Source: Asterochloris sp. CNOR1
Taxonomy: Eukaryota; Chlorophyta; Trebouxiophyceae; Trebouxiales; Trebouxiaceae
Reading direction: 5' to 3'
Length of the DNA: 64,000 bases
NCBI GenBank assembly: GCA_963969365.1
Contig: OZ017747.1
Coordinates: 1,116,001 to 1,180,000 of the forward strand
The notes under the pieces were generated by a model that was not told the origin of the DNA, did no database searches, and saw only the letters and a program-made list of their open reading frames with translations. The translations under genes were made by a program, and so were the position numbers. This document shows, piece by piece, positions 1 to 64,000 of the stretch; position 1 is the first letter of the stretch, and each line of letters begins with the position of its first letter.

Positions 1-263
1 CACTGCGTCCGACGGCAGCCTGCATGCAGGGCAACTGCAGGCAAATGCAAGCAGTCGCAGACTTGGAATGGCAGAAGGGGAGGATGTGATAGCACCACAA
101 AACTGTGTTGCTCCTGTCTCTGGTGTTGCCGTTGGTGCAGCCTGCAAGCAAATCACTCCACCATCCAGCCACAGCCAGTGTGATGGAAACCACTACCAAG
201 GTAACTGTTGGCTGCAGAGCGCATGTCTGCTAGTTCCTGGCTGACCGCCAACAGAGCCCTCAC

Positions 264-3200
264 CGGCTGCTCAAGGCCTGGCAGGGCGGCAGGGGCAGGT
301 CTGAGATGTCCTCGCCGCCGATGGCCTGGGCTGTGGAAGAAGGGGTGGATGTGGTGTCCACTAGGTAGTGAATCTGCAGCGCACAGGGCCAGAGTTTGCC
401 ACAGCCCCACCTGCTGAGACACGTCTAGCAACATATGCTTCTTGTGCATGTCTTGGCAGATTGGATATTTCAGCTAAGCACAGCTTGGGCTGCAGGCAAT
501 CCCTGGCCTGTCACAAACTTGCCAGCGCACATGCTCCTTGTTCACTTGCCTCAGCTGTGCACAGCCTGCTCGGCCCGCTGCGCATCAGGGGCCCCTCACG
601 CCTCTCAGCTGAAGGCACCAGGAAGCTAAACAAGCAGGCTGTGCTGCCAGGCTGCACCGTCAGGGGCAGCAGGCTCCTGGTGATCTGCTGCGGCTGCAAG
701 CGGTAGCCCTGCTGGGGAGCCAGGTCGAGAGCCCGGACTTGAGCTGGCCAGTGCAAGTTGCTGGTGAGGGAGATGTGGATGCCCACCCGTCGATCGGGCA
801 GCTCCTGTGCTGAAACATGTATTCTGCGGGCACAGCAGGGTAAGGGTAGCTGAACCATAGCTGAGCATAGTGTTGCACATCACCACGCATGGCAGCCTAG
901 AGGCTTGGCAGGCCATGTAGGATGCACCCAATGCGACTACCCATCAGCAGGGCCCGCTCTTGCTGTGATGACAGCAACACCAAGCCTGCAAAGCTGCTTG
1001 CATCATGCTGGAGCAGCCACCGGCCATGCACAAGCCACACGTCCCAGTCTGAGGTGCAACCCTGACAAGATCTGCCACAGCCTGCCCACCTGAAGGGAGG
1101 GGACACCTGCACCACCAGGCGCGCTGCATGGGAACGGGGGCAGCCCTGCACATACTCCACCCCCACGTCTACATCGACAGAGCAGGCGCCCTGGGCTAAG
1201 TCGGCCAAGCCACCAGGGTCGTCCCCGCCTGCGCGCACTGGGCCCCTGGTGGCAGGGGCTGCTGCGCGCACCGCCTGGTGCGTCCGCGGGAATGCGCCTG
1301 CAGGATACAGAGTGGGGAGCTGGGCAGAGCTGACTCACTGGCAGGAATGAGGCTGGCTGCAGAGTGCACATGTTGCAGAAGCAGCAGGTGTGCTGCATGT
1401 TGCTGCAGGGAGGTGCAGCTGGCAGCAGCGGCCTGCTTGGATGCGAGTGATACTCTGGCAAGTATGTCGGTGGCTTCTGCACTTCCCCAGCCAGAGAACT
1501 CATGCCAAGTGGACCCCCACCTGGCTGCACGGGCAGCCACAGCACACAAGCCGCCTCCGCAGCCCACTCTGGCAGGTTAGGCTTGTGCGTCTGCAGCGCG
1601 GTCCAGGCCGCGCGGCCACTGGTGCTGGCCTCTGCAGTTCCGTCCCGCCCGGTTGCAGCCTCCTCCAATGCACCGCCGCCAGCTCCCACAGAGGGTGAAG
1701 CTGCGCCTGACACAGCAGGCTCCTGGCTGCGCGCAGCAGGGGCCGCCCGGCCAGGCAGCGCCCCGGAGTCTTGCAATGGCACAGCCAGCGCCCTGTCTGG
1801 CTGAAGCAGCTCCAAGCTGAGCCCCTGAGCTCGCGCAGAGGCGAAGACAACAGCGCCTCCTGCCTGCGCGGCCCGGGCCGCGGGTGTCACGTGCACGACT
1901 GTATCGTACAGCGCGTCGTGCTGGGGGCGCACCAGTAGCCCTAGCCACTGCTCCACCCCCGCAATCAGGGTGCCCTGCAGCCGAGCTCAGACGACTCGAT
2001 GGTCAGAGCCCAACACACAAGGCTGTCTGGCGGCGTCACCTTGGCGTTGTTGCCACCTGTACTTTAGCTGCCTCCTGCTACAGACGTCTTGCTTGAAGCT
2101 CGCAACATGCACTCCACAGGCAATCGAGACTTGGCACTCTGCACCAGGAACAGGAGGCCAGCAAGAGTCAGCATGCCCCACCTGAAGGGCCACTGCGCAC
2201 ACAGACAGGCGCGGGCGGCATGGGTGCACGTTGAGCATGACCATCTCCTCCAGCCGCTCCCCGTCCAGGGAAACCTCCAGCAAGGCAGCAGAGAGGCAGT
2301 CAGACAGCCTACAGCCAGCAAGATGCTGACGAGGGTGCTCATCGGTCCGCCATGCTCTGCTGGCTGCTCACCTTGCAGCTTGTAAGCACCAAACAGCAAA
2401 CACAGACAAGCGCCATCACAATGCCTTGCATCGAGAGGGAGGGGCACGACTGAAACCTGTTCTGCATGCCAGACATCCTGTTCCAGGTTGAGGCGCTTTT
2501 GCAGTTCCTGTCATGGCACTGCAGTGCTACGCCCCAGTCCTGCTGAGCACAGCCTTACCTGCCACAACATTGCCGCCTGCTTGGCACTGCCTCTGTCAGT
2601 GCAGGCAATGCATGCAGTGGCTGGCGTCAACATCGCAAACAGCATGGATCTCACCCACGCAAGGGTAGCAGCCCGGTTGCGCCGACCCTGCTTCTGTCAG
2701 TGCAGGAGGCGCACGCAGTGGCATGTACAGCACGGCCACAGCATCTCTCAAGGGTAGCCGGCTGCTCGCGTTGACCTCGGCTTCTGTCAGCGCAGGAGGT
2801 GCTTGCAATGGCAGGGCATGTACAGCATGGGCACATCACAGAGATCACCTGCCCTAGGGTGGCTGCTCGTTTGGCCCTAAGCTCTGCCTCTGTCAGTGCC
2901 GGAGGCGCATGCAGTGGCTGAGCAGGCGGCTGAGCACTGCTCAGCCAGGCTGCAGGGGATGCGGGCAGGTGTAGGCGCAGCTGCCGCAGCCGCATGTCCA
3001 GGTGCTTCAGAATGTACAAGCCATGGCGCTGTGGCAGAACCTGCAGGGCAGCACATGGCTTGTGGGCTGCTCAGCCAGCGGCAGGCAAAGCGTGCAGGCT
3101 ACCTTGCAGCAGCAACACGCTGCGCAGCCTGCCAGCTACTGCTATGAGTGAGCTGCTAGCATGGAGTTTGCACACATGGCCTTACAGGCAGATGCGCCTA

Positions 3201-6200
3201 ATTTGGGCCAGGGCAGCTACCTGGAAGGCTACCAGGTTCCACCCTGGCTGCAGCGTCACAGTCAAGTCCATGGCCGCCATGAGCAGCGCGGGGCTGTTGG
3301 CCTCCTGCACATTGCTCTGGCGCGGCTCTAGAACGCGCTGGCCAGGGCTGCTGCTGCTGCTGCCCTGCGGTTGACGCAGGCAGGGCATGCAGACCAGCTG
3401 CTCCGTCTCCTGCCACTGAGTACCAAATTTGGCATCCTCAGTGCTCAGAGAGCCTGAGTAACGCTGCTTCAGAGAGGTGGGCCCCAGCAAGCCATCAGAG
3501 CCCTGCACCAGGTTGCGCAAGTCATCACTTCCAAAGCAGACCAGCCTCCCTGAGAAGCAGTGCCTCAAACAGGAAGGCCCTGTGCCGCCGGCAGAGCTCT
3601 ACACCAGGACGCGCAGGTTGGAGAATGCAGACCATAAGCTGAAGGGATGACACACCCTTACCAAGGACATGAGCCCTGTCATGCCATCAGTGCCTTGCAG
3701 CAGCCATGACTCAGCTATGGCAATGAGCAGACTGCAGCAGCACTGAGCGCCCCCTGCCACATCCGCAGAATCAAGTGCTAGTCGTGCAGGCCACAAGCAA
3801 GACTTGTGCGCGCTGCAGCTTGAAGCCAGACAGCACGAACGAGATCCAGAGCAGCACTCAGGCAGCTTCTGTCAAAGCATCATCCGCCACCTGGGAGTCG
3901 TCAAGGGCGCCACCAAACCCTCGGCTCATGCGTTGAGTGCGCAGGTGCATGCTGCCGCCCGCCGAGGTCAGCCCAGCGGGGGCTGCCGCCGCCTTGGGGG
4001 AGTAGGCCACAGCCACGTCCTGCAGCAACGCCAGCACCAGACGCACACTGCCCAATGCCACGGGCTGGGGCAGGGCGCTGTGAACCTCCACCACGACCTC
4101 CACTGCATCCCCCACACAGACTTGGAGCGCCCCTGGAGGTGAGCCTTTCCAGTTGACCGCTGAGGGGTGTACAGAACCGGACACCGCTGGCCCGCCTAGT
4201 TCTGCTGCTCCTGCAGCCAGCCCTGCTTGAGAGCCAGCAGCGCTGGTGCTGTTGCTCTTGCCAGGGCAGATGGGGTGGCTGGGCAGCAGGGTGGGCAGCC
4301 CGTCCTCGCCCACCAGCCCAGCGAATTTGCTGTAGTGTCCAGCCGGGGGCCGCAGCTGCAGCATGCCCAGTGCGAGGGCAAACTCAGCAGGCGCAGATGT
4401 GTCCTGCAACACAGCCGAAAGGTGCACAGGGCCCCCTACGGCAGCTGCCCGCAGCAGCTCTGCCTGGACAGTCTCCTTGGTGCGCTGGGGCAGCGAGCCT
4501 GCTGGCAGGGACAGCAGCTGGATGCAGGTGTAGGCGAGAGCAACCTGCACAAACACAGCGCAGCTTCAGCATTTGTGTCCAGCTAGGCGCATTGTTCTGC
4601 AGACAAGACTCAACATGCTGCAAAGCTGCCTCTGCCCCAGAAGCAGGGCTGCATGTCATGAACACCATGCAGCCCTGCAGCACAGCTCTGAGAGTATAGT
4701 GCAGAATAGCGTCTTGCTGTGGTGCGGTGCTGTCAGTCTGGCTGCCACGTCAAGCTTGCAACCTGTCAGCACATGTCTGGCAAAGTACAATTTCAATAGC
4801 TTCTGCTCATACTGCAGAAGACCTGGGCAGCCATAGACACCAGAACATGAGTGTGTCACAGCACGCCGCACTCCACAATGAAACCCCACAGCTTTTGACC
4901 GCTTCTGCTCGCCCTCAGGTGCATGGGCAGAAAACCACGTGTACAGCGATTCTCTACGACAAAAGACCTAGCTTGGACAGCCACTGCTCGCACTCAAATG
5001 CTTGGGCAGCAGTACGGCCCAATGCGATGTGTGCAGCAGCGTGCAGCATGTTCCAGGTGTAGAGCCCACCTCAGACAGCATCTGCTCGCACTTCAGAAGC
5101 CTGGGCAGCACCAAGGCTGCCAGCGCCTTCCAGCCCTCCTTCAGGATGAGCCTGCACTGCCGCTCAATGACGACTGCAGCACGCGCATGCAGCCCACGGG
5201 CGATCAGTGCATCTGCCAGATCTGCCCTCATCAGCAGGCTGTTGCGCACCCTGCCGCATTGGCTGTAGCAGGTGGCCGAGGCGCCGCAGAGTTCCATCCA
5301 CAGCTCCTGCAGGGAAGTAGGCTGCAGTCGAGCCCGCAACACAAGGTGTTCAAACCGGCTGCAGCAGTCAGCAATGTCCGCGCAGAGCTCCATCCAGATA
5401 AACTTGCAGGCAGGCAGGCTGCAATCGCGCCAGCGCCACTTGAGGTCCCACACTGGCTTTAGCAGGGGACTGAGGGACTGCGGAGCGCCATCCAAAGCTC
5501 CAACAGGGAGGAATGCCACAGTTGAGCCAGCATCACATAAGTCAACACACTGGCTGTGGCGTTCAGCTATCCACTGCTGAAGCCCTTGCAGCGCTTCAGC
5601 AGGAAGGCTGGCCCTAGCCTGACACACACCATCTGCACCAAACCTGCCTTTAACCAATTCAGGAAATGCAACACTCTTTCATGTCCCTGTCCTGTAGATC
5701 TGCGCAGAAGCCGCCAGATAAGAGCTGGTCTGCACCACCAAGACACACAAACCAACAGTGCATCAGGACCATTTGCAAGGCATCTCTCACAAAGTATTGC
5801 GCAGGCAAGGTGCCCCACCTGAAACAGCGGCTGGGAGCTCAGCGACAGCTTCAGCCTCCAGTCTGACAGCCACTTGGGGGCCTCTCGCAGGGAGGCAGCT
5901 CCCGACGAGGCCTGGCTCCCGGCTGAGGGAGTTTCCGGCGCCTCTGCAGCCCCACACAGCCCTGTCAGCTCCCCTCCACCAGGAGGCAGCAGTCTCATGT
6001 GCCTTGTCAGTCAAGCTGCATGGCTGACACAGACATGGCTGCCCAGGTGCTGAGGAGGCAACAGGCAACCCCGCCGCTGCCATGCTAATAGCATCAGGCT
6101 GGCACCTGATGGCTTATTTGGGTTGGACAGGGGCCTGCCCACAGCCATGACAGCAGCACGGGCACTGCGAGGGGTGGCAGGCTCATCAGGGTCTGTCAGC

Positions 6201-9200
6201 TCCCTGCCTGCTGCGCTCAGGACCCTGATGGGCCTCAGCGACCCCAGACTGGGCAGCCCTGCACAGGGAATGCCAGCTCGTGAGTACCGAAGCTTGCTCA
6301 AGGATAGCTCTGCACGTACATCCACAGAGTCCCTGCAATGTAAAAGTGGCAACAACCTTACGCTGATGCTGCTGCCCACTCCCTGGTGCTCTCCATGTGC
6401 AGGGGTTTTTAGACCCCAAATGAGCATGCCTGATCTGCTGCACACATTGCAGCACTCCTGCTTCAAGCTGCAGGTGTGATGCGATTCTGCGAGGAGATGC
6501 ACTTCCGCACAGCTAGTCTACTGCAGAAGCTACAGCAGGGCCCAGAGCAGAAAGTCAGCAGGCTCCACAGAGGCCAGCTGGATTGCCTGACCTGATGGCC
6601 CATTGTCTGCTGCAGGCATCACAGGCACCGCATCTGCACTTGAGTGCCAAGAAGCCATGCCTCTCTCCATCGGGCCCATGTGGCTCCCATTGGCCTCAGG
6701 TGGCTCCTCTGTGCCCCTCTGCTGGTGTAGCTCAGACGCCTCCTCCTGTTGCTGGGCTATGGACTCTGCCAGCCCCATGTTGGAGTAGTCAGCAGAGGTG
6801 CGGCTGGCTAGCCTGCCAGTGCCCGTGCTGCTGCTGAAACTGTCGCCTGCAGGGCAAGCATGAAGGGCTTCATTCCAGGTTGACGTCAAGGGTACTGCCT
6901 GCTGACGTCTGTCCTGCTGGCAAAGCTGTGGCCCAAAGTCAGGCATGCAAAACGGCTCAACAAGCAGGCAATTGGTGATGGAAATGTTCAGCCTGCGATG
7001 CCTATGTTGCTGCCAGATGATGTCTCCCACAGACAGAGCTGGCTGAGGTACCACAGAGGCCATCTGCATGAGCCCCTCTGCACTGAGATGCACCGACCCA
7101 GCATGCACAGCAATGGGGCCAGCGCGTTTGACCCCCCCCACCTGCAGCCGAGGTTGCACTGTCATCACCAGTAGTGGCCCGCGCTACAGGCTGGCTGGAG
7201 GCAGAGTCCGTGCGCGCTGTGAAAGCTGGCGTGGTGGGCGCCGCCTCAGTGCGCATCTGCTCGGTGGCAAAGCGGCTCAGCTTCTTGGGGGTGGTGGTGT
7301 GGGTGAGGCGTGCAGTGGGTGTGCTGGCAGAGCTGCTGCCCTGACCTGCTGATGCTTGCTGGGAGGCATCCTGCAGCAGCAGAGGCAAGCCATTTTCCAT
7401 ATACGAGCAGAACTGCTTCAGACATGACAGAAACAGTGACAGAAGGGCAGCAGGTGCAGCTCAGTGCGTGCTGGTCTGGCTGATGGCCCTGCCTGCAGTT
7501 GGGTGGATTTGTCGTAACAAAGTGGCTGAACACAGACCCTGGCAGGCCACCCACCTGCTGCTCCTGCCTGCCCAGGGACTGCAGGAATTGCTGCTGCTCT
7601 GGGGAGGGAGGGGTGTCCTGGGATGTTGGGGTGAGCTGGGCGGGCGTCAGCAGCGCCTGCCCTGCCGCAGTGCCCCTGCTGCGCACACTCATTGGGGAGG
7701 CACCCTGCACACAGGACTGGAGCTGGTCAAGCTCTGCTGCTGGTCAATCCTCTGCAGGCAGCGGATCTCAAGCCTGCCAGCCACATATTGGCCTGTATCC
7801 ACAATTCGGATTCCATGGCTCGCAGGCAGAACTTGCCGACACCCCTGCCGAGCCATATCCCAACCATCAGGCTGCTCTCCAGAATATTTTGGCAGTGATT
7901 TTGAAGCTTATAGACGCCAGGCCAGGTTGCATCAAGGTACTTACGTGCTGCCGCATGTGTGAGGTGGTCAGGTGGGCCTCCATCTGCAGGGTGGCTGCCA
8001 TCTGCATCAGCTCCAGGCGAGCAGCCGCATACAGGTGCCCCAGCACACAGTGATAGGCACGCAGGGACGCTGACGGCCCCTCTCCCCCCCGCGCCGGCCG
8101 CCTGCCAGGGCTCAGATTCTGCAGCGGGCACACACTTGTGGTGAGAATCTTTGCACCACTGTGGGAATATCTGGGCATGCAGAGCAAAGGCACGCTGGCA
8201 AAGCTCTGCCCATTGAAGACAGATGCCCTCTGCAGACAGATGCACAACTATGCAGCATGCCTTCTGCAATCTGCCTCCAAACAGGGAACAGGCTGGACTG
8301 CCAAAGCCAGGTCTACAGGTCAGAGGCTCTGTTGACATGGCTTGCCAGGCTGCAGGGCCACGATGGCCGCTGTGTCTCCACATGATGAGCTATTGTGGCC
8401 AGGCAGTCCACCGGGTAGGCCACTTGATACCCTGGCAAACTGCTTTCACTCAGCAGCACAGCCAGAGCACAGCCCCACATGCCTGGTCTGTCTCCACGAG
8501 ATCATCATCGTGGCCTGACACCCCAAGGTCCCAGTCCACTTCCATGTGCAGCTCTGTGGGCGGGGGCACAGCTGTGCTACCCAGCGTAGCTGCTGTGCTG
8601 GCAGCGCTGCCAGGCGGCGTGCTGATGTGGGCAATCATGCCTGCACCCATTGTACGCATCTGATGCATGGCTGCAACAGCGCACTTGCAGGCTCATGCTG
8701 AGGGAAATGCAACTCGACTGCACAGCTTGACTGCACAGCGATGAAGTTTGCAAAAGTCTGGTGCTGCACAAAGTGATGCGCACAGTAAGGACAAGCAGCT
8801 TCCTAGCGTGCAGATCGACAAGATGTCACGGTGTGGATGTGCCCGACGCTGCCCTTGGCCACCTTGCTGCTCCAACCCGGTGAAGTTGTTTTTATTGATC
8901 TTCAGGCGCTTGAGAGACAGCTGCCCAGCCAGGTCAGCTCCCACGTCTGCAGTGCGACGTTTGCTGGGGGTCTGGACGTCATTGCCGCCCTCTGAGCCAC
9001 CTTGCTCCGAATCAGTGCCCTGCACACACGCCGAATTCACGTGAGCAAGATCAGTGCAACTGAAGGGCCCATGATGCAGTACCTAAAGGGTCCGCAATGA
9101 CCGGCACACTCACTGTACATGGTATCATAGGTCTGGGCAAATGGGTGGCGGCAGCACAATCTGCACTCTGAAATGGCAGCTCTGCTTGCCTGTGCTGCCA

Positions 9201-12200
9201 GAGTGGAGGCACTGTGCGACCTAGTCATGCCCCTGGAGGTGTCAGCAAGCCTCTGTGACTCTCGGGCCAGCGACTGCGTGCGCCTGCAGCCAACTTACAG
9301 GTCGTCAGGCCTCCCTGATGGTAGGCCTGACTGCGGGGGAGGGCATCAACCATCAACAGTGCTGAAAATGCCATTCCAGCTGTGATTGACCAGCAATGGG
9401 TTGACTGGGCAAGCATTGCAGGACTCAGGCTGATCATATAAATCCAAGCTGCTTGCAGATGCCCTGCCCAGGATAGCCATGTGCACCATGAAGTAAGTGG
9501 CTGCAGCTCCAACAATGATGCCCACCTGTGTCCACTGGTAGGCTGTGACCTGGACTCCCCGGTTGCTGGCGGCGCCTTGGTGTCAGAGACTCCCATCAGC
9601 CGCGCAGTGGTGCTGGCCAGGGAGGTGCAGGCTGAGAAGGTCCAGGCCTCCCTGAACAGAGGCGGCAGGGCGCCCAGGGACACCTGGTGGCTGAGCAGCT
9701 CCGCAAAAGTCTGTACAAATTTCAGGCCGCGCTCCGCCACCTGCAACCAGGCCCAGGCAGGCAGGTCAGCACTGGGCAGCACGAGGTGTATCTACGCTGC
9801 AGGCTGGCCTGTACTGTCAGGTATTGGTGCTGCTGGCCGGCTCAGGCATGATTGCAATATTGGATCCGCCTGGGCTCCGCAGATACCCCTGAAGGCTGCC
9901 CAGGTGCAGCAGCATAGGCACGCCAGGCAGCACTGCCACGCCAGAAGGCTGGCTTGCTGAGGCATCTTTGACAGGGCCCTGGACACTTCTGCAAATGCCT
10001 GCGCACCTCTGCAGGTCTGCCCAGCTTCAGTAGCACCCTAGCCTGGCAGGCAAAGAGGTACTGCCTGAAACTGAACTCGGCCACGCCTGCACCCCGCATG
10101 ACTGAGCGCCGCGTCTCCCGCCATGAGGCCTTCAGGATCTGGGCAGCATCGTCGCCGTCATTGCTGCCACCTGCACGGCAGAGTGAATTGGGCATCAGGC
10201 CTCAAGACAGATTGAGGAGGCGGCCAGCATTGATGGCAGTGATGCTGCCACCTGAAGGGCACCATTTGGCCTGGCGCTGGCTGATGGATGTATGAGTGGG
10301 CATGCACATTGATACTGCCACCTGCACAGCAGACAGGGTGCTGACCAGTTTTACTGATGCCAGCAATCTGCCGAAATGAGCCTGAGGCCAATGAGGGGCA
10401 CGCTTGAGTGCTCTTCTGGACTCAGCAAGGCCCTGACATCTGGTTACTTGGGTGCCATAGTCCCCATCACACTGTAGCCAACTCCCCTCACCCCACAATC
10501 AGCAGCCTGCGCCACCTCCTACAAAGGTGAGACAAGTCAGACTTGCGGCCTCCCAGGGGGTTCCCCCTACCGGCGGCCGAAGGCAGTCGGATTCTAGCTC
10601 AGGGTTTTTCACATCCTGGCCATCGGGGGTTGTATGATGACTGCTCAGCAGCCGTGAGCCTCTGAAATGCATACCAGGGCCGCACCCTCCCTCCATATAC
10701 AGTTGGCAGTTTGGGCCTCATACGTCCAAGTGATGCCATCCCAGAGCAGGCAAGCCCACCAAATTCCTGCCCGCCCAGTGCTCCTCCCTCCACCAGTGCC
10801 TCCAGGTAGCAGGCCTCCAGCTCAAAGTACTCCCGCAGGGCGTCCTCGAGCAGCCCCGCAGCCTCCATCATGATGGCCAGGCTGTCCTTGACGCCGTACA
10901 GGTCCCGGAAGGACCACCCTGGGCGCAGACGAGAGTCCATCAGCTTCCGCACCTGGCAGGCAGCAGCGTGGGGCCACTGAGACAGCTGAGCAGCTGCAGG
11001 GCAGGTTCCACCTGATGCAGCTGACAGATGTGGGCCATCGAGCAGCTGAGGCACAAGAGTGAGCGCCTGGTGCGGTAGGCAGCAGTCTGTTCATGATCCA
11101 GCTGAGATGCAGGGGCCCCAGCCAGAGGTCCCACGGCATTTGTCACCATGTATCGAGCCCCACACAGACAGGGTGCAGGGTGCTATGTACCATCGCAGGC
11201 CCGGCCCCTGCTCAAATGCTGGAAGCATGCTGCAACCTTCAAGTTGGCTGCTCAGAAGCGTGCAGGGACGTCTGTTCCAGCATGCACACCTCCTCTTCAT
11301 AGGCTCCCTGCCTGGCCTCATAGCTGGCTTTCACAGCATCCTTCAAGAAACGCTCCAAGTCCTCGAGTCCAGCAATGGAGCCGCGGCCGCCTGGAGGCAG
11401 GTCCAGCCGCACACAGCGCTCCCGCCGCCGTGTGTTGAAGTCGTGGCGTAGCGCCTCAAAGACCTGCACACAGCAGCCGCTGCTGCAAGATGAACGGTGG
11501 TGCCCACCTGCACAGCAGCGCTGTCCAGCATGCTCTGCCTTAACAGCAGCATGTGCGCCTCAGCAGGCAGCAAGGCTGCAGCTGCTGTGCACTGCTGGAC
11601 ATGGCAGCTGCCTTGGCCTGTCAAAGATAGCATGCTTGTCAGGCATGCACTGCTGGGAGGCGGCGCTGACTGACAGCACCTCACCTTGCGGGGTCCTTTG
11701 AGGAGCCCATCTGAGGGCGTTGCCTGCTTGACGTGGCACACCACCCACTCTGCTGGCCCCAGGGGGTCCTTCTCGCGCTCCAGCAGGGCCCTGAGCTGGC
11801 CCCGCAGTGTGCGCTTGTACTCATCAGGGTCATCGCAGGAGACCTGCAACATGACAGGCAGCATTGGCAACCAGCAGGAGTAACCGCACAGCCGGAAAAA
11901 GGTTATTCCACATGACACTGTCACAGGAGACCTGCACAGCATTGGCATGAAGAGGCAGCCTCACTGTCAAGAGGAAGCAGGCAACCTTCAGCACACTGAC
12001 GTTGACCATAAGCAGGCTGCATGCACTCACAGCCACTCCGCTCAGATGCTGCACTGTGCAGCCTGCTGTCAGCAGCAGTCTTGCAGTCGGCAGCATCGCT
12101 GCACCGCTGGCACTAGTGAGCCCGCAGCGCACCAAGGCCTGCAGGTGCCTCGAAGCCCAGGCCAGTCCTGCATCGAGCTCACCAAAAGCAGGTGAACATA

Positions 12201-12600
12201 TGGGTTGCGAAACCAATTCACTGGGCTGTGGGCATATGGCTTGATGCCCTCTAGTCTTGTGTCTGTGGATGGAAGGTACCTGCAGGGGCACAGCCCTGAA
12301 CTGAGCAACGCCAGCAGCTTAGCTGGGCCTGAGCACAGGAGCACGCTTACTGAATGGAGAGCTCTGGGATGGCAACAGCATTGCCAAACTTGTTGCGAAG
12401 GGTGATGTTGCGCAGGGGAAGCCTTGCTGTCAGAGCCTGCAGGGCACATGCAAGTGTGTATGTGGGTCTAAGCTCTGAGCAGGTGCAGTCAAGCTGCCAT
12501 GTTTGTGGATGAGGATGCCTACATCTGCCAACAAGGACCAAGTGCCAGAAATATCCTCCACTGCAACAACGAAACGTGCTCCAAAGTCTTCAAACTCCAT
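264..12600 (-). CDS. TRAPPC10: TRAPPC10/TRS130-like TRAPPII tethering complex subunit (3' end probably outside window)
   Basis: TRAPPC10/Trs130 is a TRAPPII subunit that works at the Golgi in Rab-GEF activation and vesicle tethering. The start is the ATG at 12600 (MEFEDFG..., then FVVAVEDISGTW, the family N-terminus). Phase-consistent exons: 12523-12600, 12351-12436, 12183-12279, 11685-11843, 11290-11463, 10724-10952 and 10007-10170. Further exons: from 9740, about 8863-9019, 7945-8118, 7142-7370, 6592-6846, about 6130-6340, about 5819-5960, 5070-5306, 3891-4544, 3221-3502, 2849-3040, 2182-2274, 1521-1974, 1090-1297 and 600-823. Landmarks in family order: EDALREYFELEACYLE, FSFRQYLFACQARVLLKL, LILKEGWKALAALVLP, EQWLGLLVRP and the C-terminal-region VSPPFR. 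Homologues continue past the last firm exon; pieces at about 403-483 and 264-373 could be further exons, but their phase is uncertain. Exons between 9740 and 5306 are less secure. Several introns carry degenerate copies of exon edges. Confidence 0.9.
2590..2918 (-). repeat. Four-copy, ~90-106 bp tandem copies of a TRAPPC10 exon end
   Basis: Copies begin near 2590, 2690, 2780 and 2886 on the plus strand and share a core like CTTCTGTCAGTGCAGGAGGC. The 2886 copy lies inside the coding exon 2849-3040 (peptide APPALTEAEL). The other three lie in the intron that follows it on the minus strand. Two of them also repeat the exon tail and donor surroundings: the exon's AAT LGQ|GTGATC region is echoed by a TACCCTTGCGTGG|GTGAGA stretch. 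Confidence 0.75.
3480..3715 (-). repeat. Three-copy, ~95 bp tandem copies of a TRAPPC10 exon start
   Basis: The real acceptor (exon 3221-3502) reads, on the plus strand, GCCATCAGAGCCCTGCACCA. Related copies sit near 3588 and 3679 (GCCATCAGTGCCTTGCAGCA), upstream of the exon in the transcript. The exon's first residues GSDGLLG have the degenerate counterpart GTDGMTG in the copy at about 3680. Spacing is 91-97 bp. Confidence 0.7.
4800..5115 (-). repeat. Four-copy, ~80-100 bp tandem copies of a TRAPPC10 exon end
   Basis: Plus-strand copies near 4803, 4902, 4983 and 5083 share TCTGCTCGCACT...GGGCAGC. The 5083 copy is the true 3' end of exon 5070-5306 (peptide LPRLLKCEQMLSE). The other three lie downstream in the intron. 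All four have diverged and only the exonic copy keeps frame. Confidence 0.72.
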
Positions 12601-12892
12601 GCGTGACACTACATGCCTGATCTGCAGCAATCAGACCCTCTCACTGCTGCTTGGCAGAAGTGTCTAGCTTGCACAAGTTGCTCATGAACACTTTGCAGAG
12701 CATGGATAATCACCTACCCCTGAAGAGTCCTGTCAGTGATTACAGTGGGCCAACAGACTTTACAAGGGCAGATCCAATATCGGGAGCTGTTCTGCCATGC
12801 CGGGCGTGCGACTTGTGGCTCAGTGGCACTTCACTTCTAGCATGGCAGACTGAGAACAGGCAGTGCACAATTAAATCAGGCCCCATTGCCTG

Positions 12893-15139
12893 TCAGACAG
12901 CAGCTTCAGAAGAAGACAAAGGTGGCAAGCGCACTTTGCCAGACGATTTGTTGCTCTTGGGGGCAACATGCAACTGTTTTGACTGACTCTTTGACTGCTG
13001 AAGAGATACAGATTTGGGCTGCTTGCGCCCTGGCTTAAAGGCAGGCTGGGGTGCTGCAGAGTCTGCAAAGTAGTCACCCTGCTCTGAGTGCTGTGGGGTC
13101 TCAGGAGCCTGTTGTGCTGATGGGAGGCCACTTTGCTGATCAGGATCTGCTGTGGGCTCGGCAGTTGCATCCCGCTGCTGGTGGGCAGGCTCAGCTGCAC
13201 CCTCATACAGACCATCATCGAGCGCTGAAGCAGATGCCTGCTCGGCTGTTGCAGTTGTGTGCCGGCTCTCCTCAGCCACAGGCAAGAGGGTGTCTGGTGC
13301 AGCCTGTGCAGGAGGTGACCCTGCTTGCGCAGCCCTCTCTGAGGTGCCGTTCTGCGGCGTCTGATGGGCCTGGCCACTGCTGTGATCATCGTCCCAAAGG
13401 TGCTGGTGGTCCCGGGCCGCATGGCTATCTGCCTCTAACGCAGTGCCATCATCGCCTGCCTCCCAAGGGGGTGCAAGGCGCCCCTGCCTGCCTGGCCAGG
13501 CAGCCGCCGAACTGGCTGCCGCTGGCTCAGGGGCAGCCGGGCCTGCCTGCCATGGTGGTGCAGGGCGCCCCTGCACGCCTCCCCAGCCTGATGTGGAGGT
13601 AGCAGCCTCTGGCATAGCAGAGGCCTCCCCTGGCCCCCAGGAGGGTGCAACAGCAGCGGCAGCCACCTCCCAGGGGGGCGCAGCGTGCCCCTGTCCCCTG
13701 GCCTGCATGGCTGCAAGTTCCAGTTCCAGGTCCACAGCAGCGTGTTGCCGCGAGGACCCTGGTTGCTCCTCAGCAGCAGCATCCGCACGGTGGTGGGATG
13801 CTGCTGCTGCTGGGGCCGCCATTGCAACAGGTGTTCCAGCCGCATCTGGGTCCATCAGGCGGCGCTGCCTGTGTGTGGCTGACTTGAACTCATCCCCAAG
13901 CACAAAGGCGATGAACTCATCGAACTCCACAACTCCGTTGCCGGATTTGTCTGCACACAATGTATAGGGCAACATAAGGCATATATTGCACTCACTGTAG
14001 GCCCCGGCAGCATGATGCCTCAAAGTCGCCTTCAAAGCAAAGTCATTTTAAGCCAGAGGCAGGCTTTGCTGCGCCTGACAGCCTTTTGTGCAGGACAGCT
14101 CACGCGACAGCCTACCTGCCAGCGTGAATAGGTCGTCAATTTCGCGTTCAGACATTGCGTCCCCAAGCCCCTGCAACAGCAGGCTGTCTGTCAGGAATGC
14201 AATGCATCAGCACCGGAGCATGGCCTGGCGGCAATGGCACTGCAACACTCTCATGTAACCTTCCCTGGGTACCTCCGACTTCTGATGGCAAGTCACAGGC
14301 TGCAGGCCTCGCCTGGTGAGTGCCTGTGACAGCGCTCAGGCTGTGGACCACCTCCACTTGCTGACTTTCAGCTTACCTTGAGAGCTTCACGCAGCTCATC
14401 ACGTGTAACGCTTCCGTTTCCAGATTTGTCAAACACTGCAAAGACGTCCTTCAGGTCCTGCTCGGGTTCTCCCTGCAAAATTGGGCAAAATGCTTCAGCA
14501 ATCGCTTGAATCGGGCCAGGCGCCTCATTCTATCATAGATTTGAGCCACGTGAGGGGCTCTGCTGCAGATAGCCCTGACAGTCACCTGCACAGGTGGTGA
14601 TGCCCATCTGTTGCGCATAAGTTTCACATCTTTTCAGCCCCATTGTCCCAGTGCACAGGGTGGCCAGCCATGCCAACCTTCTCAGTGACGCTCATCATCA
14701 TGACCATAAACTCTGCTAGGTCGATGACCCCATCTCCATCCACATCGAGGTCCTGCAGGCACAGTAAGAGGAGGTGACGCCTCTGGACGTTGGCACCTTG
14801 TGTGTAATCTGCAGCCAAATACATATGCTGCAGCCTTGCCTTGATGATGGCCTCCAGCTCTGCGGGGCTGGCTTTCTGGCCCAACATTTTCATGACCCAG
14901 CTGACATCGTCAATGGTGAACATGCCCACTTTCCGGCGATCAAATACTTTGAAGGCATTCTTAAACTCCTCAATCTGCATAACAGTGGGCACTCAGCAAC
15001 GAGTCTGAGTCCTTATGCAGGCCTCACAGGGCCCTGGAGCAAATGAAGGGACAAGTAGTGGGCTTGCCTGGTCTCGAGAGAGGTATGGCCACTCCTGGGA
15101 GAGCTCCTCATCTGAAAGGTCTGCTAGCCGCCTGGCCAT
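12893..15139 (-). CDS. Calmodulin-like EF-hand protein with a long Ala/Pro/Gln-rich tail
   Basis: Six exons in consistent phase: 15068-15139, 14840-14974, 14678-14752, 14377-14472, 14116-14170 and 12893-13950, giving about 496 aa. The start ATG at 15139 gives MARRLADLSDEELSQEW, and the first splice joins LSRDQ to IEEFKNAFKVFD, the calmodulin pattern LTEEQIAEFKEAF. EF-hand 1 (loop from D36, DRRKVGMFTIDD) is degenerate. EF-hands 2-4 have complete 12-residue loops at about 72-83 (DVDGDGVIDLAE), 109-120 (DKSGNGSVTRDE) and 145-156 (DKSGNGVVEFDE). A tail of about 330 residues follows, low in complexity, with three related APPWE/QAG units, ending in a Ser/Lys/Gln-rich basic stretch. The first two introns need GC donors (GCAAGC and GCAAGG). 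The head is probably a Ca2+ sensor; I do not recognise the tail, and the partner is unknown. Confidence 0.9.
13435..13700 (-). repeat. Degenerate coding repeat (xAPPW[EQ]xG) in the EF-hand tail
   Basis: Three to four in-frame units of roughly 45-60 nt include GHAAPPWEV, GRPAPPWQAG and GRLAPPWEAG, separated by Ala/Pro-rich spacers. A fourth, weaker PSWGPG unit lies between the first two. Confidence 0.7.
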
Positions 15140-15337
15140 GCCTTGCTGCACGGGTAGCAATGGCTAAGCTGCTTGCATTTGCTGGAATGCCAAGCTGGGG
15201 CAGGGAGCTCATAGAGGGACTTCTGAGCCAGCTGGGCTGGCGCTCATTGACGTGACGAGGCTGTATACAAGGACTGGGAGGAAAGAAAGTCGTACATTGG
15301 AACCAGGCTGTTTTGCACTAAGATCTGCAGTTTGTCA
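15140..15337. promoter_or_regulatory. Short divergent promoter region shared by the EF-hand and helicase genes
   Basis: Only about 198 bp separate the two start codons, which point away from each other, so this stretch must hold both 5'UTRs and promoters. A TGTATACAAGG stretch near 15260 is the only AT-rich, TATA-like element noticed. No other motif is claimed. Confidence 0.45.
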
Positions 15338-18300
15338 ATGCAGTCCAGCAGGCCTCACAGACAGGGAGGGAATCCCCAGCGGTCTGCCTTATTGAAGCAG
15401 CTGCAAGGCATGCGCCAGGGAAAGGGGCAGTGCATCTCTCTTCTCAGTGACAGTGACGATGATGAGGGTGGAAGCCCAGCTGCTGAGCAAGAGCAGGACA
15501 CCCAGCGTGGCACCTTAGAGCTGCCTGACAGGCAGCCCCTACACGACAGGCAGCCCCTACATGACTTGCAATCTCTCCCTGAGCAGCAGCAGCCGCAGCC
15601 CAGGCAGCAGGGAAAGTTACGGCGCCTGCAAAAGGCTGCGCCAGAAAGCCTGCTGTCAGGATCTGCACCAGCCAGTGTGGCTGATTATCTGCTGCTGGAG
15701 GATGTTGTTGCTGAACTTAATGGCCTGAGCTTGACAGCCCAGCCAAGGGCTGAGGCTTACAGCACCAGCAACCAGGAACCTCACACCAGCGGGGCTGCCC
15801 TGCCAGAGGGTGGGTCCACCAACAGGAGCCTGGCTGGTGTCAAGTCCGCCTTTGCAGCAGCTGTTGCCACACCACTGCCACCCTCTGCTGATGCTACAAG
15901 CCCTGCATTCAGCAGTCACAGCCAGCAGGTTCAGCATGAGGGTTCCCCTGCGCAAACAGATCCCCTCTCTGCTCCTGCTGGCGCTGCTCCCAGCAACACT
16001 TCCACAGCGGCCGTTGAACTTGAGGACGCCGGCCGCACCACCTCTGAGGCAGCTGAACTGGTGCTGGGCGCAAGGCAGGAGTTCAGGCTGGCTGCTCAAG
16101 TGGCAGGCATGCTGTACAGCCACCAGCGCACAGGCCTGGAGTGGCTGTGGTCGCTTTTTGAAGGGCACAAGGGTGGCGGCATACTAGCAGATGACATGGG
16201 GCTCGGAAAGGTAGAGTAGGTTGTTGTTATCAACACCCTGCCAGCCGCAGCGAACTGCTCTTTACTGGACCTCTGCATGTGGTGGCGTGCATGGCTGACA
16301 CCTTTTGCCTCTGCATTTGCAGACCATGCAGTGCTCTGCATTCCTGGCGGGCTTGATGACAAGCAAACTCATCAGGTTGGTGACTCACTCCTGGAAGCTC
16401 ATGCTTGGGCGGTGTGCCAGTCACCCAAGTTGCCTGGCTGCTTCTCAGGCCACCTGGTCAGGCCTACACTCCCCTGCCACACCCCCATGCCACTGCCCTG
16501 AGGGCTCCTGGCAGGCAGCATGCATGTCACCCAGCAGGTTGAGGGGGCCCCACCTTGTGTCACCTTCAAATTGCAGACAGGCACCCTGTATCACCTCAAA
16601 TTGCAGACAGGCAGGCAGTGAGCTTGCCACGCGTGATGCACTGACTGGATGGCATTGCAGGCGGGCAGTTATTGTCGCACCCAAGACTCTCTTGGCTCAG
16701 TGGGAGAAGGAATTGTCACGCTGTGGCATGGGCTCTCTGCTGTCTGAATACTTTGGCACCAGCCAGGCCAGCAGGCAAGCTGGCTCCAGCCAGCACAGCA
16801 CTGTGCCTGCACTGCTCCAGCAACAAGCACCGCTTCATGCCTACTTGAATTGAGTGTTGGCAGATGACCTGCAGCCCTGCTTTGGGTGTTCTCACTCCTG
16901 CTGCAGCACCTCAACACGCCAAGCCATCTGTGGCCCTGTTTGAGGCACCACATTGTGTCTCAGGGAGGCTGTGCTTAGGCGGGTGACCAGGTCACGAGGC
17001 ATTCTGCTGACTACATATGGCATGGTCCTCCACAATGCAGTTGCGCTGGCCCGTGACCCTGCTCAGGGCTCCACGGGGAGCACAGCTGCTGGAGAGCCCC
17101 TGTGGGACGTGATGATTCTGGATGAGGCAAGCGGCTAATGGATCACTCTGCCCTGCTCAATGATCAGCCTGTGGTGTCATGGGTGCCTCTTCAACAGCAA
17201 CGTGAGGGTGGTGTCACACCTGGGAGCTGTGCCCATGCATAGTGCTCAGCGTTACATCAGCTGGGGATGTTTTTGGGGCACTACCGAAACGCGGCCGCAT
17301 TTAGGCCCTGCCTGCATCAGCAGCCACTGCTTGCATGCAGCCTTCAAGTAGTTGCAGCCCACCCTTACCAACATCACCAGCCACTGTCTGCTTGCAGGGC
17401 CACAAGATCAAAAACTCAAACACTCAGCTGGCACAGAGACTGCGAGAGATTCCTGCTGGGTTGAGGGTGATCATCAGCGGCACCCCCATACAGAACAACC
17501 TGATGGAGTTGCACAGCCTGTTTGACTTTGTGGCCAAGGTCTGTGACGCAAAATTTCACGCACTGGGGAGCGCTTCTGCAGCCTTTGTCATAGACACAGG
17601 CGTACCCTACAGCAGCCAGCATCCTGTGCTCCAGCAGCAATCTCACGTTGCTTCGATGTACAGCAGAGGGAAGGACATCATCATCAGCAGACCCTGCACA
17701 GTGGCAGCCCATGCTGCATCCACTTGCAGCCCCAAAAAGCAGCAGGTCTCCCATCACAGCTGCCAATGCTGCTTTCGTGTGCAGCACCAAGCAGCAGCAT
17801 GCCCCCATCACAGCTGTGCATGCGGCCTCCATGTGCAGGACCTGCTGGGCGACGTGCGCAGCTTTAAGGTCAACTTTGAGCGCTGCATCACAGCCGGGAA
17901 CGACAAGCACGCCGGCACCAGGGAGCGGGAGCAGGCAGCCAGCAAGGCTGCTGCCCTGCGCAGCATCATCGCGCCCTACTTCCTGCGCAGGGAGAAGAAG
18001 GAGGTCCTGCAGGGGATCGACAGGTTTGCACAGATGGTCTGTCTACCTGGGCCTTTGAGCCCTGCACAGACCTTGCCCAGGGCGGGTCTTGATGCAGCAC
18101 AAGACAGGGCCGATCAAGAATGCAGAATTGCTGCCAGGATCTCATTAGCTTCAAGAGGGGCAGGGTGCTCACAGGCTTCTCAGCCGCCACACGGCAAGTG
18201 TGGTCCTGAACAGGGAGGCAGAGCTCCTACCAGACACTGACAGGTGGGTGCAGGGCATCATCATAGGCCCGTGCTTTGGATGTGCAAGGATGCCTGTGTT

Positions 18301-21300
18301 CCAGTCAGCCCCTTGCCAGCTGCCCACGCCCATATCCTGCCTTGTTGCTGCCTATGCCCAGCTCTGGCAAGTTCGTTATATTGCTCTTGATTTGGCATAG
18401 TATCTTAATCCACAAAGGCGTGCTGCCGTGCCCTGCAGCATGAGGCCCACGTCAGCGCCGCCAGTGCAGGGTAGTCGGCAGCCTCCTGCACCACCAGGCA
18501 TGGGCCACAAGAATGATCTGATATTGTGGCTGACCCTCCACCCTCTACAGCAGCGTGTGTATGAGGTGAGCAAGACTGAGGTGGAGTGCATCAGCGCATG
18601 TTACGTTGTGCCGGGCGCATGTCATGTTGTGCCAGGAAGCGTGCTCAGCCTGGCCCCAATGCCTGCATGAAGCGGACCTTGTCAGCAGCCACACATTGAT
18701 TGGGGTTGCACAATGTCACACACCAAAGCACTTTTGGTGGCACGAGGTGCACCCAGGTTGTGCACTGCCTGCAGGCGTTCTTGACCTCTGGGCCGGTCAG
18801 AGCTGCTCTGAACAAGACTGGCTCAGCCTTGGCGGCGCTGACGGTGCTGAAGAAGATCTGCGACCACCCAGCTCTTCTCAGTGAGAAGGCGGCACATCTG
18901 GTGGCCTCAGCAGGTGAGCAGCAGGCGCCCCTTGCCAGCGTCCAGCAGCAATCTCTACAGCATCTGCATATGATGGGGCCATGTCTGTGCTTGCATGGCA
19001 GCAGGCCAGTCTTACCTTCAAGGTTGGTGCGCCTGAGCTGAGAAGCTGTAGCCTTGCCTGGACAGCTCATGTGCAGCACTGCTACCGCTGGGGGCAAGCA
19101 TGTGCAGCCTTCCTGCTGCACATCCTGCAGGAAACAGGCTGGCCAAGCATCAGCTGGAGGACACTGCAGAAGAGGAGCTGGCAGAAGATGATTTCCTGTG
19201 GGATGAGTGGGCGGGAGAGCAGGGAGTCGAGGGGAAGCTGCAGGAGGAGCTGCACAAGCGAGGTCAGCATGGACCTGTCTGAAGTCATACACTGGCTGCA
19301 CTCTACAGGGGCCCCAAGAGAGGCTGCACACAAGATCTGCGCAAGCCGTCACTGTGTGCTGCCCATGAGCTGTGACTTACATAGCTCAAGGCGGCATGAG
19401 GTGCACTCTCTTGCTGAGCAGGCTGGGTCATCTTGGCCTTGTCCTGAGGTCCTGGTCTGCAAGCAGAGAGCGTCAGCTGGGCTCCTCTGCAGCAAGGAGC
19501 TGGGCAGAAGTATAAAAGGTCAGTGCATGTCCACCCTGCCAAGCTGCTCGCAGACTGCCACTGGGCATGTGGCTTGCCCTTCAGACTGATGTTGTCTGGA
19601 TGGCAAGGTGCAGACAGCCATGTTGGTGCATGTGCTACGCATGGTCCCTGAGCCAGAGTCAAAGCTGTCCACCACCAAGAGTTGTGTGCCCTTGCCTGCA
19701 GGTGTGGACAGCTCCTGTAAGACGATGTTTGTGATAGCTCTCCTAAAGGAGCTGATTGAGGCAGGCCACCGTGCCCTCATCTTCAGCCAGTCCCGTGTAA
19801 TGCTGGACATCCTCCAGGCAGCCATTCAAGACAGGGGCTACACTTTCTGCCGCATTGACGGGAGCATTGCCAGCACAGCTGAGCGCCAGGTGCCTCCATT
19901 GTGCTGGCAATACTGATCTGGGATGTGGTCAGACAGGCCACTGTGCTGCTCAAAGCAGCCACCAGAGTCGCTTATGCAAATTGGCCAGCAGCTGACGGTG
20001 CAGATGGTTTGGGGCTTGGCTGCTCCCACAATTGCAGCCTGCTCGTGCCCACACTTGGCACGACATGCGCTGCTAAAGCCGGAGCAGGCAAGATCAGGGT
20101 GCAGAGCCTTTCACAGAAGCTGTGTGGCTCCTCTGTGCCTGTGGAGCACATGCCTGTTGGCACTCAGTCAGCATGCTGCGTCCGTCCTTGGAGATGAGCC
20201 TCAGACTCCCTTTAACTGGTGCAAGCCCCCTCAAGCAACCTTGCACCTGCTGCAGAACCTAGTAGAAAGCTTCCAGACAGACACCAGCATCCCAATCTTC
20301 CTGCTGACGTCCCAGGTTGGGGGCCTGGGGCTGACCCTGACAGGGGCAGATCGCGTCATTATCATTGACCCCGCCTGGAACCCTGCGGTGCGCTGCAGCT
20401 GCTGCTTGTGTCGCTGTACCCTTTGACGTGGGCAGCTATCCTGCTCAGCCAGTCAATGTGCAGTTCAATGGTCAACATCTGCCCAGCTGCCTCTGTACTG
20501 CTCTTCTGCCGGACTCTTGTAATGTTTTGCTCGTGCTGGGGTACTGCTCAAGTGCCAGCACATACCAGAAAGCTCTCTGTGCTGCCTGTGGTATAGGAAC
20601 TGCTTGCCAGGCCTGTGTCTGGGGTTGCTCATAGCAGGTCATCCTGTCCAGGCAGCAGGAAGTTGGGAGTCCTTCTCAGCTGCCTGCTGAGCTGCCTGCT
20701 GCACTTCTTGTGCAGGTGGACAACCAGAGTGTTGACCGTGCATACCGCATTGGTGAGTGATGGACAGCAGCAGCGTATGACAGCCCCAAACAGCCTTCAG
20801 CAAAGCTGTGTTCCTTTCAATTCGAATGCCTGGGAAAGCTGCCTGTCTGAAGCCCCGCAGGTCTTCAGCAACGCTTGTTTGCAAGCTGCTTGACTGCAGG
20901 CCAGGCGCGGGATGTGGTGGTGTACAGGCTGATGACGTGTGGCACAATTGAGGACCGCATATACCGCAAGCAGGTGGCTGCTGGCAGCGTCTGTGTCCTC
21001 TGTGCTGGGTGTGAGTTGCTGTGCACTGTGTGTTGGGAACTGGATTTACGGGGTCGAGCTTGCCTGCCCCAGACATCTAGAAAAGACCTTGGTGGGGGCC
21101 TTGCTGCCCTGACCATGTGCTCACTGCCCTTGCCCTGCAGGTGTTCAAGGGGGGCTTGAGTCGCAGCGGGACCGAGGCGGGGACGCAGTTCAGATACTTT
21201 AGTCAGCAGGTGGGCTGTCACTCGTCTGAGCAAGGGGCACCACCAGGAGGACTCGTCCTTCTGTGCACACACAAGCCATCCTTATTATTTCAGGGCGCTG

Positions 21301-23336
21301 CTGCAGGAGCTTCGCGACCTGTTCAGCATTGTGCCGGAGGAGCTGCTGCAGTCCAAGACGCAGCAGACACTGCATGCCATGCATGCCCCCAAGCGCAAAG
21401 CAAGCGAGGAGGTCAAGGAGCATCTGCAGCGGCTACAGCACCTGCCACACTTTGCTGGTGCGCAGCACTGATCAGCATTTCGAAGTGGATCTGGCTGCCT
21501 CTGTGGCGCTGCAGGCACACCTGCCAGCTTCCTTCTGGAACAGGTGCACGGCATCATGCTTGCTGTGGCTTGACTGGTAGACTCCGCTTTGTGCTAGGTA
21601 TGCAAAGCAGAGTTTCGGCGATGCTCAACACCTTGCTTTTACCGGCCGCAGGGCTGAGCGATCATGACCTTCTGTACACCATCAAGGCAGACGACCCTGA
21701 CACCCTGCATTTCCCTCCGTCCCAGTCAGTGAGGTCCACACACAAGGTCCCCAAAGCAGGTAGGCTAGCTCTCGCCATGACTACAGCCCCTGCCACTGAC
21801 TCACAGCACTGTGCCAGGGTCTGCTGTGAGGCCACTCTATATCGAACAGGGCCTTGTCTCTACGCAGGGTGGAGTGGTGAGAACGACATTAGCACCCTGT
21901 TTGCCACAGCCCTGACACTGGGGCCAGGCACGTCCCACCCAAAGCAGCCAGTGGCCTCCAGCAGAGCAGGGGCCGCAGCTGTGGAGGCTAGGGGTGCAGC
22001 GCCTGCCATCTTCAGGCCAGGCCAGCAGCAGCTGCTGGCCACTGTCAGGATTGACAACTCTGCACAGGGGTGAGATGGATGCCACAGATGCCAGCAGCTG
22101 GACTGTTCAGCAAGCTGTGCTTTTGGCCACGTCATGATAGGTCTGCGCAGGGATGACCCACTCTTACAGCAGCCTGCTAGCCGGCTGCAGGATGAGCTGC
22201 GCAAAGAACCATCTGCATTGGGGTGGGTCAGGCAGGCAGATGTGCAATCTTGCGGCAGTCAATTTGTGAGTGCAGCAGCCAGGCCCACGCCTCACATATC
22301 ACAGCACCATGCCTAGCAGGTCTGAGGAAGCAGTGTTGCGCAGCCAGATACGTGAGCAGGAGCAGCTGCTGGCATCGCTAAGGGGAGGCTTTCTGCTGAC
22401 AGACAGTGGCGCTGGCATCCAGCGGAAGATCAAGCGGCTCCAGGATGCTTTGCACAAGCTGGCCACTCCAGGTGAGCGCTGCACCTGTGAGCTGCACATA
22501 AGGTGTGAGCTGCACTTGAGGTGGCTGCCAGAGCGAAGATGGGTCCGTGTGAAAGGTGCTACCCTGACTGATGGCGCACCCTACAAAACACACTGCCCAA
22601 CTCTTCGGCAGCATCCTGTCTCAGAGAGCAGGTTGTGGTGTGAGCATGCAGTGCACTGCAGCCTGCGGCCAGTGTAGACCTGGCATTCATAAACATCTGC
22701 CTGAGCAGGTGTCAAGTGCTAAATTCTGACTGAACGTAGGCACTGCTGAGCAGCCTCGCATGACGTTTCCAGCTGGCAGGAGTGAACTCTGTGAGCCAAC
22801 AACAGCAGCTGTGAGTGCACAAACTTCTGTGCCTCCGGAGCACAGTGCTCATCTGAGGGCTGAGCATGCCAGAGCAGACATTGGCAGCGCTGACCAGCTG
22901 TCAGGCAGCAGCAGCAGGGCGCCAGGTACAGATCCTGCTGCTGCTGTGATGAGACCTGTAAAGCAGGAGGCCTGCACGTCAGCAGCTGCAGCGCTTGAGC
23001 CCCATGCCCAGGCATCTGGCAGTGGTCGCCCAGGAGCTGCGTCAGAGCAGGAAGCAGGCAGAGCACAGGCACTTCACCTGCAGCTGAGGAACATGAAGCA
23101 GCAGCTCCTGCTCTTTGCAAAATGGCTTGATGACTCTGGCTGGAGGCAGCGGCAACCTGATGGTGGCAAAGAGGTAAGAGGTTTGATTGGAGGTGTTGGC
23201 CGCTTCAGTCCAGAATGTGTCTCTGAGCATGCAGTGTCTTGCTTGCCTGCAGGTGTTGCGACAGGCCAAGCAACTGCAGAAGGATCGTGAAAGGCTCAAA
23301 GCACAGCTCGCAGCACTTGCCGCAGATGGTGCATGA
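15338..23336 (+). CDS. ERCC6L: SNF2-family DNA translocase, ERCC6L (PICH)/plant CHR24 type
   Basis: The 22-exon model (about 1,221 aa) closes in phase. Exons: 15338-16210, 16323-16375, 16661-16774, 16964-17126, 17398-17538, 17839-18023, 18175-18243, 18439-18565, 18775-18913, 19131-19262, 19702-19889, 20256-20387, 20716-20752, 20900-20973, 21141-21209, 21307-21457, 21652-21759, 21868-22069, 22151-22222, 22320-22471, 22773-23173 and 23253-23336. Motifs in order: DDMGLGKT (to T292), DEGH (400-403), SGTPIQNN, KNDLILWL, SQVGGLGLTLT and VDRAYRIGQ. The post-helicase FRYFSQQELRDLF fits PICH/CHR24. Human PICH acts on DNA threads in mitosis, but the role in this organism is unknown. The N-terminus holds ISLLSDSDDDE (33-43), a SUMO-interacting-motif pattern; the C-terminus is Gln/Leu-rich coiled coil. 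Introns 3 and 4 need GC donors. An exon upstream of 15338 cannot be excluded. Confidence 0.93.
16560..16665 (+). repeat. Tandem copies of a 3' splice site in helicase intron 2
   Basis: A unit TCACCTYCAAATTGCAGACA is present at 16560 and 16590, just upstream of the true acceptor GGCATTGCAG|GCGGGCAG at 16660. The copies mimic the TTGCAG acceptor and the following GGCA. Confidence 0.65.
17700..17840 (+). repeat. Three-copy, 54-55 bp repeat of a 3' splice site in helicase intron 5
   Basis: Acceptor-like AGs at 17729, 17784 and 17838 are each preceded by a related CAGCTGCCAATGCTGC...TGCAG block. Only the last opens the coding exon (DLLGDVRSFKVNFE). Confidence 0.75.
22472..22525 (+). repeat. Tandem copies of a 5' splice site after helicase exon 20
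   Basis: The true donor at 22472 (GTGAGCGCTGCACCT) is followed within 50 bp by GTGAGCTGCACATA and GTGTGAGCTGCACTTG, so three near-identical donor sequences follow one another. Confidence 0.6.
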
Positions 23337-24368
23337 TGTTTGTGGGCAAGCAGTACATCGCTTGCACAAATTGCATCTTGCTAGGGTAGCTGCAGTCATG
23401 CTATTGTTCAGCAGCTTAAGGCATTGCTGCTTTCATCTTAGAACCATGTCTATATTAGGCTCCTCTGTATGCTCAAATCTTTGTGTGGCGCAAAAATGAA
23501 GACTGCAAATCAGTTACGTTCCACAGCCAGCGTGACCCACCTCAACCAAACAGCAGGGTCCACAAGGGCGCAACAGGCAGCCGCACCCCTGCTGAGGTCA
23601 ATGGAGCACCCCTGACAGCTGTGGCGCATTGCCTGCCGTGCCTGCAGATGCACGGCTGGCCGTTCAAGGCCTCTCAAGCTGGCAATGGCGGCTGTGTGCT
23701 GCATGACCAGCCCACAGCATTGGCTCTGGCCGTGCCCCTGCAGATCGGACACCCTGCCTGGCAGGGCTGTTAAGCGGACAGTGTGACCCAGCCTTGGTCC
23801 TGTCAGTCAAGGACCAGCTGGCAGAATGCCACCCATGGGACGAAGCAGCTCGCAGGCACTGCAGCTGATGTTTGTGCCTCTGCAAGCAGCTGTGGGGCCT
23901 GCCTGTGCTGCAGAGCCAGACGCTGGGGGGCCAGTCATCGACACCTTCTTATTGCAGAGGTGAGCCTGCAGTCCCTGGTGGGCACCACAAGCCAGCTCCA
24001 CCAGATGTCCGGGTTGAGGGTGCACAACAGATGGAGCGGGTCTGCCAGTCTGCAAACCAGTGGGACCACAACGGCTTCAGGCTTTAGGGGAATGAAGCGG
24101 TATCAAGCCATGCTACAAACTGCCTGTCAGCTGCCCTTTTTGCCCATCTAGTTATGGGCAGTGACCTCCACCTTGGCAGAGCGGCGTACTGCTGCTCGTG
24201 TAACACCTGGATCTGCTTCTCGTTGTGCTTGTATAACACACGTCCAGAGGCATGTTCCTCTGACATCTGTCAAGCATTCAGTGAAGCTGATGCATCACAA
24301 TGATGAAGCTCTCATCTCATGTCTTTCAGATTACATTAAAGTCAAGTGCGAAGGGGAGGGTCAATGTC
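23337..24368. other. Convergent intergenic region, no gene seen
   Basis: About 1 kb lies between the helicase stop and the epsin stop. It must contain both 3'UTRs. Open frames here (for example 23483-23773) are short, low in complexity, lack supported splice sites and show no family motif. Nothing else was recognised. Confidence 0.5.
24333..24337 (-). terminator. Possible TGTAA polyadenylation signal of the epsin gene
   Basis: TGTAA on the minus strand lies about 32 nt after the epsin stop, within ACTTTAATGTAATCTG. TGTAA is the usual green-algal polyadenylation signal. One pentamer is weak evidence on its own. Confidence 0.35.
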
Positions 24369-27300
24369 TCACAGCTTCCCCAGCCCAAGGTCTGCAAAAG
24401 GGTCCTTAACTCCTGAACCGGTGGCAGCACTGTTGCTGCTGTAGCCTAGAGATGCAACTGTGGAGGTTGGTGCAGGTGAAATATTGGCCTGCAGACATGG
24501 CAGCGCTCATGTGAGAGCTTGCTGCAGCGCCCCAGCTGCTGAACAGGGCAATCTAGAACAGGTGGATGCCCACCTGAGGTGACTGAAACCCTTGCATGCC
24601 ACCAAAGCCCTGCACCCCGCCCGAGCCCGACACGTCAAAGTCTGGCATGCCACCAAACGCCTGGGGCCCGGGGCCAGCTGGGAAGCCAGGCATCCCACCA
24701 AATGCTGCCTGCTGCTGGGGCATGCCAAAGCCCCCCTGGCCTGGCTGCTGACTAAGGCTCCCCTGCCCAGGCTGCTGGAAGGCAGGATGCTGGGCTCCAA
24801 ATGGACCAAAGCCACCCTGCCCGCCAGCCATGGGGCTTCCCCTCGCACCTGAGACCACGCGTGGGAGCGTCAGCATGAGGCCGAGCAACAGCGTGTGGCA
24901 CAAAGGCAGATGAGAGGCAAAACTTAGCAAGCTGAGAGTCAATCACCTGGCATTTGGCCAAAGCCTCCACCCTGTGGCCTTGGGCCCATGCCTGTCTGAG
25001 GCCCCTGCAGGGCAGTCGCAGCAGTCCAGCATGGCCTGGCAGGCGGGGCCAGCCCATGCACACAGCCAGACAGGCTCCAGAACTCAAGCAGCACCACAAC
25101 AAATATGGCAAAGCCAGGCAGTGTGTCCAGCTGCAGCGTGCTGCCGGCTGGGAGTGACTGGGCACTGTCTGGCAACAGCCACAATGCAGACAGCAGCAGC
25201 CTGCCTGAGCACCCCTGACCTGGCAATTGCTAATAGCCCGTGCCAAACTCTATCAAGGCAGTCACTGTCCTGGTGCCCAAAGCTGAGCAGCTCAGTTATC
25301 TGACAAGTGAAACGCCACTCTGCAGTCAGTCCTCACTGGTCGTCCAAATGCCTGCACTGTGGGCGCAGAGAACATGTCCTCTGGAAGCGCCTTGCCCACA
25401 GCCTTGGCAGCGCCGACCTTGGCTGCAGCGCCCCCAGCATCCGCCTTCCCACCAGCACTTGGCACCGCAAACGGATCAGGCACCGGCTTGCTGCTGGCAG
25501 CAGCAGCATTGACGGCAAAGGGGTCGCTGGTGGCAGCCGCCGGCGCCCTGGAGCCTGACAGAGCGCTAAAGGGGTCAGCAGCAGCTGACGGCGCAGGTGC
25601 TGGCTCCAGGGAGCCGCCAAAGGGGTCTGCTGAGGCACTCCCTGTGGTGCTGCCGAAGAGGTCTGCCCCTGCAGCTGCCGAGCTGCTCCCAAAGGGATCT
25701 GCGGCGCTAGCAGACAGGCCTGAGCTGCCAAAGGGATCTGAGGCGCCAAAGCCGGACGAGGCGTGGGTTGGCGCATGGCTGGGCGTGAAGTTTGACCATA
25801 TGTCACCCCCACCTGCACATTGCACAGGGATCTGCGTTTGGCAGAAGGTACAGATCCAGCAGGCTGGCGGCCAGGCAGCAAGTGGGCAGCTTCATCACTT
25901 GAGCAGAGCAGATCAGAATAGCATTGCCAGAGATCATGGTGAGTGCTGGTAGGGAGGGCTCAGAAGTTGCGGCCCACTGCTCTAAAGTGCAACTCAGACA
26001 TGACTGCGCCCGCGGCATGTTGACACAGATATGTCTATCATTCAGCTCTTGCAAAAACAAAACCTGGCTGACTCTGCGGTGTCATGCAAGTTGACTTAGG
26101 CACAGGCTGCACAGCATCCAATGGCACCGTTTGCTGCAGCCCTCTTCAACAAACAAGGCAGCAGCAAACTACAGAGGCAGCCTGGGTGGGGCTTCAGTCC
26201 TGTGTGCAGCACAGGGGCATGCTGACCTGGGCTGGAGGCTGCAGCAGCCTGGGCAGGCGCTGCAGCGGGCGACGGTGCCTCCAACTGACTCAGCAGGTCT
26301 ACATGAGACGACGCCTGCGCCGGTGCTGCAGCCCCTGCACCACCGGCAGACTCCTGGCCCAGCAGATCTGCACCCCCACCACCCCCTGCAGACGTCAGGC
26401 AACAGGTGAGGCAGCATTGGACCACCAGCACAAGAGGCAACCAGTCCTCCCTCCCAGCAGGTGCATGCGTGGTGCCCTGCCTGTGTAGGTCACCCAGCAG
26501 GTGGCGCCCTGATGTACGGTGTGCAGTAAACGAGGCAAGCAGGTGGGCCCGGGGTCTGCTACCCCACCACGCCCTGCTTCAGCCTGCAAGCTGATGAGCC
26601 GCTGCACACCATCGTGCTGCACAAGCAAGGGCTTCACAGGTACAGACCCGTTCAGCAAGTCTGCACCTGATCACTGCCTGCAGAGGTAAACTCTGGTTCA
26701 AGGCCTGCATGCTGGAGAATGCAGTCAACAAGGTAGCTGGCCTGCTCTAAAGTATCATGTGGCCCCTCATGCCACTGTCATGCGCTACGGGTGTCCTCAA
26801 ACCTGCCCCCCTGTGCAGTGATAATCAAGCAATATTTCACAGCTGGAAGCATCGTGCCCTCTTAGGTCCACCCCAGTCTGCTTGGGCCGCAGCCTGAGGC
26901 ACTGCAGCTATGAAGAGGAGCTGCAGGCATCCCACACCAAGCACAACGGACTCCCCTGTAGACCATGACATTGCTGCACTCACCCATGGCTGCCGTCGCA
27001 GTCTGCTTCTTGGCTGCCGGCGCCAGCTGCAGGCCCCCCAGCGAGGCAGCAATGTTTGCGTTGACCTTCACGTCAGACAGCTTCTTTGGACCCCGCTCAG
27101 CGGCCGCAGCTGCCACTGCAGCGCCCCCCAGAGGCTGCTTTTGAGGGTGGGGGGCGGGTGCCGTCCTTGCAGGGATGGCATCGGTGGTGGGGGACTCCGG
27201 CGCGGGGCCATCCTTCTTCAGAGCCTCGATGCGCGCCCGTGTGGCAGCCACAGCGTCTGCAGGAATGGGCACATCGGGTGCAGGTGGACTGTACCAGGAA

Positions 27301-30238
27301 TGGCATGACATGTGCATCACAGGGCTGCAGGCATGTGCACTGGTCTGCAGCCAGGGATCTGCAGTGGATTGCACAAGGGTGCTATAGGCCTCTACGGCAA
27401 TATGCATATAGTTACAGCAGCATGCGGCCAGGGTGCTAGAGTGCAGCCAGGCTTCCATTGTTGTACAATCCTCAACAGGCCTGCAGATGCCATGAGACTG
27501 CAGACGTTGAGTGGCCTCTGTTCAGGCAACACTGGAACCCGATCATGCAGATGATCTCAACTGCGGCTGGAGCAGCCCCCAGTAAGAGAATGGTGCACTT
27601 TGACTGTAGGGGGAGTTTATTGGTGCAATTGGACCTCATCAGCCAAGAACTTACCTGCTGCTGAGCGGCCACCAAAGTCCGTCTTCTCCACCTTGGGCTC
27701 CTCCCTTGGTTTGGCCATCAGGTCAAAGTCATCGTCGTAGCGCTTTGACTGCGACAAGCTTGCACCTCCTGCAGCCATGGCATGAGGTGGCGCAAGTTGA
27801 AGGGTACGAGCAGTGCAAGGCCGGCAAATGCTGCCTGCCCCTCCTGCGGAGCACCTGTTGGGCAGAATCTTGATGAGCTGTGCGGGGCCAGCAACAGCGC
27901 ATGGCTTGTCAGGTATCTGGGCTAGCCCCAGGGTGCATGGTCACAAGACGTAAACCACAGCCAGACAGAAAGCAGGTTCAAAATTGCAATGTGCGGACCT
28001 GTTGAGCCAAATCCGCTGGTGCTGCTCTTCCCAAAGCTGCCCTTGGCATCGACTGAGGACACTCCAGTGTACTTGGTCTCATTGGCCCGAGCCTGCACCA
28101 GCAGACACCTGTGGGCCTCAGCCAACAGGCTCTCATGCATCTGCACTCACACGTCTCCTGCTTTACACAACAGCTACAGCAGACAGGTGGGAGGAACTGA
28201 GACCTGGCCGCTCTGCAGGCAGCTTGTGCTGCCTGAACTGCTGTCAAAGTGCCTGATGCAATGCTGCACATTGTCTGCCAACACAGAGCAGCAGGCCACA
28301 CAGTCACCCCTAAGAGCAGGATCGAAGCGGCCTCACCATGACGTGCCCCTGCAGGAGGCTTTGAGTGGAGCAGGCTCCCCTGGTGCCGCAGTGCAGCAAG
28401 TCCTGAGGCGAGGGTGTTGCCTTGAGCAACCAGAGAAGCAACAGGCTGGAATCAGGGACTGCAATGACGCACCCTTACCTCAGGGCAGTCTTGAGTCATG
28501 TGCTGCCCTCTGCGTCGCATGCAGCAGCGCGAGCAGGGAGCTTCAGCTCTTACAAAGACCATCTCTTCTGGTGTGCAGCAATGTGCTGCCTGCAAACATT
28601 TTGACAGGAGGTCCAATTAACAAGCCTGTGGCAGCAGGACCCTACCTTGGAGCGCTCCTGCCTGGTGCGGTCTGGGTCAGTAACGAGGCTGCTGAGCTCC
28701 TTAGCCCGCTGGCGCACATTGAGGCCCCAGTCCTTCCCCTTGGCGTCCTTGTACTGGAAGCTTTGCAGGCGCTCGATCACGCCCACGTTGCTGGCCAGCT
28801 CCTCCACAATCTGCAGCAGGCAGCTGTGCCGACTGACTGGCCTGGGGCAAGCGCTCTGATATCAGGCAGCCTGTGTCAGGCAGGCCACGCTGGGCAGGTG
28901 TGCAGGGCCACTCATGCGTAGATGGCGGTGCAGTTGAAAAATGAGTGCAGCACAGGGCAGCTGCGCTGTGGCAGACAAGGCCTGACAGGGCAAGTCGATC
29001 TGGGCAGGCATGCAGGGCAGCTCCTCCACAAGCTGTAGCAGGGGAGCAGGTCTGGTGAGGACGCGACTCAGGGACTCAGCAGCGCGGGCAGGCATGCATG
29101 CAGCTGGGCTGAGCCCCTTGAGCCAAGCACTCTTGGGTGGGGAGACGCCCAACCATCCCTGATGGTCACGCTTGGCACTTGTGCTTTGCTTATGCTTGCA
29201 GCACACCGCACCTTCTGGGGCCCAAACTCCAGCAGCAGCACCTGAGGCTGACGCTTGAGGCCGCAACTTGCACTACGCAGCCAGCCCCACCTAAAGGGCA
29301 GTACAAGACCTCCAGGGGCCCAGAATGAGATAAACAAGCTCCATCTAGGCTCCATGCTTGACCAAATGCGCCGCCAGCAGCAGCATCTGTAGCATGCAGC
29401 AGGTGCTGCTGCCCGGGGCCCAGGCTTGGCCACAAACTCCAGCAGCAAAAGCCACTGTGGTAGGCAGCCAACCCCACTTTCTGGGGGCCATGCTTGGCCA
29501 TGAACTCCAGCAACAGCAGCGATTTGTAGACGTGGCGCCAGTCTTCCTCCTTGTCCTGTAGGCGCCGCGCAATGACGCCCATGATCTGTTTGTAGTTGTC
29601 GATATCATAGGCAGCCTTTGCAATCTCTGCAGGCAGGGGCAGCCAGGGAATGACATGACTTCAAAACGCACAATCTGTCTGCCATGCTGGTTAGGAGGAG
29701 CATGTGTTGAACGGGACCTTTGCAACCTCTGCAATCAGGCAGGCAAGGGCCATGGGTGTCATCAGTCACGAAGTGCATGCCATGATGGCTTGTGGTCATC
29801 AATGGGTGAGTACTCCTCTCGAGCAGCAGGGATGGCAGGCAGACGTGGCATGCCTCTACAATGTGAGAATTGCATGCTGGTCTTTGAGCGGCAGCAGTGC
29901 GCCAGTTCCAGACAATTTGAATGGCCTGCGGAAAAGGACATTCGCGAATGAGAGGCTGCTCGCCTCCCAGGCTCACGTGCTGGAGCCTTGAGCAGTCTGA
30001 GCAGCAGCACGGCAATGGCAGGCATGGCACACAGACATCTGCATGCATCAAGCCTGTTTGTGCCCTGGATGCTGTCGTTGCTGCGGCTCTCCATTTATTG
30101 CTTACCAGTCATGGCTGTGCCGTGAGGGCCCCAGGGGTCATTGTTTGTGGCCTCCTCGACTTTGAGTTCCATGTCTGTCAGATTCAAAGCCATCTGCTTG
30201 GCCTTGGTGCTGATTGTTTTGAGGTAGCTGAGTCCCAT
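24369..30238 (-). CDS. Epsin (ENTH-domain clathrin adaptor)
   Basis: Eleven exons in phase: 30106-30238, 29478-29626, 28646-28810, 27999-28092, 27655-27768, 26984-27256, 26227-26385, 25337-25812, 24947-25004, 24574-24848 and 24369-24488, giving about 671 aa. The ENTH domain (about 1-150) begins MGLSYLKTISTKAKQMALN and contains NDPWGPHG, YKSLLLLEFMAKHGPQK and FQYKDAKGKDWGLNVRQRAK, so it should bind phosphoinositides at endosome, TGN or plasma membrane. The rest is disordered: an RYDDDFDLM segment, DLLGQ/DLLSQLE clathrin-box-like pieces, six DPF plus one DLFG motif of the AP-appendage type, a QPGQG/GGMPGF repeat region, and a terminal DPFADLGLGKL. This is normal epsin architecture. All introns are GT-AG. 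Introns 1, 2 and 6 contain degenerate copies of adjacent exon edges. Confidence 0.95.
26380..26720 (-). repeat. Degenerate copies of an epsin exon start upstream of exon 7
   Basis: The true acceptor and exon start (26385) reads CTGCAG|GGGGTGGTGGGG and then GTGCAGATCTGCTGGGCC. Related stretches lie about 200 and 300 bp upstream in the transcript, near 26585 (GGTGGGGTAGCAGACCCCG) and near 26685 (CTGCAGGCAGTGATCAGGTG). Confidence 0.55.
28800..29525 (-). repeat. Epsin intron 2 built largely from copies of its flanking exons
   Basis: The end of exon 2 (LLLLEFMAKHGPQK, plus-strand 29483-29525) has degenerate copies near 29411-29452, 29346-29385 and 29217-29245, each with CTCCAGCAGCA or CCAGCAGCAGCA beside a GGGCC/CATGCTTGRCC block. 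The start of exon 3 (CTCCTCCACAATCTGCAG) is echoed at about 29020-29048 as CTCCTCCACAAGCTGTAG. Period is about 65-73 bp on the exon 2 side. Confidence 0.75.
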
Positions 30239-31029
30239 GTCTCTATAGCCCTGCATGGTGCCCTCTGATGATGCAAACTGGCTGAGATGCCACTCCCTGG
30301 TCCGGTCTGGCCTGAATTACCTCAGTCACGATTTAGAACCCCCTAATCAAGTGAACACCTGTGTTTATTGCAGCCGTGATGGGAAGCAAGAAGTATAGAA
30401 GAATGATTAATTTTGATGCCGACACTCGACAGATCAGCGTGGACTTCTCTGCTCAGCCACGCATGGCCCCAGGCCTCTGAGCACGCCATGCACCGCTGGG
30501 CCTCCACACATGAAATGTCCACACATGACCAGCCCAAATCAATGCCAAGTGGTTGGGGCTTTCACCACCTAGGTAGCCAGAGAGGTAGCATACAGAATAG
30601 AGCTTGGAAATTAGGTGAGAAGCATATGATGCGTTCAGTGGCTTACAGGGCGTCACTCATACTGTTGACAGGCGCCTCTCACATTGTCAGGAAACTTCAA
30701 CAAAATGTCATGAAATGATGGGCAACGTGCTTTCAAGTGCAGAGGTGGTCAGCCAATGTGCGTGGTCTGCCATCAAGAGTGCCAAGAAAGATGGAAATTG
30801 TTATGAGTTCGGAGCCGCAGCTGGGTTTAGCAGGGCTGAAACGCTGCTCCACAGTGGGCTTCTAGGGTGCAATATGTATCTGGGCTTGGGTTCATTGCAG
30901 CCAAGCATTCTGCCCAGGGCAGCCTCGGAGCTGCTGGTAATGCTGGCCAAGAAGGGACTGCTGGTGGTGGGCAGCTGCTGCATGGTGGTCATGCGGCCGG
31001 CTGCTGGGGGCGTCACACAAATGGGACTC
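30239..31029. other. Intergenic region between adhesin 3' end and epsin 5' end
   Basis: About 790 bp with no supported coding exon. It must hold the adhesin 3'UTR and the epsin promoter. It is more AT-rich than its surroundings, for example around 30310-30420. No specific motif is claimed. Confidence 0.45.
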
Positions 31030-34000
31030 TCACTTCCTGCCTGTGTTGGACGACTGGCTGGGATGCAGGAGGGTGGCCACCTCCTGCCCTGCAGGTCCAG
31101 GTGCAAGGGATGAGCATCACAATGGATCTTGCTTGTATTCATCATGATGTATAGCCATCAGGCCTGACAGGACACCAGCGAGCAGGCTCCTCACATGCAG
31201 ACATGTCTTTGCAGCCCGTCATTTGAGCAGGCATGTGCAGGCAGGCAGCTATCCCAACTGCCTGCAGAGCCCACTGACTGCATTAGCCATGCATGCAACA
31301 CGAACTTGCCTGAGGAGCCCAGGGACAGCATGGAGGCCTGGCTGCCTGATGAAGTGGAGGCCTGGTCGCCGCCGTGCCGCTCACCCATGCCCTCGCTGCT
31401 GTGGTCTGAGGCATCCACAGTCTGCAGACAGAGACAGTATTGCTTCGGAAGCCAAAAGTCTCTGCTGAGCTGCTGCAGCATGCTGTTAAGCACCGCTAGC
31501 AGCACATGCACACCAGGCTGCACAATGTCAGGCTGCACCTGGGTGCACAGCTGCCTCTTGGGGCCTGCTGAAGGCAGCCAGCAGGTATTGCACCCTGACA
31601 ACCAGGTGGCCTGCCGCAGCTCAATAGTGGGGACAGACTGCTGCACGAGCAGCCAGACACCAGGCTCACCGAGAAGTTCTGGTTCTGCTTCCTCTGGGTG
31701 TTCCTCCCTGGTGCCACGTCCATGGTGTAGGCGTAATTGCGCCTGCTGCCCGTACTCACAATACTGTTGGTGCGGGCCAGCGCATCACTTGCAGCAGTGC
31801 CCGCCTTGCCTGACATCGCATAATTGGGACGCTTGCCCTTGCGCTCCTCATCAGTTGAGCCCTGCAGGGGGAGCGCCGTTGCCTGTCAACCACACCTTGC
31901 ATACTGGGCAGGTCCAGCGCACTTTTAGTCTGTTGAGCAGCAGGAAATGGCTCTCAATGTTGGCACACAGTGCATGCAGGCCACTCATCCTGTTTATCGA
32001 CACAGCTGTATGGTGCGAGAAGCATGCCCAGCAAAGCATAACACTGCCGGTAGCATGACAGGTCAGGCGCAGGAACCACAGCTGACCTGGGAGAAGGCAA
32101 GTGACCCAATCCTGCTGACCCTGGCCTTGCCAACGCTGCCAGTGTCAGGTTCTGCAAAGGAGAACTGGCCGGCTGAGCGCATGATACGCCCCTGCTCTGA
32201 GTCGCTGGTGCCCTCTGAGGAGCCCTGGGACAGGGCCAAGGAGCCACGGCGCATGCCCCTTGCAGTCTTGGCAGCCTGCAAGGAGCACATACACATGTAC
32301 AGCAGCGAAGTCAGCTTTGACCATGCGCCAGTGCCCACCATGCCGCAGCTGTCTCGGCAGCCTGCAAGCAGCCCCAAGGGAGCCCCAGCACAGCAGCAGG
32401 GACCCTGAGCCTGCGCCATGGCCACACGCAGCAAGGATCTGCATGCAATCCTTGCCTCACCTGACAGAGCCTGCAGGTGCCAGCACGGAGTGCTCAACAG
32501 AACAGCCTAGCTTGTAGACACTCTCCCCACTGGTAGGGAGCATTGCAGATGGGCAGTGCCTAGCAGGGCAAGGAGTTTTTCGCTGTGCAGCGTGCCTGGG
32601 CCCCAAAGTGAGATTACCAGGACCCCAGGGTGCCAGAGAGACTCAGGCGGGACACCACCCAGGCATCTTCCAATGCAACAGCATGGCCTGCAACTGCACC
32701 TGGTCGCTGTCAGCATCTGCGTCAGACAGAGCCATGCTGCCAAAGCCGTTGCCGGCGCGGCGGCGGCCGTCGCTGAAGGCATCCGAGCTGGCATCCGAGA
32801 GGGCTGGGGCGCCGCGACGGGCACCACGGTGGGCACCATCCCCTCCTGATGGGGCCATGGTGAAGCCGAAGAGGCCTCGGCGGGAGGCAGCGGCCACGGG
32901 GCTCCTCGTGTCTGAGCCAGCATCGGAGTTGGAGAAGGCCACAGAGCCCCTGCAGCAGAGTTGCCTGGCTGTCAGGAGGGCTGCACATGCAAGGGCAGGG
33001 GGAGCCGGCACCCAACCATCTCAAAACCTGTAGGGGCTGGCTTCGAGACTACCACCTGGCAGCAAGCGTGTGCCTGCGGCTGCCCTGTGCTGGACAGATC
33101 TGTGTATGCCCAGCCTGCTTGTTCCAAGTTGTCCCAGCAACAAACAAGCCAACTTGATGCAAGACCTGTCTCACCGCCTGGCCTTGTCGTAGGCAGCCAT
33201 GTCCACCTCGCCCTCTCCGTCCTCCTCCTCAATGGTGGCCCCGCTGAACCCGCTGTTGGCAGCACTGACGCGACGGCCGTGACCCTGCCAACAAGCACAA
33301 TGGTGTTTGTAGGCTGCTCAGCATGTTCAGACGCAAGCCAGAGGGCAAACTGCTGACATCCCTCTCAGTCAGCTGGCTTTATGGGTAGGCATAGTACTGC
33401 CGGCACTTGGCCCCTCCCTCAGGCTACCACCTTGCTCTCTTCCATGCAGGACAGCACAAACTTGAGCAAAGGCAAGGGAACGCTGGCTTCAGGCAAAGGC
33501 AAGGGAACACAAGCTGACCTCAGGGGCTGCGGGCTCCACAGCAGTGGGTGCAGGCGGGCTGAGGGGTGCGGCGCGACGGAACATGCCCAGCAGGCCGCCG
33601 GTCTTCTTGGGCTTGGCAGGGGAGGCAGGGCCGCGTTCTGTGTCACGCTCCATGCTGTGCACCTGCAGGGCCAGGCACTGGCTGCTTCAGGCTTCATCTG
33701 CATGAGATCTCAACAGCTGTAGGGCTTGCAGGGCACTGCTGCAGGCATAGCAAGTATTCAGCCTGCAGAGCGGCAGGCATAGGCATGAGTCCCCATGACT
33801 GCATGTTGCTGCAGCAAGCACACCCATGTCAGGCTCGCCCTTCAGGAGTGGCTGCCTGGTTGCTGCTGACGAAGTCCAGCAGAACTTCATGCAGGTCTCA
33901 CCTCCACCTGGTCCTGTTTGACGTTGCTGGCAGACAGCAGCTTGGCAATGCCGCCCAGCGGCTTGTTGTCCATAAGCATGATCTTGAAGTTGCCCTTCTT

Positions 34001-37000
34001 GGAGTCGCCAGCCTGCAGAAGGACCACGAGAGTGGTGGCAGACATTCAAGCAACATGCTGCAGCAGGGCGTCAGTCAGGTCACGGCTGTATTATGCAAGG
34101 CAACAGGTGGAATTTACGCAGACTGAAGCCAGATTTAGGAGTAGCCTGCTGGGCTGCCCAGACTGGTATGTCAGACAGGCCACAGGCCACCCGCCCTCTG
34201 CTGTCCAGGTTTAAGCCAAGCAAACGTAAATGGGCAACACGCACCCAACCAACCACTGTGGGGCCCACCTTCAATCTAATCAGCCAGTGCTTGCCCAAAA
34301 CAAACCTCACAGGGTGGGCAATGTGCCTGAGCCGTTTCCAGAAGGCAAGCACTCACCCTGCCGCTGTCGGGGGTGGTGAGGGTGGTGGTGCCCCCGCTGG
34401 AGGCGCTGCCACTGCCATGCTCTGGGTCACTGAAGGCCCAGGCCATGCGGCCGCTGCTTCCACTTTCAGAGGCACGGGAGGAGGCCGCATCCCTGCAGGC
34501 CAAACAGGCGAACTCGCAGTTGGCCAAACTCTGTGACGCAAGCACCCTCAAACCTCGTCAACAGAGGCCACACACTGCAAGCCTTTGTACCAGCAGCTGC
34601 CGCTCAGGGTTGTCCAATGGACGCACCTCATGCCAGGGCAAGATATGCAGCCATGTTGCAACCATACCGCAGCCAAGGCAGGGCGTAACGGCAGTGGCAT
34701 GCAGCCACCAGCCACCAGTCATGAGGACTCAACAGGCAATGTTGCAGCGCTTGCCTGGCAGCAGCCATGCCCTTGCGTGGCCGGTGTGCAGCACTTCTGC
34801 GGCGGCGGTAGGCCACATACATGCCCAGGGCGACGACCAGGGCTGCCACTGTGCCCACCACGATGGCAGCAATCATGCCCACACTAGCGCCCGCTGTCTG
34901 CAAGCAGAGACGTGCACCCAATTGCTGCCTTGCAAGGGGCGCTGCAGGGCTACCAGAACCTCACTGCAAAAAGCACCGCATTCACTGGAATCAATCACTA
35001 GGCCTGCTGCAACTGTGTCTCCATTTTTACACAGGCCTAATGCTGTGAGAGCAGCATGCAGCAGCAGCAACTTGACAACCAGCATCTAGGAGTGCTCCAG
35101 TGCTGCTGCCCACACTGCAGGCCTGCATGCACACAGCAGCTGTCTCTGCCTCCCTGACTTGCACCAGCCATGCTGACCTTGCCGGCTGTGCTGGGCTGAC
35201 TGCTCTGTGCCAGGGCCTGGGCCATGAAGCTGTCCAGGGTCCTCTGGCAAATCCCGTTGACCAGCTGGTACCCGTCTGCGCACTGGGCACAGGCATCGCC
35301 GTCATACCTGCAGCAAACGTCTGACACATCAGACAGCAGACAACAAGCAGCTGCAAGTCCTGCAGCTACCCCTTGATCATTGCCTGCTGAGCGGCGTGAT
35401 GCAGAATTCAGCTCGCGTCCAATGCTGACACCCAAGATGCCAAGGCAAAGCGGAGAGGCCAACTTGTTACAGCCTAGGCCTGACTTACCCTGTAAAGCAT
35501 TGGCAGACACCGCTGGCAGCAATAGGGGCACCTCGCCCTGAGCACTGTTTGCCGCCGCTGGAGGGCACTGCGTGCCATGTGACGGGGCAGTCCTTCGGCA
35601 CGCCTGCACAGGAAATGATAGCAGCTGTCAGCTTCACACAACAAGCAGGGTACAGCTGAGCTTACAGCATCCCCCAGCCAAGGCGACAAGCACCAGCCGT
35701 ACTCCACCACGCAAAAAATTGGAATTGGCGTCAACCCCCCTCTCTTTGCGACAGGTGGCAAAGCTTTTGGGCAACAATGACAGCATCACAAATGAGATGC
35801 TCAGGTCTGGCCGTCAGCTGAGCACAGCCAGCAGCAGGCCTCACCCGTGTTGTTGCCATCTGCAGTGGGCATCTCTCCAACCTCGCAGATACCATTGCCT
35901 GCCACACCCTCCTTGGTCATGCCCAGCACGTCGCGGATGGCCAGGCCATCTGGCCCCGGCTCCCCGTCAAAGATGTCAGATAGAGCACCCAGGACTGTGG
36001 GGAAGGGCAACGCTGGGTAGGGCGGGGTGATGACTGCGGCTGCTGTGACGTCCATGGTGGGGAGAAGGGAAGCGGCAGGGCTGGAAGCTGGGGTCAGTGC
36101 TGACTGCAGCAGGTTCCTGCCAGCACTGGGGCCCTGCACCAAGGCAGCGGCAGGCCATCAACCTGGCATTCTTAAAGGGTCAGAGTTGCACTGGGGCAAC
36201 TGCTGGCCTGCAGGCCTGGTCTGTGTGCAGCACCTCTTGCAGCCCATGCAGTGACCTGGAAGTAGCTCAAGTTGCTGAGTGAAGACCAGCCAGCTGCAGC
36301 ACACACTGGCTGCATGCACTGAGAAGCTGCTCAGCTGGGACCAGCACCCACCTGGGCGGTGCCACTGGGGATGCGGGGCGGCAGGAAGGGCGGCCTGAAG
36401 GTTGCAGCGCCTGCGTGACTGTTGATGTAGGACTCAACATCGCCAATGATGCCGCCGAGGGCGCTGCTGAGGCCTGCCCTGCTGTTGTCCCATGCAGTGA
36501 GGCGGCGAGCCGGGCCATCCACCCAGCGAGGGCTGAAGGGGGTGGTCTGCAGCTGCAGGGGCAAATTTGTGGAGTGCAACTGCCTTGCTGCAATTGCCCT
36601 GCTGCAAACTTGCTTGACAGACCCGGATACACCTCACGAGCCTGACAGGAGCCTGCTGTCCAGCAGACGCAGTCCAAGCGAGCACCACGATTGAGCAAGT
36701 TGCCCAACCAACCGAGTTCACAATGGCATTGCAGCACCAGGAGGTAGCACGAGCAGTGCCCTTGGAACGCTGGGCAGTCAACTCACCAGGAGGCGGCGCC
36801 TGGAGCCAGGCTCCAGCTGCAGGCTCTGCAGCTGCACCTGGCTGGGGGACACTTGTAGGGCATCGCCCACCAGCAGGGCTGCAGTGGCTGTGAAGTTGGC
36901 ATTGGCTGCGGAGCCAGCAGTCCCCAGGCCTGCAGACGCGGTGTGTGATCATCTGCTGGCTGTAGAAGCTGCACTCCTTTGCATGCAGCACGGAGACTTT

Positions 37001-40000
37001 GTACCCATGTCAGATGCATGCAGCAAACGCAGGAGGCTCAATGCCAGCCACTGCTGCTGCAGAGCCTGCAGCTGCCTGTCGGGCAGGCATGCCACAGGCA
37101 TCAGTGGCAGCTTGCTGAAGAAGTTTGAAGATGACAACTCCTTGCCAGAGATTTGATAGCGCTGCAATTCCATGTGCAAGGCTGCTTGGTCCACCAGACC
37201 TCTTGACATAGTCAGGCTGACCTGGCCATGCATCTGCCACCATGTCCAGGTCGACCACAATGGTTCCAGTGCTGGAGTTGCCGCCACACACGCCAAAGTC
37301 GTCCACCTGCACAGGCAAGGTCCCATAGACAGTGGCAGGGGGCCTGTCTTGAGGCCACAGGCACAGGGTGAGGCCAGTGACAGGGACTGCAAGCTCACCT
37401 GGTCTGCTGAGGCGACACTGGAAACCAGAATCCCCAGCATGTCATGCAGCAACAAACTGACAGGGACAACAGGGACCACCGACAAAGACAGGGGAGAGAC
37501 GTCGCCGTTAGCTGGCCACATCTAGCACGCTTATGTCCACCTGGAGGGGTGCTTTCATGGTTGCACTCACCACGTTGGGTAAGGGGCAGCACAGGCCGCT
37601 GGCGTCCAGTGCACCCGTGCAGCAGGTGCCCACAAAATCAATGGCGAGCCCGCTCCCGCCGCACACGCCGCAGGCATCCAGTGCCTGGGCACAGCACTGC
37701 CCTGCGCGATCCAGAGTGGTTGGCGCAAAGGGTGTTTGTGCTGCGGGGCAGCAGGTCCCCGCATCGTTGACCACGCCTGCAAGTTGTGTGAGGAGCTTGT
37801 TGCTGCATGCAGGCAGCTGGGGCTTCACTATATGGCAGGTAAGCTCTGCAGCTGGGCAGCAACTGCCCATGCAACACAGTTGCAGGCTAATAAAGGCGAG
37901 CCCTACAGAGCAGAGGGAGCTTAAGTTGCTGGCTTTCTTGAGCTCAGCAAACAGCAGCTGCTGCTACAAGTTCAGCTCCCTCCTAGTTGACTGTGTACTG
38001 CCGTCCTTATAGCTGCGGAGGTCTGACTGATAGCAAAGAAGTGGCATCAGCAACTTCGAAAACTGTCACATCTCATGCCGCTTCTGCTTGGTGTGAAGAG
38101 ACGGACAGAGAAAGCTCCCATGCTATGTGGAAGCTTGCAGGGTGCCTGGCCTCACCAGACTGGCAGCAGGAGCCCTGCTTGTCAACAATGCCAGTGCTGC
38201 AGCAGATAGAGGTTCGGTTGATGGCCGAGATGGAGGCTGACAGAACAGTGCCAGCCAGGTTGGAGGCGTTGGCTGAGTTGGCAGGCGCCAGGAAGGTGGC
38301 ATTGGGGGCGCTGTTGGTGGCATTGCAGCCCGATGTGGCGATGCTGCAGCTCGGGCCTGCAGGCACATCTGGGTCTGGGCAGCTACTCATGCACTTGTTC
38401 CTGTGCAGGGTATGCAGGAAGCCCAGTATGCCTGTCAAGGATGCCAGGACACCACGTGATCCTGTGACTCACCTGCGAAGCCTGCCTGACAGGTGCAGGT
38501 GCCCGCGGCGGTGTTGCAGGTGCCCGCGTTGCTGCAGTCGGAGTTGCTTTTGCAGACAAAGGTGTTGCACAGGCGACTGGCAGGGGGAGTGTAGCCAGTC
38601 TGGTTGCCACACACCTGCAGCAGCATTTGCTGTGGACTCAGGCCTCCTGCGCCGCTTTGCATGCATGGGGGAGGGGGCAGGGGGAGATCTGGGCAGCTGC
38701 ATGCCTTCTGGTCTGCCAGGACTGTCCTCGCCATGGGCCACAGCAGTGCTCAGGTGCAGCTGTGTGTCGACAAGCAACTTACACTGTTGCTGGCAATGCC
38801 TCCCTTGATGCTCTGGCAGGTGACTGGCCTTGTCTGCTGCCCATTGCTGCAGCCAGACCACGGCCCGAGCTGCCAGAGGTAGCTGTTGCAGGGGGTGGCC
38901 AGGCAGGGCTTGACGGTGGTGGGTTGCCCCAGGGGCAGGCAGCTGCTGAAGTAGGTGTCGCTGCTGCTGTCCACGGGCTGCCCGTTGTGCAGGCAGGTAG
39001 CATTGCGTGTGGTGGTCCCACTGTCACCGCAGGTGGCAGAGCATGCGCTCCAGGGGCTGAGTTGCCAGGTGAAGGCGCCACAGGCTGCCGTGTTGCAGGG
39101 TTCTGCAGGGGACAGGAGCTGCAGGTTAGTCAACACGCTTGAAATAGAATATTTTGCAGCGTCAGGCCAGCAAGTTGCTGCTTTGCAGGGCCCTGCACGT
39201 AGAGCAGCAGCTCGTGCATTCACTTGGATCCATCTGCCTCGTTGCGAGGCTCTGCAAGGGGCAGCCACAGGGTGTCAGGCATCTGCATGGGAAGGTGATT
39301 GATCCAGCTTGTGCCGTGCCAGCTACTCGTCATTTAGTGACAGCAGCCTTTCAGCTCATGTACGGAACCCACCTGCTCTGGCTGCAGCTGAGACCTGATG
39401 TTACCGTCTGGGGGCAAGGTGCTCCCAGGCCACACCCACCTTCCAGTGCCTGGATATCGGTGATGTTGTAGTTGCAGTTGTCCAGCGTGACAGGCAGGCT
39501 GTAAGTCTTGCTGACGCAGGTGAGGGGGCGGGCAGCCTCGCCCGTGCCACACTCCTCGCTGCACTCGCCTGCAGGAGGCAAGTGCAGCACAGGAGGGTCA
39601 AAGAGCAATTCATGTGCGCCTTCTCAGGCAGGGAGTGGGCACCTTGCAGCACTCAATTGCAGAAGGGCGAGGACAGCACTTGTCTGTATATCAGATAAGT
39701 GCTGCGGCAAGTCAGCGGCATCGTATGCTGCCACAAACGGGCAGCAGCCAGAGCTGAGAAACACACAGGGGATGTCATCAGCAGCAAGGCAGTGCAGCTC
39801 AAAGGCAGCCAGCTTGAGATCAGCGCTGGACTGCTTTTCTATTGGACAGGTCATAAGGTGTGAAACAGAATGCATAGACTGGGAGTCTGAGAGTTCTGCA
39901 TGCTGTAAGCCACAACTGCGCTTGCTGCAGCAGTTCAAGGTGGAAAGGCTCACCCCATGCGCCATAGTTCAGGCTGAATGGCCCCAGGCTAGCGCTCTGG

Positions 40001-43000
40001 ATGGAAAGTGCGGTGTCAGAATTGTCCTCTGCGGTGGTGGCAGGGCTGCTGGTTGTGCCTGAATAAGAGTAAACAGAGAGAAGGGGTCAGTATGAATGCT
40101 GATGCACGAACGCAGCTGCAGACCAGGATGAAACGGTAGCATTTGACGCAGGCCTCTTGAACCTCTGTTCAGAGCACCAGAATCAGGTACACAGCTGCTG
40201 GACAAGAATCATCAGGTTTGTACAGGCCTATCGGCACAGGTAGTATTGCAAACAGCTGGCTGCCCATGATGTACAACCCACAGCTTGGCGCAGGCAGCAT
40301 ACTGAAGCAGCTGACTGCCCAGACTGAACCCCACACAGCTCTGCAACTCGTCACCTGGCACAGTGGTGACAGCCGACGCGCCAGCCACCGCTGCAGCAGG
40401 GGCAGCAGCGCCTGCTATCGTAGGTGGAGGCAGGGCACCGAAGGCAGCTGCAGGCGCAGGACCTGGGGCAGCCGGGCAGGTCAAGCTGCCCGCCTCAGGA
40501 CAGAGCAGGGTGCAGTTGTTGGCCTGGATGCTGTCCCAGACACTCAACTCCACGATGTACTCGTCGACGATGCAGAAGTCCTCATTCAGGTCTGGCACGC
40601 ATTCTGTGGCGTTCAGCACAGCGCTGTACATGGCTGCAGAGGCCTGCACAGCAAGGGCAGGTTTTCCGCCAACCCCATGTGGCCGCCTGGCTTCCATGTG
40701 CGCATTACATGAGGGCACACCACACAAAAGGCTGTAGATGGTGACCTTAGGGAGGACGTGCGATGCTATAAGCTCTGCAAGCATGCAACTGCGCTGCGCC
40801 AGCAAGGCACCCAACAAGGACATGGCTGCTGCTGAGGGCACCTGACAAGTCATGCCTGGCATACATGTAGGCAGTGTTGGCTGCCTATTGCAAGCTAAGC
40901 AGATGCTCATCAACAACTTGGGCACCATGGCCATGGCAAATGCGGCTTGCTGCTGCTTGTTGCCAGCGTCTGCGCTGCGTTGAGGTCAACTCGCCATCAT
41001 TCAGGCACCCCCTACCCACCGTGAAGGTTCCTTCGGAGTTGTTGCAGAGGTACTGGGCATTGGCGCAGGTGGGGCAGAGGTCGGGCGCTGCAGCAGGCGT
41101 GAGGACGCGGCCAAACAGGGTGGGAGGCATGGCCTCTGGACCTGCTGCGCTGGTGGTGGTGGTGACCAAGCCGCTGCTGGAAGGCACGCCCTCTGCACAG
41201 CAGGGGGCAGGGTCAGATGGGAGTGAGGTCACTTCCAGCAGCTGCACCATCAAGGCCACTGCCAAAATGGCACCCCCTGCACGAAAGCATGTCAGGGAAT
41301 GGTTCTGCTCCACCAGCAGCGCTAGTCAGGCTCATGGACGGCCCTTCCCTTGCTTACTGGGGGGGAGACCATGGTCAAGCAGCTGCTCCTATGGCAGTGG
41401 GGCTGGGGCTGCCCTCAGCGTCAGACACATTTGGTGCATCCAGGCATGCTCTTGCCCTCACCTGCAGGGCCTGGGGCCAGGGCAGGCACAAACTGCTGGG
41501 CGGGGCCATACTGCGACAGTGGTGGCAGGTCTTCTGGTGTGGCCACAATGTCGAAACTGGGCGGCACCTGTGGTAGCACCAACGTCGTCTCAAACATGTT
41601 TGATCAGATGTCAGACACAACGTATGGTCGGCTCTTGCTCACGCATGGCCCCCTGGGATGCGGCTTGGCCAGTGGCAGCACAGATTGCAGGCAAAGCAAT
41701 CCAGCAGTGGAAGCCTGCATTGCAGTGGAGGCAGAGCCATGCTACAAAGGCGTGCTACACATCGCCCACCTCTGGTGGGCTGGGCGTTTGGGGGATGGGG
41801 ATCCCGGGTGCAAATGTGGCTTGTGACGGCGTTGGGCTAGGCGGCTGTGTGGCTGTGATGGGAGCTGGCTGGGGAGCACCGCCTGCAACACAAAGCAGGC
41901 AGGCTGGCAGCAGCAGCGGGGTGGGGAGCAGCAGGCTGCTGGGGGCGTGAGGCCCAGCAGTGTGCACGGCAGGAAATCCTGCTGAACAAGACTGGCTTGG
42001 CAGGGAGCTCAGGACCACTGGCAAAGCACAGCTTGCGCAGTTGCCAGCCTGCCGGCTGCCTGCCATCTCAGGGCTAGTGCTTGGGCAATGTGGTGAACGC
42101 GAGGGTGGCGCTGCTAGGGCTGACAAGCTGCGTCCTGTCCACACACATGGTGTACAGCGCAGTGGCATGGCAGGCTCTTGCTTGTGTCCTGCTGGATACC
42201 TGGATGCAGGCTGAGAGGAAAGTACCACTGGTGGTAGTGATGCATGCCAGGCGCAAAGCCTGCTGAAGAAATGCTGCAGGCTGAGCGGAACGCACACCTG
42301 GCACAGAGGAGGTGGCTGGAACGCTGGAGGGCCCTGATGGTGACAAGCTGCCTGAGGCTGCAGGGCTCTGACTAGAGCCAGGTGATGGCGAGCTGCCCGG
42401 GGTGCCGGCAGCAGCTGCAAGAGTGCTGCCTGGAGCTGCAGTGCTTGGAGTTGGGGTTGAGGCGGACCCTGGGGAGGGGGAGGTGCCTGGTGTGGCTGCA
42501 ACGAAGCCTGCGGCCGTGGTTGCGGAGGGACTCCCTGGTGCCAGCGCAGTGGCTGCTGTGGTGGAGCCTGCTGGCAGGAGCAGGGCTCCAGTGCCTGCAC
42601 ATGGCCAGTTCAGAGGGTCATCATAGCAAAAGGGGCCTGTCACGCCACGCTGTGTTGTCACCATGAACAGGAGCCTTGCTGGGTGCGACGTAAATGCCAT
42701 ACCAGAGGTCAAAGAAGTCTTCGTCGGCTTGCAAAAGGTGCAGCGCCTGCACTGCATGATAGGTGCAGCACATCACTTGCAGCCCAAAGCAGTGGACATG
42801 GGCGCAGGCAGCAATGCCCCACTGGGCTCAGGCACCAGGGCAGCTCAGCAACAGTCTCTGAGCAACAGGCCCATCCAGCTGGCAGGTGCCCCAGGCCATG
42901 GAAGCCTTCTTCCTGTCATGTTTGGCTCACCAGGTGCCGGTGCTGGGGCTGCTGAGCAGGTCTGCTGTGCAGGGGGGCAGGACAGCTGGCAGGTGCCCTG

Positions 43001-46000
43001 GGTGATGGCATCAAAAGTGTCTGTGTCCAGCAGGTAGCAGCCGCAGGCCATCTGGCCAATGATGGGCACGCAGGAGGACTGGTTGGCGGTGACGTAGGTG
43101 TACAGGGCTGGCTGGATCTGCTGGGGGCACCCGTTGTAGGTGCAGGTAACACTGATGTTGCCCGCGCTGCAGGAGCCAGGCAGGCTGCTGCTGGCGGGGC
43201 TGGGTGTGCCTGCAGGGCCAGCAGGCAGGGTGCTGCTTTTGTAAGTAGGTCGTTGAGGCACAGCAGGGCCAGCCCCCTATGTCCCAGCACGGCAAGCCAT
43301 GAGGCTACAGGCGTCAGCAAGTACAGTGTTGTGCTCAGCAGAGCAATCCACAACATCTCAGAATGCGCTTGGGCACGGCAGTTTCTGGCTGGCTCAATCA
43401 ACCGTCAAGAGGCAGGGCTGACATTTGACAGACCTGGAGCGCTGACAGGAACGATGGCACCAGGTGCCAGTTGTGGTGTGGTGGGGGCGCCTGTCGTTGT
43501 CACAGGGGCCCCTGTGGTGATGGTTGGAGTTCTGGTGCCTCCTGCTGAGGTTGGCAGATCAGCCACAGGGGGGCTGCCTGCAGCAGCACCAATTACAGAC
43601 TGTTCAACCCATTGAAGTCTGCCACACGTGACAGCCATGCACCTGTTGCCGTCTTACAGATGTGACAGCAGTGCAGAGCCATGATTTGAGCAGCCTCGGC
43701 ATGCTGCCCAGGGATGGGCATGATGCCAACAAAAAATGACAGCAAGGACAGGCAGTGTCGCGCTTACCTGCAGGGGCAGCAGTGGTGCCTGAAGCGGCCA
43801 GCGGGGTGCCTGCTTCAGATGTGGGAGTTGCTGTGGTGCCTGGGGCTGCTGAGCTGATTGGAGCGCCTGTTGTGCCTGCTGGAGTGGTCGCAATGGCAGG
43901 GGCACCTGTGCTGACACCTGGCACAGGAGCGCCTGCAGGGATGCCTGCACCAGGCATCTCCTCTCACAGGCTTCTTACAGAGCAGGCCAAGGGAGTCCTG
44001 CCTGATCAGCAACCAGCAGAACACTCAACTGGGCCAAAATGACAGTGCTGTGCCCAGCGCCCAGCGCGCGGTGGCCGTGCAATTGACAAGGAAGCACACC
44101 TGGTGCAGTGCGTGTTGAGGGAGTGATGGCTGCTGGCGCTGGTGTGGAGCCGGGGCCTGCTGGCGCTGGTGTGGAGCCGGCTGCTGCTGGTGCTGATGTT
44201 GAGCCAGGGGCTGTGCTGCCTGTGGCAGGGCTCCCTGGGGCAGCTGAGGTGGCAGGGCTCCCAGGCGAAGCTGTGGTAGCAGGAACGCCGGGTGCCAGTG
44301 TGGTGGCGCCAGGTGCTGTGGTGGGAGTTGGCAGTTGCTGCACAGGACCGCCAGGCACAGACTGCTGGACAGTGGGTGCAGGGGAGGTGGTCTGAGCTGA
44401 TGGTGCACCTGAGCACAGCAAAGGGTCGCTGTGAGGAAATGAAGGCGTCAGCTGCCTCAAACCTCTGCCAGAGCCGATTCTAGCTCATATGTGAGCGTGT
44501 AAGGGGCCTCGAGCGAAACACATACAACAGCTTGAGCAGACATGGCTGACCATCGCTAAAGTCCTCAGCCTTGCCGTTGACCCTGAACTTGTTCAGGCCC
44601 AGAGCATATCTTTAACAGAGCGTATTTTCTTACAGGTCAACAAGCAGCCGATGCGAGGCAGGAAGGAATACTACTTGGCCAGTGGACAACTAGGCGGACC
44701 ACTCACTCACCTGGCGAGACAGTGCTTGCGGGGGAGGGGCCAGCAGTGCTGGGCGTCATATTCTGGACGGGGCTGCTCCCAGCTGCAGGAATGGCGCTGA
44801 CAGCTGGGGCCGGGATGCCTGCTGGACCTGCAGGGAAGCAGGAAGAGGCCAATGCCAATGATCTCTGCGGCTGGAAGCTGCTGCTACGGTGGCAGGCAAT
44901 CAAAGACAGGCCAGCTTGCAGCAGCAATCTACGGCAGCTGCAGGCGCACCGCAAATGGTCTACCCAGCAGGGCGCAGTACTGAGCCTACAGTCACTTGGA
45001 GGCTGGGCTGAAAGGCAAAAGCAACTTCAGCAGCAAGCAGCATTGGGTACAGGCCAACCAACAGCACCCCAGCTCAGCTGACCTGGAGCCTGGGCTTGCG
45101 AGGGGATGAGGATGGGCGTCTTGGGGCTGATGACGAGGTCAGTCTGAGAGGTCGGCTCTGGCGCAGGCTCGGGTGCAGGCGCTGCTGTGGGCTCAGGTGG
45201 TCCCGGCACATACGGCGGTTTGCCAGGCACAGGAACCAGGATGGGCGTGGTGGGCTCCACCTGAAGGGGCTCAGTGGCAGGTGCAGGCGCGCCGGCAGTG
45301 GGTGGCTGTGCCACAGGCACCAGGATGGGTGTTCCTGGCCCGACAGGCGGCGACTGCGTGGCTGGGACAGCCGTGGTGCTGGCAGACTGTGCGGGGGTGG
45401 TGGCAGGTGTCCCTGGCATGGTGGCGGCTGCCGTCGTGGCCGGCGCAGTGGTGGGCTGCGGCTGCAAGGGAGCTGCAGTGGCCCTTGTTGCTGTCATGGC
45501 GGGGGACGGCGCTGGCGCTGACACCAAAGGGCTGCCACTCTGCTGCTGCTGCTCTGGTGATGACGGTGTCAGAAGCAGCGCTGCGCCCTGCAGTGGAGCT
45601 GGGCCCGGGGCTGGGGCGCCACTGCACATCTTCGAAGCGCCGCCTGCGCAGGCTGGGCTGCATTGGCCACTCTGGACTGAGGTGACCACTGAGCTGTCCA
45701 CAACGGAGCTGCTGCACATGGAGAGCTGGACGCCTGGCACGGGAATGCAGGTGCCATTGGTGATCTCCTGGTAGAGGTCAGCAGAGACCGTGAGGCAGCC
45801 AGGGCAGAGCCACTGTGGGCTCGCGCACCCAGCTGTGGTGGCCTGAAGCAGCGTGCGTCCCGTGACTGACTCCAAGGCCGCTTCATGGGGAGTCAGCAGG
45901 CCCAAGTTCGAATTTGCTGACTGCGATCTGGACAGCCAGCGGCCCAGGAAGGGCTCCCAGAGAGTGGGAAGTGCTGTCGTGGGCTGCTGGCCAACTGCCA

Positions 46001-46049
46001 GCAGCAGCAGCGAGCAAAGCAGAAGCATGCGAGGCCGACACTCGCCCAT
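31030..46049 (-). CDS. Giant single-pass surface protein: mucin-like, Cys-rich, TSP1-like, EGF-like ectodomain, TM helix, Ser-rich tail
   Basis: A 33-exon model of about 2,158 aa closes in phase. Start ATG 46049 opens a signal peptide (MLLLCSLLLLAVG). Exons 2-11 start at 44827, 44408, 43944, 43577, 43209, 42594, 41882, 41567, 41192 and 40643; exons 12-23 at 40058, 39568, 39102, 38614, 38356, 37776, 37306, 36929, 36546, 36133, 35603 and 35307; exons 24-33 at 34897, 34492, 34012, 33662, 33284, 32949, 32275, 31861, 31421 and 31088. Approximate layout: Cys module 75-147; Pro/Thr/Ala mucin segments with TPILVPV repeats to 570; Cys modules 572-664 and 895-990; three TSP1-like repeats 991-1199; EGF-like to 1222; Cys-rich DACGVCGG and FGVCGG region 1223-1386; EGF/laminin-like YDGDACAQCADGY near 1650; TM helix 1683-1707 then RRRR; 450-residue Ser-rich tail. 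Likely an adhesin or receptor; ligand unknown. The TM-to-tail intron and the last intron need GC donors; otherwise the frame stops at 31191. Confidence 0.85.
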
Positions 46050-47270
46050 ACCGGTGCAATGCAGCCCGGCTGCCTGCTGACTGGGCTGATCAGGGCAGTA
46101 TGGGCTGAGAAAGGCTGCCTGGTGCCGACCGCTCTGGCTCGCTCCTCTTTGGCACCAGGATTGCAGGATCCGCCTCAGGTGCACCAGGCTATACTAGCTG
46201 GTGGGCTCCAGCGGAGACATGGCGTGACGATCTGCGGCCGGCATGTGCATAATCAAACAGGAAGCACACTTTGACTCGATTAATTATTTTTGTTCAAACT
46301 GCTCGAATTCAAGGCCAACTGACAATTCAAAGCCCTGATTGCCGTCAAGGGAAGGTGGCAATGCTACTTGAGGGTGGCTCTTTTGCAGTCCAAGCATGCC
46401 ATCCTAAAGCCCATCTGCTTCTGCACTGTGTCACTGGGTCTGGCTAAATGCAGGCTACAGATAGACCAGCAACCAGCAGCTTACCAGCTCTGTGCAGAGG
46501 TCGTGCTTCAGCCTTCACTGCCCCTGTCTCAGGAGCTGATGCCATGTATGCCACTTCTGAGCATGCATGTCTCCTGAGAGCAATTCATGTTATGCGAATG
46601 CAGGGCACTCCAGCACACATGTGTGGGACGCTGAGGCTGGCTGGAAGCCATGCTGGCCAACTCCATGCAGGCCGCTTCACAATAGAGGCGCATTCCCCAA
46701 GCCAGGTTGGGCCGTTGATCAGTTGACACCCCTCTCTGCTGACCACACGCCTTTCAGACTGGGCAGCATATACATAATTAGCTGTCCATGTGGCTCTGGC
46801 AGCCATGCTGGCTTTGCCAGGCACCCACTCAAAGGTGCAAACACAGGTGTTGCAGCTGAATCTGCCAAGCAGCTGCAGGAGCTCACTGGCAATGTTGAAA
46901 GTGCAGCGCTTGCTGCCCTTACTTCTGCACACTGACTCAAGCTGCAAGGCTGCTTCACGTGACCTAGGCACCTGATTTCAGCACGAGTGTGCCACTGTGG
47001 CTCACGTACAAGCCTCATAGAGCTAAGGTGTTGTCTTCTTGTCTACTCTCTGTCCTAATTTGCCTGTCTAATCATAGTTGACATCCTGGCCAGGACTTGA
47101 ACACGATCCACCACAGGTGCTTGCCACTCTCCATCACTGTGCATATCGGGGCAAGCATTGATATCAGGGCATCAAGACCACTGGAATACCCTACTGTCTT
47201 CAGTCTGGAAGACCCTTGCTGCTCCTGGATCCTGCACAACAAGATTGACTTGGCATGTCAAGCTTGCATT
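46050..47270. other. Divergent intergenic region, no gene seen
   Basis: About 1.2 kb separates the adhesin start from the start of the orphan coiled-coil gene. It must hold both promoters. AT-rich patches (TTAATTATTTTTGTTC near 46280) lie about 230 bp upstream of the adhesin ATG. Open frames here lack motifs. Confidence 0.45.
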
Positions 47271-50200
47271 ATGAATCCCAACCCGGTTTTAGCTGTTTTA
47301 GGCCCGGAAGGGAGCAGTGCAACATGCAGGCGCCATGAAAGGAGCATTCCACGGCCGGTGCGCAGCTCTCTGTCTGTCGCCAAGGTTCACATGCGAGCAA
47401 GCCAGCAACTTCGTTGGAAGCAAAACATCAAGGACAATACTCTGCGGCAAAGGTGAGTCACCCTTGAGGCTGGGCTGGCCTCAAGCAGCAATAACACTGG
47501 ACGTAAACAGCTTGATGAACACCTGCAGGCGATATGCAGACATGCAGAAGCGGCTGGACCAGGAGCAGGCAGATGAGGTGAATAGCCCAAAGCCCCTTTT
47601 CCCCCTTTGCCCCCCCTCAAGGCTATTGTGTGCTCCAGCTCAACACAGGTCTCACCCGTCCTCAGCAGTCTTGCTGCTTTGCAGCACACTGCTGCATGGT
47701 GCAGGCTGCAACAGCACTCAAGCGGCGCCGCCTGGAGCGCGCAGAGGCAGACATGCGCATGCGCAACCCTCAGGCTAGCCCGGTACACACGCCTTCGCTC
47801 AGCGCCCAGCCCTCCAGTGCAGCCAGGCTGACCCGTCAGCCCTCGAGGGCACGGTGTCAGGCGCCAGCAGGGACTGGCGCGGACAGCCCTGGGGCAGCCC
47901 TGCAGGCCAGAGCGGAGGCCAGGCAGCAGGCGGCCCAGGCAAGGGAAGCCCAGCGCCAGGGCCTCAAAGCCTACATTGCTGGCCAAAGGCGGCAGGTGAG
48001 CAGCTGCAGGCCAGAGGACTTCTGGCTTGAGGCTGTCAGATGCACCGTGCAGGCTTGCAGTAGCGGCTGGCCAGGCCAGCGTGCATGTTCAGCCAACTGT
48101 TTGTGCGTTTGGGCCTGGTGCTCCTTAGAGCAGAGAAGGCATTCCTGATGGCCACAGGTCCAGGCAACAGTAGGCAGCCTCTTGAGTGAACTCCAGATTT
48201 GCTGCAGGGGCAGGCCCAGCAACAAGAGAATATGCAACCCGAGGAGCCCTTCAGCTGGCAGGGTGCCAAGCAAGCTGCTGAGGCAGGGTTCCACCTTCTG
48301 CTGGCCTCTCCTCAGCCTCAGCAACAGCAGGCAAGCAACCTGGTGCATTGGGATCATGCAGCTGCCATGTTGTGCATCACATGCGGCAGGGGCAGGCAAG
48401 CTCATGGACAGCTTGCAGCAAGCCAAGGCGGGGTGACTCACATCGCCAGCCGGCACGGTTTGGCTGCCTACAAGCTGGTTCTTGAGAGCCTCTTGTACAA
48501 TGTGCAGGCAGGTGCAGTGAATCAATATTATCGCCAATCATTTCTGACTTGCTTTGCACCTCTGCTGCAGGAGGGCAGGCGCCATTCGCGTCACAAGCCT
48601 GCTGGCCGGGGCGGCGCTCCTGGGGACACAGAGGTACCCACTGCCTTCATCATGGCTCAAGATGACCCAGTGCCCCACCAGGCGCAGCAAGCCATGGACA
48701 CTGGTGGTTGCTGCGCAGCAGAGGGAAGAGATGCTGCTGCACGGGCAGAGACAGGTATGTCGGCAGTGTATTTGTTTTCTGTGGCTGCTGACTCTGCTGA
48801 GCAGTTCAGTGGAGGTTGAGCACATGCAGCCTTGCCACCTGCAAGCCCTTCTCAAGCACACAGTGCACACCGTGTCGACCACATGGACTTGATCATATCA
48901 CGAAGCCTTGCCCTCTGCAGGCTCAGCTACACCCCTCAGGCGCGGTGTCACCAAGGCTGCCCGCTACCGCTGCCTGCCAGCAGAGCTGCCAGCCAACAGC
49001 TTGGAGTGTGGCCACCCCCTGAGCCTGCCAGCCTCGCCAGACAAGCTGTCTCCAGTCCTCCCTGCTCAGCAGCCCCTGCATGGCCCCTGGCCGCATGTGG
49101 CTGCAGGGGCTGGGCATCAGCTGCCAGGTTGGCAGCATGGCCAGGAGGACTGGCGTGGGGCACAGCCTCAGCATCCAGAGGCACAGGTGCAAACAGACCG
49201 GCAGCATGGCCAGGATGGCTGCCAGGCAGGTGGGGCTTACCAGGGGGCCTACCTGCAGCCAGGCTGGCAGCCCGTACAGGGAAACTGGCAGGGGCCAAGG
49301 CCTCACCAGGAGCCAAGTGTGCAGACCAGTGGGCAGTATGGGCAGGAGGACTGGCAGGCGGCCGGAGCTCACCGGGAGGCGCAGCTGCACGACGTGGCCA
49401 GCAGCCACTGCAGGCTCTTCATGGTGCGCAAGAGCAAGGCAGTGCAGCAGCAGCTGCTGGTCATGCAGGCAGCCGCCGGCGCCCATGACCCTGCACTGCC
49501 CCTAATGGGTCCAGGCTGGGCTGCCAAGGGGCAGGCTGGCGCACCGGCGCCGCATGCTGATGGAACAGTGGGCAGGGCTGAAGGCAGCGCACCTGAGGAG
49601 GGTGCATGCGATGCCCTGGGGCCTGCTGACGTGGGTAGCGGCAGCAGTGGCCACAGCCGCTGCTACACCACCATCAGCCTCCAGTCCAAGTCTTTAGCTG
49701 CGCGGCACCTTGCAGCCAGCGAGGGGCAGCTGGCCTCAACCCAGAGCTCAGTGGCTGCCTCAGGGGCTGCTCTGGGGGACTCAGCCTTCAGCTTTGATCT
49801 GGGGCTGACTGGCGGCAGCACACGGGCCCAGCATCGGTCTGTGGCAAATGCAGCAGCCCAGGAGCCAGCATACTCTGCGGCTCTTGCAGCTGAGACCCCT
49901 GCATCCCTGGCTGGGCCTCTGGCAGTGGCTGAGCACCAAGCACCAGGTGGGCATGCTGCATCTTTGGGGCTGCACAAGCCCAATTCATCTTAGGCCAGAA
50001 GATTTGCAGTGCAATTTCGTCTCCTTCACCTGAGTGCATTTCTGAAATGCATGCTGCACCACTGGCTTTCTATTTGGGAGGGGCCAAGTCTGGGGCGCTC
50101 AAAGGGAATTATGTGCTTCAGATCCCAGCTGTCACCAGCAGCATGAGGCTGAGGGAGCAAGCACACGGCCGCCAGTCAGGTTTCTTCCACGCAAGGCCAG

Positions 50201-53200
50201 TCCCCATGTCAGCGTTGCCGCTGCTGGTGCCAGGGAAAGCACAGGGGCTGCTGGCAGCCTCTCAAACAGTGGATGTGGCCTCACCAGCAGCAGCATTGCT
50301 CCCGATGCTGCTGCTGCTGCTGCCACTGCTGCTGCTGAGCGTAGTCAGGCCCTCATGGCATCCTGTCCTGGGGTGGCCTGTTCAGAAGCCGCTGCTGATG
50401 TCAACGACGACAGCAGCTTGGCAGAGGGGGAGCAGCGGGCAGCCCCAGCCATGTCGGCTACTGGTGCACCCTGCACCCGGTATCCAGAAGGTGCTGCCAG
50501 CATGCCTTCTGCAAAGGGCGACCAGCGGGCAGGCCCACCTGTCCCGGAGGCTGATGCTGCTTACACACAGCGCCAAGCAGGCACAGGGTTGGAGGGGGTC
50601 AGGGAGGCTGACCATGCAGGCCAGCGTGGCCAGGCTGCTGCTGCCGAGGCGCAGCACCAGGCAGGTGGCGGCGTGGAGCACCTCAGGGAAGCTGAGAAGC
50701 GGCTGAATAAGGTCTCCTGGTGGCTGGAGCTGACCAAAGGGAGGGTTGCCGCGGGCAAGGGCTCCAAGGCTGATCAGCAGGTGCGCCCCCAGCAGCTCTG
50801 CTGCTTCCCATCCTGACCCGCTTCATAGCTCCAGTTGCTAGTGTGTTGCCTCACTGACTTGGCAGAATGGGTAGACGTCAGCAAATGTAGCTGAGTGGGG
50901 TGGATGATGCCTTCATGTCTCGTACAGGCTGGCGGCTGTGCTGCTCCGGCAAGTCAAGATGGTCAAGGCAATGGCAGCTCTACTGAGGTGTTCCTCCAGC
51001 ATGAGGCTGCATCTTGCCGGACTGCTGCTGCTGGCCTGCAGCTGGCGCCGGCTGCAAAGCGGCAGCTCTTTCAGGGAGGTAGTGCAAACCCAGGGGCACA
51101 TCAGGCTGAGGGCGGCCCAACAGCCACGGCTCGAGCAGAGCCATCCTGCACTGGCACGGGCGCCATCTCAGGTGAGCTCAATGCTGCACCCCTGCTGGCC
51201 TGCAGCTGAGCACCACAACATCACACATTACTATTTGCAATGTTCAATTAGTGTGCCTTGATGCGCAAACCGCCCAGATCTGAAACATATACCAGCCTGT
51301 AGAAACATGATTTTCACTGGATGTCTACAGGGCAGGCAGGCAGCAAGCCAGCCCCGGCTGGCGATGACTGGACGCTGCAGCCTCGGAGGCCACAGCCACA
51401 GCTGCGCCAGGCCTTCCTGGAGGGCGTGGAGCGCTACTGTGACGACGATCCAGGCTCCAAGGCAGCTGCCGGCGTGCAGCAGGCGCAGGGGCAGGCAGCT
51501 GCTGGGATGCTGCAGACCCTGGGACAGGTAGCTGGCTGCAGGTCTCATACACTGGAGCAGGTAGCTGGCTGCAGGTCTCATACACAGAAGCAGGCAGCTG
51601 CTGCTGGGGATGTGCCGCACACAATCAGCCTGGCAGCTGGTGGCGCAGGGCAGGCAGCCGGGCTGGGTGATGGCGAGGCGCTGCAGTTTCAAGGGCAGGC
51701 AGTTGATGACATGCTGCAGATACATTGGCCAGGCAGCTGTGTCTGCGATGCAGGGCCAGGGAGGTCCTGCTGGGGCTGGGGCTGTGGGATCAGCAGACCA
51801 GCGGCAGGTGCAGGAGCCTGCGAGCAAGCCGCTGCTGGGCTCTGCGCAGCAGCAGAGGCCTGGACCAGTGGCTGGCGCTCAGGTCCTGGCACAGCAGGCG
51901 CAGCAGGGTCAGCAGCAGGCCAGCCCTGCTGCTGTGCATGCTGGCTGGCGCAGCCCGCAGCAGGACGCAGGCGGCCTCCATCTGCCAGCTGCCATGCTGA
52001 GCCCTGCCAGTTTGAAAGGTGGCACCCACCACAACAGTCGCTATGGGAGCCCGCTGCCATCCAGAGAGGGAGGTGCCTGTGCCCAGGGTGGGAGATCCGC
52101 AGGGCCCAGCCAGCCCCAGCCCCCTCAGCATGCTCTGCAGAGTCACGCTTGGCTCACAGCACACCTGAATGCTGCCTTCCCTCCAGAGATGGGGTCCATA
52201 GCAGGACCTCAAGGCAGCACACCACCGTTAACTCAGCCTGCAGATGCCCTGGCCCCGGCTGGGATGCAGCCGAGGCTGCAGGGCCCTGGAGGGCCAGAGC
52301 AGCAGGGCCGAAGGACGCTGCAGGGCGCTGTTGGCGCACCTGCAACTGCAGCGGCCCAGGGGCAGCACGCAGAGGTGTCACCCGACAGCCACGCCCTGTC
52401 GCATGGCAGCCACTCCACTGGTCGAGGGTGGCCATCGGGACGCAGGCAGACACGGCGGCAACCAGCAGCAGAGCGAGCCGTCGAGGAGGCTGCACAAGGC
52501 AAGCCCCTGTGATGGCAGGGGGAGTGCAGCGGTCACAGGCTGCAACAGCATGCAGGGGCAGCACCATGCAGGGCAGCAGCATGCTGGCGGGCCGGGCTAG
52601 GCTGCATGGCGCTCAGCAGACATGGCATGCACCCTGTGCCATGCCATGTAGTTCAAGCGCTGGTGTCTGTGCATGTTCTTGTTATGATGTGGCAGCAGCG
52701 TGCACTTCATCCTTGCAGGTGGAATCCCGAAGGTGCAGGCTGCTGAGGCGCCTCTGCTCAGGCAGGGCAGCTATGCAGCCGCCGCTGCCCAGGTTCGGGA
52801 ACGGGCAGCAAAGCAGCAGCAGGATAGGGACAGGTTGGCTGCTGCCAGCGAGGCTGCCAAACAGGCAGCAGCCAAGAAAGCGGTTCAGCAGCAGGTGAGC
52901 TGCCTGCACCCAGGCTTCACTGCGACATGCAGACTTTCCCGCCAGACACTTGACGTTGAATTCTCAGTCATACTGTGGCGCACACAAGCCTCTGTCCGGC
53001 TTCCTCCATGAGACTCTTGCGCTGATGCAGCCCACTGGCAGATGGTCTTTGCCATCTGCCACCCGCCATGCCTGGTGCAGTGACATGTAGCGGCGTCTGG
53101 CAGGGTCTCAAGTCCGCCCTGCCAGCTGCAGGCTGACAGTATGACGGAGCACCAGGCGGCCAAAGCTGCCGCGCAGGTGGGATCCTATGTGCAGGCAGCG

Positions 53201-55295
53201 CAGGGGCACAGCGCTGACGCGCCAGGCCAGCGTGCAATCAGCGGGCGGGCACCACCACTGCTGCCGCCGCAGCAGCAGGGGTGGCACCCGAGCTCCTCAG
53301 GGCTCCATGTTGCAACACCTGGCGGAGGCTATGTTGGCAGACTGCTGGATGAGGTGAGCAGAGCTGCGCAACCAGTGTCAAATGACACCAGTTCCATCCT
53401 AAGGCAGCACTGGCCTTCATCAGGCAAGTGGTCCCTGCACGCTGCAGCTTGCCCAGCTTTCCAGTGAGCCTTCAGTACAGAGATCAGAAGGATGAAGCCG
53501 AGTGCAAGACTTGCAGAACCCCTGCTGCAGGCCAGCTATCCAGCAGCCACGCCCAGCTTTGCAGAGGGGCAATCCCACCAGCATTCCTCACGAGCAGCAG
53601 AAACGCAAGTCATTGGGGTAAATATGCATTCCCAATGCGCGACCAGTTAGTATGTGTCCTGCGCTGCAGAGGGGCAACCCCACCAGCATCTCTCATGAGG
53701 AGGAGAAGCTGATGGCTTCGCTGCAGCGTCTGGCTGCCGACTCCAGGGCGTCGGCTCAGACCTGCAGCTCAGCAGCTGTGCCGCCCCGCAGCCCACGCCC
53801 GGAGCCTGCTGGCAGGCGCCCGGCAGGGGCGCCTCAGGAGGCAGCTGCCCTGCGCCGGCCCAGCCCTGACCCTGCTGCAGGCAGCCTCAGGGCTGCTCAG
53901 GCGCCACGGCGACGGACTGTGCAGGATGAGCGCCCAGCAAAGGCGCGGCAGGACCTGCTGCGGGGAGGGCAGGCAGGACGGCAGGTGGCTGGCGGCACTG
54001 GGGCTGCGGAGAGGCAGGCGGTGGAGCTGTGCAACAGCTGGCAGCAGGAGCAGCTGCAGGCCTCCCTGGCTCGCCTGGACGCCAAGCTGCAACAGCTCTC
54101 CGTCAAGCTGCATGGTGGGACACATGGGGCATGCTTGGAGCTCGTGCAGCCTGCACACACTGGCTTGTCGCTGTGCTGCGTCAGGGTGATGCAGGCCTTC
54201 GGCGTTTGGCGGCGCCTGTACACCACCTGAGGATCTTTCAAGTACTGCCTGCTCAAAGCTGCTTGCCACCAACATCTGACTAAGACTAATGCTGACTCAA
54301 ACTCACTTCTGACAGCAACAGGCCAGGCCCAACCTGGTGTCTTTGCTGGTCCTGCAGGCACTCACACAGCCCCTGAGCCAGCTGCGCCACCAGCAGCGCT
54401 TCCACTGCTGCCTCTGTCTGCTCCTGTGACGCGTCCCGCCTCACAGCTGCCCTCCCGCGCCCCGACATCGCGCAACATCCGCACTGCTCAGCCCGAAGGG
54501 CGTGCCTCTGGGCAGGTGACTGCGCTGCCCAGCCTCCACCAAAGCAGGCAGCTGCTACCATCGCAGCAGGCCTGGGGCCTTCCTGGGCCAGCTGCATCCT
54601 TGGGGAGCGCCCCGCCTGAAGCAGGCGGCAAGCCTAGCCGACGGCCGCCGCTGCTGCCTCCAAAGCGGGGCAGCAGACCACCGGACCAGCCTGACCAGAA
54701 GCCTGGCCGGCCAGGGAAGAGGCCAGGCAAGGCAACGCGGCCAGCCCCAGCCCCAGCCGCTGCAGCTTCAGCCGCAGCAGGGGACTCTCCGGCCAGAGGT
54801 GCTTGGCAGGGGTGGCCTGCAGCAGTGCAGACGCCGCCTGCTGCTCCTGGAGCTGGCCTGTTGTACCCTCAGCAGCAGCAGCAGCATGTACAGCAGAGCC
54901 AGCAGCAGATGGTGCAGCCTTCAGCGCAGGGCACCTGGCATCCTGCAATGGCTAGCTTCCAGGCGCCACCCATGGGGGCCTACATGCAGGCGCCGGGCTG
55001 GCAACAGCAGCCCATGCTCTACCCTGGCACGTGGCAGCCCATGGCTCAGCCTGCAGCATACAATGTGTTGCCAGGCATGGCAATGCAGCACCCACACATG
55101 CTGCCAGTGCATAGTGGGCACCATGGCATGCTGCCTCAGCAGGCCAGCCCCATGAGAGCCAGGAACAGCGGTAGCATAGGCACCTCATCCAGCCGTGCGC
55201 TCATCCCAACCATTGCCAACAACAGAGCTGACAGTCATAACAGCGGAGTGATCAGGCCTTACAATGTAGAGATGCTGCTGTCAGTAGCCAACTGA
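47271..55295 (+). CDS. Orphan Gln/Pro/Ala-rich coiled-coil protein
   Basis: A 14-exon model of about 1,785 aa. Exons: 47271-47452, 47529-47577, 47705-47995, 48208-48330, 48571-48754, 48921-49946, about 50245-50780, 50928-51171, 51331-51527, 51754-52498, 52719-52894, 53132-53353, 53670-54114 and 54358-55295. All join in phase; only the 50245 acceptor is weak. The N-terminus is basic and helical (ALKRRRLERAEADMRMRN, GLKAYIAGQRRQ). Further coiled-coil candidates are EKRLNKVSWWLELTKGR, QVRERAAKQQQDRDRL and LQASLARLDAKLQQLSVKL. Between them lie long disordered Gln/Ala/Pro stretches, one with a GQEDW repeat near 49130-49370. The C-terminus is Met/Pro/Gln-rich, ending VIRPYNVEMLLSVAN. I recognise no family; a scaffold or cytoskeletal role is only a guess. 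Two introns (after 48330 and 52498) need GC donors. The start could instead be the Met at 47391. Confidence 0.72.
51525..51610 (+). repeat. Tandem ~33 bp repeat of a 5' splice site after exon 51331-51527
   Basis: The donor CAG|GTAGCTGGCTGCAGGT at 51528 is repeated almost perfectly once, about 33 bp downstream, and then more weakly as CAGGCAGCTGCTGC. The spacer TCTCATACACTGGAG / TCTCATACACAGAAG is also shared. Confidence 0.75.
53551..53715 (+). repeat. Exon-start duplication, ~105 bp apart
   Basis: The coding exon begins CTGCAG|AGGGGCAACCCC and encodes RGNPTSISHEEEK. A copy 105 bp upstream begins TTGCAGAGGGGCAATCCC and reads RGNPTSIPHEQQK before losing coding character. About 40 of 47 bases match by eye. 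Only the downstream copy leads into the long open exon. Confidence 0.85.
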
Positions 55296-55367
55296 GAGAT
55301 ATGTCGAAATCCAGTATCGAATCAATTCAAAGTTCAGGGCAAGCTGCAAGGACTGACTCTAGTGATG
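55296..55367. other. Very short convergent gap between two stop codons
   Basis: Seventy-two bases separate the stop of the plus-strand orphan gene from the stop of the minus-strand GT90 gene, so their 3'UTRs almost certainly overlap as antisense. A minus-strand TGTAA at 55259-55263 could end the GT90 transcript inside the neighbour's last exon. No plus-strand signal was found. Confidence 0.45.
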
Positions 55368-58300
55368 TTATGGTCTGAACAGAAAATTCCTATCTGATAG
55401 AACTGGGCGCTTGCATCGTTGCTGCAGCCCCTCAAGCCAGGGATAAGCTGTTGATATAGTCTGGATGTCCTGCCTGAACTGGAACATGGACAATACATCT
55501 TTCCCCTGATAGCATCTGGCACCTGGGATGACTTGGGGTTCAAACGTCTGCAAGGCTGCCCACTGCTGCAACACCTCCAAGGCGTAACGTTTGACATGCT
55601 GCATGGTCACATGCTCCTCCATGAACTGCAGCAGCATCGCAAAGGGCTGCCTACTGCTGCAAGACTCTATGCCACAGTGAAGCAAGCTTGAGAACAAATG
55701 CTGCCTCACATGCGAACAATTGCAGCCCTGGCTCAGGAGGCCAGACTCAAGGTGCACTAGCTAGGCGCGCAGCCAGGGAGGCACAAGAGGGGTGAGCTGA
55801 CCTTGGCAGCATTGTCTGCTATCTCCCAGGGCTTGTAGTCTGTCCATTCCAGCTCTGGCTCTGGCTCTCCAGCCTTATGAGCAGCAATCACAGCCTCCAT
55901 GTCCTGAATGCGCTCCACTATGTGCGCACACAGATCACGCCGCTCACTGCAGCAACACAACCACCTGATTGTGCAACGATGAGTGGGCTGCTGCCCATCA
56001 CTTCTCTGTGTGGCTGCTCTTACGCTCAGCACTCACAGCCGGAACCAAGCTGACAAGCTGCTGGCAACTCTGTTGAGCACGCACAGCCCGTCTCAGGCTG
56101 GCATCCTTGCAGAAAGCGATTTTCAGCTGCACTCAGCAGGCATGCTGCCCTTCATTGTGCCGCACCACCTCAAGGCCGCAATCCTGTAGTGCAGACAGCA
56201 GCACAGCCCACGGCTGTTTGCTGCATTTGCTGTGCTCCATGTCAGCAGCTTGATGAGCGAGCTGCGCCAAGGAAGCCTTACCTCTGCCCCAGGTCCACGT
56301 AGTGCTTGTTGGGGACGAGCCCGCGTGTGAACCATTCTGGGAACTGAGGCTTGGGTGAGAGGACAAGGCTGCCGGTGGCCAGGCGGTACTTGAGTGCGTG
56401 AGACCAGGCCCCAGACTCCAGGTAGGCCAGATACCTGCAGGACGGCGCAGATAGTCAGACAATCTACCTTCATCTGAGGAACTGTTGGTTGAGAGTGCTG
56501 CTGAAGCGTGGCGGTCAGACCTCTCAGCAGCACAGCCATGTATGCCAGTATGACGCAGTGCAGATGTGTCCTGCAAAAGTGCAGCAGGGCAAATTTGGGG
56601 ATGCTGTGCACCACTTGATGCCACCTCGCTACCCTGCTGCAGCCAGACAGCTCAACAACAGTTCCATGCACTGGAATCAGGCCATCCCAGTGTGCAGTTC
56701 CTGCATGTACAGCAACGGCCAGATGACAGGCATATGGATGAACTGGGCGTACCTGAAGTGGCACTGGTCCACAATGCTGATCCAGAAAGGGTCCTCCAGG
56801 TTGAACAAGTCTGCCTCCGCTTGGCGCCCATCCGTCTCCAACATCTCGGGGCAGGTCACAAAGCGTTCCCTGCAGCAGAAACCTGTTGCTTGCTGCCGCT
56901 GCTGTGCAGTGCAGACATGTTTGGTGACTGGAGTCTCCAGGCCAACCCTGATGGCCCCTGGGGTGCAGGCAGCAGACTGCCTGTACATGCAGCACTGTTG
57001 CAGCACAGCCAGTCCTGCAGTGTAGCCAGAAGGCTGTCTGCATATGAAGCAGGCACTGCCTGTCCAGCATCAATGCCCATCCCGCTGGCCTGTACAGGCA
57101 GCAGAGCAGTAGATGGCCAGGATGTGCCAGTCAGCTGCGACAGGGGCAGGCCCCAGGTGCAGCGCCCTGCTCCGCCGTGCATACCTGCAGCTCATCTGTA
57201 TGACGATGTCGAGGCACACAGCCGCACAGCGCCTGATACCTGACATGGTCTTTTGAAACCAACTACTGCCAGCATGTTGGTGAGGCAGGCCTCAGCCCTT
57301 AAAGTCAACCCTGCCCTACAGTGCCCACCTGACTTTTGCAAGCCCCACACTGAGGCAGCCAACACACACAGCGTCTTGCGCTTCAGTCTGTGCTGGCCTC
57401 CCCAGCGCAACATCCCTGAAGCACGGCATCATGGCAGTGCACCTGAGCTCGTCCCTGGAGGTGTGGTTGCGGCCCCGCCAGGTCAGCTGCGACTGTCTGT
57501 CTGTGAAGGAGACGCCCGCAGCATACTCACGGATGGCAGCAAACTCCTCCTCCCAGCCGACGATTGGGGTGTCAGGGTCTGCAGCAGAATTGGACCCAGT
57601 GCGGCTCTCGCATGCAGGTGCAGTGCAGCCAACATCCCCTGAGCCGCCCAGAGTGTGCCCTACCCTTGAAATTGGGAAGCCTGTCCAAATTTTCTGTGGA
57701 CCAGTAGCTGAAGTCAGGGAAGGGTATGTCCGCAGACGTCGCTGACGTGTCTGCTGAGAGAATGGGCAGCGGCACACCTGTAGGGCGCAGCTGAGTATGG
57801 CCGCCTCCTCACAAGGGCCATTCCGGCATTGCTCTCAGCAGTCATGAGGCAGCAAGGCACTCAATGAAATCAATGCGCGCACTGGACGGCATACTGCAGG
57901 GCGTCAGCTTACCAGATGCCTGTGGCTTGAGGGGCATGCAGGGGGGGTCGCTGGAGTGCATGACCGCATCAATGTCTGGCACCTGCACACATCTGGCACC
58001 AGGTTGAGCTTTTGGCCAAGAGCGGTCAGCCCCAGCTTGCCTGTCAGAGGACAAGGGCCCTGCCTCACCTCACCAGGGAATGTGCGGATGATATCCAAAA
58101 GGATGAGCAGGTTGAGGGGGAGGCGCGCCCATCGCCGCATGTCCCCTGCACACCAGGAGGCGATGCTGTGCTGCTTTGGGGACCTGCAGTTGGCTGAAGG
58201 GGCCATGCATGGCAGACAGGGAGGCAGTGCTGAGCTGCTCCGGTGAACACGGAAAGGTGATGCTGTGCTGGTTTTGTGGCTGCATTGGGCTGAAAGGGCT

Positions 58301-59277
58301 GTGCGCCAGACGCACAGAGAGGCAATGCTGCACTGTTCTGGGGATAGCAGTCTTGCTGAAGTTGCTGTGCATGCAAGCGGCCCATGCTGCTTTCACGACT
58401 GCAGTCTGGGTCAAGCGGCTCATAGGAAGGCAATGTGGCGATGGATTGCTGCGCATGAACACATGCGCAGACAGCCGTCCTGGGGATGGCAGCAATGCCA
58501 GGCTGCACCTGCAAGGCCTGTACGGGAGGGCATACCGCAGGCAATGCAGTTCAGATCTGAGTGACTGCACTCTGGCTGAATGAGCCCAGCAGTCAAGATG
58601 CTGCAGCTGCTTGCCTGGTGTGGCTGGCCACCAGCCCTTGCGTGGCTTGGCATTGCTGTGCTTGATGTACAGAGTGTCGTTGATTATCTGCACCGCAGAA
58701 GGGATCAGCTCAGGAAGCTGCAGGGTCCAATGCCTTTCCAGGAAGCCTCTTTTGACAGCCAGCCAGCCAGCCCCAGCTTGCAAAGGCATGCACAAGGGCG
58801 GACGCTGTGCCTCGATCCAGGTCTGCACGTTACTCTGACTGGTGGGCATGTGCTCTGAGGGGTGAGACCAGAACTTGCCTGGAAGCGGAACTGGTCGCCC
58901 TCACACTTGTGATCAGCAGATGTGGCCACCTGGAGAGCAGATATGCCGCTGCGCTTCCAGTGCTTGAAATCACTCTTGATGTGTGGGCCCCAGAAGGGAT
59001 CAAGGTCCAGAGCCTGGGACCTATCGTGGCGCTGGAGAGTCTGCTCCAGACCCTCTGCAAGCCACTGCTGCTCCTCAAGGTTGCCGCCGCTGATGCTCAG
59101 CAGAAACTTTGCATGGAACCCCCGGGACGAGGTCTTCCTGTGGGTGGCCAGCAGGGCATAGCCCAGAATGGCTGCAGCTGCTATCAGGATGCCGCTGAAA
59201 CATGCCAAAAGCTTGGCTGGTCGCATGAGGGCTGAAACCCTGCAGGTGCACGCTCCAGACTCCGCTGCATCGGCCAT
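55368..59277 (-). CDS. GT90/CAP10-family glycosyltransferase, type II membrane protein
   Basis: Ten exons in phase: 58879-59277, 58615-58687, 58069-58145, 57913-57982, 57664-57777, 57443-57578, 56753-56869, 56282-56434, 55802-55946 and 55368-55625, giving about 513 aa. A short cytoplasmic N-terminus precedes a membrane anchor (about 23-44, LLACFSGILIAAAAILGYAL). The lumenal part follows CAP10/POGLUT order: FRFQIINDTLYIKH, EVPDIDAVMHSSDPP, FPDFSYWSTENL, LTWRGRNHTSRDELR, FRYLAYLESGAWSHALKYRL, then LSPKPQFPEWFTRGLVPNKHYV. It is probably a Golgi or ER glycosyltransferase acting on protein or wall glycans; family members transfer glucose or xylose, but the substrate cannot be told. The first two introns need GC donors (GCAAGT and GCAAGC). 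Alternative GT donors would drop the FRFQ motif or break frame. It is head to head with the acyl-esterase gene. Confidence 0.9.
58155..58460 (-). repeat. Copies of a 3' splice site in GT90 intron 2
   Basis: The true acceptor (exon 58069-58145) is preceded by GCAGCACAGCATCGCCTCC. Degenerate copies of this block (GCAGCTCAGCACTGCCTCC, GTGCAGCATTGCCTCTC) lie at intervals of about 36-65 bp across roughly 58220-58345, with weaker ones to 58460. Confidence 0.65.
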
Positions 59278-59415
59278 AATACCCGAAAAGGTAGTGACCT
59301 TGACTTTGACCAAATCATGAGCCTGGCATGAAAAGGCAAGGTGTGGGCAGGCAGGGCCTGTCAAGAAGGACATGGTTTGCAGTTCTTGGAGGCACCCTGA
59401 TGACAGGTATCTCAG
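59278..59415. promoter_or_regulatory. 138 bp divergent promoter between GT90 and acyl-esterase genes
   Basis: The two start codons face away from each other across only 138 bp, so the promoter is probably bidirectional and the pair may be co-expressed. No TATA box or other known element was recognised. Confidence 0.45.
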
Positions 59416-62400
59416 ATGAAAGGTTTACCTCTGGCTGACCACACAGGAGAACCCTTCAAATGCTGTCATGCAGCTGGCTTCATTGCCATATGCATTTATG
59501 TGGGTCTCACACAGGCCCTGATCTACATTGAGCAGTTCACAGGCCTTGCTCTGACTCCCAGAGGCGCTGCTGTGGGCAATGTCTTTCGAGGCAGCAAGTG
59601 CCCAGTGCCCTACCGACGACTCAGGTCAGCCACTTCAAGCAGGCAGCTTGTGCGGCTTGGCAGCTTGCGTGGCCTTGTGCTGGCAGTCCTCAAACGGCAT
59701 GCAGCGCATCAACTTGCCAGCAGCTGACTGCAAGTGGATTGATATGGCAGCTTGCCTTGCGTGCCTTACATGTATGCTGCTGCTGCATTTTGCAGCTGGG
59801 AGGAGATAAGGTCCAATAAGAGCCAGCCCTACGTTCTGTTTGGGCCCCGCCAGCCCAAGTGTGATAACTGTGGGAAGCCGGGCTGGGGTAGCATGTGTGT
59901 AACACCATCATGTCCCTGGCCAGAGCCTCAGGTCAGCCATGCTCAGATCTGCTGCTTCACACCCATCAGAGGCTGGGCCACCCTGCTGCAACCTGCTGCA
60001 CGCCCTGCCTGGATGTCAAACAGCTGTCCCTGCCACAGCAGCACACGTGAAGGCACGTGTATGCCTCACAGCTGGCAGCTGTGCCCTGCAGCGCTCATGT
60101 CTACCTCACCTGCAAGCACATTGCAGCCAGGAATTCACCTGGCATCCAGCCTGAACCTGTGATATCTGGCACCTGCACATACCATTCTCTGAGGTTATTG
60201 CAGGGTGTGCAGAGGTGCATCGTCAGAGGATTGGACACCACCAGTTTGCATGTGCAAAGGTCCAAGTGTGCCTTCTCAGCTGCAGAGCCCCTCACAGTGA
60301 CAGTGTGATGCACTGTTGGTGCAGAGATTCAAGGAGCACCTCATCAGGCGGGCGGAGGCCGGCGCCCCTGACTACAAGGAGACCCTGCTCATGACGCCCT
60401 GCGACTGGTGGCCCTTCCTGCGCGGGCGCACGCTGTGGCTTGTCGGGGACAGCATAACGCAGGTGGGTAGCCTGCAGCGCACGCTGGAGCCCTGTGCAAG
60501 GGCTGCGCTCCTGCCTGCCTGCACCTTGATGCAGATGCAGCTGCCGCTTGGCGTCCTCTTCTGCCCTCTCGACTGCCTGCGCCCACGCTCTCAGCAGGTT
60601 GAGGTCATCAGCCTTGCTGTTGGCGGCTGCATAGGCAGCTTGCAGCTGCTTCTGAAGCTGGCTGAGTATGGCTTGTCTGCCCAGATCCAGTACTGCTGCA
60701 ACTGCCAGCTCACCGGCACACACCTCCACTCTGTGCTGACCTGAAGTCCCTGATACACCCCCACCTGTACCTGCCGCAGCCATGCTGTAGGGTCGCGCCT
60801 GCCTGCCTTGCCTGCAGCAGCATGGTGCCTCGGCATGCCTGCACCTGCCTCATGTGCTGCAGGCGCACAGCAATCACACTGACCTGCAACCCCACCAGAG
60901 TCTCGCTGCCGGTGGTCCCCGCTGACGTGAATCTGCTGTTGCAGGAGGTCATGCGCGCCATGATGTGTCTGTTCCTGGACTTCTGGGACACGCAGATGAG
61001 GCACCTCAGAGAGGTGAGGGCACATGGATGGCATGTGCCTGTGGGCCCCACATGTTCATTTGCACAGCTCCAGCTAGGGCAGCCAGGGTCCCGCTGGAGC
61101 TGTTGGTGTATGATTACACACCTTGGGTGTGACTTCGCGGTGCTGCCAGTGGCCCTGAACATCGCTGGCTGTGTGTGTAATGCTGCTTGGTGCACTTGCC
61201 AACTGCCAGTCGGGGCTTGGACCTGTTCCCTGCAGGATGTGCCTGGCCTCTCCGAAGACGAGGAAGCCAAGGAGCATGTGCGCATGGGCTGGTGCATCTA
61301 TTTGCCAGAGGGCAGCAGGATTTGCCATCACAGAGTCAACACGTAAGTCAGGCCCGCGGGGGCGCGGTACAACTTCCATGAATAGTGGCGTTTGGGTGCC
61401 GGAGCAGGCGCATTGGTCCAGGACGCTCCCATGCTCCTCAGGATTGCAGCAAAAGCCGCCTGCCTGAGCGTGATGACCTGTGGCCTCCCAGGCAGCTTCC
61501 CTGCTGCAGGCTGGGCCGCCCAGACGAGCCCATGGAGTTCACAGCTGGGCTTCCCTTCCTGGAACGCATGACCTACAAACGGGACGACATCGTCATTCTG
61601 AACAGCGGCATCTGGTGCAATGACCCTCTTGATTTCAGAGAACAGGTGAGTGCCTGGAGGCTGATGAGGGGTTGCCACTTGCTTCAGCCTGATAGCGTTG
61701 TGTGAACAGCAGCACTATGGGTGCAGTTGCCCCCTTGATTGACCCAAGCTGGTTGGCTGTGTAGCTGCTTGGACAGTGTCGCCTGCTTGAGCCTGCTACC
61801 AGCATGCTGCTGACCCAGGCGGCGGGCTGTGCATGCCCAAGGATGATATCCATGTGCAGCTGCCTGACGAGAGACAGCCTTGACTGCGTGCAGCTTCATT
61901 TATTTGCTGAGGCCTATAAGCAACGCAAGCAGCAGCTGCCCTACTTTCTCTGGCGTGATGCATCGGTGAGCACTTGCGTGGCTGCTCTGGAGCCATGGCT
62001 GCTGGCGTGCATGCCTTGCATTCAGCCTGGCGCACTCTGCTGCGGGCTTGATGGCACACCAGGACCCCCATGCAACATAACCTCAGCCCCCTTCTGTCAT
62101 CTGAATGCAGGTGCAACACTTTCACACTCCAACTGGTGAGTGGTGCTCTGTGTTTCATGAGGCTGCAGCCTTTGGTGTACCCAGCGTACACCCCTGAGCA
62201 GGCGCAGCTCTGACTTCTGGCTGGCCCCTAGGTGATTTCAACCACTCAACCCACAACGAGTGCCAAGACATTGGTGCTGAGGATTCTCAATCAAAGGGAG
62301 CCATCACACTGGACTTCAGCAATCAGTTGCACACCTCCAAACCTGAGCAGCTTGATGTGATCCTGAGGGGTGAGTGATCTCACAGGACAGCATTGTTCCC

Positions 62401-62928
62401 ACTGAGTATCGAGCCGGTGTGAAAGGGTCTGCTGCAGCTGGCAGTTGTCCTGTTGTCGTCAGGGCAGCTGGCCTCCCCTGCACGTGTGCCTGCTCAGCAG
62501 GGGGCTTAATCCCTATGCCTGTCATTGCATACAATGAGAGGCTGCCCCCTGCTGACCTGCAGGGGGCTGGCGCAACATTGAAGCCAGGCCAGTCATGCAT
62601 CGCCTTGGCATACCTGTGATTGAGACCTGGAACAAGAGTGTCCCTATGTGGCAGTCACACCATCATGCACATGATGACCCCAACGCCCACGACTGCACGC
62701 ACTGGTGAGTGCTTGTTTGCAGCGGTTTCAACATTGTCCATCTGTGGAGGCGCTGTGCTGAGTGTGCTTGTGCTGTGCAGGTGCCATCCCTCCCCCTACC
62801 AGCTTGCTGTCTATGACATGTTGCGGGGTTTGCGCGCTGTAGAGCCACAGATTGCAGAGCACATGCTGAGGCTCAAAAGTGTTCCAGCGCCTTCCCCTGA
62901 TCGTAACTCTGTAAGACCAGCCCTCTGA
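59416..62928 (+). CDS. SGNH/PC-esterase (TBL-like) membrane-anchored acyl-esterase or acyltransferase
   Basis: Eleven exons in phase: 59416-59624, 59796-59931, 60325-60462, 60945-61013, 61236-61342, 61510-61645, 61894-61965, 62111-62135, 62232-62369, 62563-62704 and 62781-62928, giving about 439 aa. An N-terminal signal anchor (about 20-38, GFIAICIYVGLTQALIYIE) suggests a type II Golgi protein. A small Cys cluster follows (CDNCGKPGWGSMC, near 85-97). Block I is LRGRTLWLVGDSITQ, with S158 the expected nucleophile. The C-terminal catalytic block is DCTHWC, with D387 and H390 forming the DxxH pair, preceded by PVIETWNKSVPMW. This matches the PC-esterase/TBL superfamily, whose plant members O-acetylate cell-wall polysaccharides. 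Whether it adds or removes acyl groups cannot be told. All introns are GT-AG. The adjacent head-to-head GT90 suggests joint work on glycans. Confidence 0.88.
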
Positions 62929-63337
62929 GTCTGGTCCCTGCCAGCCCTGTGACCTTGATCTCTGTTCAGCCAAAGGTTGTGAATGAGTCCAGTCTGCCCA
63001 CCTGTTCCCGTGATCAAGCGCTTTTGAAGTCCAGTCATGTATGAAACTGATGCACTGGTGTTGAGGTATGTTGCCATTGCAATCCCTTTCCCCGGCACTT
63101 CCAGGCAGCTTCTGAACTCATGGTGCTCACAGTCTCACTTTGCGTGATTGCCCCATGGTCAACCCCTTATATGCAACAAACTTCAAGTTGATTCTCAGAC
63201 AGAAAGGGGCCAACATGGTGCATCCTCAAGAGGGACAGGCTTGGCCATGGCAGCTGTTTTGCTGACTTGAGAGAATCTTGGAGATCAAACCAACTCTGGA
63301 GCATCACTGAGAGTTCACAGACAGGCCCTTCCCTGCA
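62929..63337. other. Convergent intergenic region, no gene seen
   Basis: About 410 bp between the stops of the acyl-esterase and the right-edge membrane-protein gene. It holds the two 3'UTRs. No coding exon, RNA gene or clear polyadenylation signal was recognised. Confidence 0.45.
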
Positions 63338-64000
63338 TCAGACGGGTGCAGAGTAGTTGGGATTCGAGCCCAGCATCCTGGTCCTGTGGCTGCTGGAGTC
63401 CCCTGGTGATGGGGCCGGCGGGCCTCTCTGCTGCTGCTGAGCATAGTTGAACATGGGGTGTGACTGGACTGTTCCATATCTGACTGCCTGAATAAGGCTC
63501 ACAGTGCTCCACAGCATCCACACGGCCACCTGCACATTTGCTTTCATCAAGCATGCACATGTTTTGGTGCATCTGGCCATGTGCTTGGGCATCCAAGCTG
63601 CTGCCCATGGTTGATGTGCAGCCTGTCAGCAAAAAGCGGGTGGCCGGCGTGATGGTAAAAGCCACGAACAAGCAGTGCACAGCTGAGGGCACCCATGGTC
63701 TCTGTTGCACACATTGACGTTGGGCTGCTTCTGCCTCTGAGCAGCTTGATCAGGGTCAGACAGTGCTCTTGGGCTGCTTCAGCCTCTAGAGCAGCATGGC
63801 TACGGCTCACACAGTGTTTTTGGGCTGCCTCCAGCCCTGAGCAGCATAGCAGGGGCTCACCGCAGTAGTCAGGATGGATGCAGACAGCCAGCCCCACACT
63901 GCGATGCCAACTGCCCCAACCACGGCCAGCACCATGACAACCTTGGCTGCCAGGGCTACGCTCATGTGGCAGAGCAGCAGCAGGTCTGCCAGGATGCGGC
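63338..64000 (-). CDS. C-terminal part of an unidentified membrane protein (5' part outside window)
   Basis: Two exons: 63861 to beyond 64000, and 63338-63529. They join in phase to give RILADLLLLCHMSVALAAKV and two likely transmembrane stretches: VVMVLAVVGAVGIAVWGWLSAS and then AVAVWMLWSTVSLIQAV. A soluble tail follows (QQQQRGPPAPSPG...) ending SNPNYSAPV. The pattern is the end of a membrane protein, probably multi-pass, with a cytosolic or lumenal Pro/Ser-rich tail. No family was recognised. Confidence 0.7.
63722..63860 (-). repeat. Three-copy, ~50 bp repeat of a 5' splice site in the right-edge gene
   Basis: The true donor (minus-strand GTGAGC, plus 63855-63860) is repeated at 63805-63810 and, mutated, at 63754-63759. 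All three blocks share GCTGCTC...GCAGCCCAA. Spacing is 50-51 bp. Confidence 0.8.

Follow-up and report, generated by a model that had tools for sequence, protein, structure and literature searches.

Genes and repeat loci in the window

The window, i.e., the whole 64,000-nucleotide stretch analyzed (positions 1116001-1180000 of contig C2, in a genome of 56.38 Mb and 21 contigs), is CAG/CTG-rich, with ~60% G+C. Gene models were predicted ab initio by a gene-finding HMM that was self-trained on two regions, the window and a 200-kb segment of contig C1. Training ended with 383 introns; the decoded models of the window number 12, of which three are tiny, and contain 94 introns, and those of the C1 segment number 42, with 288 introns. 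As a held-out sample, we used 80 kb of contig C10, for which the HMM parameters were frozen. The models describe compact, intron-rich genes with CTGCAG acceptors and GTGAG donors, features by which the genome is probably that of a green alga.

By homology, exons of SNF2, ENTH/epsin, TRAPPC10, and TSP1 genes were recognized in the window. More specifically, Pfam matched two of 20 long ORFs (SNF2 pieces only) and five of 10 predicted exons (ENTH, TRAPPC10, and TSP1). In the TRAPPC10-like model, PF23036 was detected on neighbouring exons, one of the two matches being below the curated cut-off, and the SNF2 exon that starts at 17398 proved homologous to RAD26/ERCC6. No matches were returned by tRNA and Rfam scans or by PDB searches with 5070-5306 and 16299-16850. 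Some in-frame introns were misread by the HMM as exons (in the SNF2 gene and in part of the ENTH intron), and, more generally, ab initio gene prediction may call as exonic what is an inner repeat copy or an intron that stays in frame. The repeat loci of the window are compiled in Table 1.

Table 1. Repeat loci of the window, with positions counted from its first nucleotide
Feature	Position	Strand	Description
Four-copy family	2580..2930	-	Unit ~90-106 bp; conserved core of ~35 bp ending CTGACAG
Pair	3453..3618	-	Offset 96 across exon start at 3598
Donor-side family	4789..5117	-	Exon end ~5070-5117 and three degenerate intron copies at successive offsets of ~98, 79, and 104 bp
Acceptor-side array	5240..5640	-	Exon start (to 5306) and three upstream intron copies, period ~97 bp
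Acceptor-side pair	10131..10261	-	Offset 81 bp; exon start 10170; TRAPPC10-like gene
30-bp tandem repeat, no junction case	16551..16613	+	TRF; within SNF2 intron, upstream of probable acceptor 16659-16660
SNF2 acceptor-region copy	17306..17397	+	Offset 57; intron 3' end up to the AG, with almost no exon in the match
SNF2 acceptor-region copies	17696..17842	+	Three 54-bp copies ending at probable acceptor before DLLGDVRSF
ENTH acceptor-side copy	28789..29042	-	Start of second half-exon (from 28810) copied 222 bp upstream
ENTH donor-side array	29342..29530	-	68-bp units; exon edge ~29478-29530; probable donor GT 29477-29476
Donor-side pair	40233..40340	-	Offset 55 bp at exon end 40316; exon-edge test
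33-bp coding repeat, no junction case	51460..51604	+	TRF; 11 codons per unit; HMM exon 51331-51701 open throughout
Acceptor-side pair	53553..53707	+	Offset 105 bp; exon start 53670; copy keeps TTGCAG
Acceptor-side array	58142..58390	-	Offsets ~97 and 64; exon start 58193; exon-edge test and alignment
~50-bp-unit array	63708..63866	.	TRF; near window end

The original prediction held that, in most of the genes, an intron begins or ends with serial tandem copies of the adjacent exon edge, splice site included, of which only the outermost site stays in use. The ENTH gene offers homology by which this can be judged: PF01417 alignments (epsin homology) are contiguous over two exons, covering profile positions 25-76 and then 77-123, which marks the ~665 bp between them as intron. 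The homology thus supports a single intron that carries both donor-side copies (at 29410-29462 and 29342-29394) and an acceptor-side copy. The inner acceptor copy (29032) has kept its AG, and reading on from it into the true exon leads to an in-frame stop. Likewise, use of the inner site of the pair at 53553-53707 (53565) leads to an in-frame stop, so neither inner acceptor can be a simple alternative coding site. The spacer of this latter pair is dissimilar, i.e., the copies are spaced rather than tandem.

In the donor-side family at 4789-5117, which is significant in the exon-edge test described below, the inner copies lack GT, and identities are 0.74-0.80 between exon and copies and 0.67-0.74 among copies. 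The array at 5240-5640 is tandem over most of its unit, with a 122-bp gapped match at offset 194, and the acceptor of its intron (5307-5818) entered the exon-edge test. In the four-copy family at 2580-2930, the acceptor of the exon called by the HMM at 2659-2746 is weak, and the used acceptor may lie in any of the copies; the junction of the pair at 3453-3618 is not one of those significant in the exon-edge test. In the SNF2 gene, the acceptor-region copies at 17306 and 17696 do not bear out the prediction: the repeated part is mostly the 3' end of the intron and includes almost no exon. The second of these loci (17696-17842) lies in an in-frame intron that the HMM reads as exon, and read-through residues 45 to 150 correspond to a gap in the alignment with the RAD26 PDB entry. 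At 63708-63866, strand and gene model are uncertain, and the HMM intron of 2137 bp is doubtful.

The two tightest repeats that had been listed as junction cases do not belong among them. The 33-bp array (51460-51604) is an in-frame coding repeat through which the HMM exon runs, and the 30-bp array (16551-16613) is intronic, upstream of a probable acceptor that was read by eye (a PDB search with the frame around this acceptor gave no match).

Abundance and distribution of local duplications

An ungapped self-match scan of the window at offsets of 12-400 bp detected 50 pairs scoring >=18, as opposed to 0-2 in every one of the nine sequences simulated with Markov models of order 1, 3, or 5. Similarly, the window and C1 segment together (264 kb; offsets 20-400) contained 162 such pairs versus 1 in Markov-3 sequence, and the held-out 80 kb of C10 contained 65 versus 0 in the control. 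By these Markov controls, the copies are both close to one another and more similar than the composition background, and the expectation that the repeats exceed what CAG/CTG richness produces was borne out. Pairs scoring >=18 covered 9.1% of exon bases in the window and 3.9% in C1, 3.3% and 4.6% of intron bases, respectively, and 0.0% and 3.4% of intergenic bases.

We assigned arrays to four classes (intergenic, intron-only, exon-only, and mixed, i.e., exon/intron) and compared the counts with those obtained after circularly shifting the gene models. At a score of >=18, the 98 arrays comprised 7 intergenic, 28 intron-only, 17 exon-only, and 46 mixed arrays, relative to 13.3, 29.7, 18.6, and 36.5, respectively, for shifted models. 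The number of arrays overlapping a junction therefore exceeded that of the shifted models modestly at threshold 18 (46 versus 36.5 ± 4.5, P = 0.02), as well as at thresholds 16 (64 versus 50.4, P = 0.003) and 20 (35 versus 27.4, P = 0.03). This surplus was carried by mostly intronic arrays (26 versus 17.2 ± 3.4, P = 0.02; at threshold 16, 35 versus 22.9, reached in 0 of 300 shifts). Intergenic arrays were fewer than under random placement (P = 0.02), with no intergenic base of the window covered. Apart from modestly more arrays than expected at junctions and fewer in intergenic DNA, genic duplications are thus placed roughly as by chance. With the exon copy conserved and decay confined to its partner, some surplus at junctions is to be expected; the slower decay on the exon side could thus be the source of the modest surplus, and a detectability bias of this kind remains in the counts.

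Periods divisible by 3 were found in 15 of the 17 exon-only arrays; the corresponding numbers were 10/28 for intron-only, 17/46 for mixed, and 2/7 for intergenic arrays. As in tandem coding repeats, most exon-only arrays have periods that are multiples of three, and the exon holding the 33-bp array stays open throughout. The pattern is that of one kind of process on which a reading-frame filter acts in exons only.

Copies of exon edges in their own introns

In the exon-edge test, a query of up to 50 exon bases and 25 intron bases was taken from every junction and aligned to the remainder of the junction's own intron (up to 500 bases), and a score was called significant if it was better than at least 199 of 200 length-matched segments from introns of other genes; introns shorter than 140 bp and junctions with exons shorter than 30 bp were omitted. 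Of the 320 donors and 320 acceptors in the window and C1, 28 and 37, respectively, were significant (~3.2 expected each), and the window alone contributed 7 donors and 12 acceptors, spread across 8 of the 12 gene models. The held-out C10 sample gave 13/114 donors and 14/114 acceptors, as opposed to 1/114 and 2/114 for the reverse-complement control. An earlier version restricted to exon bases (p <= 1/61; n = 320 each) returned 6.9% of donors and 8.7% of acceptors, the antisense value being 0.6%; exon-interior windows located 100 nt off the junction returned 3.8% of 106 and 3.5% of 113 relative to an expectation of 1.6%. These results demonstrate that about one-tenth of exon-intron boundaries carry a decayed copy of themselves inside their own intron. 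The original observation is partly confirmed: copies of exon edges occur at donors and acceptors, including those of the held-out DNA, and the two tight examples drop out. Duplications that cross a boundary recur in the window, C1, and C10, and their extra copies sit on the intron side of the junction and add to intron length, in agreement with what had been proposed.

Inner copies aligned across the junction had kept GT in 14 of 24 cases (7/15 in window plus C1, 7/9 held-out) and AG in 25 of 33 cases (16/22 and 9/11, respectively). Neutral decay at ~80% identity predicts a retention of 0.64, from which neither value departs (P = 0.67 for GT, P = 0.20 for AG). The data fit neutrality, with no sign in these small numbers that selection either removes or keeps inner sites. 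Use of the outer site is backed by homology for the ENTH intron only, and loss of the inner GT or AG is not general. In families C (4789-5117) and L, exon-copy identity equals or exceeds copy-copy identity; in family A, identities are 0.75-0.88 among all copies, with no exon-constrained pattern.

Offsets were mostly 20-125 bp and fell off above ~125 bp. The median basic offset was 101 bp for mixed arrays and 57 bp for intron-only arrays, and the longer mixed offsets exceeded the shift control (0/300 at threshold 18; P = 0.027 at threshold 16). A bin of 94-106 bp, fixed before the held-out DNA was examined, contained 14 mixed loci of the window and C1 versus 5 and 3 for the ranges on either side; for the held-out DNA, the counts were 6 versus 3 and 1 (P = 0.08), or 10 versus 3 and 3 (P = 0.016) once intron-only and intergenic loci were included. 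With a bin of 93-105 bp, set after the held-out list had been seen, the counts were 20 versus 7 and 6 in the combined data (P = 0.0012) and 7 versus 1 and 2 held-out (P = 0.02). Intron-only and intergenic loci lean the same way in the held-out DNA (4 versus 1 and 2 near 100 bp, P = 0.17). The preferred offset of ~94-106 bp thus replicates weakly to moderately.

To describe the extent of the copies, we employed a gapped, banded X-drop method. Among 28 mixed pairs with offsets of 85-115 bp, 11 matched across 80% or more of the unit, and 16 had an unaligned spacer of at least 25 bp (matched run ~49 bp, spacer ~53 bp); for intron/intergenic pairs in the same offset range, 4 of 12 matched over at least 80% of the unit. 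At p <= 0.05, the spacer of the 16 mixed pairs resembled the sequence after copy 2 in 2/16 and that before copy 1 in 0/16, and the spacer of 8 intron/intergenic pairs did so in 2/8 and 2/8, respectively; in simulations, between 49% and 100% of strict tandem units were recognized, according to how much decay was modelled. Spaced local copies, as from template-switch or capture repair, therefore make up about half of the pairs near 100 bp; the description "serial tandem" applies to arrays like those at 5240-5640 and 29342-29530 and not to that half. The matched exon part in 30 junction cases had quartiles of 34-52 nt. A constant exon match of ~50 nt was considered as the sign of a junction-anchored unit and dropped, since six intron-only/intergenic pairs with offsets of 80-115 bp match over the same length; the matched exon extent may be a detection limit.

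Origin of the copies and growth of introns

We consider it likely that these observations reflect short local duplication that operates genome-wide and is filtered by selection. Under this model, short local duplications (offsets mostly 20-125 bp, matches of ~40-60 bp, tandem or spaced) would arise throughout the genome, most likely through local repair or replication synthesis of a patch or template-switch type. In exons, almost only frame-keeping duplications would survive, and introns and intergenic DNA would tolerate duplications of any length. A duplication overlapping an exon edge would survive if the outer splice site stays in use, whereby the added sequence turns intronic and lengthens the intron. 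With the exon copy held by selection and the intron copies decaying, exon-edge pairs would become conspicuous. The outer site is presumably the one used, with homology backing for the ENTH intron only, and the inner copies are probably neutral. The boundary copies look like the outcome of ordinary short local duplication, tolerated in introns and lengthening them, rather than of a mechanism aimed at junctions.

A simple neutral model predicts neither the uneven spread (i.e., the intergenic deficit) nor the longer mixed offsets nor the preference for 94-106 bp. The identities within family A and the ab initio misreading of in-frame introns also weigh against this reading.

Among other readings, chance similarity in sequence rich in CAG/CTG would draw on the composition of the region, but its probability is negligible given that Markov controls of order 1-5 fall far below the observed counts, that the antisense control in C10 yields a small fraction of the sense matches, and that the matches of exon edges to their own introns outscore those to introns of other genes. 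Introns might instead have been created by tandem duplication of exonic segments (the Rogers model), with the copies as remains; repeats that connect exon and intron are what such an origin requires. This too is very improbable, since 0 of 328 introns reach a score of 11 at an offset equal to intron length, relative to 0.8% of 4015 control offsets, and since the copies contain the intron bases adjoining splice sites. If the copies were functional, as alternative exons, alternative splice sites, or selected decoys, the frequent survival of GT and AG and the similar core in the four copies of family A would be understandable. We hold this to be improbable, as retention matches the neutral expectation, both inner acceptors checked (2/2) run into in-frame stops, mixed periods show no preference for multiples of 3, and the identities in families C and L are no higher among copies than between exon and copy. 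An introner-like spread can be compared with three units that were searched genome-wide (56.4 Mb; best candidates scored): each occurs at one place, with a single nearby parent copy as in repair-mediated duplication, which upholds, for the units tested, the earlier distinction from introners.

A process directed at junctions, e.g., through transcription- or splicing-associated breaks that give ~100-bp units around them, accounts directly for the surplus of junction arrays (above all mostly intronic ones), for the higher rate at exon edges than in exon interiors, for offsets longer than those of intron-only arrays with their preferred length, and for a matched exon part of mostly 34-52 nt. We nevertheless find it unlikely: the surplus is modest and may stem more simply from the slow decay that the exon copy undergoes, pairs of the intron-only and intergenic classes lean alike toward ~100 bp in the held-out DNA, and matches of ~50 nt occur in such pairs as well. 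Moreover, similar duplications lie in introns, intergenic DNA, and exons, and exon interiors, too, exceed the 1.6% expectation. The stronger form, in which a recurrent duplication with an offset of ~100 bp acts or is kept preferentially near junctions, places 40-60 exon bases plus the splice site ~50 bp into the intron, and is a main source of intron length, is likewise unlikely. In sum, the exon-edge copies are real and fairly frequent, general short local duplication fits them best, and junction specificity is unproven; the proposal of boundary-crossing duplication is partly supported overall, and not as a mechanism of its own.

Several related systems offer comparisons. In a potato RdRp gene, a tandem duplication across an intron-exon boundary carried the splice signals along (PMC4974935). 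It resembles the present cases in spanning the 3' end of an intron and the 5' start of an exon, but was a single, recent event from which a new intron arose, whereas here many old events lengthened existing ones. In rice, short tandem duplications are described as the commonest insertion class, starting at 70% of events and declining beyond 125 bp (PMC7971508). As in our data, offsets there are mostly below ~125 bp and exonic structural changes are purged more than intronic ones; the rice events are recent, between varieties, in contrast to the decayed copies described here, about half of which near 100 bp are spaced and which are known from one genome. Repair-mediated duplications of vertebrates are similarly local copies with one nearby parent and may include exons and splice sites (PMC2671141), but that set was collected in interrupted transposons, with insert-template pairs within 50 bp removed, whereas the present copies lack transposon markers and lie mostly <125 bp apart. 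Intron gain by the Rogers model also involves within-gene duplication of splice sites, but its signature, an offset equal to intron length, is absent here. Introner elements likewise add intron sequence recurrently but share a unit (PMC9860276), in contrast to the three units tested here. By title and opening lines of the abstract, the literature covered, which included few subscription papers, contains no report that exon-edge copies recur in introns and thereby lengthen them.

Craig et al. (PMC8226300) describe relatives of Chlamydomonas with long introns whose advantage is unknown and for which the driver of length is probably ancient. If about one junction in ten retains a copy that can still be recognized, intron growth would have in local duplication a source that can be measured and dated, with the exon copy serving as an internal standard for the age of each duplication. 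This bears on the origin of intron length in compact, intron-rich algal genomes.

Gene models in the window

The probable GC-AG intron of the SNF2 (RAD26/ERCC6-like) gene, read from its boundary letters (GATGAG/GCAAGC at the donor and TTGCAG/GGCCACAA at the acceptor), splits a helicase motif, with the DE residues on one side and GHKIK on the other. Two neighboring models share the minus strand. The one that comes first in the direction of transcription has a match to the TRAPPC10 N-terminal family; the second may continue it, so that the two may form a single gene. The large model with thrombospondin type 1 repeats probably carries a transmembrane stretch, as judged by eye from the sequence.

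Features in the window
Feature	Position	Strand	Unit (approx. bp)
Four-copy array	2580-2930		
TRAPPC10-like model	6530-14155	-	
Neighboring model, possible continuation of the TRAPPC10-like one	1-5998	-	
Exonic tandem repeat	13416-13649		87
Probable GC-AG intron, SNF2 gene	17127-17397	+	
Thrombospondin-repeat model	32643-41597	-	
Exonic tandem repeat	44128-44283		27
Exonic tandem repeat	45228-45373		84
Exonic tandem repeat	49067-49389		66

Repeats in coding and non-coding DNA

In the four tandem repeats listed within predicted exons, every unit is divisible by 3, and the encoded proteins are of low complexity. In the four-copy array, a core of ~35 bp, with CTGACAG at its end (minus strand), is more conserved across copies than the remainder of the unit. 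Across the window, the further training DNA (C1:500001-700000) and the held-out DNA (C10:600001-680000), duplications touching non-coding DNA favor offsets (distances between copies) of ~94-106 bp.
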